NCBI GenBank assembly: GCA_031287525.1
Contig: JAITSU010000057.1
Span: forward strand, 1-64,000
From: Zoogloeaceae bacterium
GTDB lineage: Bacteria; Pseudomonadota; Gammaproteobacteria; Burkholderiales; Rhodocyclaceae
Direction of reading: 5' to 3'
DNA length: 64,000 nucleotides
The first letter of the stretch is position 1, and the number at the start of each line of letters is the position of its first letter. The notes beneath the pieces were generated by a model, which ran no database searches, was not told the origin of the DNA, and saw nothing but the letters and a program-made list of their open reading frames with translations. Shown here one piece after another: positions 1-64,000 of the stretch. The translations under genes and the position numbers were made by a program.

Positions 1-966
1 CCAGACGTTGTAGCTCCCTCTCTCACCCCGGAAAGCTATAATGTTTAGATTCATCACCTCACTCGTAATGCTGTTGTAGCTCCCTCTCTCACCCCGGAAA
101 GCTATAATGGGACAATGTCGTAGGCGGTAATGACGCCCGTTGTAGCTCCCTCTCTCACCCCGGAAAGCTATAATCGTTAGTCATCGGGGCACAGTCACGA
201 TATTGTTGTAGCTCCCTCTCTCACCCCGGAAAGCTATAATTTTGCAGATTGCGGATACCACCGCCATCGGGTTGTAGCTCCCTCTCTCACCCCGGAAAGC
301 TATAATCGCTTGCCGCTTCGATGCCGGAGAAGAGAGGTTGTAGCTCCCTCTCTCACCCCGGAAAGCTATAATCACTTTGGCGGGCTTTACGTCTTAGTGC
401 TTGTTGTAGCTCCCTCTCTCACCCCGGAAAGCTATAATACAAAGTAACATCTTAAATCAACGACTGCCGTTGTAGCTCCCTCTCTCACCCCGGAAAGCTA
501 TAATTTTTTCATGGTTCAACCTGTTCTGCATCAGGTTGTAGCTCCCTCTCTCACCCCGGAAAGCTATAATTTCGTCCAGATAACAGGCAACATCATGCAG
601 GTTGTAGCTCCCTCTCTCACCCCGGAAAGCTATAATCACCTGGGCGCAGCAGCAGCAGCCTAGAAAGTTGTAGCTCCCTCTCTCACCCCGGAAAGCTATA
701 ATTTATATCGGCTATTCCATCGCCCACAAAGCGTTGTAGCTCCCTCTCTCACCCCGGAAAGCTATAATCGAAAACGAAATGCACCGCAAACACATGCCGT
801 GGTAGCTCCCGCTCTCACCCCGGACAGCTATACTCCACAGGGACTCCGTACCTTGACCTGTGCCGTTGTAGCTCCCTCTCTCACCCCGGAAAGCTATAAT
901 TGCCCGGTTTCGTTTTGCACAGCATAGTGAGTTGTAGCTCCCTCTCTCACCCCGGAAAGCTATAAT
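1..966 (+). CRISPR. Type II-C CRISPR array, 15 repeats (left end outside the window)
   Basis: Fifteen 36-bp repeats start every 66 bp from position 7 to 931, separated by 14 complete 30-bp spacers; a partial spacer fills 1-6. Fourteen repeats are identical; they begin GTTGTAGCTCCCTC and end CCGGAAAGCTATAAT. The repeat closely resembles that of Neisseria meningitidis type II-C, where each repeat carries its own crRNA promoter. Here the last six bases are a perfect TATAAT. With that polarity crRNAs are read rightward, opposite to cas1-cas2, and stop at the hairpin after the last repeat. The 3' half of the repeat pairs with the anti-repeat RNA upstream of cas9. The leader and new-spacer end lie to the left, outside the window. 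Short open frames repeating IIAFRGERGSYN are just the translated repeat. Confidence 0.98.
799..834 (+). repeat. Degenerate CRISPR repeat (13th in window)
   Basis: This repeat differs from the consensus at four positions (3 T>G, 13 T>G, 27 A>C, 35 A>C). All four are A:T to C:G transversions. The last one turns the terminal TATAAT into TATACT. Both neighbouring spacers keep the 30-bp length, and two perfect repeats follow it. Confidence 0.95.
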
Positions 967-977
967 CCACTACCCTG

Positions 978-1015
978 AATTCCCCGTCTGGCTTGGCTGG
1001 ACGGGGAATTTTTTT
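978..1015 (+). terminator. Rho-independent terminator closing the CRISPR array
   Basis: An 11-bp perfect stem (AATTCCCCGTC / GACGGGGAATT) with an 11-nt loop is followed by a run of seven T, 11 nt after the last repeat. It would stop rightward crRNA transcription before cas2, which is read from the other strand. Confidence 0.85.
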
Positions 1016-1106
1016 GTTCAGAATGCTCAAAGGTTTGATGACATGAGGCGCAAATTTCCGGTTTTTGGAAATTTTCGGGAGAGGGGTACAATTCCGTCCG
1101 CACTGC

Positions 1107-1439
1107 TTAGAACAGCATTAGCTGCGACGCGCTACTCTTCTTTTCCGCAAAACGCGGCGCGCCGACCAACAGTTTGATCCCTGCAAACTGCTTTTCCGTA
1201 ACCGTCATGCAGCGCACGGAACCGGCGGGTGGCAGGTTGTCGGTGAGTCGTTTCTGGTGTTTTTCCTGATCGTCCAGCCCGGAGAGCAAACGTCCGTATA
1301 CCGACCACTGAATCATGTCGTAGCCGTCATTAAGCAAAAAGCGGCGGAACTGGACGTACTCCCGTTTTTCTGCTTTCGTCACCATCGGCAGGTCGAAAAA
1401 CACGAGCATTCTCATAAAGCGTCGTGTCTCCTGACTCAT
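1107..1439 (-). CDS. cas2: CRISPR-associated endoribonuclease Cas2 (type II-C)
   Basis: This 110-aa protein is the usual length for Cas2. Its N-terminus has the ferredoxin-like beta1 strand RMLVFFDLP with the conserved Asp, followed by the helix region RREYVQFRRFLLNDGY-like and a QWSVYGR strand. Cas2 bridges two Cas1 dimers in the spacer-integration complex. The gene starts 3 nt after the cas1 stop, so the two are co-transcribed toward the array. With the prophage separating it from the cas9 promoter, its current promoter is unclear. No frameshift or missing motif is visible. Confidence 0.95.
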   Translation of the reverse strand: MSQETRRFMRMLVFFDLPMVTKAEKREYVQFRRFLLNDGYDMIQWSVYGRLLSGLDDQEKHQKRLTDNLPPAGSVRCMTVTEKQFAGIKLLVGAPRFAEKKSSASQLMLF

Positions 1440-1442
1440 GGT

Positions 1443-2360
1443 TCAGTATTCTGGCGCGTGGGCAGTCAGCCCGATGAGCACCGGCAGATCAAGGGCATGA
1501 CCGTTTTCGCCGGTCTCGAATACCCGGCAGAGGCTTTCCACGGCGTATTCGATGGCGGACAACACCGACATGCGACCGCTCGCCATGCCAACATCCACAT
1601 TCAATAACGCGACCAGTCCTGCCTTGTCTTCCGTGCCCAGTTCTTCCTTTTCTTCACCGGCGCGGTGAGCTTCGCGGAATGTGTGCAAATCCACCAACGG
1701 GCGGAAGGCTTCGATCAGGTCATCTGCCAGATTGAAGGCGTTTTGCTCGCTGGCATGAAAAAGACCAATGGAGGGGTGCAATCCGTGCGCGACCAGCCCA
1801 CGGGCAATCGCGCCACGCAGGATGGCATAGCCATAGTTAAGCGCGGCGTTGATCCAGCCTTCCTCACCGCGAAAAAAGCCGGAACCAAACAGGCGCGGAA
1901 AGTAAAATGCCGCTGCCTGCCCCTCCAGATTTTCACCGTCGCCTGAGCGTACATTCGCAGCAATCGCTTCAAGACGTTTACTGCCTTCCCGTTTGGTAAG
2001 AGCGAGGCAATGCCCCTGATTTTCAATTTTGCGCCGAACCATCGCTGCCCATGCCTGCTTGATTAACGGCTTGCCTGCCTGTAATTGCAGGCGCAGCATC
2101 CGGGTGGTGCGCGAATGATTCAGAAAGGGCAGGAATACGCCGTTTGGCTGATGGTTGTCGCCCAAAGAGTAGAGGCTGACGCCATAGTCCGCGCAGGCGG
2201 AAAGCACCGGATGGGTCAACATGATTTGCCGATGATTGAGGACAATTACGGCAATGTCCTCAAAAGGAATCGTTACCGTGTCTTCCTGCTCGACGGCGAG
2301 TGAGAAATGTTCCCGTTTGAGGCGAGCCGGACGGGAGATCATGATGCTACGCCAGCCCAC
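1443..2360 (-). CDS. cas1: CRISPR-associated integrase Cas1 (type II-C)
   Basis: This 305-aa protein is Cas1, the integrase that inserts new spacers. I place the start at a GTG giving MGWRSIMISRPARL, which matches the usual type II Cas1 N-terminus; an upstream start would add 14 residues read from the end of cas9. The N-terminal beta domain contains FEDIAVIVLNHRQ. The C-terminal helical domain holds the metal-site segments around FRGEEGWINAALNYGYAILRG, HPSIGLFHASEQNAFNLADDL and EAFRPLVD. It overlaps the end of the cas9 C-terminal fragment by 14 bp, the usual cas9-cas1 coupling, and is followed immediately by cas2. It looks intact. Confidence 0.96.
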   Translation of the reverse strand: MGWRSIMISRPARLKREHFSLAVEQEDTVTIPFEDIAVIVLNHRQIMLTHPVLSACADYGVSLYSLGDNHQPNGVFLPFLNHSRTTRMLRLQLQAGKPLIKQAWAAMVRRKIENQGHCLALTKREGSKRLEAIAANVRSGDGENLEGQAAAFYFPRLFGSGFFRGEEGWINAALNYGYAILRGAIARGLVAHGLHPSIGLFHASEQNAFNLADDLIEAFRPLVDLHTFREAHRAGEEKEELGTEDKAGLVALLNVDVGMASGRMSVLSAIEYAVESLCRVFETGENGHALDLPVLIGLTAHAPEY

Positions 2361-2659
2361 GACGCAGCTCCGGGCGGGCGGGATAGATGTTGCCCAAGAC
2401 ATCTACCTCGAATTTCTCAAGTTTGAGGGCGGTTTTTACGCCAATACCCTCAATAGAGCCATCTTTGCCTACTGTTTGGTTGCGGTCATGCGCCCAAATA
2501 TTAATCGCGCCAGTGCCGCGATGTGTGCTGGCGTAATACCCAAAAAAGGTTTCTTTCTTCTGTGTAATTCGCACCAAATCATTCGGATGCAACGAAAAAC
2601 ACCAATCAAAGCTCTCGTCAATCAGCGTCCATTCTTCTTCGTCCTTTCCCTGAACAATC
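2347..2659 (-). pseudogene. cas9: Cas9 C-terminal fragment (101 codons) cut off by the prophage
   Basis: Read leftward from the prophage boundary, this frame encodes the last 101 residues of a type II-C Cas9: from QGKDEEEWTLID through SLHPNDLV, FGYYASTHRGTGAINI and EGIGVKTAL to RRGLA-stop. It matches the end of N. meningitidis Cas9 (QGKDEEDW, SLHPNDLV, ASCHRGTGNINI). It continues exactly where the large Cas9 piece at 43582-46698 leaves the family (NRAIV | QGKDEEEW). It has no start codon of its own in a sensible position. The segment carries the part of the PAM-interacting domain that touches the PAM; the residues equivalent to Nme H1024 and T1027 are kept, while that for N1029 is Ala. Confidence 0.95.
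2653..2659 (+). repeat. Left copy of prophage target duplication (AACAATC)
   Basis: The same 7 bp occurs at the right prophage boundary. Cas9 homology stops at this point on both sides. A Mu-type transposase duplicates 5 bp, so the real duplication is a 5-bp subset; the remaining bases match by chance or belong to the phage end. Confidence 0.85.
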
Positions 2660-2791
2660 TTACAGAGAGTGAGATATTTACAGGGGGTGGAGCGAGCTAA
2701 TTGGGGGATATAGCGGGATATAGGGGGATTTTCCGGGCGGCGCGATTAAAACGTGTTTAGCAGGGGGAAATAAAGACGGCGGCTTGGTTTT
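2660..2791. other. Left prophage end, noncoding
   Basis: No gene is visible. It contains GAGCGAGCTAATTG, shared with the right end, and two direct copies of GGGATATAG (2705-2730 region) that could be further transposase sites. Confidence 0.6.
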
Positions 2792-3427
2792 TCATCGGGC
2801 TGCGGCGTTCAGCATCCCGGAAATGGCGTCCAGAATGGTTTTTTCGGTTTCCGGTTGGAGGGTGGCATTTTCGGGGGAGCCGTAAAAAGGCAGGAAGGGG
2901 CGGGCGGGGATGTTGACTTGCCAGGCTTCGGCTGTGTGCCACGTTTCGCGCACTTGTTTATGGCTATCCCTGGCGAAGACAGCGAGACCTTTTCCGCTGG
3001 ATTTGGCATTACCTTTATCACCCTGACGCAGCAGATTGCCCGCCTTATCGGTACGCAGGCGGACGCGGATGGAGCGGGCGGCGTGGTGGATGGTGCCGCC
3101 GAACTGGTGGATGGCAGCATAGGCGACGTTGGAGCCGACCAGCGCATAGTCGGAGCCGTAATCAGTGCTGATGCTGCCCGCGAGGATGCCACGGTCTTGC
3201 AGGATTTTCAGCACGGAGCCGCCGTTGTTGCGGCGCAGGCGGTTCCTGACGGTGGCGCTGGAGAGGGGAACCCAATGCGGGCGACCTTGGGCGGCGAAGT
3301 TTTCTTCGGTTTCTTTTTCCAGAATGCCCGCGATGACTTTGAACAGCGGGCGGGCGTCTTTCAGCGTACCCGCGAGGTCTTGCAGCTTTTGTTGTGTCTC
3401 TCCGGCGTCGAGTGTGACTTTGAGCAT
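2792..3427 (-). CDS. Phage virion morphogenesis protein (Mu gpG-like)
   Basis: The 211-aa product matches the phage virion morphogenesis family (Mu G, tail completion or head-tail joining). Supporting features are the N-terminal coiled segment (QQKLQDLAGTLKDARPLF), the FAAQGRPHWVPLSSATVR stretch, the central GSNVAYAAIHQFGGTI motif and the C-terminal PARPFLPF motif, all typical of the family. It is the last gene of the leftward lysis/packaging operon, as G follows F in Mu. Its last 237 bp are duplicated in inverted orientation at 14284-14520. In Mu the next genes would be the protease and major head; here those are 22 kb away on the other strand. Confidence 0.85.
   Translation of the reverse strand: MLKVTLDAGETQQKLQDLAGTLKDARPLFKVIAGILEKETEENFAAQGRPHWVPLSSATVRNRLRRNNGGSVLKILQDRGILAGSISTDYGSDYALVGSNVAYAAIHQFGGTIHHAARSIRVRLRTDKAGNLLRQGDKGNAKSSGKGLAVFARDSHKQVRETWHTAEAWQVNIPARPFLPFYGSPENATLQPETEKTILDAISGMLNAAAR
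2807..3043 (-). repeat. Inverted repeat copy 1 (237 bp, 3' part of gpG)
   Basis: This segment is repeated in the opposite direction at 14284-14520 with roughly 90 percent identity by eye; the differences cluster in the first third. The two copies bracket the whole lysis/packaging block. Recombination between them would flip the ~11.2 kb between and still leave one complete gpG. Confidence 0.9.
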
Positions 3428-3684
3428 GGTCAGATCAATACGTTGGGATCGTCTAACAACTCGCCAACCTTCGGAAACAACTTCCGAATCAGCGCATCCT
3501 GTGCGTCCTCATCTTCCGGGATCGGCGTATTGTTCTCAATCGCCCACTGCTGGAGATCATTCTGTATCCCGTCCGACATGAAGCCCATGCATACCGACGG
3601 CGGCCACCGCCCGAATTTTTCAAGGTAGGCATATTCAGCAGAGTAGGTTTGCGCCATCATTTCAAAATTTGAGCATGGTCAGAT
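3419..3684 (+). repeat. 17-bp direct repeats bounding a duplicated small gene
   Basis: TTTGAGCATGGTCAGAT occurs at 3419-3435 and 3668-3684, 249 bp apart. Read on the coding strand, the first is the gpG start region. The second is a relic of that start (ATG CTC AAA TTT TGA) lying after the other small gene. This marks a tandem duplication of the small gene plus the first codons of gpG. Confidence 0.85.
3430..3660 (-). CDS. Small acidic protein, candidate immunity protein copy 2
   Basis: The product is 76 aa with no signal or membrane segment. It is a clear paralogue of the gene just upstream: both begin MM(A/S)Q, both have an aromatic stretch then KFG, a conserved Met/Asp region, an AI...PI segment and an acidic tail. 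It lies between that paralogue and gpG and was created by a 249-bp tandem duplication. It is downstream of the MuF protein, whose C-terminus is a metallopeptidase domain; immunity genes of polymorphic toxins are usually placed like this and are often duplicated. The immunity role is inference from position; I do not recognise the family. Confidence 0.75.
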   Translation of the reverse strand: MMAQTYSAEYAYLEKFGRWPPSVCMGFMSDGIQNDLQQWAIENNTPIPEDEDAQDALIRKLFPKVGELLDDPNVLI

Positions 3685-3882
3685 GAAGATCGTGCCATCG
3701 CCGGGGAAACCAATTTCTGCCCAAGTCTCTTTTTGCAGCGCCTCATCATCAATGGGCTGACCGCTGGCAATCGCGCGCCGCATGATTTCATCTTGCGCGG
3801 CATCAGACTTGTAGCACATGGACGATACCATAGGGTCTGTTCCGAACTTTGCGATGTAATCGTAGTAAGCCTGTGACATCAT
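3679..3882 (-). CDS. Small acidic protein, candidate immunity protein copy 1
   Basis: The product is 67 aa from an ATGATG pair whose first ATG overlaps the stop codon of the MuF gene, so translation is coupled to MuF. A longer frame upstream would only re-read the MuF end. It contains YYDYIAKFGTDP, a Met-Cys-Tyr-Lys-Ser segment and AIASGQPIDDEAL, mirrored in the next gene. Net charge is negative and no membrane segment is seen. Coupling to a MuF-toxin fusion suggests it protects the lysogen from the toxin domain, but function is not shown by sequence alone. Confidence 0.75.
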   Translation of the reverse strand: MMSQAYYDYIAKFGTDPMVSSMCYKSDAAQDEIMRRAIASGQPIDDEALQKETWAEIGFPGDGTIFI

Positions 3883-5663
3883 TTCAGCAACTCCAGAAAA
3901 ACCCGGTTCATTTCGGGTGTCATCCGTTCTATCACCTGTTTCCAAAATAGTCCACCTTCACCGTGAAGGCAAAAGAGGTTGGCGAATGATTCCGTCCCTG
4001 CTTTGTCGGGAGACTGGTTGTAGTATGCATTTGGATGCCCCCAGCCACTTTTTGTAAAGCCGCCGACCTTGTTTTTCGTTGCGCTCCCGATCAGGTCGGA
4101 AAGCTGCCCAAGCGTACCTTTCCCAAAGGCAGTAGAGCGTTCATAGGCAAGGACATAGGAACCCGCGCCTTTCTGTACCAAAACGGGCTGCGCGTTAACA
4201 CCGCCCGTCAGCGCGTCCAGCAAGCCCTGGGCGTCCCGTTCTTCAAAGGCAACGATGATGCGCCGGTAACGGTCTTGCGCGGCGGCGGCATCCAGCAAAT
4301 CCGGGAAAGCGGCGTGCTTTTCGATGGCTGCGCGGGCGCTTGTGTAGTCGATGCCGGATTTCTGATAGCGGGCAGATAACCATGCTTCGCGGTCAGCCGC
4401 CGCCATGAAGTCCTGTCGCGCGCCATCGTAAGCGGAATCCAGCGCCGCCCTGCGCGCGAGCGTCTTTTTGCTGTTGACTTGCCCATGCGCTCCCATGTCA
4501 ATCAGGGCTTTTCTGTCTGCCTGCAAGGCGGCGTCAAATACGTCGCTACTGCTCGCGCAAAGATAAGATTTTCCTCGCCCCAACTCGCCGTCAACGTGAT
4601 GCCCGAATTCATGCCGCCATACCGATTGACCGCGCAAGGAACTGTCCTTGTAGCCATCCATATTGATTTTCTGATGAAACACACAGAACGCATCTTTCCC
4701 CGTATGCTGCACATCCAACGGATCGCCCGCCTTCGCAATGGCTGACCGGATATAGTCAGGCGCATCAGCAAAGGATGCATCGTGCCATGCGCCCGCCGCC
4801 GTTTTCGGATTCCAGCCAGTCGCATAAGTTTGCACAGAAGCCGCCGACGCGGGGAACTTCGCCGCCAACTTTTCCGCCTTCTCCTTCAACAGATTTTGCA
4901 GTTCATCCGACTGCGTGAGCGCCGGATTGTGATCCCAACCGGGGTCGGGCCAAAAGACATGTTCCTTGCCGGTATCGTCGGCGGTGCGAATGCCCTTGAC
5001 CCGCAGGGTGTCGCCGCCCTTGTTGATGACGACTTCTTTTTCCACGATGGCGTTCTTGCCATCCTCCAGCGCCGCGCCGGACTGCTCGAACTCCGCCGCC
5101 GACAGCGCCTCTACACGGCAGCGACAACCCCAGCCGTTGGGTGGCCAGAGGGTTTGCCAGATGGGATCGTCGGCGCGCCAAACCTTGCCGTTCAATGCCG
5201 CGTGACCGGCGCGGGTGCGGCTGTCCATCACCGCCACATAGCGCCAGTACGGGCGGTTTTCGGCGTTGTCCAGATACCGCTTGTAGCGACCCGCCATGTA
5301 ACTGGTTTGCACGTTGGTCTGGAAGATGGTGCGTAGCCGCCGGTTACTGCCCAGTTGTACCTGGGTGATTTCGCCCGTGTCGATGTCGAGCATTTCTTGC
5401 TTGCCCCACCAGCCCGCCTCCTGCAAACGCGGGCGCAGGGACTTTTTGAAATCCTCGAAGGGACGACCTTCTTTCAGGCTACGTTCGATTTCCTTCTGGA
5501 ACCAGCTCAACATGTCCAGAGTGGTGACTTTGGCGACGGTAAAGGACTGCGCGTGCGTTTCGGCTTCGGTGTCATGCCAGTCCCACGCCAGATGTACGCC
5601 CTTCTTTTCAAAGAAAGCGATGGCGTCTTTCGGCGGCAGGTTGAGGTGGGCGGTGAGGTTCAT
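3879..5663 (-). CDS. MuF head morphogenesis protein fused to a zinc-metallopeptidase toxin-like domain
   Basis: The 594-aa product starts with a MuF/gp30-type minor capsid domain (about residues 1-215). This ends in the family hallmark RPYWRYVAVMDSRTR ... WQTLWPPNGWGCRCRVEAL. The long C-terminal part is not in Mu F. It contains a zincin motif HEFGHH (H351, E352, H355) and a downstream GTESFANLF, where E558 could be the third zinc ligand. MuF proteins with variable C-terminal toxin domains are an established class of phage polymorphic toxins. The pattern HExxH plus E-x-F-A resembles metallopeptidase effectors. It is followed, with overlapping stop/start codons, by two paralogous small genes that could be immunity genes. 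MuF goes into the capsid, so the peptidase might be delivered with DNA or act in competition. Confidence 0.85.
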   Translation of the reverse strand: MNLTAHLNLPPKDAIAFFEKKGVHLAWDWHDTEAETHAQSFTVAKVTTLDMLSWFQKEIERSLKEGRPFEDFKKSLRPRLQEAGWWGKQEMLDIDTGEITQVQLGSNRRLRTIFQTNVQTSYMAGRYKRYLDNAENRPYWRYVAVMDSRTRAGHAALNGKVWRADDPIWQTLWPPNGWGCRCRVEALSAAEFEQSGAALEDGKNAIVEKEVVINKGGDTLRVKGIRTADDTGKEHVFWPDPGWDHNPALTQSDELQNLLKEKAEKLAAKFPASAASVQTYATGWNPKTAAGAWHDASFADAPDYIRSAIAKAGDPLDVQHTGKDAFCVFHQKINMDGYKDSSLRGQSVWRHEFGHHVDGELGRGKSYLCASSSDVFDAALQADRKALIDMGAHGQVNSKKTLARRAALDSAYDGARQDFMAAADREAWLSARYQKSGIDYTSARAAIEKHAAFPDLLDAAAAQDRYRRIIVAFEERDAQGLLDALTGGVNAQPVLVQKGAGSYVLAYERSTAFGKGTLGQLSDLIGSATKNKVGGFTKSGWGHPNAYYNQSPDKAGTESFANLFCLHGEGGLFWKQVIERMTPEMNRVFLELLK

Positions 5664-5697
5664 TTTTTGGGGATCAGGGGGTCAGGTGGCAGGTGGC

Positions 5698-5724
5698 GTA
5701 GGGGCGAACGCAGTTCGCCCCTAC
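5698..5724. repeat. Palindromic repeat, copy 1
   Basis: A 12-bp-arm palindrome GTAGGGGCGAAC / GTTCGCCCCTAC with a 3-nt centre. It lies between the tail-fibre-like gene and the MuF start. Confidence 0.9.
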
Positions 5725-5767
5725 AGCCCGTTGTGGATATGGGCGACCAACATTCATGATGTGATAT

Positions 5768-6829
5768 TCAGTCATAAATCACCTCAATAATCGCGCACGC
5801 CGCGCCGCCTTTCGCGCCGGTCGCCTGCGCCCTAGCGTAAGCGCTATTGACAACAGAAGCACCGTCTAGTGACGTCAGCCCCGCGCCGCCGCCGCCGATG
5901 AACGGCGTCTGGTCAGGCAGGTAAAAATACTGCCTTGTGCCGGACGAACAAGGGGTTCCGGGGATGCTGCCCTGGAACGCGCCCACAACATCAATCGCCT
6001 CTAGCGTCTGGCTGCTGCCGTTCGCGTAAGTTTGCTGAAGCGCCACGACTTCGCCGGGGAGCACCGAGGCTTCGTAAGCGCCGAACGTGGTGGCCGTCAG
6101 CGGGTAATTCGCGCTAACCCGCCGAGCCAGCAAGTTCAAAAAATCGCACTGAACGGGGTGGGGCGTGAGGGTGGGCGCGGCGCTGGTCAGCCCGTCGGCG
6201 TAAAGCCCGGATGAGCCGCCAGCAAAACTCACAGCTTGAGCGCCTGTTGGCGTCGCCGGGATGTACACCGGGACGCAGCCGCCGCCCGTATAGTTTTCAT
6301 CACCACCGGAAGCCGCGCCGCCCACGGAAGCCGCCGTCGCCAGGGCGGTAGTAGTGGCGGAGCTTGCTGCCGCCTTGCCGCCTTCCCCACCCTCTGCCAG
6401 GAGCGAGACCCCCGCGCCAGCAAAAGAACTCGCGCCACCCGCATTACCGGTCTCCGACGACGTATACGTTCCAGCGCGATTCGATGAAACCAAGGCGGTG
6501 ACGCCCGCTCCAGGCGCGCCCAACAGCAGCGTAAACGGGTCGCCGACGTTGCAGCGCACGTCCTTGATGGACGTGCCCCCCGCCGCGCCGCCCGTTGCCG
6601 CTGCCCTGCCAGCGGGCGAGGGGGCAGATGCTGATGCGGCACAAATCAACACCAACGCTACCGCGCCGGAACCGCCCGCGCCGAACAGCCAGATTTTGAA
6701 ATGGTCGGTGGGCGAAATGAAGGTCGTGCTTTCATCGAGACGCAGGTAGACGCTGCGCCGGGCTGAAAGCGCCTTCATGTCCGCGCCGATGGCTTGCGCC
6801 AGCGCGGTGATTCCGGTTTCAAGGCTCAT
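5768..6829 (-). CDS. Glycine/alanine-rich tail fibre-like protein
   Basis: The 353-aa product starts MSLETGITALAQAIGADMKAL, nearly the same opening as the next gene upstream, so the two share an N-terminal virion-attachment segment. A start 17 codons earlier would be read out of a palindromic repeat and is unlikely. The middle is low in complexity and rich in Gly, Ala, Ser and Thr (GAGGSGAVAL, GGEGGKAAAS); the C-terminus has FIGGGGAGLTSLDGASVV and ends CAIIEVIYD. Such glycine-rich sequence is common in phage tail fibre tips and adhesins. It lies between portal and MuF genes, an unusual place. The exact role (receptor binding) is inferred. Confidence 0.65.
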   Translation of the reverse strand: MSLETGITALAQAIGADMKALSARRSVYLRLDESTTFISPTDHFKIWLFGAGGSGAVALVLICAASASAPSPAGRAAATGGAAGGTSIKDVRCNVGDPFTLLLGAPGAGVTALVSSNRAGTYTSSETGNAGGASSFAGAGVSLLAEGGEGGKAAASSATTTALATAASVGGAASGGDENYTGGGCVPVYIPATPTGAQAVSFAGGSSGLYADGLTSAAPTLTPHPVQCDFLNLLARRVSANYPLTATTFGAYEASVLPGEVVALQQTYANGSSQTLEAIDVVGAFQGSIPGTPCSSGTRQYFYLPDQTPFIGGGGAGLTSLDGASVVNSAYARAQATGAKGGAACAIIEVIYD

Positions 6830-6845
6830 GTTTATTCCTTGTTGG

Positions 6846-6908
6846 GTAGGGGCGAACTGCGTTCGCCCGTCGTTGGACAAGGCGCGGGCGAACGCAGTTC
6901 GCCCCTAC
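6846..6908. repeat. Palindromic repeat, copy 2 (two units)
   Basis: Two units facing each other: GTAGGGGCGAACTGCGTTCG at the left and its near reverse complement at the right, with a 20-bp spacer. Between the two tail-fibre-like genes. Confidence 0.9.
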
Positions 6909-6919
6909 CGTCACCTGAT

Positions 6920-7426
6920 TCACGCCTTCGCCGCGTTGTAGTCGGCGACGAAATCATGGTCGGCGTCGCCAATATCCGCCGCCGCCGCCGCGCCGATGTT
7001 GGCGCGGGCTTGCGCCTGTCCGGTGGCGTCGATGCTCTGCGCCGCGTCGAAGCGCACACGGTTGCCGATGGCGGTCACAAGACTCGTCCCCAGCGCCGCG
7101 TTGTTGTCCAGATAATCGGCAAGCTCCTTCAGGGTATCCAGCGCGGCGGGCGCGCCATTCACCAGATCATCAATGGCGGCGGTGACGGTGGTTTGAATCT
7201 TCGCCGCCGACCAGGTGACATCTGTACCCGTGCCGTCATCGTCGATGCCCGCGCCGCCGGTTGAGGTGATGGCGTCGACGGCGGCCTTGAGTTCGTTCAA
7301 TGCCGCGACGAGGCTCTGTTTTGCCGTCGTGGTGAGATTGGCAAGATTGCCTTGCCCGGCGAGCAGGGCTTTGATGTCCGCGCCGATGGCGGTGACTACG
7401 GCGGTGATGTTGGTTTCGAGTGACAT
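6920..7426 (-). CDS. Phage tail fibre-like protein
   Basis: The 168-aa product opens with MSLETNITAVVTAIGADIKAL, shared with the following gene. It continues with NLTTTAKQSLVAALNELKAAVD, a TLKELADYLDNNAALG segment and RVRFDAAQSID...QARANIGAAAA. The last two segments are typical of phage tail fibre shafts, which form trimeric coiled stalks. It sits in a block of four genes between portal and MuF. The pair could form one fibre with a shared attachment N-terminus. Confidence 0.7.
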   Translation of the reverse strand: MSLETNITAVVTAIGADIKALLAGQGNLANLTTTAKQSLVAALNELKAAVDAITSTGGAGIDDDGTGTDVTWSAAKIQTTVTAAIDDLVNGAPAALDTLKELADYLDNNAALGTSLVTAIGNRVRFDAAQSIDATGQAQARANIGAAAAADIGDADHDFVADYNAAKA

Positions 7427-7450
7427 GGTTTTCTCCTTTGTTTTCAGGTA

Positions 7451-7478
7451 GTAGGGGCGGTTCGCGAACCGCCCCTAC
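7451..7478. repeat. Palindromic repeat, copy 3
   Basis: A perfect 28-bp palindrome with arms GTAGGGGCGGTTCG / CGAACCGCCCCTAC, in the gap between two small late genes. Confidence 0.92.
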
Positions 7479-7666
7479 AGTTTTGCTGCTTCGTAAAGGG
7501 CTAAAAGGTCGAGGTCAAAATCTTCAAGACCTTCGCCATCTTTGCCGTCCTTGCCTTGCAACACCTCGGCGAGCGTGATTTTCATGGCTTCCGGTTGTTC
7601 GGCGAATTTCAGCACGGCATGATTGCCGGGGATGAAAACCGATAATCCGCATGGGTTGCCTGGCAT
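7475..7666 (-). CDS. Small hypothetical phage protein
   Basis: The product is 63 aa and acidic at its C-terminus (EGLEDFDLDLLALYEAAKL). It begins MPGNPCGLSVF and has no signal peptide or membrane segment. It starts 4 nt after the stop of the preceding gene, so it belongs to the same operon between portal and tail-fibre-like genes. Its last codons lie inside copy 3 of the palindromic repeat, which may have supplied the stop. I do not recognise it; it may be a small structural or fibre-attachment protein. Confidence 0.6.
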   Translation of the reverse strand: MPGNPCGLSVFIPGNHAVLKFAEQPEAMKITLAEVLQGKDGKDGEGLEDFDLDLLALYEAAKL

Positions 7667-7669
7667 GGC

Positions 7670-7981
7670 TCATGGCTCCGTAACGGGTTTCGAGAGCGCG
7701 ATTTGCGCGGAGGGCGAAATCAGGACAACGCCCGCTGGCGATTTCAGACGCACGTCAACCGACGCTTCGCCCGGCTTCCAATCCGTTTGTTGGTCGGCGG
7801 CGGCGGTGATGCGGAGGATGGTTTTGCCTTGCGACCAGGTGAGCGAGCAGGTCAGCGCCGCTTCAAAACCGCGCCCGCGCAGGGTGGAGGTGGCAACCCA
7901 GCCGGTGAGGTCGGGATAGTCGGCGCCGATTTGCACGGGCGCCGCCCAATCCAGTGTCGCGCCGATTTTGTGCTGTTTCAT
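7670..7981 (-). CDS. Hypothetical phage structural protein
   Basis: The product is 103 aa. It starts MKQHKIGATLDWAAPVQIG and consists mainly of alternating beta-prone segments (GWVATSTLRG, AALTCSLTWSQGKTILRITA, SVDVRLKSPAGVVLISPSAQIAL), like small Ig-like baseplate or fibre-associated phage proteins. Its start codon overlaps the portal stop (ATGA), so it is translationally coupled to the portal gene. No specific function can be assigned; context suggests a tail-fibre-module component. Confidence 0.65.
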   Translation of the reverse strand: MKQHKIGATLDWAAPVQIGADYPDLTGWVATSTLRGRGFEAALTCSLTWSQGKTILRITAAADQQTDWKPGEASVDVRLKSPAGVVLISPSAQIALSKPVTEP

Positions 7982-9588
7982 GGCGCGCTCCGTCCAAAGA
8001 GTTCCGCCCCGAACATCGCCCGCGCCAGCAGGGATTGCAGACGGCGGGGATCGACATCGGGCAACGCCTTGCCAGCGGCGGCAAGGGCATCCTCAAAGTT
8101 GTCCGCGCCCTCGATGGCGGCGAGCAAGGGTTCCACGATGCCCGCCATCGCCGCGTCAAAGGCGGCGTCCGGCACGGCATCCACGGCGTCGTCCATCGCC
8201 TGCTGCGCGGGGTCGGATTCAGAGGACAGAGGACGGATGACAGAGGACTGTAATCCTTGCGGCGGCGTAGCCGCCGGTAACTGACTGTCTTCTGTCCTCA
8301 GTCTTTTGTCCTCAGAACGCCGTACAAATTCGGCGAAAGCCGCTAACTGGCTGTCCTCTGTCTTCCGTCCCCTGTCCTCAGAACGCGACCAACCTTCGCC
8401 ATACTTCGCCCGCACCGCCTCTTCGGAGAGTTGAAAGCCCATTTCGGACACGTTTTTGTCGGTTTCCGATTCTGCCTTTTTGTCTTCTTCTTCCTTGATT
8501 TGCCGATACACCGTGCAAGCGCCCAAACCGTTGAATTCGCATATCCAGGCAATCAGTGTGCGGTTCAGGGTTTCGGAGAGCAGGTCGCTATCCGCCTGCA
8601 CCAGATCCAGCCGCACCGCCGCGCGCTCCTTGGAAGCCGCCGCCAGCGCGCCGCCGGATTCCGATTTCGGCTCCTGCCCCAGCAGCGTTTCGGCGATGTA
8701 ATCGTCCATCGCCCGGATCAGCGCCTCCTGCGTCGTGATGTTGCCGCCGACGTGACTTTCCAGCAATTGAATCAGCGCGCCTTCCGGCGTCATGATGTAG
8801 CCGTCGGAAGCAAACGCTTTCAAGCCATCCGCCAGCGTGCGCTGCGCCTTCGGCCCCGCGTCGCGCGGAAACTGCCCCCACACCGTCGGCGTGCCGAAAC
8901 GGTCGCAGAGCTTCGCCCAGGCGATGATGCCCTTACGCTTGAAAAATACCGGCCAGAACAGTTGCAACCCCAAGCCCATGCCGTAAGGGTTATCGTCTTC
9001 GGGATTCACCCGATGCACGATGAACTTTTTATCCGGCACGGGGATGCCCTTCAGCATTTGTTCACGGGTGAGCAGGTGGAGTTGCGCGCCCGCGTTTCTC
9101 GTTGGGGCAGTTCTCGAACTGCCCCTACCCGCGCGGGATTCCTCATCAACAAACACAAACCGCTTTTGGCGGCGCTTCGGTATCCGGTCGGGCACGATGA
9201 AGCCATCCCGCGCGACCCAGACAATTTCTGAAATCGCATAGCCCATCAGCACGGCGTCCATCAGATCGCGGCAAAGCTGGTCGAAATTGAACATTTTGAG
9301 GAGGGAAGACAACGCCTCGCTGGAAGCCGTGTCGCCGGGACGAACGGGATCAACCGCCCAGGGGTGGCACAGCAGCGCGCCGATGCGTTTTTGCAGGCTG
9401 GAAAACACCTTGGCGTCGCGCTTCAAATCCCGATACACCTCAAGATTGTCGCCCCGCTCGGAGAGCAGCGGGTCGTTGCTCTTCAACACGCCCATGAAGT
9501 CGACCTCAAACGGATCGGCGCGGCGGCTGGCGACTTCGGTCAGAAGTTCCGGGGGGAGTTTTTTGGTTTTTACTTTTTGGCGCATCAC
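7978..9588 (-). CDS. Portal protein (Mu gp29-like, DUF935)
   Basis: The 536-aa product has the order of the Mu gp29 portal family: an N-terminal KLPPELLTEVASR segment; a middle region FEVDFMGVLKSNDPLL...KRIGALLCHPWAVDP; FNFDQLCRDLMDAVLMGYAISEIVW; NPYGMGLGLQLFWPVFFKRKG; and AMDDYIAETLLGQEPKSESGG. The portal forms the dodecameric DNA channel at one capsid vertex and docks terminase. It follows terminase with overlapping ends. Two stretches are read from repeat elements inserted in frame: AGRGSSRTAPTR from the palindromic family, and two copies of an RSED...RTEDSQL segment in the C-terminal third. These probably lengthen surface loops. Otherwise it looks intact. Confidence 0.88.
   Translation of the reverse strand: MMRQKVKTKKLPPELLTEVASRRADPFEVDFMGVLKSNDPLLSERGDNLEVYRDLKRDAKVFSSLQKRIGALLCHPWAVDPVRPGDTASSEALSSLLKMFNFDQLCRDLMDAVLMGYAISEIVWVARDGFIVPDRIPKRRQKRFVFVDEESRAGRGSSRTAPTRNAGAQLHLLTREQMLKGIPVPDKKFIVHRVNPEDDNPYGMGLGLQLFWPVFFKRKGIIAWAKLCDRFGTPTVWGQFPRDAGPKAQRTLADGLKAFASDGYIMTPEGALIQLLESHVGGNITTQEALIRAMDDYIAETLLGQEPKSESGGALAAASKERAAVRLDLVQADSDLLSETLNRTLIAWICEFNGLGACTVYRQIKEEEDKKAESETDKNVSEMGFQLSEEAVRAKYGEGWSRSEDRGRKTEDSQLAAFAEFVRRSEDKRLRTEDSQLPAATPPQGLQSSVIRPLSSESDPAQQAMDDAVDAVPDAAFDAAMAGIVEPLLAAIEGADNFEDALAAAGKALPDVDPRRLQSLLARAMFGAELFGRSAP
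8217..8384. repeat. Repeats inside the portal gene (GGACAGAGGAC family)
   Basis: Two direct copies of a CTGNCTGTC...TCTGTC...TGTCCTCAGAAC unit lie at 8281-8318 and 8347-8384. An inverted relative (TCAGAGGACAGAGGACGGAT) lies at 8217-8250. The reading frame of the portal gene runs through all three. Confidence 0.85.
9101..9128. repeat. Palindromic repeat, copy 4 (inside portal gene)
   Basis: GTTGGGGCAGTTC / GAACTGCCCCTAC around a short centre. The unit is read through in frame and encodes the SSRTAPTR stretch of the portal protein. Confidence 0.88.
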
Positions 9589-10979
9589 AGAAAGCCTCGC
9601 ATTTCAGAAATAATCTCCCGCGCGCCGCCGCTGATGACCTCGGTTTTCGGGGTCGGGTGGCTGGCGGCGTGGAGCGCCAGCGAGAGCGCCCAGAAGCGGT
9701 CGGCGTGACCGTCCGGTGTGCGCTCGGCGGTAAAGCGGATGTTGCCCGCCGCCGTGGTTTGTTTGGTCACTTGCCGCAAATCGGCGCGAATGGCTTTGTC
9801 GGCGGGAATCCGCAGCCGCCGGTCTTCCATCAGGGAGCGGAGCGGATACGCCAATGCCTCTTTCACGGCGGGGGTAAAGGTCACGCCCTCAACGTGACAA
9901 CTGCCGAATTTGTCCTGCGCGTCATCTGTCCAGCCGATGCCAAGCCCGGTCTGGTCGATGCACACGCGGTCGCAGCGGGCAAACCACGGGTAAAGGACTT
10001 TTTCCTGTTCGGATTTCCGCATCCGGGCGAGGGTTTCCACATGCCGGGTGTACAGCACATCGCCCAGACGCTCGACCACCCACAACACCGTCAAGTCTTT
10101 CTTGCGCCCGATGTCCACGCCCGCGTAAAGCCTGCCGTTCTGGCAGGTCTGCCAGTCTTCGCCCTGCCCGTATTCGGCGCTTGAAATCAGCTCGTATTCA
10201 AGAAAGGCGGCGTCATCATCGCCCGGCACGCACATGTATTCCTGCAAAAAGGATTCTTCATCCGCGCAACCGGCGCGCACGAAATCGAAGTATTCCGTCT
10301 CGTTCATCGCCTGCCGCTTATCGTCGGCGGGCAACATCTGCTGGAGCTTGAACAGAAAGCCTTGCGAGAGCGCGTCTTCCAGCGTGACGCGATGCAGGCT
10401 GATGTTTTTGGGGTTGCCACCTTCCCGCACTTCGCGGATGAGATCGTTAAAAAAATTCTTGCTGCCGCGATGGGTGGAAATGACTTCCATCGCGCCGCCC
10501 CAGGTGATGCCGGGGTAAGCGATCGCCCACAGCTTGCGCGGGTCGGGGTGCAGCGCGAATTCGTCCAGAATCCGCCCGCCGCGCTTGCCCGCCTGCGCGT
10601 CGGGGTTGCTGCTCATGCTGTAAATGCGTTTGCCGCTGGCAAATTCCAGCACATGCGCGCTGATTTTCCGGTCGACATCCAGCACGATTTCGCCCAGGTC
10701 ACGCGCCGCCTTGTGCATGATGTTCGCCCACAGCTTGCAGTCTTCCAGAAACAAGCGGGACTGGATTTCATCGCGCGAGGAAACCCACTGGTCGTGCCGC
10801 GCGCCCGCCGCCGCCGTGCGCTCATCGGCGGCGTAGGCGGTTGCCCACGACAAGCCGATTTGCCGCCCTTTTTCCATCAGTTTCAGAATGGACGGGTCTT
10901 TAATCCAGGCGGACTGATACGGCAGCAGAATCGCGTCCGGGTTTTCGGGAATGCAGCGGGCGTTGCCTTTGACCATCAT
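9585..10979 (-). CDS. Terminase large subunit (Mu gp28-like)
   Basis: The 464-aa product is the ATP-driven DNA packaging motor and headful nuclease. The ATPase part has LMEKGRQIGLSWATAYAA (Walker A-like), a Q motif LLPYQSAWIKD near residue 20, and GGRILDEFALHPDP (Walker B DE). The nuclease part has LYAGVDIGRKKDLTVLWVV, where the Asp is a metal ligand, and later CIDQTGLGIGWTDD. Length and order fit Mu gp28. It lies between the small subunit and portal with short overlaps on both sides, in the usual terminase-portal order. Confidence 0.92.
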   Translation of the reverse strand: MMVKGNARCIPENPDAILLPYQSAWIKDPSILKLMEKGRQIGLSWATAYAADERTAAAGARHDQWVSSRDEIQSRLFLEDCKLWANIMHKAARDLGEIVLDVDRKISAHVLEFASGKRIYSMSSNPDAQAGKRGGRILDEFALHPDPRKLWAIAYPGITWGGAMEVISTHRGSKNFFNDLIREVREGGNPKNISLHRVTLEDALSQGFLFKLQQMLPADDKRQAMNETEYFDFVRAGCADEESFLQEYMCVPGDDDAAFLEYELISSAEYGQGEDWQTCQNGRLYAGVDIGRKKDLTVLWVVERLGDVLYTRHVETLARMRKSEQEKVLYPWFARCDRVCIDQTGLGIGWTDDAQDKFGSCHVEGVTFTPAVKEALAYPLRSLMEDRRLRIPADKAIRADLRQVTKQTTAAGNIRFTAERTPDGHADRFWALSLALHAASHPTPKTEVISGGAREIISEMRGFL

Positions 10980-11530
10980 TCAATCCCCAAAGCCTGCCGG
11001 ATGGCGTGGCGGGTTTCTTCCGAAACGCCGGGTTGCTTGCAGATTTCGGTGGCGCGCGCTTCTTGCTCTTCCAGCAACTTTTCCCGCGCCATCTTCGCCA
11101 CCGCCTGCCGTTCCTTCAGGTTCAGCGAGCGGGCTTCCTGCGCCACCTTCGCGGCGCGGGCAAGGTCGAGCACATCGGAAATTTCCATCTCCGCCGCGCC
11201 TTCTTCCAGACGCGAAAAGGCGGTCTTGGTCGCCAGCGTGGTCACGGCTTGCGCCAGCAATGCCCCCGACTTGTCATCAAAATCCTCGCCCAACTCCGCC
11301 ACCAGCGCCGAGGCCGCCGATGACATCGCCCGCTGCGTCTGCATCACTTCCTCAAACCCGGCGCGGTAGCGCCCAAGGGAGGAGCGCGAGGGCGCGGTAT
11401 CCAGCGAGGGGAAAGCGGTTTTTACGTCAGCAAACAACTCATCTAACGTCAGCCGGTTTTCGCGCAGGCGTTGCTCAATGTGCTGACGCACCTCGGCGGG
11501 GAGTTTGGCGATGGTGGATTTGCGGCCCAT
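10976..11530 (-). CDS. Terminase small subunit (Mu gp27-like, DUF3486)
   Basis: The product is 184 aa from MGRKSTIAKLPAEVRQHIEQ, the conserved opening of the DUF3486 family. An upstream in-frame start would add six residues and is less likely. An N-terminal helix-turn-helix region (RENRLTLDELFADVKTAFP, SRSSLGRYRAGFEE) for DNA recognition is followed by a long helical oligomerisation part rich in Ala, Glu and Arg. It overlaps the large subunit start by 4 bp. The protein should select the packaging start and activate the large subunit. Confidence 0.88.
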   Translation of the reverse strand: MGRKSTIAKLPAEVRQHIEQRLRENRLTLDELFADVKTAFPSLDTAPSRSSLGRYRAGFEEVMQTQRAMSSAASALVAELGEDFDDKSGALLAQAVTTLATKTAFSRLEEGAAEMEISDVLDLARAAKVAQEARSLNLKERQAVAKMAREKLLEEQEARATEICKQPGVSEETRHAIRQALGIE

Positions 11531-11540
11531 GCGGGTTATT

Positions 11541-11697
11541 CGGCGCAAAGTAAAAATCTACTTTGCGCCGCTCCGGTTAGCCGATGATTCCAGGCAAAGC
11601 CCGGAATCATCGGGTGTGGGTTTACCCCCATTAAATTCAGGCTACGCCTGGATTTAATGGCTGAATAATCCGGCAAAAAGTAGATTTTTACTTTTTG
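11541..11697. repeat. Four-hairpin symmetrical element
   Basis: The gap upstream of the small terminase gene is filled by four palindromes: CGGCGCAAAGTA with its complement (11541-11570), CCGATGATTCC (11581-11612), CCATTAAATTCAGG (11628-11660) and CAAAAAGTA (11674-11697). The outer two have loops AAAATC and GATTTT, reverse complements of each other, so the whole 157 bp is roughly symmetrical, like a small non-autonomous mobile element. Confidence 0.8.
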
Positions 11698-11705
11698 ACG
11701 CATGG

Positions 11706-11999
11706 TCATGCCGCCCTCGGTTTCGCCACGCCATCCACCACGGCGCGACCGTCCGCCACATCCTGCCCCCGTTCGGAGAGCGTCGCCACCCGTACCGAGC
11801 CGATGGATTCAATCGTCACCAGTCCCTGTTCTTCCAGCCAGCCGAGTTCCGTTTTCACCTGATCGCGGCTCACCACATGCCCGAATTCAGTCAAGAGGTT
11901 GGCGAGCACGGAACTGTTGCCCTTGTAGCCCGGCATTTCGGCGAGGGTACGCAAGAGCACAAGACGCATGTCGCGGCGCAGATAATCCTTGAACATCAT
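11706..11999 (-). CDS. Mu gp26-like winged-helix phage protein
   Basis: The 97-aa product (MMFKDYLRRDMRLVLLRTLAEM) has a winged-helix-like pattern: SVLANLLTEFGHVVSRDQVK as recognition helices, then a LGWLEEQGLVTIESIG wing. Small proteins of this kind sit between gp25-like and gp27-like genes in Mu-type phages, as here. Its role is probably structural or regulatory in packaging; this is not established. Start ATGATG; the second Met is equally possible. Confidence 0.75.
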   Translation of the reverse strand: MMFKDYLRRDMRLVLLRTLAEMPGYKGNSSVLANLLTEFGHVVSRDQVKTELGWLEEQGLVTIESIGSVRVATLSERGQDVADGRAVVDGVAKPRAA

Positions 12000-12008
12000 T
12001 ATTTTTTA

Positions 12009-12150
12009 CCCCCAGTCGCGTATCGCGCCAGCCCCGACCCTCTCCCCCGCCCTCTCCCGCTTGCGGGAGAGGGGGCATATTGCACTCTCTCCCATTCATG
12101 GGAGAGAGATGGAGAGAGGGAATGGGGGCATTCGCCTGATTTGAGGCGGC
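12009..12150. repeat. Composite repeat: split 60-bp element with an inserted hairpin repeat
   Basis: The two ends (CCCCCAGTCGCGTATCGCG near 12010 and GGGGGCATTCGCCTGATTTG near 12125) match, inverted, the two halves of a compact element at 28760-28821. Between them lie CCTCTCCCGC-tt-GCGGGAGAGG (12051-12072, also at 13137-13158) and a second hairpin CTCTCTCCCATTCATGGGAG. Nothing coding is seen. Confidence 0.75.
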
Positions 12151-12162
12151 TCTGCATCAGGC

Positions 12163-12522
12163 TCATTGCCTGCCCCCGTTCAGCAAAAAATCCTCAATCC
12201 GGTTCAGCGAGGCGCGAACGGTTCTGACCTGATCGGCGACCGATTCCTGCGCCACTTTCAAGCCCTTCATGTCGCCTTGCAGTTCCGCGAATTCGTCTTT
12301 GTTGGGCATGTGCGACAGGATGGTTTTCATCACTTCCACGTCCTTCTCCATCACGGATAAACGGGTTCCATGTTCGGCAATCCGCCTGCCCAGCGTCTTT
12401 TCCACCGCCTCGATGTGCTGGCTGTTGTCCTTGTCGCGGGTGGCAATCCAGGTGTAGACCGCCGCCGCCGCCGAAATGGAGAGACCAATCAAAAAGCGGA
12501 TGGTTTCGCTGTCAAAGTTCAT
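12163..12522 (-). CDS. DUF2730-type membrane protein (Mu gp25-like)
   Basis: The 119-aa product has one N-terminal membrane segment (FLIGLSISAAAAVYTWIAT). A long coiled coil follows: KTLGRRIAEHGTRLSVMEKDVEVM, then GDMKGLKVAQESVADQVRTV and SLNRIEDFLL. This layout and its position before the gp26/gp27-like genes fit the DUF2730 family of Mu-type phages. The function in the phage is unknown. It lies between the spanin genes and the terminase group on the same strand. Confidence 0.75.
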   Translation of the reverse strand: MNFDSETIRFLIGLSISAAAAVYTWIATRDKDNSQHIEAVEKTLGRRIAEHGTRLSVMEKDVEVMKTILSHMPNKDEFAELQGDMKGLKVAQESVADQVRTVRASLNRIEDFLLNGGRQ

Positions 12523-12542
12523 GCCGCGTCCCCTTTATCACC

Positions 12543-13103
12543 TTACTCATTGCCCTGCTCCTCATAAAAAAGCCTCAGCGCGTCGATGCGTCCCCGGCAG
12601 GTGTCGTAGCGGTCAATGGCGTAACTTGCCCAGAGGGCGACATCGGTATCCGAAGATTCGTATCCATCTTCAAGGTCGCCGGAATCAAGGGGAGCGGCGG
12701 CAAGGGCGCCAGCAGCGAAGCGGGCGGGCGCGGGCAGTTGATCCCTGATGCCTGTCCCCTGACGCCTGTCGTCCAGCAGCCGGACAGTAGCGCCGTTAAA
12801 ACAAGCCCGACCAGTAGTGGTTTTACGTAGCGCATCATCACGCTCCTTTCCAAGTTTCAGGTTTTCGGCTTCCAGCGCCAGTTGCCGTCCCGCAAGGATT
12901 TCGCCGCGCGCTTCGACTTCGCGCGCTGCCAGGAGCGCGGCATTGACGGTTTTGGCGGCTTCGCTTTCCCACGCGGCAAGCTGGCTTTGCAGCCGCCAGC
13001 CGTTGATTGTCCAGCCCGCGCCAAAGGCAAAGACGGTGAGCGCAATCCCCGCGAAGAGCGCGACCTTGCCCGCGCCAAAACGGATGAGCAACGCTTCAAT
13101 CAT
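12543..13103 (-). CDS. Rz-like inner-membrane spanin
   Basis: The 186-aa product has an N-terminal signal-anchor (KVALFAGIALTVFAFGAGWTI). A periplasmic coiled coil follows (LQSQLAAWESEAAKTVNAALLA...EARGEILAGRQLALEAENLKL), as in Rz inner-membrane spanins that join the two membranes in the last step of lysis. The C-terminal part (DTDVALWASYAIDRYDTC) is phage-specific. A second frame inside it encodes a small lipoprotein, the usual nested Rz1. It is followed by the gp25-like gene and preceded by a small gene with an overlap. Confidence 0.82.
   Translation of the reverse strand: MIEALLIRFGAGKVALFAGIALTVFAFGAGWTINGWRLQSQLAAWESEAAKTVNAALLAAREVEARGEILAGRQLALEAENLKLGKERDDALRKTTTGRACFNGATVRLLDDRRQGTGIRDQLPAPARFAAGALAAAPLDSGDLEDGYESSDTDVALWASYAIDRYDTCRGRIDALRLFYEEQGNE
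12575..12838 (-). CDS. Rz1-like outer-membrane spanin lipoprotein, nested in Rz
   Basis: A second reading frame wholly inside the Rz-like gene starts MMRYVKPLLVGLVLTALLSGC, a lipoprotein signal with lipobox LSGC. A short proline-rich mature part follows (CPRPPASLLAPLPPLPLIP), as expected for Rz1. The lipoprotein would sit in the outer membrane and pair with the inner-membrane spanin. The nested layout is that of lambda Rz/Rz1. An upstream Met would add five residues before the signal. Confidence 0.82.
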   Translation of the reverse strand: MMRYVKPLLVGLVLTALLSGCWTTGVRGQASGINCPRPPASLLAPLPPLPLIPATLKMDTNLRIPMSPSGQVTPLTATTPAGDASTR

Positions 13104-13329
13104 CGTCTTCCTCCAGAGATTCGCCCTCTCCCCCGCCCTCTCCCGCTTGCGGGAGAGGGGGCGTGTTTTTGATGCCTTCCAGCGCCCGCTCCAGATAAAG
13201 CCGATTGGTGCCGACGCCCGCCGCCAGCAATGCCGCCTGTTCGGTCAATTCCTCATTGCGATGCAAGAGAAATTCCACAATCTTGCGGGCTTCTTCCAGC
13301 GTGGCGGGGGGGAGTTCTTCAAAGCTCAT
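13096..13329 (-). CDS. Small hypothetical phage protein
   Basis: The product is 77 aa from MSFEELPPATLEEARKIVEFL; the longer frame upstream is read through a palindromic repeat and the lysozyme gene end in another frame and is not likely. The N-terminal 50 residues are helical. The C-terminal NTPPLPQAGEGGGEGESL is encoded by the CCTCTCCCGC hairpin repeat also found at 12051-12072, so a repeat insertion extended the protein. It overlaps the spanin start by 8 bp. Function unknown; its place between lysozyme and spanin suggests a lysis-related role. Confidence 0.65.
   Translation of the reverse strand: MSFEELPPATLEEARKIVEFLLHRNEELTEQAALLAAGVGTNRLYLERALEGIKNTPPLPQAGEGGGEGESLEEDDD
13137..13158. 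repeat. Hairpin repeat, second copy (CCTCTCCCGC)
   Basis: Same 10-bp-arm hairpin and flanks (CCCTCTCCCCCG before, GGGGGC after) as at 12051-12072. It lies inside the 3' end of a small gene and is translated. Confidence 0.85.
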
Positions 13330-13332
13330 GAG

Positions 13333-13387
13333 CGTTCGCCCGCATCCACGACGGGCTGTAGGGGCGAACTGTGTTCGCCCGTTCGTT
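13333..13387. repeat. Palindromic repeat, copy 5
   Basis: GTAGGGGCGAACTGTGTTCGCCC with a partner half-unit CGTTCGCCCGCATCC on its left. It lies between the lysozyme and the next small gene. Confidence 0.85.
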
Positions 13388-13420
13388 GGTTGCCCGCGTC
13401 CATGATCCCTGATCCCTGAT

Positions 13421-14182
13421 TCACGCCACACCGCCTTTCCGTTGCTGGTAACGCCGCCAGATGACCACCGCGCCCGCGACAATGGCGACGATGGCGACCA
13501 CAACGACGGGGCTGATGGAGAGGCTTCTGGCGACCTGGCTGACCTGCGGGCTGTATTGCGACGCCAGCGCCAGCGCGCCCGTCGCCACTGAAGCCGCGCC
13601 GGTTTGTACCGTGGGCGATTGGGCAAGCGGCTTTACCGGGTCGGCGTCGGGCGATTGCCCGGCGTTATCCTCCGCCGTAAATCCCCGCTTGGCTTCTTTT
13701 GGCGGCGCGGACGCCAGATAAAGGGTTGCTTCACGGGCGCGGCGATTTACAAGACCTTGCACAATCCTGCCGCCCGCCTTGTTCCACAAGGCAAACGCGC
13801 GCGCCGCGCCCGCCTTGTCGTTCTGGTTGTGGCATTTCAGGATGCTGGAACGCCGGAAGGCGGTGACGCCGATGTTGTAGGCAAGGCTCACCATCGCGGC
13901 AAATTCGGTATCGCTGGCGGGCGCGGTCAGACTGGCGTGTACTTCGGACGCCAGCCCGATCAGGGTGTTGCACAAATCGGCGTCTGCCTCGATCTGCGAC
14001 CACCTCATGCCTTCCAGAATGCCCGCCGTCTGCCCCCAACCCAGCGTCCACACGCCCGTGATGTCGCGGTAAGCCGTGAGGCGGCAGGATTCGGATTCCG
14101 CAATCAACACCACCCCCGTCCAACAAATCGGCCAGGGCAGAAATCGGTCGGGCAACAGCAGGGTTTTCGGGGTTGAAGGCAC
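13421..14182 (-). CDS. Phage lysozyme (GH24 family) with C-terminal membrane segment
   Basis: The 253-aa endolysin has the T4-lysozyme-type catalytic triad in ESESCRLTAYRDITGVWTLGWG, where Glu, Asp and Thr are in the usual E-D-T spacing. Family segments LIGLASEVHASL, EFAAMVSLAYNIG and GGRIVQGLVNRRARE follow. After about residue 165 comes a linker and then one hydrophobic helix SPVVVVAIVAIVAGAVVIW with a basic end (RRYQQRKGG), unusual for a soluble endolysin. It could tether the enzyme to the membrane or act as a holin-like part; no separate holin gene is evident. It is the first gene of the leftward late operon and lies about 50 bp after a conserved upstream motif. Confidence 0.9.
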   Translation of the reverse strand: MPSTPKTLLLPDRFLPWPICWTGVVLIAESESCRLTAYRDITGVWTLGWGQTAGILEGMRWSQIEADADLCNTLIGLASEVHASLTAPASDTEFAAMVSLAYNIGVTAFRRSSILKCHNQNDKAGAARAFALWNKAGGRIVQGLVNRRAREATLYLASAPPKEAKRGFTAEDNAGQSPDADPVKPLAQSPTVQTGAASVATGALALASQYSPQVSQVARSLSISPVVVVAIVAIVAGAVVIWRRYQQRKGGVA

Positions 14183-14234
14183 GGCGCGCTCCTGAAAAAG
14201 GTTGTCAGAAGTGTGCCGGGAAGCGGGGTGACGC

Positions 14235-14259
14235 GATAAATAAAAGGCTTTGGTTTATG
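14235..14259 (-). promoter_or_regulatory. Late-operon motif A (upstream of lysozyme)
   Basis: Read leftward, CATAAACCAAAGCC then TTTTATTTATC matches the motifs at 25386-25409 and 37268-37292 (22 of 25 positions with the latter). In each case it points toward the next late gene. It contains an ATAAA/TTTAT inverted pair, like sites for Mor/C-type activators. Promoter function is inferred. Confidence 0.55.
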
Positions 14260-14283
14260 CGCCCGGTCGGAAAAGCGAAAAAT

Positions 14284-14520
14284 GCGGGCAATCTGCTGCG
14301 TCAGGGTGATAAAGGTAATGCCAAATCCAGTGGCAAAGGCGGCGCTGTTTTTGCCAAAAACAGCCACAAACAGGCGCGCGAAACGTGGCACACAGCCGAA
14401 GCCTGGCAAGTCAACATCCCCGCCCGCCCCTTCCTGCCTTTTTACGGCTCCCCCGAAAACGCCACCCTCCAACCGGAAACCGAAAAAACCATTCTGGACG
14501 CCATTTCCGGGATGCTGAAC
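14284..14520 (+). repeat. Inverted repeat copy 2 (237 bp)
   Basis: Inverted partner of 2807-3043; see that entry. Both copies are 237 bp with no gaps. Confidence 0.9.
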
Positions 14521-14532
14521 AACCTTCCCTGA
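14284..14532 (+). pseudogene. Inverted partial copy of gpG (C-terminal 79 codons plus new end)
   Basis: The frame repeats the end of the gpG-like protein (AGNLLRQGDKGNAKSSGKG ... PARPFLPFYGSPENATLQPE ... AISGMLN) but finishes NNLP instead of NAAAR. The N-terminal two thirds are missing. The first 237 bp are the inverted repeat of 2807-3043. The open frame continues upstream without family similarity. If the intervening block inverted, this end would complete gpG. Confidence 0.85.
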
Positions 14533-14533
14533 T

Positions 14534-14917
14534 TTATTTCCCTTGCGCGGGCGGTGTCGCCGCCAGGCGCTTGCGGTCAGCGGCGGAAAGGTTGATGCCG
14601 TCGAGTTGCACGATACCCAGGAATTTTTCTTCCCCGTCAAACACCAGCACCACCACTTTCCGGTGGGTGGTGGTCTTGACGTCCCAGCCCATCGCGTCGG
14701 CGTCTGAACGCACATAAGCCCAACGGTGCAGCCAGTTTCCTTTCGGCGTCAACACCGAGGATTCCGGTGTGCCGAGCGCCGCCTTGGCTTCGGCAAAGGT
14801 CGTGGCGCCAATCTCGAAGGCAGGAAGCGCGGCATCATTGAAATCCGTGCCAATGGTTGCTGTGGCGCAGGCGGCGAGGATGAAGAGGCTGACAAGCAGG
14901 GGGATGAGGCGTTTCAT
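14534..14917 (-). CDS. Lipoprotein, possible BamE/SmpA-like fold
   Basis: The 127-aa product has a lipoprotein signal MKRLIPLLVSLFILAACA (lipobox LAAC). The mature part has IGATTFAEAKAALGTPES, then KGNWLHRWAYV and two beta strands (RKVVVLVFDGEEKFLGIVQLDGI), a pattern like small outer-membrane lipoproteins of the SmpA/OmlA type. It is the last gene of the leftward lysogeny operon, 23 nt after the preceding gene. Lipoproteins in that place often alter the lysogen surface or block superinfection; here this is inference from position. Confidence 0.75.
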   Translation of the reverse strand: MKRLIPLLVSLFILAACATATIGTDFNDAALPAFEIGATTFAEAKAALGTPESSVLTPKGNWLHRWAYVRSDADAMGWDVKTTTHRKVVVLVFDGEEKFLGIVQLDGINLSAADRKRLAATPPAQGK

Positions 14918-14940
14918 AGTGATCCTTTCACGTGGTAATT

Positions 14941-15462
14941 TTAAGAGGGGAAAACCGTGTAGCTGTTACCCTTCTTTTTGCGGAAAATCGCGCCAGTTTC
15001 ATGCGCGAAATACAGCACGTAACGCGCTGTTTCCACGTCAACCGGAAGATATGGGTACAAATCAGTCTGACGAATTCCTGGAGACTGTTGCACAAGGGGA
15101 AGGATAATCTTCATGCACTGCCCAAAAAGCGGGTCGATGCGGGTAAATTCGCACATCAGGGCGGTGAACTGATCGACAAGTTCGGGGCGGTTTTTACGTT
15201 CTGCATATACCATATAAGAAATTTTCTGCAAAGCTCGACGAGCACCATCGTAATCACCATTCTGTAGATGTGCCAGTGCATCGAAAGGGCTGCTGCGGGC
15301 ATTTACCCAAAATGGTTCTCCTGCGCTTTCTTTACGGCGATGGGCTGGTGCTGGATTTTGCTTTTCTTTGTTATGCTTACCTGTTCTTCGTAAGCGACGA
15401 ACAAACCACCATAAACCCAGAAAAACGACCAACCAGAATACTCCGATCAAGAATTGACTCAT
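14941..15462 (-). CDS. Membrane-anchored protein of unknown function in the lysogeny operon
   Basis: The 173-aa product has one N-terminal membrane helix (FLIGVFWLVVFLGLWWFV), a basic cytoplasmic flank (RRLRRTGKHNKEKQ), a low-complexity linker and a helical domain from about residue 55 (SPFDALAHLQNGDYDGARRALQKI). The C-terminal part (PVDVETARYVLYFAHETGAIFRKK) looks winged-helix-like. I do not recognise the family. It lies between an unknown gene and the lipoprotein, all on the repressor strand, so it is probably expressed in the lysogen. Confidence 0.7.
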   Translation of the reverse strand: MSQFLIGVFWLVVFLGLWWFVRRLRRTGKHNKEKQNPAPAHRRKESAGEPFWVNARSSPFDALAHLQNGDYDGARRALQKISYMVYAERKNRPELVDQFTALMCEFTRIDPLFGQCMKIILPLVQQSPGIRQTDLYPYLPVDVETARYVLYFAHETGAIFRKKKGNSYTVFPS

Positions 15463-15478
15463 GTTACCCGCCTTTCAT

Positions 15479-16018
15479 CTAATCAGGTTTCATGCTGTGC
15501 GAAATGCTGCACCGGCAATCCAGCCGGTTGCAGGGTAGCTTCTTGGTTTTCCAGTAGGCGTCTGCATGATGCCTGTAGCCTGCCTTCGCTTCTTCCAGAC
15601 ATTCCGGGTAGGCGCGACCATCTTCGATGACGGACAAGCGCCAGTAGGGAAAGGTATCTACTTCCTGCTCGTATTTCAGGCGTTTCTTTTGAGCGTAATA
15701 GGCCAACAGGATACGCTGGACAAGAAGGTCGGTCATTGTGTAACAGTTGGAGCCACCCTCCTCTTCGTCATCATCTTCTTCCTGGTCTTGCGGGTACCGC
15801 TCACGCCAGTACGCAGTGTGCAGTTCGTAACGTAGCCAGCGCACACCACTTTCCTCGAAGAATACGCGACAAAGCCGTTTCAATTCCCTGTCACTCTCGC
15901 CATTGATGACTTTTCCCCCTACGCGCAGGATGCGCGAAAGGTCGCCTCGCCAGCGCGGGAATTCTTCACGAAAAATCGCGGTCAGCACCTGCTCGAAGAG
16001 TGCCTGGTTTTCATCCAT
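15479..16018 (-). CDS. Unknown protein with MuF-like C-terminal signature, lysogeny operon
   Basis: The 179-aa product has an N-terminal helical part and a strongly acidic segment (DQEEDDDEEEGG). The C-terminal region FPYWRLSVIEDGRAYPEC ... YWKTKKLPCNRLDCRC parallels the end of the MuF domain in this phage (RPYWRYVAVMDSRT ... WQTLWPPNGWGCRC). Conserved between them are PYWR, D-x-R, W-x-T, P and the CRC end. It is not next to head genes but directly behind the repressor, overlapping it by 8 bp. It may mimic or bind a head protein, for example as an exclusion factor; this is speculative. Confidence 0.7.
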   Translation of the reverse strand: MDENQALFEQVLTAIFREEFPRWRGDLSRILRVGGKVINGESDRELKRLCRVFFEESGVRWLRYELHTAYWRERYPQDQEEDDDEEEGGSNCYTMTDLLVQRILLAYYAQKKRLKYEQEVDTFPYWRLSVIEDGRAYPECLEEAKAGYRHHADAYWKTKKLPCNRLDCRCSISHSMKPD

Positions 16019-16649
16019 TTAAGAATTCTCTTGTTCGCTTACTCAACAGAACAAAAGCAGGACGCGCACTCGACCAGAGAAGGGCAATGGCGAGCAAGGG
16101 CGCGGCGGCGAGGGAAAAGCAGGTGGCAAAGTCATCCAGGGTAGTGGCGAAGCCGCCACCCAAAAAGGCCAGCAGGAAGAGTATCCCGCCACAACTGGCG
16201 ATGATGCAGAAGAAGAGCATCTCCAGCAGCGCTCCGCCCACTTCCTTGAAGCGGAGTTGCCGTGTCTTGTCTTTGGGCAAATCAAGAAAAAGCAGTGTCC
16301 AAGCCAGAAATCCCTTCGCGTCTTTTTTTTGCGCCTGCTGAATGACCACTGCATTTTCTTCTGCTGACGCCCACCCATCGCGAAACTCGCCGCCATTTGC
16401 TCGCGCAGCTTCACCTGCTGCCTGCTGTGCTGCCAGTCTGGCGTGTGCCTCAAGAGTAATGCCAGTGAGGATGTAGAGCACGTCCACACCAGATGCAGCA
16501 AGTGCCGATAGCTGAGAAGCATCCGGCGCAGTCTTCCCTGTCTCCCAAGAAAAAAGAGTTTGCTTTGTTGTCCCTGCGATTGCCGCAAATGCGGGCTGCG
16601 TCATTCCTAAACGCTCACGCTCTTCTCTTAACCGTTCTCCGATAGACAT
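16011..16649 (-). CDS. Phage repressor with XRE helix-turn-helix and two C-terminal membrane segments
   Basis: The 212-aa product begins MSIGERLREERERLGMTQ; this start follows an AAAGGA ribosome site 9 nt upstream and is the usual start of XRE domains. The HTH is TQPAFAAIAGTTKQTLFSWETGK, followed by the common phage repressor segment ASGVDVLYILTG. The C-terminal half has two hydrophobic helices (LLEMLFFCIIASCGGILFLLAFLG and FSLAAAPLLAIALLW), so the protein is predicted to be membrane-bound. It is divergent from the early operon, the place of Mu repressor c, and heads a four-gene leftward operon. Confidence 0.82.
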   Translation of the reverse strand: MSIGERLREERERLGMTQPAFAAIAGTTKQTLFSWETGKTAPDASQLSALAASGVDVLYILTGITLEAHARLAAQQAAGEAARANGGEFRDGWASAEENAVVIQQAQKKDAKGFLAWTLLFLDLPKDKTRQLRFKEVGGALLEMLFFCIIASCGGILFLLAFLGGGFATTLDDFATCFSLAAAPLLAIALLWSSARPAFVLLSKRTREFLNG

Positions 16650-16667
16650 AAAAAATTTCCTTTTTGC

Positions 16668-16696
16668 TTGCCAAGGAAAGATTTCTTTCCTAAAAT
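16668..16696 (+). promoter_or_regulatory. Early promoter with operator palindrome
   Basis: TTGCCA, 17 bp, TAAAAT gives a near-consensus sigma70 promoter reading toward the early genes. Its spacer holds an inverted repeat AGGAAAG-attt-CTTTCCT (16674-16691), with a further TTTCC box at about 16655, a good candidate for the repressor operator. Confidence 0.65.
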
Positions 16697-16734
16697 AACG
16701 CTCATCATCACTCACAGGCACTAATCATACCGCC

Positions 16735-17010
16735 ATGACTACTCCACTGCACACCCCCCTGCCTTACCCACAGACACGCCAGACGGCGCGGGCATGGTTC
16801 CTCGACAACGGCGTCTGCATTGCCGAATGGGCGCGTGACCAGGGTCTGAGTTACCAGCGCGTCAAAGATTTTTTCCGCCGCCAGCAAATGCCCAAAGGGG
16901 TGCGCGGCGAAGCGCACCGCGTTGCGGTCGCACTTGGGCTGAAAAAAAACCCGAACCTCCGCGTGGATTTGACCGCGCCCGTCAGTCAGGTATCGAAGAG
17001 GTCAGTATGA
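16735..17010 (+). CDS. Cro/Ner-like DNA-binding early regulator
   Basis: The 91-aa product has a helix-turn-helix around NGVCIAEWARDQGLSYQRVKDFFRR and a following segment GVRGEAHRVAVALGLKK. This order is common in small DNA-binding proteins found first in the early operon of Mu-like and related phages. It is divergent from the repressor and about 30 nt downstream of the predicted early transcript start. By position it should act like Mu Ner, lowering repressor transcription during lytic growth. It overlaps the next gene by 4 bp. Confidence 0.78.
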   Translation: MTTPLHTPLPYPQTRQTARAWFLDNGVCIAEWARDQGLSYQRVKDFFRRQQMPKGVRGEAHRVAVALGLKKNPNLRVDLTAPVSQVSKRSV

Positions 17011-17315
17011 GCGCTTACACCAACGACGCCCAGCAGCGACTGATCAAACTCATCCTGCTGATGTTCGGCGATGTCGTACAGGGCTTTCCGCCCTCAACCC
17101 TCGCGCGTGAATTGGGTTGCGCCCCCGCCGTCATGACGCGCGACCTCGCCAACCTTTTAGAAGCGGGCATTGCCGTAAAAAATGAACAAACGGGGCTTTG
17201 GAAGCTTACTCCCCGCCTGCCGCAGCAAGCCATCAAGGTTTTCACCGCCATCGACCGCGCCGAGCGTGAGCTTGCCGAGACGAAGGCGCGTTTTATTCAT
17301 CAACCCATGCAATGA
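17007..17315 (+). CDS. Winged-helix phage regulator
   Basis: The 102-aa product has an N-terminal winged helix (LIKLILLMFGDVVQGFPPSTLARELGCAPAVMTRDLANLLEAGI) with the wing AVKNEQTGLWKLTPR, similar in outline to IclR-type DNA-binding domains. The C-terminal helix is probably for dimerisation. It overlaps the Cro-like gene by 4 bp. Role probably regulation or transposition support in the early operon; not certain. Confidence 0.72.
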   Translation: MSAYTNDAQQRLIKLILLMFGDVVQGFPPSTLARELGCAPAVMTRDLANLLEAGIAVKNEQTGLWKLTPRLPQQAIKVFTAIDRAERELAETKARFIHQPMQ

Positions 17316-17331
17316 CAAGGACGCAACCATC

Positions 17332-18333
17332 ATGAGCAAATTTACACCCTCCGAAGCCCCTGTGCAAAAACGCGGGCGCAAACCCGGCATCGCAGAAGTA
17401 CCGCCAGAACCCGATTTCAACCAGCCGTACATTGATAGCGCAATGGAGGTAATGCGCCAAACGGAACTGGCGAAAGAACAAGAAGCCTTCTCGGAAACTT
17501 TCGATTTGGGGTGCTTCGTCGGTGCAGCACAAATGGCATCGGCGATGGGCAGTTTTTGCGAAGCTTCGCAAATTCGCGCCTTCTCTGAAATCAAAAAATC
17601 TAAAGCATTCAAACACATAGCAATAAATCATCCAAATGGGGAATTGCGAATTTCGCAAAATATCGACGAATTTTGCCGGGCGGTTTTCAAGCGTGGCTAC
17701 AGGGTTATGCAGGATGACGAAGGAATTCTTCAGCGTTTGGGCGGGGCAGCTTTCGATGCACTTAACAGCCTGGGCATCTCTCGCGGTCAGATGCGCCTGC
17801 TGATCAGTCTCCCCGAAGACGAACGCGCCGCTGTCGCCGAGGCTGTCAAGTCCGGCGAGAAATCCGAAGTGGTGAGCCTGATTCAAGACCTCGCCAACAA
17901 GCTGGACGAAACCCGCCAGAAGGTCGACGAACTCAAAGCCGAAGATACCGCCAACAAAAGCTTGCTCGCCGAGCGCGCGAAAAAGGTGGATGCCCTGGAA
18001 GCAAAGCTGAAGCGTGCCGTGAATGCCGAGCCGGATACCGTGGTCAGCGAACTGCGCGACGTGGTGAACAAGTGGATGAACGACGCTCTGGGCGCGATCC
18101 AGGGCAACTTCCGTTTGTCCATTCAGCAATTGCTCGACTACGAAGCCACGCAGCGGGATGCGGGCGTGGCGCTGGATTCAAAAGTCTGGCTGGCGGGCGT
18201 CTTCGCGCAGGTGGCGGATGCGCTCAACACCGAGCGCGGGGCGTTTTTTATTCCCGATGTGGGCGCGGTGGCAAAGCGCCCGGAATGGCTGGATTTTTCA
18301 GCGGATGTGAATCAGGCGTCGATCGACCAATGA
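17332..18333 (+). CDS. Early coiled-coil protein of unknown function
   Basis: The 333-aa product starts MSKFTPSEAPVQKRGRKPG; the longer upstream frame is read through the previous gene in another phase. The N-terminal half includes a helical domain (FDLGCFVGAAQMASAMGSF). The middle has FDALNSLGISRGQMRLLISLPEDERAAV, resembling ParB-type HTH context. Then comes a long coiled coil (KLDETRQKVDELKAEDTANK, LLAERAKKVDALEAKLKRA). It lies just before transposase in the early operon. I do not recognise a named family. Confidence 0.75.
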   Translation: MSKFTPSEAPVQKRGRKPGIAEVPPEPDFNQPYIDSAMEVMRQTELAKEQEAFSETFDLGCFVGAAQMASAMGSFCEASQIRAFSEIKKSKAFKHIAINHPNGELRISQNIDEFCRAVFKRGYRVMQDDEGILQRLGGAAFDALNSLGISRGQMRLLISLPEDERAAVAEAVKSGEKSEVVSLIQDLANKLDETRQKVDELKAEDTANKSLLAERAKKVDALEAKLKRAVNAEPDTVVSELRDVVNKWMNDALGAIQGNFRLSIQQLLDYEATQRDAGVALDSKVWLAGVFAQVADALNTERGAFFIPDVGAVAKRPEWLDFSADVNQASIDQ

Positions 18334-18358
18334 ACGGACGAACGCAGTTCGCCCCTAC
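18331..18358. repeat. Palindromic repeat, copy 6 (half unit)
   Basis: GGACGAACGCAGTTCGCCCCTAC directly after the stop codon of the preceding gene, before transposase A. Confidence 0.85.
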
Positions 18359-18379
18359 ACCTGAACCCTGACGCCCATC

Positions 18380-20134
18380 ATGCTTTCTGCCGCCACCATC
18401 GAACGCCTGTTTCGCCTCGCCACCGCCCTTTGCGCGGCGAAACATGGCGGCAAGGAAGCGCTCTACACCGCCTGTGCCAATGAACTTGGCATCAGCCGGG
18501 CAACGCTTTTACGTTATCTGAAGGAAGTGACCGTGCAACCCGCGCGCAAACAACGCACCGACGCCGGAAGCAGCCAGTTGGACAGGGAAGAAGCCAAGAC
18601 CCTTTCGGCTTTCCTGATGGAATCCCTGCGTAAAAACAACAAGCGCCTGATGTCCATCCCCCAGGCGCTGGCAACCCTGCGCGCCAATGGCGAGATTCGC
18701 GCCGAAGCCGTGGATAAAGCCACGGGCGAACTGCGCCCGCTTTCACCCTCTGCCGTCTCGCGCGCCTTGAAACTCTACGGGATGCACCCCGACCAGCTTC
18801 TGCGCCCCGCGCCCGCCAAGGAATTGAAGAGTTTGCACCCCAATCATGTCTGGCAAATCGACGCTTCGCTGTGCGTACTGTACTACCTCATCGGCGACGG
18901 CGGTTTGCAGGTGATGGAACACGACCAGTTCTACAAAAACAAGCCCAAGAACCTCGCCAGAATCGCCGCCGATCGCGTGTGGTCGTATGAAATCACCGAC
19001 CACTATTCAGGCAGCATCTTTGTGTTTTATGTGATGGGATCGGAGTCCGCCGCCAATCTGGCGGAGAGTTTCATTCAGTGCGTCACCAATACCGGCAACG
19101 GGCATTTTCATGGCGTGCCGCTGATTCTGATGATGGACATGGGCAGCGCCAATACGAGCGGCATGTTCAGGAACCTTGCCCGCCGTCTGCAAGTGCAAAC
19201 GCTGGCGCACATGCCCGGCGCGGCACGGGCGACGGGGCAGGTGGAAAACGCCCGCAACATCATCGAACGTAGTTTTGAATCCGGGCTTGCTTACTGCGCC
19301 ATCCGCGATCTCTCCGAACTGAACGAGCGCGCCCGCCAGTGGTGCGTGTGGTTTAACTCGACACAAAAGCATTCCCGCCACGGCAAGGCGCGGCATGAAC
19401 TCTGGCAGACCATCACGGCGGATGAACTGCGCCTCGCGCCGCCGCCGGAACTTTGCCGCGAATTGCTGACCCACACGCCAGAAACCCGCAAGGTCAGCGA
19501 CTTTTTGACCATCAGTTTCAATGGGCGTGACTATGACGTACATGAGATTCCCCGCGTCATGGTCGGCGAGAAACTTGCCATCACCTGGAATCCCTACGAT
19601 CTCGACTCCGCGCTGGTGGTGGATGTTGATGCCGACGGGCATGAATTGCTCACCCGCATCCCGGCGATCGAACGCGACGAAGCGGGGTTTCGTGTCGAAG
19701 GCGCAAACATCATCGGCGAGGACTACGCCCGTCACGCCAATACCATAGCAGACGAAAACCGGAAAGAAGTCGAACTGGCGGCAATGGGCGTCTCCACGCT
19801 GGTGGAAGCCGAAGCCGCAAGGAAGAAAAAGGAACTGCCTTTCGGCGGGCGCATTGACCCCTGGAAGGTTGCCGCCGAAGCCAACCTGCCGACATGGATA
19901 CCCAAACGTGGCACGGCGCTCTCCGTCAGCACGCAGACCGTTGCCGTCGAAAAAACCCTCAACCATTTCGAGATTGCCCGCGCCCTCTGCGCCCGTGGCG
20001 TGGTGATGGATGCCGACAAGAACCGCCAGATTGCCGGATGGTTCCCGGATGGCGTGCCGGAATCGGAACTCGCCGCCCTGGAACAACGCCTGACCGTCCG
20101 CGCCGGATTGCGGGTGGTGGGGGGAATGTCATGA
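18380..20134 (+). CDS. Mu-type transposase A (DD35E)
   Basis: The 584-aa DDE transposase would cut and join the prophage ends for integration and replicative transposition. N-terminal HTH segments are around ANELGISRATLLRYLKEVT and SPSAVSRALKLYGM. The catalytic core has D161 (HVWQIDASLCVLYYL), D253 (LILMMDMGSANTSG) and E289 (ATGQVENARNIIERSFE), with 35 residues between the second Asp and the Glu. A C-terminal Mu-transposase-type domain has ISFNGRDYDVHEIP and ITWNPYDLDSALVVD. The gene is complete and ends overlapping the ATPase gene. An intact triad means the element may still move. Confidence 0.95.
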   Translation: MLSAATIERLFRLATALCAAKHGGKEALYTACANELGISRATLLRYLKEVTVQPARKQRTDAGSSQLDREEAKTLSAFLMESLRKNNKRLMSIPQALATLRANGEIRAEAVDKATGELRPLSPSAVSRALKLYGMHPDQLLRPAPAKELKSLHPNHVWQIDASLCVLYYLIGDGGLQVMEHDQFYKNKPKNLARIAADRVWSYEITDHYSGSIFVFYVMGSESAANLAESFIQCVTNTGNGHFHGVPLILMMDMGSANTSGMFRNLARRLQVQTLAHMPGAARATGQVENARNIIERSFESGLAYCAIRDLSELNERARQWCVWFNSTQKHSRHGKARHELWQTITADELRLAPPPELCRELLTHTPETRKVSDFLTISFNGRDYDVHEIPRVMVGEKLAITWNPYDLDSALVVDVDADGHELLTRIPAIERDEAGFRVEGANIIGEDYARHANTIADENRKEVELAAMGVSTLVEAEAARKKKELPFGGRIDPWKVAAEANLPTWIPKRGTALSVSTQTVAVEKTLNHFEIARALCARGVVMDADKNRQIAGWFPDGVPESELAALEQRLTVRAGLRVVGGMS

Positions 20135-21486
20135 AAACCAAAGAAATTGTCGTCAAGGTTTTGGAGACATTAAGCCCCATGACCTGCCGCCAACTGGCGA
20201 AAGAATCAGGGCTGTCCAAATCCTTGTGTGACCGCTTGCTGCGCGATGGTTCTATCCCGGCGCACAAAGAAAACCGGCGGCGCTTTTGCGACTGGCTGCT
20301 GAAAATTATTGACGCTACGCCAGAAACCGGAATTGAGAAACGAATCCCGGACGTACTGCTTGCGATTAGCGTAGGGATCCCACCGCTACGAAAGGCGCAG
20401 GAGCGGCATTTTGGGGCGTCCCAAATTGATGCTGGGACGAAAACCAAGCCCACCCTACGTCATTTTTCCGCGAAGCCCTCACCGCGCCTTAAATCCGCTT
20501 TTTCAAAAAAGCCCCGGAAGCGCGGCAACGCATCCGGGGCGTCTCCCGAAGTTCCATCTATCAACCATGATTCCCAGGAGGATTCCATGTTACTACGTTC
20601 CGAGAACCTGACCCAAGCCGCCAAAAGGCAGTTCGGGCTGACGCGCTCGCCCTTTATCGACGAGGTGAATACCACCGCCGATGTCTTCAATTCCGCCAGC
20701 ACCCGCTACGTGCGCGCCGCGCTGCTGGATGCCGCACTGAATCATGGCTTCATCGCCATCGTGGGCGAGTCCGGCGCGGGCAAGACCACGCTCGCCGAGG
20801 AACTTGAAGAGCGCGTCGCCAGCGAAGCCCGCCCGGTCATCGTCATCCGCCCCTATGTGCTGGCGATGGAAGACAACGACAACAAGGGGCGCACGCTGAA
20901 AAGCGGGCAGATTGCCGAAGCCATCATCCGCACCCTCGACCCCACAGGCAGCCCGAAGCGCACGCCGGAAGCGCGATTCAGGCAGGTGCATGAGTTGCTG
21001 AAACAAAGCCGCGCCGCAGGCTACAGCCACCTGATTCTGATTGAAGAGGCGCATTGCCTGCCCACGCCGACCTTGAAGCATCTGAAACGCTTTCTCGAAT
21101 TGAAACAGGGGCTTTCCCGGCTGTTGGGCGTCTGTCTCATCGGGCAGCCGGAATTGAAAGTGCGTTTATCCGAGCAAAAGGCGGACGTGCGCGAAGTCGT
21201 CCAAAGGTGCGAAATCATCGACCTGCCGCCGCTGGATAACGACTTGCCCGCCTACATCGCCCACAAGTTCGAGCGCGTCGGCGTCAAGGCATCCGACATC
21301 CTCGCCACCGATGCCGCCGACGCCATCCGCGCCCGCCTGATTCGCGTCCCGCGCGGCGGCAAGGCGAGCGAAGCGGTCTCCCTCTGCTTTCCCCTGGTGG
21401 TCAACAACCTGCTCGCCCGCGCCATGAACGCGGCGGCGGCAGCGGGCTGGGCGAAGGTCGACGCGCAAGTGATCGGGGGGATTTGA
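20131..21486 (+). CDS. MuB-like transposition ATPase (AAA+), with N-terminal HTH extension
   Basis: The 451-aa frame starts at an ATGA overlap with transposase. Its AAA part (from about residue 153) has ALNHGFIAIVGESGAGKTTLAEEL (Walker A), YSHLILIEEAHCLPT (Walker B), VCLIGQPELKVRL (sensor I region) and arginine-rich ends, as in ExeA/TniB/MuB ATPases that choose target DNA. The first ~60 residues hold an HTH (MTCRQLAKESGLSKSLCDRLL). Between them is a poorly conserved linker that contains inverted-repeat DNA (GCGTAGGG ... CCCTACG). A strong ribosome site before an internal ATG at 20587 suggests the 299-aa ATPase is also or mainly made alone, and that two genes have become one frame. Confidence 0.88.
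   Translation: MKTKEIVVKVLETLSPMTCRQLAKESGLSKSLCDRLLRDGSIPAHKENRRRFCDWLLKIIDATPETGIEKRIPDVLLAISVGIPPLRKAQERHFGASQIDAGTKTKPTLRHFSAKPSPRLKSAFSKKPRKRGNASGASPEVPSINHDSQEDSMLLRSENLTQAAKRQFGLTRSPFIDEVNTTADVFNSASTRYVRAALLDAALNHGFIAIVGESGAGKTTLAEELEERVASEARPVIVIRPYVLAMEDNDNKGRTLKSGQIAEAIIRTLDPTGSPKRTPEARFRQVHELLKQSRAAGYSHLILIEEAHCLPTPTLKHLKRFLELKQGLSRLLGVCLIGQPELKVRLSEQKADVREVVQRCEIIDLPPLDNDLPAYIAHKFERVGVKASDILATDAADAIRARLIRVPRGGKASEAVSLCFPLVVNNLLARAMNAAAAAGWAKVDAQVIGGI
20574..20589 (+). promoter_or_regulatory. Strong internal ribosome binding site for the ATPase domain
   Basis: CCAGGAGGATTCC-ATG places a full AGGAGG 5 nt before an in-frame ATG. The product from here, MLLRSENLTQAAKRQFGL, begins like stand-alone phage transposition ATPases. 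Confidence 0.7.
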
Positions 21487-21487
21487 C

Positions 21488-21817
21488 ATGGCTGCATCAG
21501 GGATCAGAGGTAGGGGCGAACGGCGTTCGCCCGTTCGTCGGTCGCCCGCCGCCCGCTACGGAGTGGATATACATCTCTCCAACCTCAAAGCCTGCCTGCA
21601 CTGGCTGCTGGATACGGGCGTGCCGGTTGAACGGATCGAAATGAATCAGGCAACCCCCGCGCCGTTTATTCACATCACCCCGCATCCGGCGCTGGCGCGC
21701 TTTGCCTGCCAGACCGAAAGCTATGGTCGCCGCGAAGTCGGCAATCAGGTCATCTTCAAATTCCGCATTCTGCATCGGGGCTGCTGGCTGTTGTGGGAAG
21801 GAGGGGACGCGCCATGA
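21488..21817 (+). CDS. Small hypothetical early protein with repeat-derived N-terminus
   Basis: The product is 109 aa. Residues 4-22 (SGIRGRGERRSPVRRSPAA) are read from a palindromic repeat. Normal-looking sequence then follows: YGVDIHLSNLKACLHWLLDTGVPVERIEM, ITPHPALARFACQTESYGRREV, FRILHRGCWLLWE. It has no signal or membrane helix. Position after the ATPase and a 4-bp overlap with the next gene place it in the early operon. Function unknown. Confidence 0.65.
   Translation: MAASGIRGRGERRSPVRRSPAARYGVDIHLSNLKACLHWLLDTGVPVERIEMNQATPAPFIHITPHPALARFACQTESYGRREVGNQVIFKFRILHRGCWLLWEGGDAP
21510..21540. repeat. Palindromic repeat, copy 7 (translated)
   Basis: GTAGGGGCGAACGGCGTTCGC plus CCGTTCGTCG, inserted in frame after the first codons of a small early gene. 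Confidence 0.88.
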
Positions 21818-22182
21818 ACCTCTTTCTCACCGCGCTCTTAACCGTCGCCTGCTGTTACCTCATCTGGCTGGATATTCAGGGCGTCAGCCTCTCCAGCCTG
21901 CTCCGCCGCGCTGTGCTTGCCCGCGAGCTTGAGATTTTGCAACGCGAGATGGCGGCGGCGAAGGGCGTGGGCGAATCCGTCCAGCGCCATGACCGGCAGG
22001 ATTTTACGAGTCTCTTGCCCTTCGTGCCCAAAGGCGAAGGCTCGCCGCGCGGTACGACCTGCATCGCCCTCGCCGCCCACATCTCCGCTTCGATGGCGAA
22101 TTTCAGGCTCCGCCGCCTGTTTGAAGACGGGCGGGTAAAGCGGATTCAGGGCGTGAACCGGCAATATTTTTATTACCAATGA
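21814..22182 (+). CDS. Membrane-anchored small early protein
   Basis: The product is 122 aa from MNLFLTALLTVACCYLIWLDI, an N-terminal membrane helix. A helical segment follows (LARELEILQREMAAAKGVGES). The C-terminal domain (TCIALAAHISASMANFRLRRLFEDGRVKRIQG) looks like a winged helix. The start overlaps the previous stop (ATGA); a frame seven codons longer is less likely. Function unknown; overlaps the next gene's upstream frame by 4 bp. Confidence 0.68.
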   Translation: MNLFLTALLTVACCYLIWLDIQGVSLSSLLRRAVLARELEILQREMAAAKGVGESVQRHDRQDFTSLLPFVPKGEGSPRGTTCIALAAHISASMANFRLRRLFEDGRVKRIQGVNRQYFYYQ

Positions 22183-22193
22183 AAGGAATCAAC

Positions 22194-22820
22194 ATGTCCG
22201 AACAAACCCAAAACCCCACCCCGCCAGCGGGCTACCGCATGGACGCCTTCGGGCGGCTGGTGGCGGAAGACAACATCAAACCCATTGACTTGGCGCGCGA
22301 TGAACTGGTGCGGGAAATTGCCGCCAATGCCAAACGGCTGAATCAGGAGCTTGTCCGTTTCAAGAAAAAGACCTTTGAGGACATCCAGGCGCTCATCGAC
22401 CTGTCGTTTGAAAAATACAAAGTCAAGGTCGGCGGCGGGGACGGCAATGTGCAGTTACTGTCTTTCGACGGCAGATACAAGGTGCAGCGGGCGGTGCAGA
22501 AGTACATCCGCTTTGATGAGCGTCTGCTGGCGGCGAAAGCGTTGATTGATGAATGCCTCTCCGACTGGACAAAGGACGCCCGCGCCGAACTGCATACGCT
22601 GGTGAACGATGTCTTTCAGGTCGACAAGGAAGGCAACATCAGCACAACCCGAGTGCTGTCGCTGCGCCGGTTGAAGATTAACGACCCGCGCTGGGCAGAC
22701 GCAATGACCGCCCTGTCAGATGCCGTGCAGGTGACAGGTAGCAAAAGCTACGTGCGGATTTATGAGCGCGATGCGGACGGCGTGGCAAAGCAGATTGCGC
22801 TTGATGTGGCGAATGCGTGA
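22194..22820 (+). CDS. DUF3164-type phage protein
   Basis: The 208-aa product has the DUF3164 pattern: N-terminal PAGYRMDAFGRLVAEDNIKPID, ELVREIAANAKRLNQELVRFKK, LSFEKYKVKVGGGDGNVQL, DGRYKVQRAVQKYI and the final RIYERDADG. Proteins of this family are common in the early region of Mu-like phages, with no proven function. The chosen start follows GAAAGGA at the right distance. It lies between two small unknown genes; no Gam-like gene is seen nearby. Confidence 0.82.
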   Translation: MSEQTQNPTPPAGYRMDAFGRLVAEDNIKPIDLARDELVREIAANAKRLNQELVRFKKKTFEDIQALIDLSFEKYKVKVGGGDGNVQLLSFDGRYKVQRAVQKYIRFDERLLAAKALIDECLSDWTKDARAELHTLVNDVFQVDKEGNISTTRVLSLRRLKINDPRWADAMTALSDAVQVTGSKSYVRIYERDADGVAKQIALDVANA

Positions 22821-22831
22821 GGGGATAAATC

Positions 22832-23071
22832 ATGGATAAGGGAATAAAAAAACTGGTCTCCATCGAAAAACTGATGGAGACGCCGCTGGGTGAAATTCTT
22901 GAAGCAATGAGAGCTACCGGCGCAAACAAGACGCATATGCTGTTTCGCTCTGGTAACAAGGTACTGGGGGGCATAGCGTTTATCCGTGGCGCTGTCGCGA
23001 AGCCGGTCTTGAATGGGATGAATGACGCGCTGGATGAAATAGAGGCGCAACAGAGTGAGAACAAATCATGA
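22832..23071 (+). CDS. Small hypothetical early protein
   Basis: The product is 79 aa: MDKGIKKLVSIEKLMETPLGEILEAM, then FRSGNKVLGGIAFIRGAVAKPVLNGM and an acidic C-terminus. No known motif. It sits 11 nt after the DUF3164 gene and overlaps the next gene by 4 bp, so it is part of the early operon. Confidence 0.62.
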   Translation: MDKGIKKLVSIEKLMETPLGEILEAMRATGANKTHMLFRSGNKVLGGIAFIRGAVAKPVLNGMNDALDEIEAQQSENKS

Positions 23072-23259
23072 ACGCTCCCACCAAAAAACAGATTGCGGCA
23101 GGGCAAAGAAGGCGTCTTACCGTAATTGCCCGAAAGCTCACCAACATGTCAGAGCAGTGGTGCGATGTTGATGAATACAACATGAACATTTTGTTTGACC
23201 TCGCCACTATCTGCAACAGAGCAGCAAGAAACTTGTATGTGGAAGAGGAGGCGGAATGA
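23068..23259 (+). CDS. Small hypothetical early protein
   Basis: The product is 63 aa with a basic N-terminus (MNAPTKKQIAAGQRRRL) and an acidic end (LYVEEEAE). It is predicted all-helical. It overlaps neighbours by 4 bp on each side (ATGA), the usual sign of translational coupling. No family recognised. Confidence 0.6.
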   Translation: MNAPTKKQIAAGQRRRLTVIARKLTNMSEQWCDVDEYNMNILFDLATICNRAARNLYVEEEAE

Positions 23260-23423
23260 CCGCCGCTGGGGATTCCAGCGGGCGTGGAGACAGCAACTCC
23301 ACGCTGCGAGAGGGCGCGACAGCGACGCGCCACGAGTCGGCTCCGACAAGGGCGCATGACAGCTCTGCGGGCAGCGTATCTGCCCAACTGTCCTTTATTC
23401 GACAACAGGAGAATGAATTATGA
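23256..23423 (+). CDS. Very small coupled ORF
   Basis: A 55-codon frame starts at ATGA overlapping the previous stop and ends TATGA overlapping the next start. The composition is rich in Ser, Thr, Ala and Arg (MTAAGDSSGRGDSN) with no fold evident. It includes a GCTGGGGATTCCAGC hairpin. The double overlap argues that it is translated, but it might be a relic that maintains coupling. Confidence 0.4.
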   Translation: MTAAGDSSGRGDSNSTLREGATATRHESAPTRAHDSSAGSVSAQLSFIRQQENEL

Positions 23424-23665
23424 ACGACGCCAACATCCCCAAACCCGCCAGCCCGCGTTTCGACTTGAAGGTGAACGCGGCGGGAAGCTGGTCGCGCTGC
23501 GGCACCTTCACCGCGCACGACTATCCCTGGGTGCGCGCGAACTGCGTGGCGCTGGCGAATCTGTCGCGGGCTATTCACCGCCAGCGCCTCGTTTTCAAAA
23601 CGCTGAACGAAGACGGCAGCGTCATTGAGCACCTTCAAGCGGTTGTCGGAGAGGTGAGACGATGA
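23420..23665 (+). CDS. Small hypothetical early protein
   Basis: The product is 81 aa: MNDANIPKPASPRFDLKVN, then AAGSWSRCGTFTAHDYPWVRANCVALANLSRA and a beta-prone end (RLVFKTLNEDGSVIEHLQAVVGEV). Small soluble protein, no known family. It overlaps the following DUF2786 gene by 4 bp. Confidence 0.62.
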   Translation: MNDANIPKPASPRFDLKVNAAGSWSRCGTFTAHDYPWVRANCVALANLSRAIHRQRLVFKTLNEDGSVIEHLQAVVGEVRR

Positions 23666-24387
23666 CTCCCGAACGCGAAAAAATCTTCGCCAAAATCAAA
23701 AAGTGTCTGGCGCTCTCGAAGAGCAGCAATGAGCACGAAGCGTCCGCCGCCTTGCGGCAAGCGCAAAAGTTGATGGATGCGTACAACATCAGCGACCTGG
23801 ACATTGCTGCGGCGGAAGTCGAAGAGGCAAAAACCAGAGCGGGCGCAGGTGTTCATCCTGCCAAATGGGAAGCGCAGCTTGCTTTGTGGGTTGCCGATGT
23901 CTTTGGCTGCGAGTCAATCTTTACGCCTTCCCGCGATGGAGCCGGTTATTGGAAGTTTATCGGCGTAGGCCCCGCTGCCGAAATCGCGCAATACACCTTT
24001 GATGTGTTTTTCCGGCAGTTAAAACGGGCGCGGGCGGAGTACATCAAGACCCGTTTGAAACGCTGCAAAACGGCAACCAAAACCCGCCGCGCTGACCTGT
24101 TTTGTGAAGGATGGGTCGCGACGGTATTTCGCAATGCGCCAACGACATCGGGCGCGATGGATGGGAACACGGCGATCAAGGCGTACATGGAGACGCGCTA
24201 CCCGACATTGGATTCCCTCAAAGCGCGTAACCGTACCGGCGACGGCTTGCGGTCGGATAGAGCCATCGACGATTACATGGCGGGACAGCGATCCGGCAAA
24301 ACAGCGCAACTGCATCAAGGGGTCAAAGGCGGCGCTGACAGGTATTCACTGCCGGGGGCGAAAGCCTTGTTAGGGGGTGCGGCATGA
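23662..24387 (+). CDS. DUF2786 domain protein
   Basis: The 241-aa product begins with the DUF2786 signature KIFAKIKKCLALSKSSNEHEAS, then AALRQAQKLMDAYNISDLDI. A second domain (WEAQLALWVADVFGCESIF ... AAEIAQYTFDVFFRQLKRARAEYI) and the C-terminal GDGLRSDRAIDDYMAGQRSGKTAQLH follow, as in phage and plasmid relatives. Biochemical function is unknown. It is in the early operon before GemA. Confidence 0.82.
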   Translation: MTPEREKIFAKIKKCLALSKSSNEHEASAALRQAQKLMDAYNISDLDIAAAEVEEAKTRAGAGVHPAKWEAQLALWVADVFGCESIFTPSRDGAGYWKFIGVGPAAEIAQYTFDVFFRQLKRARAEYIKTRLKRCKTATKTRRADLFCEGWVATVFRNAPTTSGAMDGNTAIKAYMETRYPTLDSLKARNRTGDGLRSDRAIDDYMAGQRSGKTAQLHQGVKGGADRYSLPGAKALLGGAA

Positions 24388-24872
24388 CTCCCGCCCTCGC
24401 CGCCCGCCTCAAAAAACTCCGCGCCATTCGTTACGGTCACAAAGCCGAAATCGACGACGCGGCTTACCGCGCCCTGCTCATGCGGACGGCGGGCGTGACC
24501 TCTTCGACCGCGATCACCCGTCTGGATCAGGCGGACGCCGTGATTGCCGAATTCCGCCGTCTGGGGATTGGCAAGCCGTCGCGCCCGCGTCCAGTCCTCA
24601 CGCCCACCCAGAAAAAAATCTGGTCGCTCTGGCAGCAACTCGCCGACGCTGGATATGTGCATGACCGTTCCATGCGCGGGCTTGCCGCCTGGGTGAAGCG
24701 GCAAACGCGCGTCGATGCCCTGCAATTCCTCACCGCGCCGCAGGAAGACGCGGTGATTGAGGCGCTGAAACAATGGGTTTCCAGGTGCAGGGGCGAACTG
24801 CGTTCGCCCGCAGAGGGCGGTCGACCCACGGACGGGCGAACACAGTTCGCCCCTACGTCACCTGTCACCTGA
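24384..24872 (+). CDS. gemA: GemA-like regulatory protein (Mu gp16-type, DUF1018)
   Basis: The 162-aa product has the DUF1018 pattern: RLKKLRAIRYGHKAEIDDAAYRALL, ITRLDQADAVIAEFRRLG, TPTQKKIWSLWQQLADAGYVHDRSMRGLAAWVKRQTRV and LTAPQEDAVIEALKQW. In Mu, GemA modulates host gene expression and DNA supercoiling. The last ~28 residues (CRGELRSPAEGGRP ... FAPTSPVT) are translated from a palindromic repeat and replace the normal end. It precedes mor, as in Mu-like phages. Confidence 0.85.
   Translation: MTPALAARLKKLRAIRYGHKAEIDDAAYRALLMRTAGVTSSTAITRLDQADAVIAEFRRLGIGKPSRPRPVLTPTQKKIWSLWQQLADAGYVHDRSMRGLAAWVKRQTRVDALQFLTAPQEDAVIEALKQWVSRCRGELRSPAEGGRPTDGRTQFAPTSPVT
24785..24856. repeat. Palindromic repeat, copy 8 (translated, two units)
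   Basis: GTGCAGGGGCGAACTGCG and its facing unit CACAGTTCGCCCCTAC are 72 bp end to end and supply the C-terminus of the GemA-like protein. Confidence 0.88.
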
Positions 24873-24907
24873 CCTCTGACCCCTGCCCGCCTGAAAGGAG
24901 TTCCCCC

Positions 24908-25294
24908 TTGTCCCTGCCCGATACCGCCCGCCTCGCGCCGCTCACTGCCCGCTTGCCGGAAGGGTTGAATCCGACCCTCCAGGAAGTGGCTGAACAGCTC
25001 TACCTGTATCTGGTGGAGGAAGCGGGGTTAAGGCGCAACCCCGCCGAGATTGCCGACATTGCCCTGGGGCAGGTTGACCGCCTCGCCCGCGTGGTGGGCG
25101 GCAGCGGCTTCTACATGCCCAAGGGCATTGCCGTGGCGCTCTGTGCGCGGGACAAGGAAATCGCGGCGAAATTCAAAGGCAACAACACCCGCGAACTCGC
25201 CCGCGAATACGGCGTTTCCGAAATGCGGATCACGCAGATCATCAAGGCATGGCGGCAAGCCGAACTGGCGAAGCGGCAAGGCGCGATGTTTTGA
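24908..25294 (+). CDS. mor: Mor-type transcription activator of middle/late genes
   Basis: The 128-aa product starts at TTG, 8 nt after AAAGGAG. Longer frames upstream run through a palindromic repeat. The family pattern is LNPTLQEVAEQLYLYLVEEAGL (dimerisation), FYMPKGIAVALCARDKEIAAKF and the C-terminal HTH NTRELAREYGVSEMRITQIIKAW. Mor and C of Mu bind dyad sites and activate middle or late promoters. Three copies of a conserved motif upstream of late operons in this prophage are candidate targets. Second in line after GemA, the usual order. Confidence 0.88.
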   Translation: MSLPDTARLAPLTARLPEGLNPTLQEVAEQLYLYLVEEAGLRRNPAEIADIALGQVDRLARVVGGSGFYMPKGIAVALCARDKEIAAKFKGNNTRELAREYGVSEMRITQIIKAWRQAELAKRQGAMF

Positions 25295-25304
25295 GCCAGG
25301 GGGT

Positions 25305-25374
25305 GTAGGGGCGAACTGCGTTCGCCCGTTCGTGGGTCGACCAACGTCTGCGGGCGAACGCAGTTCGCCCCTAC
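25305..25374. repeat. Palindromic repeat, copy 9 (two units)
   Basis: GTAGGGGCGAACTGCGTTCG and the facing GAACGCAGTTCGCCCCTAC with a 30-bp spacer. Between mor and the protease gene, where the lysis/packaging block would be expected in a Mu-type genome. Confidence 0.9.
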
Positions 25375-25385
25375 ACCTGCTCCCT

Positions 25386-25409
25386 GAAAACCAAAACCCT
25401 TTCATTATC
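25386..25409 (+). promoter_or_regulatory. Late-operon motif B (upstream of protease)
   Basis: GAAAACCAAAACCC-TTTCATTATC followed by CCCGCGCC; matches motifs at 14235-14259 (opposite strand) and 37268-37292. It lies 24 bp before the first late gene of the rightward operon. Promoter function inferred. Confidence 0.55.
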
Positions 25410-25432
25410 CCCGCGCCATCGCCCGCCGCATC

Positions 25433-26449
25433 ATGCGGCTCATGGCAAACGAAACCCAAACATCCCTCGAAGCAGCAACCCTGCCGCCCGGAATCGAAAT
25501 TTTCCGGGCGGGCAGGCATATCGACGACGCGGGGGAGAAGCGTGAATTCACGATCGCCGACCTCGCCGCGATTGCGGCTGCCTACCAGCCTGACAAACGT
25601 GAAGCGCCGCTCGTCGTCGGTCATCCGACGACGGACGCTCCGGCTTATGGCTGGGTGGGCGCGGTGCGTTCCGAGGGCGACAGGCTCTTGATTGACGCCC
25701 GCGATGTCGCGCCCGCCTTTGCCGAAATGGTCAAGGCCCGCCGCTTTCCCAAGCGCAGCGCGGCGTTTTATCCCCCCGCGCATCCCTCGAACCCGACCCC
25801 CGGCAGTTGGTATCTGCGTCATGTCGGGTTTCTGGGCGCGCAGCCGCCTGCCATTGCCGGGCTTAAAGACATCCGGTTTTCCGATGCCGATGCCGGTGTC
25901 GTCTCGTTTTCCGAATCACCTCAACCGTCACAGGAGCAGAACAAAATGGATGATGAATTGAAGCAAAAACTCGCGGACGCCGAAAGCGCGTTGGCGAAGT
26001 CCGAAGCCGAAAAGGCATCGCTCAAAGCCGAGGCGGACGCCGCCAAAACCGTTGCCGCGCAATTTGCCGAAGCGCAAAAGGCGGAGCGCCATGCCGCGCA
26101 CGTGCAATTTACCGAGGCGCAGGTCGCCGCCGGTCGCCTGTTGCCGAAAGACAAGGCTTCTGCCGTCGCCGTGCTGGATGCCCTCGCGGACGCCGCGCCG
26201 GTGGAGTTTGCCGAGGGCGACGCAAGCAAAAAGGTTTCGCCTGCCCTGTTCGTCAAGGAACTGCTGCAAAGCCGCCCGCCGGTGGTGCAGTTTGGCGAGT
26301 TCGCCTCTGCCACGCTGCCGGACAAGCTCATCCCCGCCAGCCAGTCGGACGCGGATGTGGACAAGGCCGCCCGCGCCTACGCCGCCCAGCACAACGTCGG
26401 CTATGCCGAGGCCATCGGCAAGGTTATTGCCTTCACCCATTCTGTTTAA
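25433..26449 (+). CDS. Prohead protease with C-terminal scaffold (Mu I-like)
   Basis: The 338-aa product matches Mu gpI: the N-terminal protease domain has IEIFRAGRHIDDAGEKREFTI, APLVVGHPTTDAPAYGWVGAV (His of the active site region) and FPKRSAAFYPP (Ser region). It continues into a coiled-coil scaffold (MDDELKQKLADAESALAKSE, EAEKASLKAEADAAKTVAAQF). The protease processes the prohead, and the scaffold directs capsid assembly. The scaffold part also has its own start. It is first in the rightward structural operon and is followed by the capsid gene. Confidence 0.87.
   Translation: MRLMANETQTSLEAATLPPGIEIFRAGRHIDDAGEKREFTIADLAAIAAAYQPDKREAPLVVGHPTTDAPAYGWVGAVRSEGDRLLIDARDVAPAFAEMVKARRFPKRSAAFYPPAHPSNPTPGSWYLRHVGFLGAQPPAIAGLKDIRFSDADAGVVSFSESPQPSQEQNKMDDELKQKLADAESALAKSEAEKASLKAEADAAKTVAAQFAEAQKAERHAAHVQFTEAQVAAGRLLPKDKASAVAVLDALADAAPVEFAEGDASKKVSPALFVKELLQSRPPVVQFGEFASATLPDKLIPASQSDADVDKAARAYAAQHNVGYAEAIGKVIAFTHSV
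25946..26449 (+). CDS. Internal in-frame scaffold protein (Mu Z-like)
   Basis: An in-frame ATG preceded by CAGGAG at 9 nt begins MDDELKQKLADAESALAKSE, the scaffold part of the protease gene. The product would be 167 aa, largely coiled coil at first. Mu makes its scaffold Z in the same way from inside gene I. Expression is inferred from the ribosome site. Confidence 0.65.
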   Translation: MDDELKQKLADAESALAKSEAEKASLKAEADAAKTVAAQFAEAQKAERHAAHVQFTEAQVAAGRLLPKDKASAVAVLDALADAAPVEFAEGDASKKVSPALFVKELLQSRPPVVQFGEFASATLPDKLIPASQSDADVDKAARAYAAQHNVGYAEAIGKVIAFTHSV

Positions 26450-26461
26450 GGAACTGCCATC

Positions 26462-27421
26462 ATGATGACTCCTGCTGAAATCCGCCTGCGCCAGAATCCG
26501 GTCTTGACCAATCTGTTGCTGGGCTTAAAGCAAACCGGCTTTATTGCCGAGCGCCTCTTTCCCCGCCTGCCGCAAGCCTTGCGCGGCATGACCCTTGCCA
26601 AAATCGGCAATGAACACCTGAAGCAATACGACTTGCGTCGCGCGCCGGGTACGGCGACCAAGCGCGTCGATATTCGCTACAACGGTCAGACCTACACGGT
26701 CAATCAATACTCGGTCGAAGTGCCGATCCCGCGTGAGTTGATTCAGGAATCTGAAGCGGCGCAGCGCGTGTCCATCGTTGCCAATCTGGATGTCTCCCGC
26801 ATCGCCATGACCACGGCGAACGACATTCTGGCGCTGGATTACGAAATCGAAGTGGCGACCGTGGCGAACACCGCCGCCACTTACGCCAGCGGCAATGTGC
26901 TGGCGCTTTCGGGCGGCACCAAGTGGAGCGCCGATACGGGGACGCCGGTCACGGACATCCGCAATGCTTCCGACACCATCCGCGCCGCGACCGGCGTGCG
27001 CCCGAATGTGCTGGAACTCTCCTACGCCGCCTGGCGCGCGCTGGAAGTCAATCCGCAGGTGCGAAGCTACCAGCCCGATTCCGTGCTGGGGCCGGTCACG
27101 CTGGATCAGTTGAAAACCATTCTGCAAGTGCCGGACATCATCATCGGCGAGGCGATTCGCCTGGACGACGCCGATGTGGCGCACGACGTTTGGGGCAATA
27201 ACGCCATCCTCGCCTATGTGCCCAGTCTTGGCGGCGCGAATGGCGATGTCAGTCTGGCGCAGCCGGCATTCGGCTTTACCAGCGTGCTGGAAGGCAACCC
27301 CTTCGCCGAAGCGCCGTACTACGAACCCAACCTGAAATCGTGGGTGTATGGCGCGACCTACGAGCGGCAAGCCAACGTCGCCTACAACACCGCCGGTTTC
27401 CTGTTCCAGAACGCGGCGTAA
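26462..27421 (+). CDS. Major capsid protein
   Basis: The 319-aa product is the coat protein by position (after protease/scaffold) and pattern. It has an N-terminal ILTNLLLGL-like arm (MTPAEIRLRQNPVLTNLLLG), FIAERLFPRLP, VNQYSVEVPIPRELIQES, then DIRNASDTIRAATGVRPNVLELSYAAWRAL, LDQLKTILQVPDIIIGEAIRL and WGNNAILAYVP. These resemble the capsid proteins of siphovirus-like transposable phages (HK97 fold expected). The last residues are FLFQNAA. It is the best candidate for the most abundant virion protein. Confidence 0.85.
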   Translation: MMTPAEIRLRQNPVLTNLLLGLKQTGFIAERLFPRLPQALRGMTLAKIGNEHLKQYDLRRAPGTATKRVDIRYNGQTYTVNQYSVEVPIPRELIQESEAAQRVSIVANLDVSRIAMTTANDILALDYEIEVATVANTAATYASGNVLALSGGTKWSADTGTPVTDIRNASDTIRAATGVRPNVLELSYAAWRALEVNPQVRSYQPDSVLGPVTLDQLKTILQVPDIIIGEAIRLDDADVAHDVWGNNAILAYVPSLGGANGDVSLAQPAFGFTSVLEGNPFAEAPYYEPNLKSWVYGATYERQANVAYNTAGFLFQNAA

Positions 27422-27431
27422 ACAAACGTCG

Positions 27432-27500
27432 CAAGGCAAAAACCTGCTTTGCGCCGGATAAATTAGCCCAAAAGAGCGAGCAAAGCCCGCTCTTTTGGGG
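27432..27500. repeat. Hairpin pair between capsid and next gene
   Basis: A GCAAGGC/GCTTTGC hairpin is followed by a 12-bp stem CCCAAAAGAGCG / CGCTCTTTTGGG (27467-27499). The second loop contains GCAAAGCCC, shared with hairpin two of the element at 11541-11697. No T-run follows, so it is not an obvious terminator; it may reduce read-through or stabilise capsid mRNA. Confidence 0.7.
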
Positions 27501-27545
27501 TGGAAGAACGAGGAAATCCTCACACTGGAAAAAGGAGTTTAACCC

Positions 27546-27782
27546 ATGTCCAAAATCGCGATCCGCAATATCGCCCTGTACCTCGACAAGAAGCGCGTCG
27601 ATGTGAAAGTTGGCGAAACCCTGCCCGAAGGCGTCAGCGCCGCTGACTTAAAGCAGCTCGAACGTCTCAACGCCATCGGCGACCCTGAACCGGCATTGGC
27701 AGACGCCAATGTCGTGACCACCGCGCCCGCGCCCGCAGCCCCCAAGGCTGCGCCCAAAACCACCAAAGCCGCCAAGGAGTAA
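27546..27782 (+). CDS. Small phage protein after capsid (Mu gp35-like position)
   Basis: The 78-aa product starts MSKIAIRNIALYLDKKRVDVKVGE. It has the pattern of small head-region proteins of Mu-like phages, with a C-terminal Ala/Pro/Lys-rich tail (APAPAAPKAAPKTTKAAKE). AAAAAGGAG lies 8 nt before the start. Function unknown, perhaps head-tail joining. Confidence 0.65.
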   Translation: MSKIAIRNIALYLDKKRVDVKVGETLPEGVSAADLKQLERLNAIGDPEPALADANVVTTAPAPAAPKAAPKTTKAAKE

Positions 27783-27787
27783 GCATC

Positions 27788-28165
27788 ATGGGAAACCTGA
27801 TTAGTCCGACTTACGATAAAACCCACGCCGTCACGGTGACGCTCACCGCGCCGGTGGCGGCGCGTCGCTTTGTTTCCTACGCCGCCGCGCCCGCGACTTC
27901 GGCAGGCGGCGCGGCGGATGCCCGTGGTGTTTCTGAAACCGAAGGCGTAGCGGGCGAAGCCATCAGCGTCATCACAGGCTTCTCCGCCATTGTCGAAGCC
28001 TCTGCCGCCATCGCCGTGGGCGCGTTCGTCAAGCCCGCCACCGATGGCAGCGGCAAAGCCGCCGTCGGCGCAAGCGGTGAAACCTGCGGTCGCGCCCTTT
28101 CAGCCGCGTTAGCGGCGGGTGACTGCATCGAAGTCGAGCTGTACCGCCACGTTCATTCAGGATAA
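27788..28165 (+). CDS. DUF2190-type capsid decoration protein
   Basis: The 125-aa product has the DUF2190 pattern: VTVTLTAPVAARRFVSYA, the central AVGAFVKPATDGSGKAA, and the end AALAAGDCIEVEL. It is rich in Ala, Gly and Val, as small trimeric head-decoration proteins are. It follows the capsid region in the late operon. No cysteine cluster or signal peptide. Confidence 0.75.
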   Translation: MGNLISPTYDKTHAVTVTLTAPVAARRFVSYAAAPATSAGGAADARGVSETEGVAGEAISVITGFSAIVEASAAIAVGAFVKPATDGSGKAAVGASGETCGRALSAALAAGDCIEVELYRHVHSG

Positions 28166-28170
28166 CGGGT

Positions 28171-28233
28171 GTAGGGGCGACCTGTGGTCGCCCGCGCCCG
28201 CATCCACGACGGGCGAACACAGTTCGCCCCTAC
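28171..28233. repeat. Palindromic repeat, copy 10 (two units)
   Basis: GTAGGGGCGACCTGTGGTCG at the left and CACAGTTCGCCCCTAC at the right, 63 bp. It lies between the decoration and gp36-like genes. Confidence 0.88.
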
Positions 28234-28264
28234 CTGCCCCCTGAACCCTGACATCTGATCCCTG

Positions 28265-28744
28265 ATGAACTACGCCAACCCCCAAGACCTCATCCTTGCC
28301 TTCGGCGAGCAGGAACTCATCCAGCTCACTGACCGGGATAATGTCCCGCCCGCCGTGGTTGATACCTTTCGGGTGGAAGGGGCGATTGACGCGGCGCAGG
28401 GGGTGGTGGATGGCTACGTCAGCCAGCGTTACGCCCTGCCCATTTCGGGATGCGATGACTGGAGGGGTGGCGCGGAGAAGGTGGCGCCGCCCTTGCTGCG
28501 GCGGCTGACCGTCGACATCGCCCGTTACTATCTGTACGACGATCTGGCGCCGGAGCATGAAGTCTATCGCCGCTATAAATCATCAGAAAAAGACCTGGAA
28601 CGGATTGCCGACGGAAGCCTGTTGTTGTCCTGTCCCCTGGGCGATTCTCCCGGCACGCTGATTGCCGGGCAAGGCGACCTCGAAACCCGTTATTGCTTCT
28701 CGCCACGGCAGGTGACGGATGCTGACCTGAAAGGGTTCGCGTGA
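28265..28744 (+). CDS. DUF1320-type head-tail protein (Mu gp36-like)
   Basis: The 159-aa product has the DUF1320 order: YANPQDLILAFGEQELIQLTDRD, RVEGAIDAAQGVVDGYVSQRYALPI, RRLTVDIARYYLYDD, then EVYRRYKSSEKDLERIADGSLLL and the C-terminal RQVTDADLKGF. These are conserved in Mu gp36 and relatives, placed at the head-tail connection. It starts ATG after a short gap with repeat DNA. Confidence 0.83.
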   Translation: MNYANPQDLILAFGEQELIQLTDRDNVPPAVVDTFRVEGAIDAAQGVVDGYVSQRYALPISGCDDWRGGAEKVAPPLLRRLTVDIARYYLYDDLAPEHEVYRRYKSSEKDLERIADGSLLLSCPLGDSPGTLIAGQGDLETRYCFSPRQVTDADLKGFA

Positions 28745-28759
28745 TGAGCCTGACGCCGA

Positions 28760-28821
28760 GCCGCCTCAAGTCAGGCGAATGCCCCCACGGGGGGCTGTCG
28801 CGGTACGCGACTGGGGGCACA
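28760..28821. repeat. Compact 60-bp repeat element (copy of the split element near 12.1 kb)
   Basis: GCCGCCTCAAGTCAGGCGAA and GCGGTACGCGACTGGGGGCA are both found inverted at 12009-12150, where another repeat separates them. It lies between DUF1320 and the tail terminator gene. Confidence 0.75.
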
Positions 28822-28826
28822 AAATA

Positions 28827-29345
28827 ATGGCGATCCGGCTGCCCGCGCCGCCTCACCCGACACCGCCGTGGAATTTTCTGGCGGCGGAAACCGGCATTGT
28901 CCATCGCTTGAAAGCGCGTCTGCAATCCGGCGCAGCGCCCTGGGCGCGCGAGGTCGCCAGCCGGGATGCGCTCGCCACCGTCGCCGAAGAAATGCAGCAC
29001 TGCCCGGCGGTGTATGTGGTCTATGACGGGTTTACGGTACAGGATGCCGATGAACAGCGGGCGCTGCTCGCTCATCGTTTTCTCACCATTCTCGCCATCG
29101 CCAACGCCACGCAAGGTCGTGACGCCGCGCCAAGAAACCAGAGCGCGGGCGCGCTGCTGCCGGACATCATCGCCGCCCTGCATGGCTTCACCCCGCCCGA
29201 ATGCGCGGGAGGTCTCATCCCCGTGACCGCGCCGCGCCCGTATTACAGCGAGGCGAAATTCGCTTATTTCCCGCTTGCCTGGCAAACCCCGGTGATTCAC
29301 TCCACCCGGCAAGGCCCGGTTTTCGGGCGCCATCCGTCCCATTGA
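28827..29345 (+). CDS. Mu gp37-like tail terminator/DUF1834-type protein
   Basis: The product is 172 aa from MAIRLPAPPHPTPPWNFLAA; the longer frame is read from the repeat just before. It has VAEEMQHCPAVYVVYDGFTVQD, RALLAHRFLTILAIANATQG, GALLPDIIAALHGFTPP and the end AYFPLAWQTPVIH, matching the gp37 family that follows gp36 in Mu-like phages. The family probably caps the tail at the head side. Confidence 0.75.
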   Translation: MAIRLPAPPHPTPPWNFLAAETGIVHRLKARLQSGAAPWAREVASRDALATVAEEMQHCPAVYVVYDGFTVQDADEQRALLAHRFLTILAIANATQGRDAAPRNQSAGALLPDIIAALHGFTPPECAGGLIPVTAPRPYYSEAKFAYFPLAWQTPVIHSTRQGPVFGRHPSH

Positions 29346-29374
29346 TTTTTTCTCACGCGAAAGGAATTTTTACC

Positions 29375-30151
29375 ATGTCCAATGTCACTGTCGAACAATA
29401 CTATTTCGGTCAAGGCCGTCTCTGGAGTCGTCCCTACGGGAGTACCAATCCTGCCGACTGGCGCTGGTGGGGCGACATCTCGCAGCTTGATGTCGCGGGC
29501 GAAACTGAAAACATCGAACACAAGGAAAGCTACTCCGGTCAGCGCAACAAGGTGCGCTCCATCAGCCTGGGCAGTTCCATGACCATTACCGGCACATTGC
29601 ATCAAGTCGATACCCAGGCGCTGGCGGCATTGCTCTACGGCGCGGCCAGCGAAATCGAACCCGCTGTCGTCACTGGCGAGGCGCTCGGCACAGTCAGTGT
29701 CGGCGATTTCATCAAGCTGGATAACCCCGGCGTCAGCGCCCTGGTGATTACCGATTCCGCCACCTCGCCTGTCACCTTCGCCCCGGAAAACTATGTGCTG
29801 GATGCCAATTTCGGCGTCATCGAAATCGTCAGTCTGCCCACGCCCCTGCCGACTTTTCCGCTCAAAGCCGCCTATCAGGCGGCGGGCGGCAAGCAGGTCA
29901 ATTTCTTCACCCAGCCGCAACCCAATCTGGAACTGAAGTACGAAGGCGTCAATCTGGCGGAAAACATGGCGCCCGTGCAGGTGCACTTCTACAAGGTCGC
30001 CACCCAGCCCCTGCAAGGTCTGGCGCTGATCCAGAACGGCAACGAACTGGCGGGCAATCAATTCACGCTGGACGTCCTCTCGGATACCGCCAAACCTGCC
30101 GCCGGCCCGCTGGGTCGCATGGGGCGGTTTATCCAGATCGCAGAAGCGTAA
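29375..30151 (+). CDS. Major tail tube protein
   Basis: The 258-aa product starts MSNVTVEQYYFGQGRLWSRP (start chosen after GAAAGGA). The segments GDISQLDVAGETENIEHKES, RNKVRSISLGSSMTITGTLHQ and the late ENMAPVQVHFYKVATQ fit siphovirus tail tube proteins. It lies at the start of the tail module, before several large tail proteins and the tape measure. The non-contractile tail inference rests on the absence of a sheath gene. Confidence 0.75.
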   Translation: MSNVTVEQYYFGQGRLWSRPYGSTNPADWRWWGDISQLDVAGETENIEHKESYSGQRNKVRSISLGSSMTITGTLHQVDTQALAALLYGAASEIEPAVVTGEALGTVSVGDFIKLDNPGVSALVITDSATSPVTFAPENYVLDANFGVIEIVSLPTPLPTFPLKAAYQAAGGKQVNFFTQPQPNLELKYEGVNLAENMAPVQVHFYKVATQPLQGLALIQNGNELAGNQFTLDVLSDTAKPAAGPLGRMGRFIQIAEA

Positions 30152-30155
30152 TCGG

Positions 30156-30227
30156 GTAGGGGCGAACTGCGTTCGCCCGTCGTGGATGCGTTTGACCAAC
30201 GAACGGGCGAACACAGTTCGCCCCTAC
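30156..30227. repeat. Palindromic repeat, copy 11 (two units)
   Basis: GTAGGGGCGAACTGCGTTCG and the facing GAACACAGTTCGCCCCTAC, 72 bp, between the tail tube and next tail gene. Confidence 0.9.
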
Positions 30228-30246
30228 GGCTGAAAGGAGTTCCCTC

Positions 30247-31086
30247 ATGCCCTATCTCATCGGCTTCGTCGACGATTCAAACGGTCAGAGCGCCCACTAC
30301 AACCTCTTGCAAGTCATCCGTGACTTCGCCGCTCAAAACGGCTGGCAGGTGAATCGCTATGACACCGCGCCAGACAACCGCGAATTGCTGCTGCAAGCCC
30401 CCGGCTACACGGGCGCAGACGCCGTTTATTGCGGGCTTCGCACCTACCAGAGCGTCACCGCCGATTACTACAATCTGGCGGTGATGTGCGCGGCGGGGTT
30501 CGTGGCGGGCAACAGCTTCGACACGCAACCCGGCGCGGTGTTATCCGGCGTGCCCGCGCACAACCAGCGCATCGACTACTGGCTGACCCTGAACCCGCAG
30601 CGCATCGCTGGCGGCATGAAGGTGGGCACGCCGGTGTATGAATCCTTCTACCTCGGCAAATTCTTCCCCTACGCCCGCCCGTCGCAGTACCCGTATCCCG
30701 TGGTCTGCGGCGGCATGTTGTCCGGCACACCCGCCACAAGGTTTTCGGATACGGCACATTCCATGCCGTGGAAAGGGAGCCGCGCCAATCTGCAAATGCG
30801 CTTTGTGGATGGTCTGTTGAAACAAACCGCCACCTACCCGTGGAACAACGTCAATCTCGCGGGCAGCGCGGCGCAACTGCGCGATACGGGCGGCATCTAC
30901 CCGCTCACGCCGGTTGAAATGATGGACGCGAACGGAGTTTACGGATTCCTCGACGGGGTGTTTCACATTCCCGGCTTCAACAATGTGGTGGAAAACACCT
31001 TCACCCTCAATGGCGCGGATTACGTGGTGTTGCAGGACGTGTATCGCACGGGGTTTAACGATTATTTCGCTTTACGACTGGATTGA
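30247..31086 (+). CDS. Phage tail structural protein, unknown
   Basis: The 279-aa product has no signal peptide: MPYLIGFVDDSNGQSAHYNLL, then IRDFAAQNGWQVNRYDTAP, LNPQRIAGGMKVGTPVYESFYLG and the C-terminal GVYGFLDGVFHIPGFNNVVEN. Aromatic and beta-rich composition suggests a virion surface or tail component. AAAGGAG precedes the start. It lies between tail tube and the following tail genes. I cannot name a family. Confidence 0.7.
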   Translation: MPYLIGFVDDSNGQSAHYNLLQVIRDFAAQNGWQVNRYDTAPDNRELLLQAPGYTGADAVYCGLRTYQSVTADYYNLAVMCAAGFVAGNSFDTQPGAVLSGVPAHNQRIDYWLTLNPQRIAGGMKVGTPVYESFYLGKFFPYARPSQYPYPVVCGGMLSGTPATRFSDTAHSMPWKGSRANLQMRFVDGLLKQTATYPWNNVNLAGSAAQLRDTGGIYPLTPVEMMDANGVYGFLDGVFHIPGFNNVVENTFTLNGADYVVLQDVYRTGFNDYFALRLD

Positions 31087-31088
31087 AC

Positions 31089-31111
31089 GGGCGAACACCG
31101 TTCGCCCCTAC
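31089..31111. repeat. Palindromic repeat, copy 12 (half unit)
   Basis: GGGCGAACACCGTTCGCCCCTAC ends directly against the CAGGAG ribosome site of the next gene. Confidence 0.85.
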
Positions 31112-31125
31112 AGGAGAAATTGAAC

Positions 31126-32064
31126 ATGCCATTTATTACCGGACAAGCGGGCAGCCTGCAAGGGCTACTAGACGCGCTCACGACGGCCATCACCGCCCAC
31201 GGCTGGACTGACGCTGGCGGCGGCTGTTATACAAAAGACGGCTGCGCGGTGCGCCTGGAACTTCTCAACATGGGGAGTTTTTACGGGACGACGCAATATC
31301 GGTTTTATGTCATACGGCTTGTCGTGGGCAACGGCGTATCGGGCGGCGCGCTGGTGGATGGCGCGCCAATAGGTCAGTTTATCGGCGAAATGGAACAAAA
31401 TACCGGTTATGGCATTTCGTTTCCCGCCACCTTTTCAATCCACATCAACCAGAATCCTGACGAAGTGTATTTTTTCGTGAATCACAACGTCACATACTGG
31501 CAATGGCTGGCGTTTGGAAGAAGCCCTGTTCCCGGCATACCCGGAACAGGTAATTGGTCGGGCGGCACTCGCGGCGCTCCGGCAAGCGGCGTATATGGCG
31601 CAGGAAAGATTGCCATCTACATCACCCCGACAGGCGGCACTGGCGGCACACACTATACGACCAGCACTGCGCTTTTTTGGGACGGCAACGTAAACACCGA
31701 GGCAGTTACCTCCATTATCCATCATGGCTTATCGGGTGACGGATGGCAGAGCGCCCCTTCCGGCGCCGTCGCCGCCGCGCCGCGAATAGAATACGGGATT
31801 TCAACCTGGAATCAGGGCGCGCCCTTGATTCCGATTCGCGCGCTGCTGGCGCGGGGTGACACCAAGAATTCCATTATCAGTGAACTTCGCCACGCCCGTT
31901 ATCTGCGCCTCGACCATTACGCGCCGGGAGAGGTCATAACGCTCGGACAGGACAAATGGCGCGTCTACCCCTGGTGGAAAAAAAACATAACAGCGCGAAA
32001 CGGCGGAACGAACATCGACCACACCGGCACTTTCGGCGTGGCGCTACGTTACGACGGCGCGTAA
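31126..32064 (+). CDS. Phage tail structural protein, unknown
   Basis: The product is 312 aa from MPFITGQAGSLQGLLDAL, after CAGGAG. Its N-terminus (TAITAHGWTDAGGGCYTKDGC) and beta-rich body (YRFYVIRLVVGNG, FFVNHNVTYWQWLAFG, GKIAIYITPTGGTGG) end with DKWRVYPWWKKN and HTGTFGVALRYDGA. The closing motif resembles those of phage tail-tip associated proteins. It is in the tail operon; no firm family. Confidence 0.7.
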   Translation: MPFITGQAGSLQGLLDALTTAITAHGWTDAGGGCYTKDGCAVRLELLNMGSFYGTTQYRFYVIRLVVGNGVSGGALVDGAPIGQFIGEMEQNTGYGISFPATFSIHINQNPDEVYFFVNHNVTYWQWLAFGRSPVPGIPGTGNWSGGTRGAPASGVYGAGKIAIYITPTGGTGGTHYTTSTALFWDGNVNTEAVTSIIHHGLSGDGWQSAPSGAVAAAPRIEYGISTWNQGAPLIPIRALLARGDTKNSIISELRHARYLRLDHYAPGEVITLGQDKWRVYPWWKKNITARNGGTNIDHTGTFGVALRYDGA

Positions 32065-32067
32065 GCC

Positions 32068-33771
32068 ATGAGCGTCATCGAAGCCTTCCTCGTCGCCACC
32101 TGCCTGCCCCCCGGCGTGAATGGCAATCTCGCGCCGGATTTGGACAAATTCAGCGGCATCACCGGCTGGCCGGGGACGGAAGACCTGGGCGCGGCGGGCG
32201 GCTACATGCCCATGACGGCGCATTTTCCGGTTGAGGCGAACGGTAAAACCATCGCCGCATGGCGGGGCGGGTGCTACTTTGACGATTACTATCACCGCAT
32301 TCACATCACGCCCGCGTCGATCGACGTGGGCAACATCGCCGCCGAGCAGAAAATCGACCTCTCCATCTGGAACAGCGCTTTGACCCCGCAGACGCTCACC
32401 GCCGTGACCGGGCTGGATGATGACATCACGGTCACGACGCCCTTCGCGCTGCCCTTTGCGATGCCTGCCTTGCGGGAAGACTTGCATCAACTGAACCTGT
32501 CGCCGTCCGGTCCCTCGACCATTGACCTTGAGATTCACTTTGTTTTTACCGGCCTCCCCGACGCCATTGTCGCCATTGTCGGCAATCGCATCGTCGCGTT
32601 TCCGTGGCCGGTGAATTGGGTTGAACCTGTGCGCGAGAATTTCCAGTGGACAACCGACATCCTCACCTCGGAGACCGGCGCGGAGCAGCGACGCGCTTTG
32701 CGGATTTCGCCCCGCGTCCGCCTGTCCGGCGCGGCGCTGGTGGCGGAAGAGGAACGCGCGAATCTCGACCTCGCGCTTTCCAACTGGGCGGCGAATGTCT
32801 GGTGCGTCCCGTTCTGGCCGGACATTCAAACCCTCGCCGCCGACGCGCCGAAAGGCTCAACCTTCATTTCCTGCGTGACAGCGGGTTATGATTTTGCCGT
32901 TGGTTCACTCGCGCTCCTGATTGGCGAATCGCCTTTCGACAACGAAGCGGTCGAAGTGACCGCCATCGCCGCGCATGGCATCGAAATCAAACGCCCGACC
33001 GGATTTGACTGGCGGGCGGGCACGCGCCTTTTTCCCGCGCGGCAGGCAAGGCTCATGACCCTGCCGGAAGTCACCCGTGAGACCGATACCGTCGATACCC
33101 TCGCCGTCGAATTTCAGCTCACCGAAACCCGCGACCGGACGGGCAAGCTGCCCACGCCGACTTATCGCGGGCTGCCGCTCTTTCTCGACCGTCCGAACGA
33201 AGCCGACAAACTCACGCGCGCGCAAGAGCGGCTCATCATCACGCTGGATAACGAGGTCGGCAAAGTAGCGGTCATCGACACCGCCCGCCGCGCTTTCCAG
33301 ACGCTGCAACACAGTTTTCTGCTCGCCGGCCGCGCCGCGCTGCAAGACTTTCTCGACTTTGTTTATGGCTTGAACGGCAAACAAAAAGCGATCTGGGTGC
33401 CCACCCACGCCGCCGATCTGACGCTCATCGAACCGGCAAGCGCCAATGCGCTGGCGGTAAAACGTGTGGGCTATCCCCGCTTCGGTCTGGGTACGCCGGG
33501 GCGGCAGGACATTCTGATTCAGATGCACGACGGGAGCGTCCTGACCCGCCGCGTCACCGCCGCCGTCAGCGACGGCAATGTGGAACGCCTGGCCGTCGAT
33601 ACGCCTTTCCCTGCCGCGATTTTGCCGTCGCAGGTGGCGCGCATCAGCTATCTCATCTGCGCGCGGCTGGCGTCGGACGAAATCGAAGTGGAACACCTGA
33701 CCGACAACCACGGCGTCGCCCGCGCCAGCCTCACATGGCGGGCGGTGCGGGATGATCTGGAATCGACATGA
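32068..33771 (+). CDS. Putative tail tip / distal tail protein
   Basis: The 567-aa product has no signal peptide. The N-terminal part has FPVEANGKTIAAWRGGCYFDD. The middle has PWPVNWVEPVRENFQWTTDI, RRALRISPRVRLSGAALVAE and NVWCVPFWPDI. The C-terminal part has FLLAGRAALQDFLDFVYGLNGKQKAIWVP and HDGSVLTRRVTAAVSDGN. These resemble large tail-tip proteins placed just before the DUF2163/BR0599-type gene in transposable siphoviruses. It follows the preceding gene by 3 nt. Confidence 0.7.
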   Translation: MSVIEAFLVATCLPPGVNGNLAPDLDKFSGITGWPGTEDLGAAGGYMPMTAHFPVEANGKTIAAWRGGCYFDDYYHRIHITPASIDVGNIAAEQKIDLSIWNSALTPQTLTAVTGLDDDITVTTPFALPFAMPALREDLHQLNLSPSGPSTIDLEIHFVFTGLPDAIVAIVGNRIVAFPWPVNWVEPVRENFQWTTDILTSETGAEQRRALRISPRVRLSGAALVAEEERANLDLALSNWAANVWCVPFWPDIQTLAADAPKGSTFISCVTAGYDFAVGSLALLIGESPFDNEAVEVTAIAAHGIEIKRPTGFDWRAGTRLFPARQARLMTLPEVTRETDTVDTLAVEFQLTETRDRTGKLPTPTYRGLPLFLDRPNEADKLTRAQERLIITLDNEVGKVAVIDTARRAFQTLQHSFLLAGRAALQDFLDFVYGLNGKQKAIWVPTHAADLTLIEPASANALAVKRVGYPRFGLGTPGRQDILIQMHDGSVLTRRVTAAVSDGNVERLAVDTPFPAAILPSQVARISYLICARLASDEIEVEHLTDNHGVARASLTWRAVRDDLEST

Positions 33772-33775
33772 ACCC

Positions 33776-33803
33776 GTAGGGGCGGTTCGTGAACCGCCCC
33801 TGC
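33776..33803. repeat. Palindromic repeat, copy 13
   Basis: GTAGGGGCGGTTCG / TGAACCGCCCCTGC, a 28-bp near-perfect palindrome like copy 3. Confidence 0.9.
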
Positions 33804-33822
33804 ATCAACAGGAAACCCGACC

Positions 33823-34650
33823 ATGCCATTCAATGAGATAGAAATTTCAATATCCTCCGCCCGCCCGTACCGCCTCTACCTCTTCGAGCGCGGCGGCGAG
33901 CGATGGGCATACACCAATGCCGATCGCGATGTCACCTATCAAAACATCGCTTACAAAGCGCTGCCCATTTCCGATGATGGCATCCGCGCCACGGGCGAAG
34001 TCTCCGCCGACCAGATGACGGTGACGGCTCCCGCCGACCTTGATGTAGCGATGATGTTTCGCGCCGCCGCGCCTTCCGACGACATTTGGCTGACCCTGCG
34101 CGATTCGAGCTACGGCTTGCCCGACGCCGCCGATTCCGCCGCCGTGGTTTGGGTGGGCAGTGTCCGCGCCGTGCGCTGGTCGGAACCGGGCAAATCGGAA
34201 CTCTGCTGCAATTCCATTTCCGCCAGCATGGGGCAAACGGGTCTGCGTCTCTCCTTTGAGCGGTCTTGCCCGCACTGCCTCTACGACGGGCAATGCCGTG
34301 TCTCCGCCGCGCTGTACAAGGTGACGCGCAACATCATCGACATGAACGGACAAAGCATTGTCGTCTCCGGCATCGACAGCACGCCGATTTACGCGGGGGG
34401 GATTGTGCAGTGGCAATCCGGCATCGCGACCGAGCGGCGCGCCATCGAAGCCCAAGGCGGCAACACCCTGGCGATTCTGGGCGGCACCTACGGCATGAAA
34501 ACCGGCATGAGTGTGGCGCTCTACCCTGGATGCGACCAGACCCGCGAAACGTGCGACAGCCGTTTCAACAACATCGAAAACTTTGGCGGCTTCGCCCACA
34601 TGCCGGGCAAGTCGCCGTTCGACGGCGACGCCATTTATTCGGGGAGTTAA
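33823..34650 (+). CDS. DUF2163 / BR0599-type tail assembly protein
   Basis: The 275-aa product has the N-terminal DUF2163 pattern (RPYRLYLFERGGERWAYTN, ADQMTVTAPADLDVAMMFRA, WVGSVRAVRWSEPGKSEL). A cysteine-bearing region follows (FERSCPHCLYDGQC). The hallmark C-terminus is YPGCDQTRETCDSRFNNIEN then FGGFAHMPGKSPF. The conserved Cys residues are like those of lambda gpL-type tail tip proteins that bind a metal cluster. It is in the tail-tip gene order before the hub protein. Confidence 0.85.
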   Translation: MPFNEIEISISSARPYRLYLFERGGERWAYTNADRDVTYQNIAYKALPISDDGIRATGEVSADQMTVTAPADLDVAMMFRAAAPSDDIWLTLRDSSYGLPDAADSAAVVWVGSVRAVRWSEPGKSELCCNSISASMGQTGLRLSFERSCPHCLYDGQCRVSAALYKVTRNIIDMNGQSIVVSGIDSTPIYAGGIVQWQSGIATERRAIEAQGGNTLAILGGTYGMKTGMSVALYPGCDQTRETCDSRFNNIENFGGFAHMPGKSPFDGDAIYSGS

Positions 34651-34652
34651 GC

Positions 34653-34880
34653 ATGTGGTTCCAACTCTTCATGCTGGTTGTCTCGCTGGTGATCAGCGCC
34701 GTGACCGCGCCCAAAGCGGCGACCCCCAAACCCGCCAGCCTGTCGGACTTCGATTTTCCGCAATCGACCGAAGGCACCGCCGAAGCCGTGGTGTTTGGCG
34801 ACGTGTGGATTGAGGACTGGTTTGTGACCGGCGTCGGAAATTTCCGCAAGTTCGACGTCAAGACCAAGGGGGGTAAATGA
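34653..34880 (+). CDS. Small membrane-anchored tail-module protein
   Basis: The 75-aa product has an N-terminal hydrophobic helix (MWFQLFMLVVSLVISAVTA), then SLSDFDFPQSTEGTAEAVVFGDVWIEDWFV. Genes like this precede the hub/fibre gene in related phages. It overlaps the next gene by 4 bp. The role may be an assembly or injection component; not proven. Confidence 0.68.
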   Translation: MWFQLFMLVVSLVISAVTAPKAATPKPASLSDFDFPQSTEGTAEAVVFGDVWIEDWFVTGVGNFRKFDVKTKGGK

Positions 34881-35089
34881 AAATCACCCCCTCCGACCTG
34901 CACGAAGCGCCGCTGTTCGGCAAACGCGGCTGGTGCGCGAAAGGTTGCCGCGCGTGGGCGGCGGCGCATCACCTCGACTGGTCAGCCTTCGTGCGCGATG
35001 GCATTGACGAGGCTGAACTCCTCGCCACCGGCGACCCGATGGCGGCGGCGCTGGTGGATTGGAAAAAATCACAACAGGATGAATCATAA
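34877..35089 (+). CDS. Small tail-module protein
   Basis: The 70-aa product, MKITPSDLHEAPLFGKRGWCAK, has a conserved-looking GCRAWAAAHHLDWSAFVRDGIDEAELLATGD segment typical of small proteins in transposable siphovirus tail-tip modules. It overlaps both neighbours by 1-4 bp. Function unknown. Confidence 0.68.
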   Translation: MKITPSDLHEAPLFGKRGWCAKGCRAWAAAHHLDWSAFVRDGIDEAELLATGDPMAAALVDWKKSQQDES

Positions 35090-37272
35090 TGGGCAGCAAA
35101 AAAGTCAAAATCGGCTACGTCTACTATATGGGGCTACACATGACCCTGTGTCGCGGCCCCGTGGATGAGCTACGTACCATCATGGTGGGCGACAAGGAAG
35201 CCTGGACGGGCAGCGCCACCGGCAACGTGGAATTCAAGATCAACAAGCCCGACCTGTTCGGCGGCGAAAAGAAAGAAGGCGGCATCGCGGGCACGCTCGC
35301 CGTGCTGATGGGCGACGCCACGCAAGCCGTGCACGAACGCCTCGCCCGGATGTTGGGCGGACTTGTCCCCGCTTTTCGCGGCGTGACTTCAGTCTTTTAC
35401 GACGGCGAGCTTTGCGCCCTGACCGTTTATCCCAAAAAGTGGGCGTTCCGTGTCCGCCGCACGGTGAAGGGATGGCAGGGCGGCGCGGCATGGTATCCCG
35501 ACAAATGCGCCATCTGGCTGAATGGTTACGACATCAAGGCGATGAATCCCGCGCACATCCTCTACCAGATTTACACCGACGCCACCATTTCGCGCGGGCT
35601 TCCCCCCGCGCGCCTTGATGACGCCTCATTTCGCCGCGCCGCCGACCAGCTCTACGCCGAAGGATTCGGGCTGTGTTTGAAATGGTCGCGGCAAGACGGC
35701 ATCGACCGCTTCGCGCAAATGGTCATTGACCACATTGGCGCGGTGGTCTATACCAGCCGCAACACGGGTTTGCTGACCCTGAAACTCATTCGCGGCGATT
35801 ACACGATAGATACCGTTCCCGCCTTCGATCCCGACCACGGGCTACTCGGCATCGACGAAGACGAAACCACGGCGGTCTCTGAATCGGTGAATGAAATCAT
35901 CGTCAAATACACCGACCCCGCTGACGGTAAAAGCCGCTCCACCCGCATCAAAAACAACGCCGCCATCATGACGTCCGGCAGCGTGGTGTCGCAAAGCAAA
36001 GATTACCCCGGTATCCCCACCGAATCACTGGCGCAGCGCGTTGCCCTGCGCGACCTGAAAGCGTCGGCGGGCGGGTTGCGAAAGCTGAAAATCCGCCTGA
36101 ATCGTCTGGGCGCCGGCCTTGTCCCCGGCGATGTCTTCAAAATCGCCGCGCCCTCGCGCCATATAGAATCCCTCATCCTGCGCGCCGGACGCTGCGAATA
36201 CGGCGAGGGCACCGACGGCACCGTCACCATCACCGCCGTACAGGATGTCTTCGGGCTGCCGGGCACAAGCTGGTCAGGCATTGAAACTCCCGGCTACATC
36301 CCGCCCGATGTTACGCCGCGCCCCGCCCCGCAACAAATCCTGCAAGAAGCCCCGTTCAGGTCGCTGGTGCAGATCATGGGCAATGCCGACGCCCGCCTGA
36401 TGGATCCGACATTCGGCTACCTCACCGCGCTGGCGGAATCCCCCACGCCCCTGTCGGGCGGTTTTCAGATCTGGTCAAAGGTCGGCGCGCAAGCCTACAC
36501 GTGCGCGAATGAAGAAGAGGGCAACTTCTCTCCCGTGGCCATGCTGGCAAACGACCTCGGCATGACCACCACAGCCGTGACCTTCACTGACGGGAAAGCC
36601 CTTGAATTCGTGGAAACCGGCGGCGCGGCGCTGATCGACCATGAAATCGTCCGCGTCGATTTTATCGACATCACGGCGGGCGTCATGACCATTGCGCGCG
36701 GCTGTTGCGATACCGTCCCCGCCCCGCACGCTTCCGGCGCCACCATTTGGTTCACCGAAGACACCGGCGGCGCGGACGAAACCGAATACATCAGCGGCGC
36801 CACGGTCAACGTCAAACTGCTCACCACCGCGCCGGGCGGCATTCTCGACCTCGCCGCCGCCCAGGAGGGCGCGCTCACCATCACGGGCCGCGCCGGAAAA
36901 CCCTACCCGCCGGGCAATTTCAAAATCAACGGTCTCACGTATCCCGCCACCATTCCCAATCCGCCCCTGCTCCTGACCATCAGCTGGTCGCACCGCGACC
37001 GCCTGACCGAATCGGATTTGCTCATCGATACCACGCAAGGCAACATCGGCCCGGAAGACGGCACCACGTACCGGCTCCGCCTCTACGGTCAAGACGGCGC
37101 CCTGAAAAAAACCGTCACCGGCATCACCGATACAAGCTACCAATGGATGTCAGAAGGCGCGGACAGCGGTCTAGGCATCGGCAACGTCAACCGCCAGGTG
37201 CGCGTCGTGCTGGACAGCGCGCGGGATGGCATTTACAGCCATCAGGCGCATGACTGGACAGTTTTCAGATAA
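35089..37272 (+). CDS. Tail tip hub / central fibre protein (gpJ-like)
   Basis: The 727-aa product lies at the usual place of the J-type hub. N-terminal features are KVKIGYVYYMGLHMTLCRGPVDELRTIMVGDKEAW-like sequence, LARMLGGLVPAFRGVTSVFYD and WYPDKCAIWLNGYDIKAMNPAHILYQIYTD. The middle has SVNEIIVKYTDPADGKS. The C-terminal region includes a fibronectin-like part (LLLTISWSHRDRLTESDLL ... TYRLRLYGQDG). It should form the tail tip that opens on adsorption. It shares no repeat-derived insertion. Confidence 0.82.
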   Translation: MGSKKVKIGYVYYMGLHMTLCRGPVDELRTIMVGDKEAWTGSATGNVEFKINKPDLFGGEKKEGGIAGTLAVLMGDATQAVHERLARMLGGLVPAFRGVTSVFYDGELCALTVYPKKWAFRVRRTVKGWQGGAAWYPDKCAIWLNGYDIKAMNPAHILYQIYTDATISRGLPPARLDDASFRRAADQLYAEGFGLCLKWSRQDGIDRFAQMVIDHIGAVVYTSRNTGLLTLKLIRGDYTIDTVPAFDPDHGLLGIDEDETTAVSESVNEIIVKYTDPADGKSRSTRIKNNAAIMTSGSVVSQSKDYPGIPTESLAQRVALRDLKASAGGLRKLKIRLNRLGAGLVPGDVFKIAAPSRHIESLILRAGRCEYGEGTDGTVTITAVQDVFGLPGTSWSGIETPGYIPPDVTPRPAPQQILQEAPFRSLVQIMGNADARLMDPTFGYLTALAESPTPLSGGFQIWSKVGAQAYTCANEEEGNFSPVAMLANDLGMTTTAVTFTDGKALEFVETGGAALIDHEIVRVDFIDITAGVMTIARGCCDTVPAPHASGATIWFTEDTGGADETEYISGATVNVKLLTTAPGGILDLAAAQEGALTITGRAGKPYPPGNFKINGLTYPATIPNPPLLLTISWSHRDRLTESDLLIDTTQGNIGPEDGTTYRLRLYGQDGALKKTVTGITDTSYQWMSEGADSGLGIGNVNRQVRVVLDSARDGIYSHQAHDWTVFR

Positions 37273-37292
37273 ACCAAAACCCTTTATTTATC
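37268..37292 (+). promoter_or_regulatory. Late-operon motif C (upstream of tail chaperone)
   Basis: GATAAACCAAAACCC-TTTATTTATC followed by TCTGCGCC, overlapping the stop of the hub gene. Same motif as A and B, in the same direction relative to the following genes. Confidence 0.55.
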
Positions 37293-37369
37293 TCTGCGCC
37301 CTGTCAAGCCGGAAGATTGCCGCTGTACGCTTATCCCATTTCCGCCGCTCAACCACCGGACATTTTCCA

Positions 37370-37906
37370 ATGGCAAAACACATCTCTCCTTCTGACCATC
37401 CCGTCATCCGCACCAAGGCCAAAATGCCCAAACCCGCCCAGGGCAATGACCTCGACACCCTGTTTCCAGAACGCGATATTGAGGTCGCGGGCGAAACCAT
37501 CACCATGCGCGAACTCACTTTTGGCGAACAGTTGAAACACGGTCAGGCGCTCGCCACCCTCGCCGAAGCCCTGCGCCCCGTCCTGCTCGCGCCCGCCGCA
37601 TCCGGGACTGAACCCGACCCCTTGACCCTCATCCTCGACGTTCTCGCCCGGCACAACGACATCGCCATCAAGCTCGCCGCGCTCTGCTGCGACCGCCCCC
37701 GCGAATGGCTGGAAAACCTTTCCGGCAGGGAAGGCGAAGATGTGCTCATCCTCTGGTGGGGGGTGAACAGCCCTTTTTTTCTGCGACGGCTGATTGTCCG
37801 ACCGGGGCAAATCAAAGCCGAAATCGCCCGACAAAAGCTAAACCAATTGGCTGGGGGCAAGTCTTCGCCACCCTCATTCGCCACGGACACCAGCGAGGCG
37901 AGTTGA
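37370..37906 (+). CDS. Tail assembly chaperone-like protein
   Basis: The product is 178 aa from MAKHISPSDHPVIRTKAKM; a longer frame overlaps the hub gene and is unlikely. It has RDIEVAGETITMRELTFGEQLKHGQAL, ILDVLARHNDIAIKLAALCCDRPREWLENL and WWGVNSPFFLRRL. It lies two genes before the tape measure, the place of tail assembly chaperones. The next small ORF begins inside its stop codon (TGATG), recalling the two-frame chaperone pairs of siphophages, though no slippery sequence is obvious. Confidence 0.75.
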   Translation: MAKHISPSDHPVIRTKAKMPKPAQGNDLDTLFPERDIEVAGETITMRELTFGEQLKHGQALATLAEALRPVLLAPAASGTEPDPLTLILDVLARHNDIAIKLAALCCDRPREWLENLSGREGEDVLILWWGVNSPFFLRRLIVRPGQIKAEIARQKLNQLAGGKSSPPSFATDTSEAS

Positions 37907-38058
37907 TGCGCTACACCGCTCGCCAGATCGCCCTGTTTTTCCGCGAAGCCATCCGCGCCGAAAACGAACAACAAGCCCGCGCCATCTGCGCTGCCAATCT
38001 GGGATTTTCGGGCGGCAAGGAAACAAAAAACGCCATCAACGAACTGCTGGGAGAATAA
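37906..38058 (+). CDS. Small tail ORF before tape measure
   Basis: The 50-aa product MRYTARQIALFFREAIRAEN ends INELLGE. It starts in the overlap TGATG with the previous gene and stops 3 nt before the tape measure gene. It may be the second component of the tail assembly chaperone pair. Not otherwise recognisable. Confidence 0.65.
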   Translation: MRYTARQIALFFREAIRAENEQQARAICAANLGFSGGKETKNAINELLGE

Positions 38059-38061
38059 ACG

Positions 38062-41000
38062 ATGGCGGGCGGAAGCAATCTCAATCTCGCGCTCAAAATT
38101 GAAGCCGACATCAAGCAGGCGCAAGCGGCGTTGTCGGGCATTCAGCAGCAAGTCGGCAGTGTCGCCGGAAACGCCAAAAGCGCAGGCGGCGCGGCAAGTG
38201 GCGCGGCGGGCGGATTCAACCAACTCGGCGCTGCCGCTGGCGGCGCGGCGGATGAGCTTGGCAAAGTCTCGCAATCCGCATCCGGCATCAAGGGCGCGCT
38301 GGGTAACGCCACCGCCGCCCTGAAAGGCTTTGTCGGCGCGTTTGTCGGCATAGGGGCCATCAAGGGCTTCATTGCGCTGGCGGATGAATACGGTCAGATG
38401 TCCAGCCGTATCAAAATGGCGACCCGTAGCGCCGAGGAATACGAGCAGGTGCAGATGCGCCTGCTGGATACCGCCAACAATACCTACCGCCCGCTCTCCG
38501 AGGTACAGGAAGCCTACATCCGCACCGCCGACGCGCTGCGCTCAATGAGTTACAACACCCATCAGGCAATGGATGTTTCCGATTCCCTGTCCTATCTTTT
38601 TGTCACCAACGCCGCCAGCGCCGACCGCGCGTCGTCCGCCATCGACGCCTTCGGCAAGTCCCTGCAAACCGGCGAAGTACACGCCATGCAATGGCAAACC
38701 CTGCTCGCCGCCGTGCCTTCGCTGGTGCAGGACATCGCCACCGCCAGTGGCAAATCGGCAGAGGAAATCAGAAAGCTGGGCGCGGAAGGCAAGCTCTCCG
38801 TCGCGCAACTCACCGAAGGCTTGCGCCAGTCCGCCGAGAAAAACAAACAACTGGCGGCGGACATGCCGGTCACGGTCGCGGATGCTTTCACCAAGCTCCG
38901 TAACAGTCTCGAAGCCTTTTTTGGCGAGGTCAATTCCGGCACGGGTCTGACGCAAATTCTGGTCAGCGCGCTGGAAGGCGTAGGCTCTGCCGTCGACTGG
39001 CTCACCGAAAATCTGGAGACCGCCGCGATTCATTTTGAAGGCTGGGGCGAGGACATCCGCCGTCTGCCGGAATCCGTAGCGTTTATGGTCGACGGGATTT
39101 CAAACGAAATGGACGGCTTGCTCGCCCTCATCGGCAGCGATTCCAGCGACATCCGCGACTTTCTGATGGGTGCGTTCAGGGAATGGCCGGAGAATGTCCG
39201 CCAGTTCATCCAGATCATCACCGTCGAAATCGCCGCTTTCGTCGACAAGTGTCGGGCATTCGGTGTCGACATCGCCAATTTCCTGAATCCGGTCAGCGCG
39301 ATCAAGGAAAGCTTCTCGGTGATGAACAAGGCGGTCAAGGGCGAACTCAAGACCGGCGACGCGCTTGTCGCCGAATTCGAGCGCATCAATGGCGTCCGCC
39401 GCGATTCCCTGCAAGCCATCGCCGATGAGCGCGTCGCTACGGAACAGAACGTCGAAGCGAAGAAAAAGGAAATCGCCGCCAAACGTGAGGCGATGAGGGC
39501 GGAAATTGAGCGCCAGCGGCAGGCAAAAGTCAATCTCAAAACGCCTACGAGCAAGACCGGCGGCAAAGCCAAGGCTGATCCTGTCGCGCAGGCATTGGCG
39601 CAGCAGGAACAGTCGCTCACCGTCGCGCTTGCCGAAGCGCATCAAAAACTGGCGAACGCCAAAAACGGTGTCGCCGATGCTGAAAACCGCGCCACTAGCC
39701 GTCTTGAAATCTGGCTCTCCACCAACAAGGCGGCGCAAGGCCTGACGGGAAGCCAGATTGCCGGGTTACGCAATCAAGCTGCTGCTGTCGACGCCGCCAC
39801 CAAAGCCTACACCGACCTCGCCGAAGCCAAAGCCCGCGCCGAACGGATCAAGAGCGGCATGGAAGACATCAACATCACCCTGCTCGAATCTCAGGGCAAC
39901 AACTTTGCAGCCTCAAAACGCCGCATTGAAAAGCAATACCGTGCCTTGGTCAAAGACCTGAACGACAGCGGCGACACGGTGAATCTCGATATCGTGACCC
40001 AAGTCAAGGATTACGAAGTCGCCAAAGCCAGATTGGATGACGTGCTCGCCAAAATCGACGCGATTCAGGCGGCTCAAAGCAGGGGCGAACAGTCGCTCTC
40101 TACGGCATCCGAAACCGGCTTACTGACCGAAGTCGAAGGCCGCGAACGTCTGCTGGACATTCATCGTCAGACCTACGCAGAGCTGCAAAAAATCCGCCCT
40201 GAACTCGAATACTTGGCGCGGCAACCCGACATCGTCGGTCAGCAAGCCGCCGTCGCGTTGCAACAACTCACCGATCAGGAAAAGAAGCTGCAAGCGACGA
40301 CGACGCTTTTCGCCAGTACCTTGAAAAACGGTCTGACATCTGGCTTGCAGCAAGCCATCAGCGGTCTTGCCGACGGCACGATGTCGCTGCGTGACGCCAT
40401 TCACGCGCTTGCCACCGAAATTGCTCAGTCGCTCTTGAAAATGTACGCCGACAACGCCGTGCAATTCTTCATGAAGCCTGACGGCCCGCTGGGGGACTTT
40501 TTCAAAATGGGCGATTCCGGCGCGGGCGGGGCGGGGGGATTGCTCGGCGCGCTGTTTGGTAACGGAACACAAGGCGCGGCGGCGGCAACCACGACTGCCA
40601 ATACGGCATCGGTCACGGCAAACACGGCGGCGATCACCACTCTGACGGCACAACTTGCCACTTCCGGTCTGACCGACGTGGCAGCGAACGTCGCAAACGA
40701 TGCCGTGGAAGGCGTCAGCCAAGCGGCAGAAACCGCCAACAACGCTGCCCTGATGACTTCCGCCACCAGCTTGACGGCGGCGGGTACGATGTTGCTGACC
40801 TCTGCTACGGCGCTACAAGCGGCAGCCGCCGCAATCAGCGCCAGTGCTGCTGGTGGCGGCATGAGCGCGCTGGGCAGTTTGGGGAGCGGAATCGTCGGGA
40901 GCTTGTTTGCCACGGGTGGCTATACCGGCGCGGGCGGGAAATACCAGCCCGCCGGTATCGTCCATGCGGGTGAATTTGTCGCGCGGCAAGAAGTTGTACG

Positions 41001-41319
41001 CCAACCCGGCGCGTTGTCTTTTTTGTCGGCGTTCAACCGGAACGGTATGCAGGCTATCGAAGCCTGGATAGGCAAAGGATATGCCGACGGCGGCCCGGTC
41101 ACTCCCATTTCCATCCCATACACCCGCCTCAGCGCGACAAACATTCAACCCGTTTCGGTATCAGGGGGCAATACCTCGGTAGACAACAAGATTGCCCTCA
41201 ACCTGTTCGATGATCCGTCACGCATGGCTGACGTCATCAGTTCCCCGCAGGGCGAAAAAGCCTTCACCGTCCTGCTCTCAAGAAACCCGCAAAAATTCCG
41301 CCAGATTTTGGGCGTATAG
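38062..41319 (+). CDS. Tape measure protein
   Basis: The 1085-aa product is the longest in the phage. Its N-terminal ~300 residues carry the tape-measure domain (LADEYGQMSSRIKMATRSAEEY, SSAIDAFGKSLQTGEVHAMQWQ, SGKSAEEIRKLGAEGKLSVAQ). Long coiled coils follow (AKREAMRAEIERQRQAKVN, QEKKLQATTTLFAST). An Ala/Gly-rich hydrophobic region is at 830-970. The C-terminal motif GIVHAGEFVARQEVVRQPGA is common at the end of such proteins. It fixes tail length and forms part of the DNA channel. The predicted tail is about 160 nm if the usual 1.5 angstrom per residue holds. Confidence 0.9.
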   Translation: MAGGSNLNLALKIEADIKQAQAALSGIQQQVGSVAGNAKSAGGAASGAAGGFNQLGAAAGGAADELGKVSQSASGIKGALGNATAALKGFVGAFVGIGAIKGFIALADEYGQMSSRIKMATRSAEEYEQVQMRLLDTANNTYRPLSEVQEAYIRTADALRSMSYNTHQAMDVSDSLSYLFVTNAASADRASSAIDAFGKSLQTGEVHAMQWQTLLAAVPSLVQDIATASGKSAEEIRKLGAEGKLSVAQLTEGLRQSAEKNKQLAADMPVTVADAFTKLRNSLEAFFGEVNSGTGLTQILVSALEGVGSAVDWLTENLETAAIHFEGWGEDIRRLPESVAFMVDGISNEMDGLLALIGSDSSDIRDFLMGAFREWPENVRQFIQIITVEIAAFVDKCRAFGVDIANFLNPVSAIKESFSVMNKAVKGELKTGDALVAEFERINGVRRDSLQAIADERVATEQNVEAKKKEIAAKREAMRAEIERQRQAKVNLKTPTSKTGGKAKADPVAQALAQQEQSLTVALAEAHQKLANAKNGVADAENRATSRLEIWLSTNKAAQGLTGSQIAGLRNQAAAVDAATKAYTDLAEAKARAERIKSGMEDINITLLESQGNNFAASKRRIEKQYRALVKDLNDSGDTVNLDIVTQVKDYEVAKARLDDVLAKIDAIQAAQSRGEQSLSTASETGLLTEVEGRERLLDIHRQTYAELQKIRPELEYLARQPDIVGQQAAVALQQLTDQEKKLQATTTLFASTLKNGLTSGLQQAISGLADGTMSLRDAIHALATEIAQSLLKMYADNAVQFFMKPDGPLGDFFKMGDSGAGGAGGLLGALFGNGTQGAAAATTTANTASVTANTAAITTLTAQLATSGLTDVAANVANDAVEGVSQAAETANNAALMTSATSLTAAGTMLLTSATALQAAAAAISASAAGGGMSALGSLGSGIVGSLFATGGYTGAGGKYQPAGIVHAGEFVARQEVVRQPGALSFLSAFNRNGMQAIEAWIGKGYADGGPVTPISIPYTRLSATNIQPVSVSGGNTSVDNKIALNLFDDPSRMADVISSPQGEKAFTVLLSRNPQKFRQILGV

Positions 41320-41471
41320 GAGACAAAAAAGACGGGCGACCGACCCGGATGTTAGCGCATCCACGCCGATCCCCAACAAGCTGAAGCAACCAGCAAGTCA
41401 GGCAAGGCCCGCCGCCGTCATGACAGCGCGCCAAGCCTATCAGATTTTCTGACAAGAAAAAGGCTTGCTTT

Positions 41472-41708
41472 ATGGAAAATATCCGTTGCGGACAATGCAA
41501 CCGCAAACTGGCGGAAGCCGAATACATCCGCCTTGCAATCAAGTGTCCCCGTTGCGGGACTGTTAACCAGATGAAGGCCACTGAGCCTCCTACCCGCGCG
41601 GCAAGACCGCCCGATACGGAGGTTCACAATGGCAAACCCGAAACAGCCGCTCGGCAAGAACGGCTTCAAGTATCAGGAACGCTACGGCGTCATCATCCTG
41701 TGCGATGA
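41472..41708 (+). CDS. com: Com-like zinc-finger translational regulator
   Basis: The 78-aa product opens MENIRCGQCNRKLAEAEYIR ... IKCPRCGTVNQM. The four cysteines C6, C9, C25 and C28 form the zinc finger of Mu Com, which activates translation of mom by opening its mRNA. The first 36 residues align well with Mu Com; the rest is variable. It lies at the right end of the phage just before the Mom-like gene, as in Mu, but a 50-codon ORF overlaps its 3' end. There is no mutation in the zinc ligands. Confidence 0.88.
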   Translation: MENIRCGQCNRKLAEAEYIRLAIKCPRCGTVNQMKATEPPTRAARPPDTEVHNGKPETAARQERLQVSGTLRRHHPVR

Positions 41709-41781
41709 CGAAAAGGCACAGCAAACGCTCTTTAACAAACTGAAGGCGGAAGGCTACAAGCTCCGTGTGGTGACCGTATGA
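41629..41781 (+). CDS. Small protein between com and mom-like genes
   Basis: The 50-aa product is MANPKQPLGKNGFKYQERYG, VIILCDDEKAQQTLFNKLKA, EGYKLRVVTV. A GGAGG lies 7 nt before its start and the stop overlaps the ATG of the next gene (ATGA). It is in a different frame from com, overlapping it by 80 bp. The beta-alpha-beta pattern suggests a small ferredoxin-like fold. The good ribosome site and coupling support a real gene; its function is not known. It could take part in the translational control that Com exerts. Confidence 0.72.
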   Translation: MANPKQPLGKNGFKYQERYGVIILCDDEKAQQTLFNKLKAEGYKLRVVTV

Positions 41782-42902
41782 AGCTCGCCATCCGCCACCA
41801 TTGCGCTGATTACGACAGCTACCGCGCGGCGCGTGTCAAATCGCTCTTCAACGTGGAGTCCGGCGCGGACTTCGCGTTGGATGTCGAACTCCCGATTGAG
41901 GATAGCGACTGGACAATCGGCGTCGTCGTCGGCCCGTCCGGTAGCGGTAAAAGCAGCATCGGAAAATCATTGGGCAAACCCTACGCCCCAATGTGGTCGT
42001 GTGATCAACCCATCATCGACGCCATTTCCCCGGCGGGCGACTTCAACGTCGTCACCGCCGCGCTGTCAGCAGTTGGTCTGGGCAGTGTTCCCACCTGGTT
42101 GCGCCCTTTTTCCGCGCTCTCCAACGGCGAACGCTTCCGTGCTACCTTGGCGCGTCTGGTTTGCGAAGCGCCGGAGTTCGCCGTGGTTGATGAGTTTTCA
42201 AGCGTCGTCGACCGGCAAATCGCCAGAATCGGCGCGGGCGCATTCGCCAAAGCGTGGCGGCGTACCGGCGGCAAAGCCGTGTTGCTCTCCTGCCATTACG
42301 ACATTCTGGATTGGTTGGAGCCGGACTGGATTTTCGACACCGCCAGCGGACAATTTGAACGGGGGCGTCTTCGACGGCGACCCAGGCTGGAAATGTCTGT
42401 CTACGCGACAAACTGGCATTATTGGTCACTGTTTGAGCCGCATCACTATCTGAAGCTGCCGCGCATGATCGCCGCCACCTGCTACGTCGCCGCCATTGAT
42501 GGCAACCCCGTCGCCCACCTCGCCGTCAGTACCCGCCCCGGTCTCATTGAAGCCCGCGCCTGTCGTTTGGTGGTGATGCCCGAATGGCAAGGCGCGGGCG
42601 TCGGAATGCGCTTCCTGAACACGGTGTGCGATCTCTGGCAACGGGGCGAAAACCGCTACGGCAAACCCATGCCCACCCTGTTTCACACTTCGCATCCCGG
42701 TCTCGCCGCCGCCCTGCGTCGGGATAAAAAATGGACGCAGGTTTCCGCGCGGCTTTACGGCGATCACAAAGGTCGCTGCAAGCAATCCATCGCCGCCAGC
42801 CTGACCAGGGCAGGGAAGGAAGCGTCCGGCGCATCGGGCTACGGCGGGCACTTTCGCGCTGTGCAGGGTTTCCGCTATCTGGGGGAGCCATGCGTATCGT
42901 AA
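41778..42902 (+). CDS. ABC-type ATPase fused to a Mom-like GNAT acyltransferase (predicted DNA modification enzyme)
   Basis: The 374-aa product has two domains. Residues 1-200 form a full ABC ATPase: Walker A GPSGSGKS (52-59), signature LSNGE (114-118), Walker B FAVVDE (134-139) and switch His 173 (LLSCHYDI). No membrane segment is present, so it is not a transporter. Residues ~205-370 form a GNAT-type domain with NWHYWSLFEPHHYLKLP, MPEWQGAGVGMRFLN (acyl-CoA loop QGAGVG 271-276) and HTSHPGLAAALRRDKKW, like Mu Mom. Mom modifies adenine in phage DNA to evade restriction. The ATPase could supply energy to prepare base or cofactor. It sits between com and a formyltransferase gene, overlapping the latter by 13 bp. 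Confidence 0.85.
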   Translation: MKLAIRHHCADYDSYRAARVKSLFNVESGADFALDVELPIEDSDWTIGVVVGPSGSGKSSIGKSLGKPYAPMWSCDQPIIDAISPAGDFNVVTAALSAVGLGSVPTWLRPFSALSNGERFRATLARLVCEAPEFAVVDEFSSVVDRQIARIGAGAFAKAWRRTGGKAVLLSCHYDILDWLEPDWIFDTASGQFERGRLRRRPRLEMSVYATNWHYWSLFEPHHYLKLPRMIAATCYVAAIDGNPVAHLAVSTRPGLIEARACRLVVMPEWQGAGVGMRFLNTVCDLWQRGENRYGKPMPTLFHTSHPGLAAALRRDKKWTQVSARLYGDHKGRCKQSIAASLTRAGKEASGASGYGGHFRAVQGFRYLGEPCVS

Positions 42903-43501
42903 TCGTCGGACAGAAATGGCTGGGCGCGGAAGTCCTGCGGCTCTGCCTGAAGCGCGGCGACGACATCGCCAATGTGCTTGCGCCCGGAGCGGACGGCGAA
43001 GAATACGACCGCCTGTATGCCGCCGCGCAACAGTCAGATGTCCCGGTCGAAACCTGCGAAAGGCGGGTAGAAGCCAGCCACATCCCGCCCCAAACAGACC
43101 TCATCATCGCCGCCCACGCCCATGCCTATATTTCAGAAGCGGCGCGGCAAGCCGCCCGCTACGGCGCATTGGGCTACCACCCCTCGCTACTCCCACGACA
43201 CCGGGGACGCGACGCCGTGCGCTGGACACTCCACATGCGCGACCCCATCGCAGGCGGCACAGTGTATTGGATGGACAACGGAGCCGACACCGGCAACATC
43301 GCCGCCCAACACTGGTGCCACGTCCGCCCCACCGACACCGCCCGAACCCTATGGCAACGCGACCTCGCCCCCATCGGTCTGCGCCTCATAGAACAGACAC
43401 TCTCCGATCTGGACAAAGGCATCCTCACCTCCATCCCTCAAACCGAGGAATGCGCCACCTGGGAACCCGCCTTCACCCCCTCCCGCCTGTCCAGCGCATG
43501 A
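42890..43501 (+). CDS. Formyltransferase-family protein of the modification cassette
   Basis: The 203-aa product has the N-terminal Rossmann strand MRIVIVGQKWLGAEVL and the catalytic region LIIAAHAHAY ... GALGYHPSLLPRHRGRDAV ... WMDNGADTGNI, as in GAR and Met-tRNA formyltransferases. His 97 and Asp 133 are kept, but the position of the usual catalytic Asn (N-x-H) is Gly 95. It lacks the C-terminal tRNA-binding domain of Fmt. The start overlaps the end of the Mom-like gene, so they work together; a formyl (one-carbon) group may be part of the DNA modification. A terminator follows immediately. Confidence 0.85.
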   Translation: MRIVIVGQKWLGAEVLRLCLKRGDDIANVLAPGADGEEYDRLYAAAQQSDVPVETCERRVEASHIPPQTDLIIAAHAHAYISEAARQAARYGALGYHPSLLPRHRGRDAVRWTLHMRDPIAGGTVYWMDNGADTGNIAAQHWCHVRPTDTARTLWQRDLAPIGLRLIEQTLSDLDKGILTSIPQTEECATWEPAFTPSRLSSA

Positions 43502-43509
43502 ACAAAAAT

Positions 43510-43534
43510 AATCCGCCCCAACAGGCGGATTTTT
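43510..43534 (+). terminator. Terminator at the end of the phage late transcript
   Basis: An 8-bp stem AATCCGCC-ccaaca-GGCGGATT followed by TTTC, 9 nt after the formyltransferase stop. Confidence 0.8.
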
Positions 43535-43535
43535 C

Positions 43536-43634
43536 AAATTCTTTTCTTGTGGTTAATTTTATTTCCCATAGCTAAATACTGTCACACCTCATTTATCTCG
43601 CTCACACCACCGGATTTAGCGCGCGCGGCGTTAA
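43536..43634. other. Right prophage end, noncoding
   Basis: No gene. Read inward from the boundary it contains GAGCGAGATAAATG, the partner of the left-end motif. Its last 50 bp also encode the 16 foreign residues at the end of the truncated Cas9. Confidence 0.65.
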
Positions 43635-46600
43635 CAATCGCCCGATTCGGTAGCCCTGCCACCCGATGATGCACATACACCGGCACAAGGTAGAACTTGC
43701 CAGCCTTGGTGAACACATCCACGCGCAGCATGGTGTCGTTTTTGGTGATGCCGCCCCGAATGGGGATGCCGGAGAGTTTGTCGATGACCGTTGTCACGGT
43801 GCGGACAATGGGGCCGGTGAGGTTGCCGTCTTTGTCCGGTTTTCTGAATTCCGTTCCGGCGGGGAAAGCCTTGTCGCCTTTGCCACCGTGCTCTTCCAGC
43901 CGTTTGCGGATCGCCGCGTAAAGGCGTTCATTGCGGTGAGGGTCAATGAGATTGTCCAGGTCTTTCAGGCTCAACGCCGAAAGCGCGACTTTTTGGGTGA
44001 CGCCGCCTTGCGGACGCAGACGCTCTGGTTGCCCGTAAATCGTGTCTTTATGCGCCGCGCCGCTATTGCGCCGTTGCGGAGCGCGCGACACAAACAGCGG
44101 GCGCAGAGTCTTCAGTTCTTCCGCGCTGTAAGTACCGAGGCGTTCCACTTCACTCCGCAGTTTTTCCACGTCATCCATTTTCAGACGGGCTTCCAGTTCG
44201 TGATGAAAATGCGACCAAGGTTTTGGAAAATTGTTTTCCAGTTTGTGCAGTGCGGCGATGTCGAGCACTTCGCCTGTTTCAATATCCACAAAACCTTGCC
44301 GGACTTGTTCCAGTTCTTTTTTGCGGCTGTAGTCTGCAAGACGCTTCACCATGCCATGACTACACGCGGCAATTACGGCGGCATCCAGCGCGTGATGGCG
44401 GTCGCTTTCAGCGCGGATTTTGAGGATTCCCCAACGGGCGCGCAAAAAAGCGGTCATTGAGCCAGACAGCACGACACAACGCTGTACTGTCGAACCGTCG
44501 GCGCTCGGTGCCAGTTTGAGATAACGCTCAATGTAATTCTTGAAAAAGCGGCAGATGTAACGGGTGTCGCTCAGATTGCGTTCACGGAAATCCTTTGCGT
44601 CTTTTGCGTCGAACCCCTTTTTCAGCAGGCGGCTGCGTTTGGCTTGGCGGTAGCTTTTGTTTCCTTCCACGAAAGCCACGAAGCCGCGCCAGCGTTCCCC
44701 GTCTTCGCCGCCCTCGAAGCGTGTCAGATATTCGTAGGGTGTGCGGTTGCCCTTGTCGCGGTTTTCCTTGGTGAGCGCCAGCACTTTGTTGTTCTTGCTG
44801 TCGTCGAAGCTACGTGAATAGGGCAAAGCGTGGTCAACCTCCACATAGCCGGATTCGGTCAAGCGGTGCAGATTAAGGGGCTGTAGCGAATAGGCGCACT
44901 TGCCTCCCTGCTCATGATAAAGCCGCCATTTTTCAAAATCGCGTCCATTGGGCGACACGCCCATTTCTTCAAAGAAACGACTCTTCAACTTTTCGTTTTG
45001 GTCATGGTAAGTTTCCTGCTCTTTCTTGATTTTGTTGCGTTCATCAAGGGGGCGGGAGAGGTCGCGTGCCATCTCGATATGGATCGCGGTCGGTGTACCG
45101 TAACGCCGAATGACGGCATTGACGACTTTACGCGCTTGATTCAGCGCGCGCAGGACGACGGGGTTGCGCGGAATGTCTGCCTCCTCGCTGAATTTCATCC
45201 TGCCTTGCTGGTCGCGCCCGCTGTAGAGCGGGGGCAGGAATTTGTGTTCGCCCGCGCCCACTTCATACAGTTGGCTATGGTGATAACCTGCCGACACGCA
45301 GGCTTCGTCATAGCGTTGTCCTTGTTCCATAAAGTGTACGATGTTGCGAAGCGCCTTCAGGGAAAGGTTGCTGAATTTATCGAAACTCACTTCGGAAAGG
45401 GCGGCGACCAGTTTTTCGCCGCCGGGCAAGGCTAATTTGCGGAGTTCGGCAACGACCTCGTCATCATCCTTATAAACAGACAATACGCGGGCGAGTTCGT
45501 CCAGTTGTTCCGGGTGTCCATCTTGCGCCGCGCCTGCCATGCTTTGCCATTCCGTACCGAGACCACTGCCTTCCAGTTTTTTGCGTAAGGTATGCCAGGC
45601 TGCCAGCTTGACGAGGGCTGTGCCTTCCGGGTCTTTTGCCTTGTCTTCTGTGGCTTGCCGCGCGCTTGGGTAAGCCAGCCCCGCGAACTTGAAGCTTTCA
45701 GGCAACACGCCAAGCAAGGCGCTACGCAGTTGTTTGTAGGTCAGCCCTTTACTTTCGTCGCCTTTGGCATAAGGCAAGGGTAAAGCGAGCCGGCGTTCCG
45801 CTTCATTGAGTGGACGGGTTGTGCCATCCACGACAATCCGCAAATTGTTGAGCCGGGTCAGCCAGACATGGCGTTCGGCGGTGAAGCTGGCTTTGGGCGC
45901 GCGGTATTCGTCTTTCTCGAAAGTGCATTTGCCCAGCATTTTGAGTAATGCTTCACCAGAGAGCGCGGGTTTTTGCAGCCAGAAAAGCCCGCTTTTGCGG
46001 TCGCCGTTGCCAAGAATGGCAGTTTTTAGCGTGGTGTCGGCATGAGGGTTGCCCAATCCACGCTGCGCCGCGAACAGTTTTTCGAGTTCCTGACCCAGCA
46101 GGATGCGCGAAAGCGCCTTGTTGTATTCGCCGCGTTTGTTGCGCTGGGCATCCGGGAATTCAGCAAGCGCCATTTCCGCCGCGCTGCGGTAGCCTTTTTC
46201 TTCCATGCGCTTCCTGGTAGCAGCCAGCCCTTGCTTGACCTTGCCGCCTTCGCCCTTGGCGTCAGCTTCCGCCGCTTTTTCTTCGGCTTTGCTGATCCAG
46301 TGAAATCCGCGATGTTTGACAAGGTGGTAAATGACTCGCGCCCATTCTTCTGGTAGAAGCAGGCGATCCAGCCCTTCGGCGCGTAGTTGCCAGAGGGTTT
46401 TAGCCTTGCCTGCTGCGTCCTTGTCTGTATAAGGATTGTCCGCGCGGAAGAAGTGAGGGCTGTTAATCAGTCCGTTCCGTTTCAGAAGTCGCGCCAACTT
46501 TTTGAGACGTTCCGCGCGATGCGATAGTCGGTGGCGCATGAGCCGCGCATCCCGCCGCGCCTTGTTCAGCGATTCGCCTTCCTTGGCGGTTTCGGCTTTG

Positions 46601-46698
46601 TCAAAGGCGCGGACGCCCAAGTCGATGATGTGGTCATCCGCCAGCACGCTCCAGCCAACAGAGGCAATGCCAATATCCAGACCCAGTATATATGCCAT
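43582..46698 (-). pseudogene. cas9: Cas9 N-terminal part (1022 of ~1123 codons), truncated by the prophage
   Basis: Type II-C Cas9. The start is ATG giving MAYILGLDIGIASVGWS, 6 nt after AGGTG; a GTG three codons earlier overlaps that ribosome site. RuvC-I has D8, the arginine-rich bridge helix follows (RDARLMRHRLSHRAERLKKL), RuvC-II has E542 (IHIEMARDLSRP), HNH has H623 (VEVDHALPYSRSFDDSKNNK) and RuvC-III has HHALDAAVIA (H768, D772). All nuclease residues are intact. After V1022 (PNRAIV) the frame enters the prophage and adds 16 foreign residues before a stop. The missing 101 residues contain most of the PAM-contacting part. A stable truncated protein might bind guide RNA but should not find targets normally. 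Confidence 0.95.
43633..43639 (+). repeat. Right copy of prophage target duplication (AACAATC)
   Basis: Matches 2653-2659; see that entry. Confidence 0.85.
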
Positions 46699-46713
46699 GT
46701 CACGCACCTATTG

Positions 46714-46741
46714 TTGTCATAAACGAACAAAAGGATATAAT
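46714..46741 (+). promoter_or_regulatory. tracrRNA promoter
   Basis: TTGTCA, 16 bp, TATAAT: a near-perfect sigma70 promoter reading right, ending 7 bp before the anti-repeat. cas9 starts 16 bp upstream of its -35 box on the other strand, so the two share this gap. Confidence 0.75.
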
Positions 46742-46747
46742 ACGCGC

Positions 46748-46848
46748 AGTTGTAGTTTTCCGGGGTGAGAGCCGTTGCTACAATAAGGTGTTGCCTTCGG
46801 GCAACAACCGAATCCGAAGACCCGACAGAAATGTCGGGTCTTCTACTT
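46748..46848 (+). ncRNA. tracrRNA of the type II-C locus
   Basis: The anti-repeat TTTTCCGGGGTGAGAG pairs with the repeat segment CTCTCACCCCGGAAA; the next GTTGCTACAATAAGG is nearly identical to the N. meningitidis tracrRNA nexus. Two hairpins follow: TGTTGCC-ttcg-GGCAACA and an 11-bp stem GAAGACCCGAC / GTCGGGTCTTC (46816-46843), the latter acting as terminator. It is complete and has its own promoter, so guide RNA could still be made although cas9 is broken. Ends are estimated from promoter spacing and the last hairpin. Confidence 0.92.
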
Positions 46849-46886
46849 TGAGGATCGAGAAGCGCAACCCTGTGATGTCCGGTTCT

Positions 46887-47864
46887 TCACAACCAGCCGG
46901 TCTTCTTGAATCGGTAGTACAAAAATCCGCTGGCGCCGACGAGCAGGGTGAGGGCGGCGGGGTAGCCCCAGGGGGAGTCCAGTTCCGGCATGTATTTGAA
47001 ATTCATGCCCCAGATGCCGGCGAAGGCGGTGACGATGGCGAAAATCCCTGCCCAGGCGGCGAGGCGTTTGTTGACTTCACTCACTTCAATGGTGACCAGC
47101 GAAAGATTGACCTGAATGGCGGTGGCGGCGGTTTCGCGCAGGGTATCCAGCGCGGCGTTGATGCGGACGAGATGGTCGTGTACGTCGCGGAAGTATTCCT
47201 GACAGGCCGTGGTTGGGCGGGGCGTGCGTCCGCCATGCAGCTTGCCCGCCACTTCCATCAAGGGGGCGACGGCGTGTTTCAGCGTGGTGATGCGGCGTTT
47301 GATGGCGTACAGGCGTTCAATGTTGTCGCGGTAGGGGGCGCTTTTGGAGAAGATGCTGTCTTCCACGCTTTCCAGTTCGGATTCCAGGCTGTCCATCAGG
47401 GGGAAATAGCGGTCGACCACGGCGTCCATCAGGGCGTAGAAGACGAAGCCCGCGCCGAGCGAGAGCAGTTCCGGTTCCTGTTCGCAGCGGCGGCGCACGC
47501 CGAGAAAGGGCTGCGGGCTGTGGTTACGCACGGAAAGGATGTAGTTGTTACCGACAAAAAGATTGACTTCGCCGCGCAGGTAGTCGTCTTCTTCTTCGTT
47601 CAGGGTTAAGAGATGCATGACGGCGAAGAAGTGTTCGCCATCGTATTCTTCCAGTTTCGGGCGCTGATGACCGTGGTAAGCGTCTTCAATCGCCAGCGGC
47701 GGCAGGTCGAATTCTTCCTGCATTTTTTCCAGTTCTTCCGGCGTCGCGTCGCGCAGGGCGACCCAGACGAAACAGTCGGAGCGCCCCATGTATTCGCTGA
47801 CATCCTCGACGGGGATGTCCACAAAGCGGGCGCCGTTTTGCAGCAGGACGGAGTGAATCAGCAT
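46887..47864 (-). CDS. corA: CorA-family magnesium/cobalt transporter
   Basis: The 325-aa inner-membrane channel-type transporter has a cytoplasmic N-terminal domain (FVWVALRDATPEELEKMQEEF), the long stalk helix (MEVAGKLHGG, NAALDTLRETAATAIQVNLS) and two membrane helices at the end. Between them is the selectivity motif GMNFKYMPEL. The C-terminus is basic (YYRFKKTGWL). Length is normal for CorA. It lies just beyond the tracrRNA on the same strand as lysA and has an 8-bp gap to it. Confidence 0.93.
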   Translation of the reverse strand: MLIHSVLLQNGARFVDIPVEDVSEYMGRSDCFVWVALRDATPEELEKMQEEFDLPPLAIEDAYHGHQRPKLEEYDGEHFFAVMHLLTLNEEEDDYLRGEVNLFVGNNYILSVRNHSPQPFLGVRRRCEQEPELLSLGAGFVFYALMDAVVDRYFPLMDSLESELESVEDSIFSKSAPYRDNIERLYAIKRRITTLKHAVAPLMEVAGKLHGGRTPRPTTACQEYFRDVHDHLVRINAALDTLRETAATAIQVNLSLVTIEVSEVNKRLAAWAGIFAIVTAFAGIWGMNFKYMPELDSPWGYPAALTLLVGASGFLYYRFKKTGWL

Positions 47865-47871
47865 GGTTTAT

Positions 47872-49161
47872 TCAGATTGGATCGGTGGGAATGCGTTGTT
47901 CATGCGCGTAGAGGTCGGCAATGGATTCGCGGCGGCGGATGAGATGCGCCTTGTCGCCATCGACCAGCACTTCCGCCGCGCGCGGGCGGGTGTTGTAGTT
48001 GGAACTCATCGCCATGCCGTAAGCGCCTGCCGAGAGGACGGCGAGCAGGTCGCCGTCGGCAATGGCGAGGGGGCGTTCCTGTCCGAAGAAATCGCCGCTT
48101 TCGCAGACCGGCCCCACCACGTCATAGCGCGCGGCGGGGATGTTTTTGCGCGCTACTTCCACGATTTCGTGCCAGGCCGCGTAAAGCGCGGGGCGCATCA
48201 GGTCGTTCATGGCGGCGTCGATGATGGCGAAATTTTTTGTCGCGCCCGGCTTCAAATACTCCACCCGGGTCAGCAGCAGACCGGCGTTGCCGACCAGACG
48301 GCGACCGGGTTCGAGGATGATTTTGAGTTCGCCGCGTCCCTGTAATTTGTCGAGCAGCGGGGTGAGATAGGCGGCGACTTCCGGCGGTGTTTCGTCCTGC
48401 TGGTAACGGATGCCCAGACCACCGCCCAAATCAAGATGACGGATGGCAATGCCGCGCGCCGCCAGATGATCAAGCAGGACGAGCAGGCGATCCACGGCTT
48501 CCGAGAAGGGGGCGGGGTCGAGCAGTTGTGAGCCGATATGACAATCGACGCCGACCACGGCAAGATTGGGCAGGTGGGCGGCGCGTTCATACAGGGCGGG
48601 GGCGTCGGCAATGGGGACGCCGAATTTCGCGCTTTTCAAGCCGGTGGAAATGTAGGGATGCGTCTTGGGGTCGACATCGGGATTCACCCGCAAGCTGACG
48701 GGCGCTCGCTTGCCCAAACGTCCGGCGACGGCATTGAGGCGTTCCAGTTCGGCGGCGGATTCGACGTTGAAGCACAAAATGCCCGCGTTCAATGCCTGTT
48801 CCATTTCTACAACACTTTTGCCGACGCCGGAAAATACCACCTTGCCCGCGTCTGCGCCCGCCGCCAGCGCCCGTTGCAATTCGCCGCCGGAAACGATGTC
48901 GAAGCCCGCGCCCAGACGGGCAAAGAGATTCAATATCGCCAGATTGGGGTTGGCTTTGACGGCGTAGCAAACGAGGCTGTCCGCGCCCAGCGGGTACGCC
49001 GCGAGCGCCGCCTGAAATTCGCGCAGATTTTCGGTGAGGGCGGCGCGGGAATAAACGTAGCAGGGTGTGCCAAATTGCGCGGCGATGCCGGACAGGGGCA
49101 GGTTTTCAACATGCAGGTCATCCTGCCGGTAGGCAAAATAAGGGGAACCGGGGAGATTCAT
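47872..49161 (-). CDS. lysA: Diaminopimelate decarboxylase
   Basis: The 429-aa enzyme makes lysine from meso-diaminopimelate, the last step of the pathway. It has the PLP lysine K69 in VCYAVKANPN, the glycine-rich phosphate loop HLDLGGGLGIRY, EPGRRLVGNAG, and the active-site Cys in GPVCESGDFFGQ. The end contains GAYGMAMSSNYNTRPR. It overlaps the lptM stop by 4 bp and follows it, the common lptM-lysA order in beta- and gammaproteobacteria. Confidence 0.96.
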   Translation of the reverse strand: MNLPGSPYFAYRQDDLHVENLPLSGIAAQFGTPCYVYSRAALTENLREFQAALAAYPLGADSLVCYAVKANPNLAILNLFARLGAGFDIVSGGELQRALAAGADAGKVVFSGVGKSVVEMEQALNAGILCFNVESAAELERLNAVAGRLGKRAPVSLRVNPDVDPKTHPYISTGLKSAKFGVPIADAPALYERAAHLPNLAVVGVDCHIGSQLLDPAPFSEAVDRLLVLLDHLAARGIAIRHLDLGGGLGIRYQQDETPPEVAAYLTPLLDKLQGRGELKIILEPGRRLVGNAGLLLTRVEYLKPGATKNFAIIDAAMNDLMRPALYAAWHEIVEVARKNIPAARYDVVGPVCESGDFFGQERPLAIADGDLLAVLSAGAYGMAMSSNYNTRPRAAEVLVDGDKAHLIRRRESIADLYAHEQRIPTDPI

Positions 49162-49352
49162 TCTGGTCTTTTTTCGGCGGGGTTGGCGGCTGTGTTAGCA
49201 TCATCAGGTTGTTGGGGCTGGTCGCTGCCCTGACCGAATGCCCGGTCATACAGGGAAGGCGGCACGGGGCCGGCGGGTTTTTCCAGCGAACCACGGATGC
49301 CGCAGGCGCTGGCGGTCAAGGCGATTGCCAGGGCGATGAACAGACGATGCAT
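49158..49352 (-). CDS. lptM: LPS translocon maturation chaperone LptM (YifL-type lipoprotein)
   Basis: The product is 64 aa from MHRLFIALAIALTASAC, a lipoprotein signal with lipobox TASAC followed by the family's GIRGSLEKP. LptM helps LptD assemble in the outer membrane. The C-terminal tail is low in complexity (QPQQPDDANTAANPAEKR). A frame 29 codons longer is ignored because the lipoprotein signal begins here. It sits upstream of lysA and divergent from cyaY, the usual arrangement. Confidence 0.88.
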   Translation of the reverse strand: MHRLFIALAIALTASACGIRGSLEKPAGPVPPSLYDRAFGQGSDQPQQPDDANTAANPAEKRPE

Positions 49353-49404
49353 GATGAAATCGCGCCAAGGCGCAAAAGTTAAAAACGAAAAATGGTAACA
49401 CAGC

Positions 49405-49725
49405 ATGGATGAACAGGAATTTACGCGCCGCGCCGACATAATTTTCGGACAGATTGAAAGCGCGCTGGATAGCGCGGGAAACGACGCGCTGGACTACGAA
49501 ACACTGCCCGGCGGCGTTCTGGAAATCGAAGGGGTCGGGCGCGGCGCGATTGTTGTCAATCGTCATGTTGCGAATCGGGAAATCTGGGTCGCCACCGCCG
49601 CCAGCGGCGGGTTCCATTTTGCCTGGAACGGCTCGGATTGGCTTGACAGCCGTAGTGGTCAGACACTTTTTGCCTGCCTGAACGGGTTATTCGCTCAGGC
49701 AGGTGTGAACATCGCATTAAGTTGA
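49405..49725 (+). CDS. cyaY: Iron donor protein CyaY (frataxin)
   Basis: The 106-aa product has the frataxin pattern: acidic helix 1 (MDEQEFTRRADIIFGQIESAL), then ALDYETLPGGVLEIEG, IVVNRHVANREIWVATAASGGFHF and the C-terminal helix TLFACLNGLFAQAG. It binds iron and regulates Fe-S cluster assembly by IscS. It is divergent from lptM and convergent with the PBP1a gene. Confidence 0.95.
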   Translation: MDEQEFTRRADIIFGQIESALDSAGNDALDYETLPGGVLEIEGVGRGAIVVNRHVANREIWVATAASGGFHFAWNGSDWLDSRSGQTLFACLNGLFAQAGVNIALS

Positions 49726-49726
49726 A

Positions 49727-52045
49727 TCAATAAGGCTTGAAAATGTTGACGGGCGGGCTACCGCCAGACGCCCCTTCGTCGTCTTCCGTGAGTTCATCTT
49801 CGGGTGGCGGGACGTTTTCGGCGTAATAGAGGTCGCCGTAGGCGGCAGCGATGCCTTCGGGGCGTGCCTGTAGCATTTCCGGCACATTTTTAAGCGTGGG
49901 TTGCATGAAGCTGATCCAGATGGGCAATGCCACCCGCCCACCTGTTTCGCCACTGCCCATTTTACGGGGCTGGTCGAAGCCGACCCAGGCGCAACCGACG
50001 ACGGTTTTCTGGAAACCGCAAAACCAGGCATCCAGAAAATCGTTGGTGGTGCCGGTTTTACCGGCAAGGTCGTGCCGCCTCAAGACTGCCGAGGCGCGCG
50101 CCGCTGTGCCGCCGATGGCGACATCGCGTAACATGGAATACATCAGATAGGCATTGCGCGGTTCAATGACGCGCAGTTTTTCGTCCCCCGCCTTGGGCGG
50201 TCTGGCTTGCGCCAGCACCCGACCGCGCTGGTCGCGGATTTCCTGCACAACGTAAGGGCTGATGCGATAGCCGCCGTTGGCGAAGATGGAATAGGCGCTT
50301 GCCATCTGCCAGGGCGTGACAGAACCCGCGCCCAGCGCCATGGTGAGATAGGGCGGGTGGCGCGCGGCGTCGAAGCCGAAACGGGTGACGTAATCCTGCG
50401 CGTAAGTCGGGCCGATGGCTTGCAGCAGACGCACGGAAACGAGATTCTTGGAGCGCATCAGGGCGGCACGCAACTTTATCGGGCCATCGTACTTGCCGTC
50501 GTAGTTATGGGGTTGCCAGACCTTGCCTGTGCCGCTGGCGTCGATGGACAGCGGTTCATCCAGCACGATGCTGCCCGGCGAATAGCCTTTTTCCAGCGCC
50601 GCCGAGTAAATGAAAGGCTTGAAGCTGGAACCCGGCTGCCGCCATGCCTGCGTGACGCGGTTGTACACATTGCGGTTGAAATCGAAACCGCCGACCAGAG
50701 CGCGAATGGCGCCGTTTTCCGGGTTGGTGGCGACGAAAGCGGATTCTACTTCCGGTAGTTGGGCAATTTCCCACTTGTCGCCGGTTTGACTGACGCGAAT
50801 GATGGCGCCGCGCCGCAGTTTTTTAGCGGCAGGCGCATTGTTACCCAACATCCGCGCGGCGAATTTCAGGGTGTCGCCGGAGAGGGTAATGCTCTCGCCG
50901 CCCCGGATGTGCGCCTTGATTTCTTTTGGCGAGGCTTCAAAAACCACGGCGGGCAGCATGTTTTCTGCGGCGGGGAATTCGTGCAGGGCGAGATCCAGCG
51001 TTTCGTCGAAACTGGTTTCCGCATCCGCTTCGATGTGCAATTTTTCCAGATCAAGATAGGCTTCCGCGCCGCGATAACCCTGCCGCCGGTCGTAATCCAG
51101 CACACCCTGGCGCAATGCCTGATAAGCGGCTTCCTGTTCATCCCGGGTAATGGTGGTGATGACTTGCAGACCGCCGCTGTAAGCCGTGTCCGGGAAGCGT
51201 TCGACGGCAATCTGGCGTGCCATTTCCGCAACATATTCGGCGTGCAGCGAGTATTGCGAGGCGACGTCGCGCTTGATGACGAGCGTTTCCGCCAGCGCCT
51301 CTTGCCGCTGTTCTTCGGTAATGTAAGACAGTTCGCGCATCCGCCGGAGCACATATTCCTGACGTTGGCGAGCGCGCTTGGGGTTCACGATGGGGTTGAA
51401 CAGGGAAGGCGCTTTGGGCAGCCCCGCCAGCATGGCGGCCTCGGCAATGCTGACCTGTTCGAGGGGCTTGCCAAAATAAATCTGCGACGCCGCAGCGAAA
51501 CCATAGGCGCGCTGCCCCAGGAAAATCTGGTTGATATACAGTTCCAGAATCTGATCCTTGGAAAGATTGTGCTCAATCTTGAAGGACAACAGCGTTTCGT
51601 AGAACTTGCGCGTCAGGGATTTTTCCTGCGTCAGGAAAAAATTGCGCGCCACCTGCATGGTGATGGTCGACCCCCCCTGCCGCTTGCTCCGGGAGGTGAG
51701 ATTGATGTAAGTGGCACGCGCGATGCCCGCAGGATCGACGCCGCTATGCTGGTAAAAACGGTCGTCCTCGGCGGCGAGGAGCGCCTGTTTCATGTGTTCG
51801 GGCACATTCTGTATCTTTATTGGCGCGCGGCGTTCCTCGCCAAATTCGCCAATCAGATGACCATCGCTGCTGTAAACCCGCAACGGAATGTTGGGGCGAT
51901 AGTCCGTCAGGACTTCCAGACTGGGCAGGTTCGGATAGGCGATGATCAGCACAATGACTGCAACGGCGCAGCCCGCAACGGCAAGCCCGAGCAGGAACAG
52001 GAGGGGGTAAAGTATGACGCGGACAACAGTGGGCATCGCAGGCAT
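49727..52045 (-). CDS. mrcA: Penicillin-binding protein 1A (bifunctional)
   Basis: The 772-aa peptidoglycan synthase has an N-terminal membrane anchor (LYPLLFLLGLAVAGCAVAVIVL). The glycosyltransferase domain has E93 in AAEDDRFYQHSGVDP and later GGSTITMQVARNFFL. The transpeptidase domain has S473 (GSSFKPFIYSAALEKGY), RSKNLVSVRLLQ (SxN motif) and K663 (GKTGTTNDFLDAW). Length and order fit PBP1A (ponA/mrcA). It is divergent from pilM, as in many beta- and gammaproteobacteria. Confidence 0.95.
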   Translation of the reverse strand: MPAMPTVVRVILYPLLFLLGLAVAGCAVAVIVLIIAYPNLPSLEVLTDYRPNIPLRVYSSDGHLIGEFGEERRAPIKIQNVPEHMKQALLAAEDDRFYQHSGVDPAGIARATYINLTSRSKRQGGSTITMQVARNFFLTQEKSLTRKFYETLLSFKIEHNLSKDQILELYINQIFLGQRAYGFAAASQIYFGKPLEQVSIAEAAMLAGLPKAPSLFNPIVNPKRARQRQEYVLRRMRELSYITEEQRQEALAETLVIKRDVASQYSLHAEYVAEMARQIAVERFPDTAYSGGLQVITTITRDEQEAAYQALRQGVLDYDRRQGYRGAEAYLDLEKLHIEADAETSFDETLDLALHEFPAAENMLPAVVFEASPKEIKAHIRGGESITLSGDTLKFAARMLGNNAPAAKKLRRGAIIRVSQTGDKWEIAQLPEVESAFVATNPENGAIRALVGGFDFNRNVYNRVTQAWRQPGSSFKPFIYSAALEKGYSPGSIVLDEPLSIDASGTGKVWQPHNYDGKYDGPIKLRAALMRSKNLVSVRLLQAIGPTYAQDYVTRFGFDAARHPPYLTMALGAGSVTPWQMASAYSIFANGGYRISPYVVQEIRDQRGRVLAQARPPKAGDEKLRVIEPRNAYLMYSMLRDVAIGGTAARASAVLRRHDLAGKTGTTNDFLDAWFCGFQKTVVGCAWVGFDQPRKMGSGETGGRVALPIWISFMQPTLKNVPEMLQARPEGIAAAYGDLYYAENVPPPEDELTEDDEGASGGSPPVNIFKPY

Positions 52046-52212
52046 TGTCAGGGAATGAAGTGCGGCGCATTATACCTGCCTTGCACAAAAAGTTGCTCAC
52101 GCGACAAATAAGACAAATAAATTGCTTTACAATGCGCTAACTTGTTGCTAGCATCTAATGTAAATTATTGGTTGTCGTCGTAACTTCCGATTTTTAATGG
52201 TTTTTTTGGGGG

Positions 52213-53298
52213 GTGGTGAGATTGGATCTGTCCTTATTCAATTCCAAGGCGCGTTCCTTGCTCGGATTGGATATTAGTTCGTCTGCGGTCAAGATGGTTG
52301 AGCTGTCTGGCGCAGGTCGCAACGAGTATCGAGTCGAGCGTTATGTCATTGAGGTTCTGCCCAAGGATGCTGTCGTTGATGGCGTTATTGCCAACGTCGA
52401 TGCCGTCCAGTCGAGCGTACGCAGCGCTTGGAAGCGCATGTCAACATCCGTGCGTAATGTGGCCATGGCGCTGCCCGCAGCAGCCGTGATTTCCAAAAAG
52501 ATTATTGTTCAGTCCGGGCTGCGCGAAGATGAGCTGGATGATTTCGTAGAGTCAGAGGCAGCGCAGCATGTTCCCTTTGCCATTGACGAAATCAATCTGG
52601 ACTATCAGGTGATGGGGCCGGCGGCTTCTTCGCCCGGTGACCTTGAAGTTCTGCTCGTCGCTTCCAAAAAAGACCGGGTGGAAGATCGTCTGGCGGTTGC
52701 CGAGGCGGTCGGGCTGAAGGTGGTCGTGATGGATGTTGAGTCCTATGCGTCGTTGTCTGCCTTTGAACTCGTATCCAGACAACTGCCGCGCATTGATTCC
52801 ATGCCGGTGGTGGCGCTGCTGGACATCGGGACGAATGCCATGCGCCTGACCGTGTTGCGCGACGATGCTCCGGTCTATGTCAAGGAACAGGCGTTCGGCG
52901 GCAGTATTCTGACTCAGGACATCACACGGCGTTACGGCATGAGCTACGGCGAAGCCGAAACCGCCAAACGTTCCGGTAGTCTTCCTGATGATTACGAAAC
53001 GGAGTTGCTGTCGCAGTTTTCTGATAATCTGGCTCTGGAAGTGGCGCGCGCCCTGCAATTTTTCTTCACCTCCACGCAATTCAACAAAGTTGATCACATT
53101 GTGCTGGCAGGGGGTTGCGCGGCGATTCACGGCATCGACAAGCTTGTGGCGGCCAGAACCCAGGTTAACACCATCATTGCCAATCCTTTTGCCGGCATGA
53201 TGCTCTCCGACAAGGTGCGCGCCAATACCCTGCAAACTGACGCGCCCTCGTTGATGAATGCATGTGGTCTGGCGTTGCGGAGGTTTGATCCATCATGA
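52213..53298 (+). CDS. pilM: Type IV pilus assembly ATPase-fold protein PilM
   Basis: The 361-aa actin-like cytoplasmic protein has LLGLDISSSAVKMVELSG (phosphate-1 loop), VALLDIGTNAMRLTVL (phosphate-2) and VLAGGCAAIHGIDKLVA (adenosine loop). It binds the PilN cytoplasmic tail. The start codon is one of two GTGs (positions 1 and 4 of this frame), or TTG two codons on; none is clearly better. It is first in pilMNOPQ, with pilN overlapping its stop by 4 bp. Confidence 0.95.
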   Translation: MVRLDLSLFNSKARSLLGLDISSSAVKMVELSGAGRNEYRVERYVIEVLPKDAVVDGVIANVDAVQSSVRSAWKRMSTSVRNVAMALPAAAVISKKIIVQSGLREDELDDFVESEAAQHVPFAIDEINLDYQVMGPAASSPGDLEVLLVASKKDRVEDRLAVAEAVGLKVVVMDVESYASLSAFELVSRQLPRIDSMPVVALLDIGTNAMRLTVLRDDAPVYVKEQAFGGSILTQDITRRYGMSYGEAETAKRSGSLPDDYETELLSQFSDNLALEVARALQFFFTSTQFNKVDHIVLAGGCAAIHGIDKLVAARTQVNTIIANPFAGMMLSDKVRANTLQTDAPSLMNACGLALRRFDPS

Positions 53299-53876
53299 TT
53301 CGTATTAATCTGCTTCCTTACAAGGAAGAAATCCGTAAAGCCAAACGGCAACAGTTTTACTCCGTGGCGGTGATGCTTGTCATTCTCGGCGGGCTGATTG
53401 TTGGTCTGGTTTGGACTGCTGTCGGGGTTGCTGTCGATAGTCAACTTGGTGTGAACAAGGCGTTGCAGGAAGGGATTAACGCTGCAAAAGCGCAGGTTGA
53501 GGAAATCGCCAAGATCAAGGCGCAGACCCAGGCATTGCTGGGGCGCAAGAATGCGATTGAAACCCTGCAAAGCGATCGTGGCAGCACTGTTCATTTGTTG
53601 AGTGAACTGGTGCAACAAACGCCGGAAGGCATTTATCTCACCGAACTGAAGCAAACCGGACGTCTGGTGACCGTCAGGGGGTATACGCAATCCAACTCGC
53701 GCGTGTCGAACTTTATGCGTAACATCGAAACTTCCAACTGGATGACATCCTCCCAACTGATAGAAGTCAAGGCTTCTGTAGTGAATGGGCGGCGCATTCC
53801 TGAGTTCTCTTTAAGTTTCCAGTTGGTGCCGGATAAATCAGAGGCGGCAGCAAAAGCAGCCGAGGGAGGCGCATAA
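53295..53876 (+). CDS. pilN: Type IV pilus inner-membrane protein PilN
   Basis: The 193-aa product begins MIRINLLPYKEE, the conserved cytoplasmic tail that binds PilM. One membrane helix follows (FYSVAVMLVILGGLIVGLVWTAVG), then a periplasmic coiled coil and a ferredoxin-like domain. It pairs with PilO in the inner-membrane alignment complex. Normal length. Confidence 0.95.
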   Translation: MIRINLLPYKEEIRKAKRQQFYSVAVMLVILGGLIVGLVWTAVGVAVDSQLGVNKALQEGINAAKAQVEEIAKIKAQTQALLGRKNAIETLQSDRGSTVHLLSELVQQTPEGIYLTELKQTGRLVTVRGYTQSNSRVSNFMRNIETSNWMTSSQLIEVKASVVNGRRIPEFSLSFQLVPDKSEAAAKAAEGGA

Positions 53877-53878
53877 TC

Positions 53879-54481
53879 ATGAGTATCAGTGAAGATTTTC
53901 GTTGCCTGTCCAACAAGGATCCGGGGACGTGGTTGCCGATTCCAAGGCTGGTCGTATTGGCGGTTCTTTTTGTGCTTGTCGTTGTGATTCTGGGGCTTGT
54001 TCTCGTGGCGCCTAAATTGGGAGAGCTTGATGCTGCCAAGCAGGAAGAAGAGCGGTTGAAAACGGAATTCATCAGCAGCAAGCAGGCGGCTGTCAGTCTG
54101 GAGTCACATCGGAGGCAGCTTGAGGAAATCGACAAGTCGTTTGGGACTCTGTTGAAACAGTTGCCTGATAAAACTGAAGTTGAGTCTTTGCTGGCCGAAG
54201 TGAATCAGTCCGGTTTGGGGCAGGGCTTGCAATTTGACTTGTTCAAGCCTGCGGGTACGGTGAACAGGGATTTCTATGTGGAAGTGCCGATTGATGTCAA
54301 GGTTAATGGCAGTTATCATGAATTTGGCGCTTTTGCTGCCGATATTGCCAAACTGCCGCGTATCGTGACCTTGAATGAAATTAATGTTGCGCCGGGTCAG
54401 GGTGATGGCAGGCTGTCCATGACGATGAGGCTCAAGACATTCCATTATCTTGATGAAGCCGAAGGAGGCAATAAAAAATGA
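53879..54481 (+). CDS. pilO: Type IV pilus inner-membrane protein PilO
   Basis: The 200-aa product has a short cytoplasmic start, a membrane helix (LVVLAVLFVLVVVILGLVLV), a coiled coil (QEEERLKTEFISSKQAAVSLE) and the family end (GSYHEFGAFAADIAKLPRIV). It forms a heterodimer with PilN in the periplasm. Gap to pilN is 2 bp; pilP overlaps by 4 bp. Confidence 0.95.
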   Translation: MSISEDFRCLSNKDPGTWLPIPRLVVLAVLFVLVVVILGLVLVAPKLGELDAAKQEEERLKTEFISSKQAAVSLESHRRQLEEIDKSFGTLLKQLPDKTEVESLLAEVNQSGLGQGLQFDLFKPAGTVNRDFYVEVPIDVKVNGSYHEFGAFAADIAKLPRIVTLNEINVAPGQGDGRLSMTMRLKTFHYLDEAEGGNKK

Positions 54482-55017
54482 ACAAGGTTTGTATTGTTTT
54501 GATTGCCCTGTTGGTGACTGCGTGTGGTGATCAGGAAAGTATCCAGAGCTGGATGGATGAGCAAACCAGAGACATGCGGCCAAAAGTAGAGTCTGTGCCG
54601 CAAGCCAAGCCCTATGAAGCGACACCTTATGAGGTGGCGGGTTTGCTTGATCCCTTCAGCAGCAGCAAGCTCATCCCGGAAGGCAAGAGTGCACGCCATG
54701 GTGCAAGGAGTGAGTTTACGCCCGACTTTGAAGCCAGGGATTTACGTAACAACATCCTGGAAAAGGTTCCTTTGGAATCCATCAAGCTGATTGGCTTTAT
54801 GAATCTCCACAATCAGTCCATGGCGGTTGTTCAGGTTGATTCGTTGCAGCTGACCAAGCAGGTTAAAGTTGGCGATTGGCTCGGTGTTGATTTTGGCGTA
54901 ATTACGCAAATCAAGGATCAGGAAATCATTATCAAGGAAGTAACCGAGGATCCCAGTGGTGAATGGGCTGAGCGCGTCAATGCGCTGCAATTGCAGGTTA
55001 AGGAGGATGGCAAATGA
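54478..55017 (+). CDS. pilP: Type IV pilus lipoprotein PilP
   Basis: The 179-aa product has a lipoprotein signal (MNKVCIVLIALLVTAC, lipobox VTAC). A flexible segment is followed by the HR-like beta domain (IKLIGFMNLHNQSMAVVQVDS, KVGDWLGVDFGVITQIKDQEI). PilP links PilNO to the PilQ secretin. pilQ overlaps its stop by 4 bp. Confidence 0.94.
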   Translation: MNKVCIVLIALLVTACGDQESIQSWMDEQTRDMRPKVESVPQAKPYEATPYEVAGLLDPFSSSKLIPEGKSARHGARSEFTPDFEARDLRNNILEKVPLESIKLIGFMNLHNQSMAVVQVDSLQLTKQVKVGDWLGVDFGVITQIKDQEIIIKEVTEDPSGEWAERVNALQLQVKEDGK

Positions 55018-57152
55018 AACACGTTAGACAAATTTTGGTTTGGGGCGTCACCTTTTATTTGGGGGCGATGTTTCCAGCGCTTGCAGGCGCAGCGGGATCT
55101 GAAGGTAATGCGATTACGGGCGTTAATGTCGCTCGGCAAGGCACTGCCATTTTGCTGAAAATAGATCTGCAAAATCCTCTGGATGAGCTGCCTGCGGAAT
55201 TCAGCGTGACCAATCCTCCGCGTATCGCTCTGGATTTTCAGAAAACAACGAACGCTTTGGGTGTCAATCAGAAAAGTATCAGGGAAGGCGACTTTACCAG
55301 TCTGGATGTGGTTCAGGTCGGTGAGCGCACGCGCTTGCTTCTGAATCTTGTGCGTAGCATGCACTATGCGGCAAAACTGGATGGCACCTCCTCTGTATTG
55401 GTTACGCTGACGCCGTTGGAGAATGTTGATTTGGCCGCTGCCGCGCCTACTTTTACGCAGGGAGACGGGGGAGCGCGGCATGAAATTCGTGATCTGACCT
55501 TCCGCAGGGGTAAAAACGGCGAGGGGCGGATTATCGTTGATCTGTCGGATACGGGGACGGGTATTGATATTCGTCAACAGGGCAATAATCTGGTCGTGGA
55601 TTTCCTGAAAACAGGTCTGCCGGATAACCTGCGTCGGCGTCTGGATGTGGTTGACTTCGCGACACCCGTGACTAACGTTGTGACGGAAGACAAATCCGGT
55701 AACGTGCGCGTCACGATTACTTCGCAAGGTCAATGGGAACACAACGCCTATCAGATGGAAAACCAGTTCGTGGTGGAAGTCAAGACGCTTGTCGAAGACA
55801 CCACCAAGATTGTGCCAAGCAGCAAAGTCGGCTATCAAGGGCCACGCATCAGCATCAATTACCAGAACGGCGATGTGCGCGCTCTGTTGCGCTTGATGGC
55901 GGAAGAACTGGAGTTGAACGCTGTTATTTCTGAAACCGTGACGGGGACGACCACGCTGGTGCTGAAAGATGTGCCCGCCGATCAGGTGATTGACATCATC
56001 TTCCAACAAAAAGGGCTGGATATGCGCAAGAACGGCAACGTATTGTTGATTGCGCCGCGCGATGAGATTGCGACCCGTGAAAAGCTTCAGTACGAATCCG
56101 CCTTGCAACTGGAGGACTTGGAGCCTCTGGTGACGGAAACTTTCCAGTTGAATTATCACGAAGCGCAAGCGTTCAAGGAGATTCTCACCGACAAGGAACG
56201 CAGCCTGCTTTCCAAGCGTGGCAGTGCCGTAATCGACCCGCGTACCAATATCATCTTCATTCAGGATACCCCGACGCGTCTGGATGAATTGCGTCGCATC
56301 GTGGCGACGGTGGATATTCCGCTGCGTCAGGTTTTGATTGAGGCTCGGATTGTAGAAGCGACCGACCAGTTCGCGAAGAATCTGGGGATACGGCTTGGAT
56401 TGCTCCATGGCAAGAACTACACCAATGGCGGTACCTGGTTTGGAATGGGGGGGGATAATATTCAGACAGGGCGGCTTTATAAGGGGAATAGTAGTGATAT
56501 GCAAAATCCTACCGGCAGCATCGAGGGTCAGGCAGAATTCCCGGGACTGAATCAAGTCAATCTCCCCGCCGCAAGTTTCGGTCAACGGCAGCCTTCCCTG
56601 TTTTCCTTCCTGCTCAGCAATCGGCAAGGAACGCGAATGTTGAACATGGAAATCTCCGCGCTGGAAGCCGACCTCAAAGGGCGTGTGGTGTCCAGCCCGC
56701 GTATCATGACCACGGATCAGGGGGAAGCGGTGATCGAACAGGGTGTGGAAATTCCCTATCAGGAAGCTTCCAGTTCGGGTTCCACCAGCGTGTCTTTCAA
56801 AAAGGCCGTGCTTTCCCTGAAGGTGAAGCCGCACATTACGCCGGATGGCAAGGTTTCCATGAAGCTCGAAATCAACAAGGATTCGCGTGGCGAAACCATG
56901 ATCGGCGGTGTCGCGATCAACACCAAGAAAGTGCAAACCAGCGTGCTGGTGGACAATGGCGGTACGGTTGTGATCGGCGGTATTTATGAACTGACGACGC
57001 GGAATGACACGGACAAAGTGCCTCTGTTGGGTGACATCCCCATCCTGGGTTATGCCTTCCGTTCGAATTCGCGCAGCACAGAGAAGTCGGAACTGCTGGT
57101 GTTCATCACGCCCAGAATCATTGATGAAAATTTGACCGTTGGAAACCGATAA
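55014..57152 (+). CDS. pilQ: Type IV pilus secretin PilQ
   Basis: The 712-aa outer-membrane secretin has a signal peptide (QILVWGVTFYLGAMFPALAGA) and two AMIN-type domains (IALDFQKTTNALGVNQKSI; RIIVDLSDTGTGIDI). The STN/N0 and N1 domains include GPRISINYQNGDVRALLRLM and KDVPADQVIDIIFQQKGLD. The secretin core follows (LDELRRIVATVDIPLRQVLI, VVSSPRIMTTDQGEAVI, GTVVIGGIYEL) with the closing ELLVFITPRIIDE. It is the exit pore for the pilus. A terminator follows. Confidence 0.96.
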   Translation: MKHVRQILVWGVTFYLGAMFPALAGAAGSEGNAITGVNVARQGTAILLKIDLQNPLDELPAEFSVTNPPRIALDFQKTTNALGVNQKSIREGDFTSLDVVQVGERTRLLLNLVRSMHYAAKLDGTSSVLVTLTPLENVDLAAAAPTFTQGDGGARHEIRDLTFRRGKNGEGRIIVDLSDTGTGIDIRQQGNNLVVDFLKTGLPDNLRRRLDVVDFATPVTNVVTEDKSGNVRVTITSQGQWEHNAYQMENQFVVEVKTLVEDTTKIVPSSKVGYQGPRISINYQNGDVRALLRLMAEELELNAVISETVTGTTTLVLKDVPADQVIDIIFQQKGLDMRKNGNVLLIAPRDEIATREKLQYESALQLEDLEPLVTETFQLNYHEAQAFKEILTDKERSLLSKRGSAVIDPRTNIIFIQDTPTRLDELRRIVATVDIPLRQVLIEARIVEATDQFAKNLGIRLGLLHGKNYTNGGTWFGMGGDNIQTGRLYKGNSSDMQNPTGSIEGQAEFPGLNQVNLPAASFGQRQPSLFSFLLSNRQGTRMLNMEISALEADLKGRVVSSPRIMTTDQGEAVIEQGVEIPYQEASSSGSTSVSFKKAVLSLKVKPHITPDGKVSMKLEINKDSRGETMIGGVAINTKKVQTSVLVDNGGTVVIGGIYELTTRNDTDKVPLLGDIPILGYAFRSNSRSTEKSELLVFITPRIIDENLTVGNR

Positions 57153-57166
57153 GGCTCCACGCAAGC

Positions 57167-57194
57167 AAAAAAGGCCGGGTTTCCGGCCTTTTTT
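57167..57194 (+). terminator. Terminator after pilQ
   Basis: AAAAAAGGCCGG-gttt-CCGGCCTTTTTT: a near-perfect stem with A-run before and T-run after, so it could act in both directions. It separates pilMNOPQ from aroK, although aroKB commonly follow pilQ. Confidence 0.85.
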
Positions 57195-57224
57195 ATGCCC
57201 TGAAAAAAGCTGGCTTCGCTTAGA

Positions 57225-57770
57225 ATGGCGGGCGTGAAAGAAGATACCAACATTTTTCTGATTGGTCTCATGGGGTCAGGCAAGACGACGATTGGGCGGC
57301 AACTCGCCAAACGGCTGGGGCGGTCTTTTCTGGATTCCGACCATGAGATAGAGGCGCGTACCGGGGTGCGCGTGCCAATCATTTTTGAAATCGAGGGCGA
57401 AGCAGGATTTCGTCGACGGGAGGCGCAGGTCATTGCGGAATTGACGCGGCAGAGTACGCCTGTTGTTCTGGCGACAGGCGGCGGGGCGGTGCTGGATGCG
57501 GAGAATCGCCGCTTGCTGCGCGAAAATGGCTGGGTTGTGTACCTTGATGTGCCGCCCTCTCTATTGTGGGAGCGCACCCGCCATGACCGTAATCGTCCCC
57601 TGTTGCAAGTGGAAGATCCGCTGACTCGACTGGAATCGCTGTATGCGGCGCGTGACCCTTTGTATCGGGAAAGCGCGCATTTCGTGGCAGCAGGGGGCAA
57701 TTTACCGCCTTCCGCGCTCTGCCAATTTTTGTTAAAGGAATTCACCAAAACATGCGTACCGTCAATGTAG
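57225..57770 (+). CDS. aroK: Shikimate kinase
   Basis: The 181-aa enzyme phosphorylates shikimate at the 3-OH. It has Walker A in [22 protein letters not shown], the substrate-binding [11 protein letters not shown] and [16 protein letters not shown] (Arg), the [14 protein letters not shown] glycine loop, and the lid [12 protein letters not shown]. It overlaps aroB by 19 bp, so the two are coupled. Normal length. Confidence 0.96.
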
Positions 57771-58843
57771 CCCTCGCCGAGCGTGGCTACGCGATTCATA
57801 TCGGGCAGGGCGTTCTGTCCGCCCCCGATTTGCTGGCGTCGCATCTTCGCCATAAATCCGTCGCGGTGGTGACGAATGAAACCGTAGCGCCCTTGTATCT
57901 GCATACCTTGCGCGCCAGCCTCGCGGAATTGGGTGTGCAGCCGCTGGAAATCGTGTTGCCCGACGGCGAGCGCTACAAAAACTGGCAAACCCTGAATCAG
58001 ATTTTCGACGCCCTGCTTGCCCATCATTGCGAACGCAACAGTACCCTGATTGCGCTGGGCGGCGGCGTGATTGGCGACATGGGCGGCTTTGCCGCCGCCT
58101 GTTTTCAACGTGGCATCGCCTTTATCCAGATGCCCACCACCTTGCTCGCGCAGGTGGATTCGTCGGTGGGCGGCAAGACGGCAATCAATCATCCGCTGGG
58201 CAAGAACATGATCGGGGCTTTTCATCAGCCCCGTCTGGTGCTTGCCGACATCGGTACGCTGGCGACCTTGCCGGATCGGGAACTTTCCGCCGGTCTGTCC
58301 GAAGTCATCAAGTACGGACTGATTCGGGATGCCGGTTTTCTCTCCTGGCTGGAAGCCAACATGAGCGGGCTGATGGCGCGTGACGAGGCTTTGCTGGAAG
58401 AAGCGGTGTTCCGCTCCTGCCAGCACAAGGCGGAAGTGGTGGCTGCCGACGAGCGCGAAACCGGCGAGCGCGCCCTTTTGAATTTGGGACACACCTTCGG
58501 GCACGCCATCGAAACCGGACTGGGCTACGGCGTCTGGCTGCACGGCGAGGCGGTGGCGGCGGGTATGGTGATGGCGGCGCGGCTCTCCGTCTTGCTGGGT
58601 TATTTGACGGAAACCGATGTGCGGCGCGTGGAAGCGGTGTTGCAGGCGGCGGGATTGCCGGTGCGGGGGGCGCGTTTGGCAAAAGCGAACGGCGCGCGTT
58701 ATCTGGAATTGATGCGGCACGACAAAAAAGTGCAGGATGGTCGCTTGCGGCTGGTGGTGTTGGAAGCCATCGGCAGGGCGGCGGTGAGTGACAGGGCGGC
58801 GGATACAGCGTTGCTGGCGGCGATTGACGCCACTTGTGACTGA
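57752..58843 (+). CDS. aroB: 3-dehydroquinate synthase
   Basis: The 363-aa enzyme converts DAHP to 3-dehydroquinate. It has [21 protein letters not shown], the NAD loop [20 protein letters not shown], the [20 protein letters not shown] metal/substrate region, the [20 protein letters not shown] zinc ligands and the C-terminal [17 protein letters not shown]. Complete and normal length. It follows aroK, the standard order. Confidence 0.97.
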
Positions 58844-58978
58844 ATATCCTGATTTGTGCGCCGCAATATCTTGATGGCAGCAGGGGTTTAGCAGTATATT
58901 CGCACGCTTTCCCTGAATTTGCGGCGTCGGGTTTTTTCCGACATCGAATGTTATCCCGGCAACGCGAGGTTGCTCAAA

Positions 58979-63625
<4,647 letters not shown>

Positions 63626-63626
63626 C

Positions 63627-64000
63627 ATGGGCAAGCCGACGGGATTCCTGGAATTTGAACGTCAGGAAGAACACTACGATCCGGTAGCAGAGCGTCTGCA
63701 ACACTATCGGGAATTCGTCCACACACTGAGCGACGAAGCCGCGACCACACAAGGAGCGCGCTGCATGGACTGCGGCGTTCCCTTCTGCAACAACGCCTGT
63801 CCGGTGAACAACATCATTCCCGACTGGAACGACCTCGTTTACAAAGGCGACCTGCAAAGGGCGCTTGAAGTGTTGCACTCCACCAACAACTTCCCCGATT
63901 TTACCGGGCGCGTTTGCCCCGCGCCCTGCGAGGCGGCGTGTACGCTGGGCATCAACGCCGAGCCGGTGGGCATCAAATCCATCGAACACGCCATCATCGA
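63627..64000 (+). CDS. gltD: Glutamate synthase small subunit (5' part; runs off the window)
   Basis: The first 124 codons are present. They carry the N-terminal Fe-S binding cysteines ([17 protein letters not shown] and [13 protein letters not shown]), which pass electrons from NADPH/FAD to GltB. AAGGAGG lies 9 nt before the start. The frame is open to the window end. Confidence 0.95.

What the first reader, a model, noticed from the sequence alone, without database searches (positions are those of the whole stretch)
2347..46698. A Mu-like prophage has inserted into cas9 and split the CRISPR effector gene
The Cas9 frame at 46698-43582 follows the family to PNRAIV, then runs into 16 unrelated codons. 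The frame at 2659-2347 begins QGKDEEEWTLID and completes the family C-terminus. Joined, they give a ~1123-aa type II-C Cas9. The joint on both sides is a shared AACAATC. The 41 kb between is a full Mu-type phage genome. Transposable prophages rarely excise cleanly, so interference is probably lost, while array, tracrRNA, cas1 and cas2 remain. A phage has disabled the host's antiphage system simply by where it landed.
Basis: partly seen in the sequence, partly recalled or inferred. Interest (0 to 1): 0.88.

Follow-up and report, generated by a model that had tools for sequence, protein, structure and literature searches.

The report
Jumping prophage splitting a cas9 gene
A virus that spreads by jumping into DNA has landed inside the cas9 gene of an unnamed bacterium and cut this immune gene in two; close cousins of this accident are already published, so it is a clean new example rather than a new kind of system.

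Summary
A minus-strand type II-C cas9 is cut by a ~41-kb prophage (2660-43633). Joined over one copy of a 6-bp duplication (ACAATC, 2654-2659 and 43634-43639), the halves give an open 1126-codon Cas9 (1123 from the ATG) that aligns to relatives without a gap at the joint. The phage is gene-complete and B3-type, not a close Mu relative. The cut Cas9 keeps 1025 residues, gains 16 phage-coded ones and loses 101, matching NmeCas9 from residue 981 on. Interference is very probably lost, but this is inference. cas1 overlaps the cas9 end, so cas1-cas2 are probably cut off from the cas9 promoter. No spacer matches the prophage with fewer than 8 of 30 mismatches. In the genus, the three cas9 genes that can be judged are all damaged, by different routes, so counter-defence is only one possible reading. 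Published precedents: IS elements in cas genes, prophages in CRISPR arrays, DMS3-driven CRISPR deletions. Ten literature searches listed no transposable prophage inside cas9.

The parts
7..966 (+). CRISPR array, 15 repeats of 36 bp with 30-bp spacers; the contig begins inside it
   Evidence: repeat found nowhere else in the assembly
1107..1439 (-). cas2
   Evidence: Pfam and PADLOC
1443..2402 (-). cas1; its start overlaps the end of cas9
   Evidence: Pfam and PADLOC
2347..2659 (-). 3' fragment of cas9 (with the left duplication copy)
2654..2659 (.). left copy of the 6-bp target duplication ACAATC
2660..43633 (.). B3-type transposable prophage, ends TTACAGAGAG... and ...GCGGCGTTA
2792..3427 (-). 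G (tail completion/neck), last gene of the leftward late block (F 3879-5663, portal 7978-9588, TerL 9585-10979, TerS 10976-11548, Rz 12543-13103, lysozyme 13421-14182)
16011..16721 (-). helix-turn-helix repressor-like gene
18380..20134 (+). transposase (rve and Mu-transpos_C domains, both just below Pfam's cut-off; PHROG transposase E 3.7e-115)
20131..21486 (+). AAA ATPase, MuB-like (start codon chosen by me)
25433..27421 (+). head protease (25433-26449) and major capsid protein (26462-27421)
28265..41319 (+). gp36, major tail protein, tail assembly and hub proteins, tape measure (38062-41319)
43634..43639 (.). right copy of the 6-bp target duplication ACAATC
43582..46707 (-). 5' part of cas9 with 16 phage-coded codons at its end (family start ATG at 46698)
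46749..46855 (+). predicted tracrRNA: anti-repeat then hairpins, promoter-like site 46714-46741
   Evidence: duplex with the repeat -51.9 kcal/mol

Best explanation
A B3-type transposable phage integrated by DDE transposition into an intact type II-C cas9 and duplicated 6 bp (ACAATC). Shown: the split gene, the duplication, phage ends like those of relatives, a gene-complete prophage, an open frame when joined, one cas9 and no empty site in the assembly. Inferred: the product stops after 1025 of 1126 residues plus 16 phage-coded ones and lacks the end of the PAM-interacting region, so RNA-guided interference is lost; cas1-cas2, normally behind cas9 in one operon, are separated from its promoter, so adaptation is probably reduced as well. 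The event looks recent on the scale of gene decay. Whether it was favoured by selection is not known.
For: Junctions and frame; 6-bp duplication in 4 of 4 elements for which both ends were found, the window's included; phage genes and kinship; one Cas9 HNH match, one transposase match and no empty junction in the own assembly; lost part equals NmeCas9 981-1075 or beyond; no second lesion in cas9, and body and tail dN/dS against L127 0.14 and 0.15.
Against: No reads were seen, so the fraction of cells with the insertion is unknown. Draft assembly, 94% complete. The end dinucleotides TT/TA differ from the TG/CA of B3 and G013, although G152 has TA/TA. The dN/dS ratio averages over the whole divergence from L127 and cannot date the event closely. 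Loss of interference rests on homology alone.
Confidence: 0.87

Rival explanations
1. Passenger insertion: in this genus cas9 is under weak or negative selection and breaks by whatever comes along; the phage hit a dispensable gene and any benefit to it is incidental. This is a rival to the reader's motive, not to the insertion.
For: 5 of 20 genomes of the genus have a cas9 match. Three can be judged and all are damaged: the window's by the phage, G004's by a TAA near codon 86, G010's by frame change, missing middle and flanking transposase-like peptides. No spacer matches the phage with fewer than 8 of 30 mismatches.
Against: Draft genomes can hold sequence errors; G005 and G007 are cut by contig ends. 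69 of 80 named Cas9 loci give one full-length match, and dN/dS is low, so cas9 is kept on the whole. The rest of the array is missing, so a matching spacer could exist.
Confidence: 0.5
2. Selected insertion: CRISPR attacked the incoming phage or its lysogens, and the cells that survived were those in which the phage had landed in cas9.
For: Known in principle: DMS3 lysogens under self-targeting survive with CRISPR deletions made by phage transposition (PMC11406979). Spacer 9 matches 22 of 30 bases at 7103 in the prophage.
Against: Eight mismatches, including some at the 3' end of the spacer, make that match doubtful; in 2.7 Mb of other loci it and one other spacer reach 8 mismatches as well.
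Confidence: 0.15
3. Assembly artefact: two genomes or an episode of lytic transposition were joined by the assembler.
For: It is a draft genome of 113 contigs and no reads could be checked.
Against: Both junctions carry the same 6-bp duplication next to ends homologous to those of related phages, and the two cas9 halves are complementary to the codon. No empty allele is in the assembly.
Confidence: 0.04
4. The truncated Cas9 still acts, for example by binding guide RNA or by regulating transcription.
For: RuvC- and HNH-type regions remain and the tracrRNA looks intact.
Against: The lost part matches NmeCas9 from 981 on, where PAM contacts lie (recalled, from no call).
Confidence: 0.07

Closest known systems
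Insertion sequences in cas genes (PMC10359306, passages read)
   Same: A mobile element transposes into a cas gene, makes a target duplication and inactivates CRISPR immunity.
   Different: Small IS there; a 41-kb gene-complete prophage here.
Prophage integration into CRISPR loci of Streptococcus pyogenes (Varble 2021; seen only as cited in PMC10359306)
   Same: A prophage disables a type II system by its place of integration.
   Different: [quoted passage not shown] here transposition into cas9.
CRISPR loss by DMS3 transposition in P. aeruginosa lysogens (PMC11406979, abstract, outline and passages read)
   Same: A Mu-like transposable phage removes CRISPR function through transposition.
   Different: Large deletions of a type I-F region under known self-targeting there; one clean insertion in type II-C cas9 here, with no known self-targeting.
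Pseudomonas phage B3 (NC_006548)
   Same: Homologous terminase, portal, head, tail and transposase genes and left end.
   Different: Gene order: protease-to-tail genes follow G in B3 but lie on the far side of the early genes here; host differs.
Neisseria meningitidis Cas9 (PDB 8ja0, 6jdq)
   Same: Closest solved structures by sequence.
   Different: Intact there; here cut at the equivalent of residue 981.

Membership tests
B3-type transposable phage | DDE transposase with an AAA ATPase beside it | tested here: met
   PHROG transposase E 3.7e-115; AAA_22 E 2.3e-17. The Pfam rve and Mu-transpos_C matches are below Pfam's own cut-offs.
B3-type transposable phage | Mu-like head genes and tape-measure tail of B3 kind | tested here: met
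   portal, gp27, F, G, protease, capsid, gp36, tape measure; 18 of the 26 window phage proteins used hit B3 by tblastn
B3-type transposable phage | fixed-length target duplication next to homologous ends | tested here: met
   6 bp in the window, G013, G159 and G152. For G149, G156 and G164 the second end was not found in what was fetched.
B3-type transposable phage | gene order of B3 | tested here: not met
   Other order. It is shared by relatives: 28 of 80 IMG/VR loci, many of them fragments, show both terminase leftward before A and protease/capsid rightward after A. So: a relative of B3, not filed in its genus.
B3-type transposable phage | makes infective particles | not testable with these tools
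   needs induction
Type II-C CRISPR-Cas | cas9, cas1, cas2 only, with Cas9 of about 1000-1150 aa related to NmeCas9 | tested here: met
   no other gene lies between cas1/cas2 and the array (by position)
Type II-C CRISPR-Cas | array with matching tracrRNA anti-repeat | tested here: met
Type II-C CRISPR-Cas | uninterrupted effector gene | tested here: not met
   split by the prophage
Type II-C CRISPR-Cas | functional interference | not testable with these tools
   needs a plasmid assay

The most novel reading that the evidence does not exclude
The prophage has turned the locus into an adaptation module under phage control. Its leftward late genes (lysis to G) point at the cas9 tail, cas1 and cas2, and in 900-3500 the only terminator-like hit on the minus strand lies inside the cas9 tail (2522-2504). 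Late phage transcription could therefore drive cas1-cas2, so that spacer uptake would be tied to prophage induction in cells that lack interference.
Probability: 0.08. Interest if true: 0.65.

Novelty: new member of a known kind. Interest (0 to 1): 0.38.

Why it matters
It adds a gene-complete transposable prophage inside the effector gene itself to the recorded ways in which mobile elements switch off CRISPR-Cas, and gives a concrete case in which to ask whether such lysogens are selected or merely tolerated. The 6-bp duplication and the variable end dinucleotides help to map other phages of this group.

Tried and rejected
Spacers against the prophage: best match 8 of 30 mismatches (spacer 9 at 7103), and none better in the other loci held at that time. 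Spacers 9 and 11 found nothing in the phage collection; the other 12 of 14 were not searched there.

A prophage locked by mutated ends: dropped, since G152 has TA/TA ends with a 6-bp duplication. For G149, G156 and G164 the second end was not found in the stretches fetched; for G001 only a left end was seen.

An exact left-end pattern found nothing in IMG/VR. With up to 3 mismatches it gave 10 of 149 related genomes, of which the window, G013 and G001 are phage ends by their flanks; I judged the other seven chance.

A second related phage in the own genome, from a 59-bp right-end-like match on C22: none of the window's phage proteins used was found in the 49 kb fetched there.

Anti-CRISPR genes: NCBIfam on 10 small prophage proteins named none. 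PADLOC on seven prophage proteins gave one weak match, 41778-42902 to mad3, E 2e-8. Not every small ORF was scanned.

Other cas9 genes split by phages: none seen among the 80 named loci kept of 133 found. 69 of 80 give one full match; of the other 11, L167, L181, L196, L203 and L204 reach a contig edge or nearly so, L187, L202, L205 and L206 fall in two pieces, L197 has a diverged C-terminus, and L182 lacks its C-terminus with repeats next to it.

Literature: ten searches; none listed a transposable prophage in cas9. PMC7344871 (passages) was not relevant. Most subscription papers are not in that library.

Full report
Setting. The window is the first 64 kb of an 87,574-bp contig in a 2.75-Mb draft genome of 113 contigs, 94% complete. 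Among the named genomes searched the nearest Cas9 is from Betaproteobacteria bacterium MS502-43 (82%), then an Azoarcus bin (73%). A place in or near Rhodocyclaceae/Burkholderiales is my inference.

The split gene. cas9 is read on the minus strand from 46707 (family start ATG at 46698). It follows the family for 1025 codons, then runs into 16 phage-coded codons and stops at 43582. The rest lies at 2653-2347. Joined over one copy of ACAATC the frame is open for 1126 codons and matches the cas9 of G004 at 68% over its length, without a gap at the joint; L127 aligns across the joint as well. By sequence the body corresponds to NmeCas9 9-982 and the tail to 981-1075 of 1082 or more.

The insertion. 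The flanks share AACAATC. To place the boundary I compared ends. The sister prophage in G013 (same genus, transposase 81% identical) starts TGAGAGAGAATGAG and ends CGGCTTCA between two copies of GATTCC. B3 starts TGAGAGAGAGTGAG. The window's left end TTACAGAGAGTGAG aligns with both. IMG/VR record G159 has GTCGGC twice with TG...CA ends, and G152 has CTTCCC twice with TA...TA ends. So the duplication is 6 bp in 4 of 4 elements with both ends found, and the end dinucleotides vary within the group. The window's TT...TA pair was seen in no other element.

The phage. Found are a repressor-like gene, transposase, ATPase, DUF3164, lysozyme, Rz, both terminase subunits, portal, F, G, protease, capsid, gp36, major tail protein, hub-like proteins and tape measure. 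Of the 80 IMG/VR loci found with the transposase, many of them fragments, 48 show the terminase leftward before the transposase, 40 the protease or capsid rightward after it, and 28 both; 4 show the terminase otherwise. Of 24 such records searched with G, 12 match, and in all 12 a G match lies within about 4 kb of a record end, as here. The layout is thus ordinary for the group, though it is not that of B3.

The rest of the CRISPR locus. cas1 and cas2 are open. cas1 starts inside the end of cas9, which points to one operon, so the insertion should be polar on both; that is inference. A tracrRNA with a promoter-like site and an anti-repeat stands before cas9. The array shows 15 repeats, and the repeat was found nowhere else in the assembly, so the rest of the array, if any, is missing. 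Spacer 11 matches a long open frame, which I take for a primase/helicase, in G010 with 3 of 30 mismatches; spacer 12 reaches 5 mismatches in G018. No spacer matches the prophage with fewer than 8 mismatches.

When and why. Against L127, body and tail have dN/dS of 0.14 and 0.15, and cas9 has no second lesion, so the break looks recent. In the genus 5 of 20 genomes have a cas9 match: the window's is split; G004 has a TAA near codon 86; G010 is in fragments with a frame change, and peptides beside them look like an IS transposase, a recalled resemblance; G005 and G007 are cut by contig ends. Among 80 named Cas9 loci 69 give one full match. Damage to cas9 is thus common in this genus and does not need this phage. 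That weakens, but does not exclude, the reading that the landing paid for the phage.

Known work. PMC10359306 (passages) reports IS insertions in cas genes and cites prophage integration into CRISPR repeats. PMC11406979 (abstract, outline, passages) reports DMS3 transposition that deletes CRISPR regions. PMC5977238 (passages) says that auxotrophic insertions are seen with B3-like or Mu lysogens, unlike D3112, and that B3 differs from the D3112 group by an inverted early operon. This case is a new member of that kind.

Noticed in passing
window 2807-3046 and 14281-14520; G013:C121 (L026-L028); G164 (L278): Part of the G gene is repeated in inverted orientation (240 bp, 93%) around the 11-kb head/lysis block. 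In the sister prophage of G013 this block is inverted and the tape measure gene lies at the left end. In the distant G164 two inverted G copies (346 bp, 73%) bracket an 11-kb block of other content. This may be a recurrent inversion, or in part an assembly effect.
   Followed up: partly
window near 6845, 13336, 18313, 21494, 24782, 25288, 28167, 30154: Palindromic repeats of the form GTAGGGGCGAACTGCGTTCGCCC...GGGCGAACGCAGTTCGCCCCTAC, whole or in part, stand at eight or more places of the prophage, mostly between genes.
   Followed up: no
window 8214-8320: Another palindromic repeat (GAGGACAGAGGAC...) inside the portal reading frame; its core occurs at 28 places in the own genome against 0 for the reversed pattern, and at other places in the G013 prophage.
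   Followed up: partly
L182 4700-4930: A Rhodocyclaceae bin whose cas9 stops near residue 932 and runs straight into CRISPR repeats, as if the cas9 end, cas1 and cas2 had been deleted.
   Followed up: no
G000:C22:62873-62931 (L226): A 59-bp stretch, 76% like the right end of this prophage, elsewhere in the own genome without phage genes of this kind nearby; perhaps a relic, perhaps chance.
   Followed up: partly
window 799-834: The third repeat from the cas side of the array has 4 mismatches, while the other 14 repeats are identical.
   Followed up: no

Follow-up and report, generated by a model that had tools for sequence, protein, structure and literature searches.

The late genes of a Mu-like prophage in a Zoogloeaceae bacterium are very probably expressed from promoters that the phage's own Mor/C-family activator would switch on through a short dyad-symmetric element. 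In the 64,000-nucleotide stretch of DNA analysed here (the window), copies of the motif (T)AAACCAAARC|CYTTTATTTATC stand before the lysis operon (14235-14259, minus strand), the head-protease operon (25386-25409, plus strand) and the tail-chaperone/tape-measure operon (37268-37292, plus strand). An initial annotation had picked out these three words as the late promoter element of the phage and had linked them to its Mor gene; both suggestions are strongly supported by the position of the motif before late operons, by its fixed distance to a -10 box at the place expected from Mu, by its co-variation with Mor and not with the transposase, and by the layout of phages B3 and D3112. We hold with considerable confidence the fuller proposal that a single Mor/C-family activator binds the dyad and thereby defines the late promoters, a reading that includes a leaderless protease message, a transcript start inside a hairpin at the lysis operon, and translation switched on along with transcription. 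It would give a widespread group of phages, including the laboratory phages B3, D3112 and DMS3, a readable rule for late promoters, and under it late transcription would be leaderless, hairpin-gated and bidirectional.

The prophage is of the siphophage type and about 41 kb long, extending from approximately 2668 to 43613, with ends estimated by comparison with G014, which, like G005, is a betaproteobacterial relative carrying a related prophage. Its leftward genes comprise the repressor and a late operon that starts with lysozyme (13421..14182, minus strand) and continues through spanin, TerS, TerL, portal, F and G down to 2792. The rightward genes are a ner-like gene, transposase A, B, mor, protease, capsid, tail genes, and the chaperone and tape-measure genes (37226..41319, plus strand; the chaperone ORF runs from 37226 with a likely start at 37370, and the tape-measure protein occupies 38062-41319). 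The leftward genes had been described as an inverted block tied to the same regulation. Their late operon is headed by a copy of the motif, but the orientation itself is the usual arrangement of this phage group: nearly all relatives that show the locus have TerL and the repressor on one strand and the genes for Mor, protease and capsid on the opposite one, as in the window, where transposase, Mor and protease are on the plus strand. The prophage splits a Neisseria-type cas9 (window 2403-2668 and 43582-46707), leaving about 1030 N-terminal residues on its right and a C-terminal piece of about 90 residues on its left, beside cas1, cas2 and a CRISPR array. Near its right end, a gene at 41778-42902 with GNAT acetyltransferase and ABC-like matches is a possible accessory (moron) gene.

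The three copies lie at the positions and in the orientations first described. Exact matches to AAACCAAARCCYTT in the window fall only at the three sites, and the 23-mer TAAACCAAARCCYTTTATTTATC, allowing up to 3 mismatches, likewise finds exactly 3 sites against 0 expected from 100 dinucleotide shuffles. The long form occurs only three times in the entire 2.75-Mb assembly, where the 14-mer core has one additional match that lacks the TTTATTTATC tail (the second half) and whose setting is not promoter-like. A search of 299 genomes from this family found the motif only in this prophage and in G005, and a separate genus search recovered it in G014. It precedes lysozyme in both of these relatives and the protease in G014, in which the chaperone is preceded by a weaker copy. 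Its recurrence before late genes of other prophages, which had been proposed as a check, thus extends to these two and, in the form of the dyad, to about 40 related transposable phages. Pairwise identity of the lysis upstream regions is 91% over the motif, 39-70% over the adjacent 18-30 nt, and 77-92% over the stretch from -10 to +1. An Rfam search gave a CRISPR repeat as its sole match.

Comparison of the copies shows that the element is a degenerate dyad with the half-site TAAAYYAAARS and a symmetry axis at ..AAARC|CYTTT... The ATAAA/TTTAT arms described at first were rejected, since the copies before the protease do not keep them. The register of the dyad is different, and the motif is family-wide. 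In this register the lysis/packaging dyad is AAACCAAAGC|CTTTTATTTA (14237..14256, minus strand; centre 14246|14247), which is orthologous in G014 and G005; the head-protease dyad is AAACCAAAAC|CCTTTCATTA (25388..25407, plus strand; centre 25397|25398); and the chaperone/tape-measure dyad is AAACCAAAAC|CCTTTATTTA (37271..37290, plus strand), which overlaps the J stop codon. Some relatives have a nearly perfect palindrome, AAACTAAAGC|GCTTTAGTTA, at the equivalent place, of which the window copy is a degenerate form.

For the wider comparison, 80 relatives were gathered with a transposase A query of viral contigs (a close-relative query with Mor gave no matches there), and 42 loci were aligned on the protease start codon, with 38 distinct protease upstream regions being counted. 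In this alignment the dyad lies 42-45 nt upstream of the protease ATG, and a -10-like NANNNT lies 6-7 nt before it. In 35 of the 42 loci, and at all sites of the window, exactly 31 nt separate the dyad centre from the -10. NANNNT with a spacer of 6 or 7 is present in 36 of 38 protease upstream regions, as opposed to 3 of 34 for capsid, 0 of 30 for TerL and about 3 of 42 in shuffles, these protease counts being from relatives that are not independent samples and with the -10 picked from several spacers. Mean dyad symmetry is 6.3 of 10 at the protease against 4.0-4.7 in controls; several relatives, such as L074, L075, L105 and L138, have poor dyads. A scan of all loci for a dyad combined with a -10 had 64 hits, whereas the reversed sequences had none. 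In the Pm promoter of Mu the Mor dyad is centred at -43.5 (PMC4287176), and a weak NANNNT box 31 nt past the dyad centre matches the position that this geometry requires. As in Mor/C-activated sigma-70 promoters, therefore, a dyad-symmetric element stands upstream of late operons, a poor -10 follows at the matching distance from a centre at about -43.5 relative to the predicted +1, and a Mor/C-family activator is encoded by the phage. At the lysis operon the predicted -10 is CACACT (14210..14215, minus strand), 31 nt from the dyad centre, with a predicted +1 at about 14203; this box is kept in the window, G014 and G005. The chaperone promoter has the predicted -10 GAAGAT (37312..37317, plus strand) and a predicted +1 at about 37324, ahead of the ATG at 37370.

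The activator gene (24773..25294, plus strand) matches Pfam Mor (7e-22), the PHROG late activator, and the PDB structures of Mu C (9l0x) and Mor (1rr7), in agreement with its earlier assignment. The first approximately 37 codons of this ORF overlap an inserted repeat and are unmatched in the G014 Mor, the conserved part starting further in. The repeat, GTAGGGGCGAACTGCGTTCGCCC, is palindromic and has at least 9 copies scattered in intergenic DNA of the prophage; of the two at window positions 24782-24864 and 25297-25379, one overlaps the N-terminal part of the mor ORF and the other abuts the protease dyad. Along the Mor tree the half-site shifts from TAAAR to TGAAG, TGGAG or TGGCG. Over about 40 natural pairs of Mor and site, half-site distance correlates with Mor distance (r 0.53) and continues to do so once transposase and protease distances are removed (partial Mantel r 0.51, p 0.0005), whereas it has no correlation with transposase distance (-0.09). 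This tie between promoter and activator sequence is, short of a footprint, the best available evidence that Mor would read the dyad.

At the protease, the promoter seems to leave no room for a leader. A Shine-Dalgarno sequence is found in 0 of 38 protease upstream regions, compared with 32 of 34 for the capsid gene, and we predict that the protease transcripts start at the AUG itself. In the window the -10 would put the transcript start on the ATG itself and there is no Shine-Dalgarno, and hence the start of the protease gene (25442..26449, plus strand) is assigned to 25442, 45 nt from the dyad centre, rather than to 25433. In the Pseudomonas phages B3, D3112, DMS3 and LPB1 the protease promoter ends in ..GGCGGC^ATG; the annotated protease of LPB1 begins precisely there and that of B3 before the -10. 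The promoter rule corrects protease start sites. The D3112 record (L154, near 19793-19860) lacks 1 nt relative to close relatives, and this conceals what is likely the true start of the protease.

The -10 box sits within an inverted repeat. The two arms vary among the phages while their complementarity is retained; the stems average 5.1 bp, against 3.8 with swapped arms (maximum 4.2 in 300). Before the window protease this repeat is GCCGCA-TCA-TGCGGC (25425..25439, plus strand), which encloses the predicted -10 CATCAT (25429-25434) and covaries in relatives. At the lysis operon a predicted RNA hairpin, CTTCTGA..TCAGGAG (14189..14211, minus strand), has the predicted +1 in its loop and would hide the lysozyme Shine-Dalgarno in longer RNAs. 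The lysis sites of the window, G005 and G014 and the second site of G308 have the same plan, the 5' arm overlapping the -10, the 3' arm holding the Shine-Dalgarno, and the predicted start lying in the loop. Different stems occupy this position in G014, G005 and G308, although the window and G005 share part of theirs. Pairing relative to shuffles is modest at single lysis sites (p 0.06, 0.03, 0.005 and 0.005 for the window, G005, G014 and G308, respectively), and at several other left sites Shine-Dalgarno pairing of this kind was not found. The tape-measure promoter of B3 has a 13-bp version of the hairpin. From these arrangements we infer that the hairpin, which takes up the -10 in its 5' arm or loop, would close off the start region whenever an RNA begins further upstream. 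Such a device has been proven in phage T4 for genes such as e and I-TevI (PMC3014915, PMC2988022). Several of the sites studied here resemble T4 e, soc, 49 and I-TevI (PMC3014915, PMC2988022) in that the late promoter would occupy the 5' arm of a hairpin and the translation start of longer, early RNAs would be kept out of reach. They differ in that T4 uses gp55/gp33 where sigma-70 and Mor would act here, and in that a predicted hairpin is also present before head-protease genes, next to an AUG without Shine-Dalgarno.

The motif had been described as always pointing at the genes. The orientations are as described, but the lysis dyad of the window, G014 and G005 is flanked on each side, at 31 nt, by a -10 and is thus not simply directed at one operon. 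Left dyads of nine relatives also have a -10 on both sides at 30-31 nt (L082, L084, L086, L091, L101, L102, L109, L117 and L141), while at real protease dyads an upstream-side -10 was never found (background 9%). In G014 the rightward box, GAAAAT, precedes the tape-measure gene with its GAGGAG Shine-Dalgarno, and this gene is divergent to lysozyme both there (L014, 45680-48915) and in G005 (L015, 6794-10649; contig coordinates). In the window the tape-measure gene lies behind the chaperone under a dyad of its own, and the equivalent predicted rightward -10, AAAAAT (14278..14283, plus strand), is probably vestigial, facing an inverted copy of the gpG 3' end. This copy forms the right arm (14281..14520, plus strand), adjoining the lysis dyad, of a 240-bp inverted repeat whose left arm (2807..3046, minus strand) is the 3' end of gpG itself; the arms are 93% identical and bound the leftward lysis/packaging block, and the right arm looks like an inversion scar. 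The lysis block of G014 has the opposite orientation to that of the window. Taken together, the gpG repeat, this reversal and the different position of the tape-measure gene indicate that motif-headed cassettes have moved and inverted within the lineage.

We envisage that, after induction, Mor from the early operon would bind the dyad, which is 20 bp long with its centre at about -43.5, and recruit sigma-70 polymerase to the weak NANNNT box 31 nt downstream. The protease transcript would begin at its AUG without a leader, and the lysis transcript in the loop of the hairpin, with the Shine-Dalgarno forming the 3' arm. Read-through RNAs, being longer, would include the complete hairpin and be poorly translated, whereby a single switch would turn on both transcription and translation of the late genes; the lysis dyad, being symmetric, could serve both directions. 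The generalization that a large group of transposable phages uses one type of bidirectional Mor dyad, with the -10 in a hairpin, a leaderless protease, late genes locked except in Mor-started RNA, and cassettes shuffled and inverted without loss of regulation, seems to us evenly balanced between being right and wrong.

Other explanations of the motif fare less well. The recurrence of short AT-rich words, and the fact that an exact-pattern scan of the genome collection returned ten stretches of which two are on the G014 contig, one is on that of G005 and seven come from unrelated organisms, might suggest chance or a dispersed host repeat. We consider this to have almost no likelihood, as none of the sites is expected in shuffled sequence and the reversed loci gave none of the dyad and -10 combinations. 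The seven unrelated matches are single hits beside which matching phage genes were not found. A host repeat was rejected outright, the motif being missing elsewhere in the host genome and in the family, contrary to what frequent occurrence in unrelated host DNA would have implied. The rearrangement of motif-headed blocks between the window and G014, and the 240-bp repeat bounding the lysis block, could instead speak for a site of recombination or transposition that moves late-gene cassettes (inverting the lysis block, relocating the tape-measure gene) and has no promoter role; this is very improbable given that the motif is fixed in position relative to start codons and -10 boxes and tracks Mor rather than transposase A, and that the far ends of the blocks lack a copy. 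The prophage ends also have none, and an att or transposase site was accordingly rejected.

A more serious possibility, though still an unlikely one, accepts the late promoter but takes the inverted repeat around the -10 for a DNA operator of another regulator, or a cruciform, and not for an RNA lock, with the protease message having a short leader. The stems do differ between lysis-type and protease-type sites, and several left sites lack the pairing with the Shine-Dalgarno. Against this, stem sequence varies freely among phages with complementarity kept, which is more in keeping with a structure than with the site of one protein, the Shine-Dalgarno is hidden in four lysis-type stems whose loops contain the predicted start, and the consistent lack of a Shine-Dalgarno at the protease does not favour a short leader. 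We therefore prefer the RNA lock.

The Mor/C promoters of Mu (Pm, Plys, PI, PP and Pmom) resemble those described here in their Mor/C-family activator, a dyad over the -35 region at about -43.5, a weak -10, and placement before lysis, protease and a tail operon. In Mu, Mor serves the middle genes and C the late genes; this division, which counts against the proposal, makes its regulatory cascade different from that of the present phages, where one Mor-type gene was found per phage locus in place of a relay from Mor to C. Further differences from Mu are the half-site TAAAYYAAARS, the predicted leaderless protease, the -10 in a hairpin, the bidirectional lysis dyad and the gene order. In B3 (Beetrevirus) an exact copy of that phage's dyad, TTTTCG-N6-CGAAAAGC, stands at each of three places, ahead of the lysis, protease and tape-measure genes, and D3112 and DMS3 (Casadabanvirus, the group to which LPB1 also belongs) have two dyads each. 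These late promoters have the same spacing as ours, with GGCGGC^ATG at the protease, but unlike half-sites (CGAAAA in B3, GTTGAACC|CCTTCC in D3112). The dyads of B3 and D3112 were found with their own half-sites, a plain symmetry scan of B3, D3112 and Mu having failed to pick out the expected promoters or to resolve the Mu dyads; some of these repeats, for example in B3, may have been noticed in earlier literature. In B3, D3112, DMS3 and LPB1, unlike here, the lysis-to-neck block precedes the protease and runs in the same direction.

Follow-up and report, generated by a model that had tools for sequence, protein, structure and literature searches.

A Com-preceded cassette of an ABC ATPase–acyltransferase fusion and a formyltransferase at the end of a Mu-like prophage, with a predicted role in DNA acylation

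Gene layout and prophage context

The window analysed here is a stretch of 64,000 nucleotides from a Zoogloeaceae bacterium (contig JAITSU010000057.1 of assembly GCA_031287525.1, positions 1 to 64,000 of the forward strand). It holds, as the final genes of a Mu-like prophage, a cassette encoding the regulator Com, a 50-aa protein (orf50), an ABC ATPase fused to a GNAT acyltransferase, and a formyltransferase-family protein (FT), whose positions and profile matches are given in Table 1. All four genes overlap their neighbours: orf50 starts within com and shares 80 nt with it, its end overlaps the fusion gene in an ATGA, and FT starts 13 nt ahead of the end of the fusion gene. A preliminary description of this DNA had claimed a Com protein with four cysteines, a coupled 50-aa ORF between com and the fusion, a formyltransferase gene after the fusion and overlaps throughout. 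Each of these claims was borne out, the cysteines being present as CxxC...CxxC and the small ORF overlapping both its neighbours.

Table 1. Positions of the cassette genes, RNA elements and prophage in the window
Feature	Position	Strand	Description
com	41472..41708	+	78-aa four-Cys zinc-ribbon translational regulator; Pfam PF10122 E 9e-15, PHROG 6417 E 6e-19
orf50, 50-aa protein	41629..41781	+	PHROG 28816 E 2e-18
ABC ATPase (residues 1 to ~195) :: GNAT acyltransferase (~206-374)	41778..42902	+	PHROG 11143 E 6e-159
FT, formyltransferase-family, 203 aa	42890..43501	+	FDH (ALDH1L1) N-domain-like; PF00551 Formyl_trans_N E 3e-20
Mu-like prophage, approximate extent	2684..43632		Ends taken from the split cas9; uncertain by a few nt
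Com-type RNA hairpin 1, AGGCCACTGAGCCT	41575..41588	+	Fits the stem and C-N2-3-GA loop of the mapped Mu Com site
Com-type RNA hairpin 2, GCGG-CAAGA-CCGC	41598..41610	+	4-bp stem, strong covariation
Translation-inhibition stem	41577..41633	+	UGAGCCUCC (41582-41590) pairs with GGAGGUUCA (41618-41626), Shine-Dalgarno hidden

The remainder of the prophage, assigned by reading the ORFs, includes a transposase (18380-20134), a MuB-like ATPase, head genes, siphovirus-like tail genes and a tape measure gene (38062-41319). The element splits a type II-C cas9 gene into two pieces on the minus strand (2350-2683 and 43633-46707); a 1041-aa ORF ends in ...LPNRAIV plus read-through, and the C-terminal piece (QGKDEEEWTLIDESFDW...) lies 41 kb away beside cas1. 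Both junctions share AACAATC, and two relatives (L210 and L211) cross the insertion point uninterrupted. Beside cas2/cas1 lies a CRISPR array (6-966) of 15 repeats of 36 nt and 14 spacers of 30 nt; no match of these spacers to the rest of the window was found with up to 6 mismatches.

The Com RNA site

In phage Mu, Com binds a short hairpin beside an inhibition stem in which the start of mom is concealed, and its site has been mapped experimentally to a stem of 3-4 bp with a six-residue loop and the core CC-N2-3-GAG (PMC6483171). The window combines both features by which such a regulator is recognised, a four-Cys PF10122 zinc ribbon and recognition hairpins upstream of the controlled start. 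The inhibition stem also contains a GGCC pairing that spans the AUG; its minimum free energy was -29.3 kcal/mol (z -3.4), and 1 of 200 shuffled sequences was equally stable. Hairpin 1 shares its 3' half with this stem, where that half is paired with the Shine-Dalgarno sequence of orf50; Com binding and the hiding of this sequence are therefore mutually exclusive folds.

The second hairpin was paired in 98.8% of 252 cells, with 50 double-sided changes compared with 10.4 in shuffles, and this signal was lost when the pairing partner was slid. A Com-type hairpin was detected in 56 of 63 distinct cassettes with Com, against 2.3 expected from dinucleotide shuffles, and in 5 of 36 cassettes lacking Com. 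Loci with Com were more structured at the start than those lacking it, with a p value of 6e-8 that is only indicative, because a rule was used to place the starts and the sequences share ancestry. No Rfam family was found for the hairpin.

The likeness to Mu com-mom thus includes the zinc ribbon, the Com-binding hairpin, the stem that hides the Shine-Dalgarno sequence, a first modification gene that begins inside com, the right-end location in a Mu-like genome and an enzyme of acyltransferase fold. An identical overlap of 80 nt in Mu and in the window was considered as a further likeness and dropped, as the annotated start of Mu mom differs from the GUG start within the inhibition stem (PMC6483171). 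The two systems differ in that Mom belongs to another GNAT family, without ATPase or formyltransferase, and in that the product of the Mu system is known.

Ten Com phages outside the cassette family (Mu, B3, TJ1, AP3, KS5, UMP151, Smp131, JD024, Chuche and DVM-2008) were also inspected. In nine of them, the annotation of the gene after Com is DNA methylase or Mom; in the other, this gene is hypothetical. Com-type hairpins, mostly two in tandem, precede the DNA methylase or Mom genes of AP3, KS5, UMP151, Smp131, JD024 and B3 (L219-L223, L175), which suggests that Com is a controller that can be exchanged between modification genes. In UMP151 and JD024, com is unannotated.

Protein families and conservation of the cassette

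The ABC half of the fusion carries a Walker A motif (GPSGSGKS, residues 52-59), a signature (LSNGE, 114-118), a Walker B motif (AVVDE), a D-loop and an H-switch (His173), which vary little or not at all among 90 relatives, and the earlier claim of a complete set of ATPase motifs stood. The C-terminal half is a GNAT domain with a QGAGVG acyl-CoA motif (Pfam Acetyltransf_1/7). The whole protein, modelled by AlphaFold2 with a pLDDT of 88.7, matches ABC and GNAT Pfam models, and the function label of its PHROG is 'unknown'. Foldseek, queried with the full-length fusion, gave ABC ATPases alone and did not help to place the GNAT, and PADLOC gave only a generic ABC hit.

A system of ABC ATPase plus GNAT has been predicted to acyl-modify DNA by Iyer, Zhang, Burroughs and Aravind (2013), with phage pT24 cited, according to the passage on it in PMC7824862. 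The window protein couples an ABC ATPase with intact motifs to a GNAT and has a relative in pT24 (tblastn E 4e-33, 36.7% identity); by sequence it is a member of this class, with its predicted role in DNA acyl-modification. The formyltransferase, Com and the ParB-tail protein are features of the window that this passage does not mention.

In contrast, the description of the GNAT as Mom-like had to be abandoned, since homology to Mom was tested in four ways and rejected. None of 81 ABC::GNAT proteins matched the Pfam Mom family PF25680, for which the control, Mu Mom, gave E 2e-75; the window fusion did not match PHROG 1384; and profile-profile comparison by HHalign, in which the Mom alignment used was shallow, gave a probability of 0.4%. 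A weak and generic GNAT similarity (E 0.04) linked the domain to the RNA cytidine acetyltransferases TmcA/NAT10, which resemble the window protein in outline, as an ATPase fused to a GNAT that acylates a base amine, but act on RNA and have a helicase-type ATPase.

Matches to the fusion were found by tblastn in 59 phage records, and 304 relatives were confirmed in a scan of bacterial genomes and at least 578 in viral contigs. A comparison set of 174 loci was assembled from 160 loci of the bacterial and viral scans, 13 phage loci and the window. Where the flanks permitted, orf50 was directly upstream of the fusion in 148 of 160 loci (with the 4-nt overlap in 134 of the 148), FT was downstream in 112 of 145, and Com was upstream in 77 of 160. 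The hosts include Pseudomonadota, Bacteroidota, Planctomycetota and Verrucomicrobiota, and the cassette is also present in Gordonia phages. A gene order that turns up in well over 100 loci of different phyla is far from what chance would give.

Next to more distant fusions (about 25-40% identity) there is no FT, and a ParB-like gene often precedes them. The fusions of the FT-linked clade share extra invariant C-terminal motifs, FHTSHPxL and GYGGHFRAVQGF (window 42681-42704 and 42837-42872), which are absent or poorly aligned in the distant FT-less ones and may be a docking or DNA-contact element.

The orf50 family matches residues 166-201 of the ParB-like gp1 of Gordonia phage Axumite. Since this ParB-like gene closes with a stretch that belongs to the orf50 family, orf50 appears to be what remains of such a partner, its C-terminal tail. 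A relative of orf50 in a Porphyromonas phage (BK068090; L002:5876-6004) carries the label 'acr candidate'; its location and family suggest a modification-partner protein instead.

With regard to FT, the closest profile match among solved proteins was the N domain of 10-formyl-THF dehydrogenase (FDH; E 3e-42), followed by Met-tRNA formyltransferase (FMT; 1e-30), and the top five Foldseek hits were all FDH N domains (AF2 pLDDT 95.2). In a small tree, FDH grouped with the phage FTs and not with the host paralogues; support was moderate, and some branches were very long. FT has Gly95-Tyr-His97 where amine formylators have Asn-x-His, and Asp133 is retained. Among its relatives, the catalytic Asn was absent in 129 of 129 (Gly in 103, Ile in 14), the His was retained in all 129 and the Asp in 130 of 130, whereas the host's own three PF00551 proteins all have NIH where the window protein has GYH. 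FMT, ArnA and GART need the Asn; FDH has Ile104 at this position, and an Ile104Asn mutant keeps less than 10% of the activity (PMC4388273, PMC8748788). FT thus lacks the Asn-x-His...Asp signature of amine N-formyltransferases (FMT, GART, ArnA) and shows that of the FDH type: the His/Asp pair, a residue other than Asn at position 104 and the best similarity to FDH.

The likeness to the FDH (ALDH1L1) N domain extends to the fold and the HPSLLPRHRG motif. It does not extend to the whole enzyme, as the phage protein is a single domain that ends at about 200 aa, without the C-terminal subdomain, the carrier or the aldehyde dehydrogenase domain, and its key site is more often Gly than Ile. The gp3 of Axumite (L003:1805-2452), labelled 'tRNA-methyltransferase', is a member of the cassette FT family. 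No formyltransferase in phage DNA modification was found in the literature searched.

Predicted modification of phage DNA

Because the next gene in nine of the ten other Com phages is a DNA methylase or Mom, the cassette occupies a DNA-modification slot, and by this analogy it probably modifies the phage's own DNA. The initial proposal of a DNA hypermodification cassette is therefore kept in part: Com control with its conserved hairpin and inhibition stem, the right end of a Mu-like prophage and the expert prediction for the class support it well, and its argument from kinship with Mom (0 of 81) falls away. The modified adenine made by Mom, N6-carbamoylmethyladenine, blocks restriction.

In the mechanism that we propose, this late operon would acylate bases of the phage's own DNA, probably as protection from restriction and further defences that target DNA. 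Com, translated from the mRNA of this operon, would bind the hairpin upstream of orf50 and free the ribosome site otherwise paired with the 3' half of that hairpin, so that the modification genes could be translated. The putative ParB-like partner tail and the ABC ATPase would engage the DNA and act on it, and the GNAT fused to the ATPase would use an acyl-CoA to acylate an exocyclic amine of a base. FT would move a formyl group from 10-formyl-tetrahydrofolate to the pantetheine thiol of CoA, a reaction done by, or proposed for, its relatives FDH and HypX, and where FT is present, the acyl group delivered would be formyl. The ABC-ATPase/GNAT prediction and the Com switch are already known in outline; what is new is that the fusion is linked to a thiol-type FT and a ParB-tail protein, with a Com RNA switch upstream. 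Taken as the best single account, Com-switched DNA acylation fed by formyl-CoA has, in our estimate, a probability of roughly 0.45.

The formyl-CoA step is predicted because the Asn is missing in every one of the 129 relatives and the closest domain, that of FDH/ALDH1L1, formylates the thiol of phosphopantetheine. In FDH the formyl acceptor is a thiol, mercaptoethanol in vitro and 4'-phosphopantetheine in the whole enzyme (PMC4388273, PMC8748788). HypX shares the His/Asp formyl-transfer site and a proposed CoA acceptor, with formation of formyl-CoA (PMC6802093), but it is proposed to break formyl-CoA to CO and is not the nearest relative of FT by sequence. As a GNAT that uses CoA is encoded next door, formyl-CoA is an economical guess, and the loading of formyl onto CoA for the GNAT is put forward tentatively. 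The fully specified route, in which formyl-CoA made from 10-formyl-THF feeds an ATP-driven, Com-switched, late formylation of exocyclic amines to N6-formyladenine or N4-formylcytosine, is less likely than not. N-formylated base amines are hydrolytically labile. To our knowledge, folate-fed, CoA-linked DNA formylation is known in no organism, and we know of no GNAT that uses formyl-CoA. A chemistry different from that of Mu, as suggested earlier, remains a prediction, made plausible and sharper by an FT of the thiol-accepting FDH type instead of a standard amine formylator.

FT is missing from 33 of the 145 cassettes with room for it (six of these being distant members never linked to FT), including L022, a close relative of the window, and mapping it onto the tree of the fusion protein takes 13 or more gain or loss events. 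Therefore, the GNAT must work without FT or with another donor, or FT tailors or supports the reaction. A donor switch marked by loss of FT was tested on this tree and rejected, as the losses are scattered instead of forming one clade.

In a tailoring role, FT would not make the donor and would formylate the amine of an aminoacyl-type group that the GNAT had put on the base. An optional finishing enzyme could well be absent so often while the GNAT is retained, and most members of the family with known function formylate amines; however, the Asn that amine formylators require is the very residue lost throughout the FT relatives (PMC4388273), and no gene for an aminoacyl donor is linked within the window, which leaves this role improbable. 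Still less probable is a GNAT that modifies DNA with acetyl-CoA or some other common acyl-CoA, FT being a 10-formyl-THF hydrolase that tunes the folate pool in infection. The FDH N domain can indeed hydrolyse 10-formyl-THF in vitro (PMC4388273), the GNAT motif is a generic acyl-CoA site and FT comes and goes among cassettes, but FT is bound to one gene pair, usually overlapping, across unrelated phages, as a general folate enzyme need not be, and at locus L143 it persists despite two genes between it and the fusion. That the cassette acts not on DNA but on RNA, such as tRNA, or on protein, such as host polymerase, is equally doubtful: GNATs often modify proteins, some phage GNATs modify RNA polymerase according to the passage in PMC7824862, and the weak TmcA/NAT10 likeness points to RNA, but Com control in a slot shared with DNA methylases and Mom, the ParB-like partner genes and the late right-end location, as in Mu, argue for DNA.

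If Com-switched, formyl-CoA-fed DNA acylation is correct, the cassette would add a chemically new class to the known DNA modifications, found in phages and prophages that number in the hundreds and span many phyla, and formyl-CoA would gain a role as acyl donor. The Com RNA switch would extend beyond Mu as a plug-in controller of different DNA-modification genes.

In phage Jace, the gene after the fusion (gp87; L005:6879-7304) is annotated as an aspartate decarboxylase, which, if real, could provide a different acyl group.
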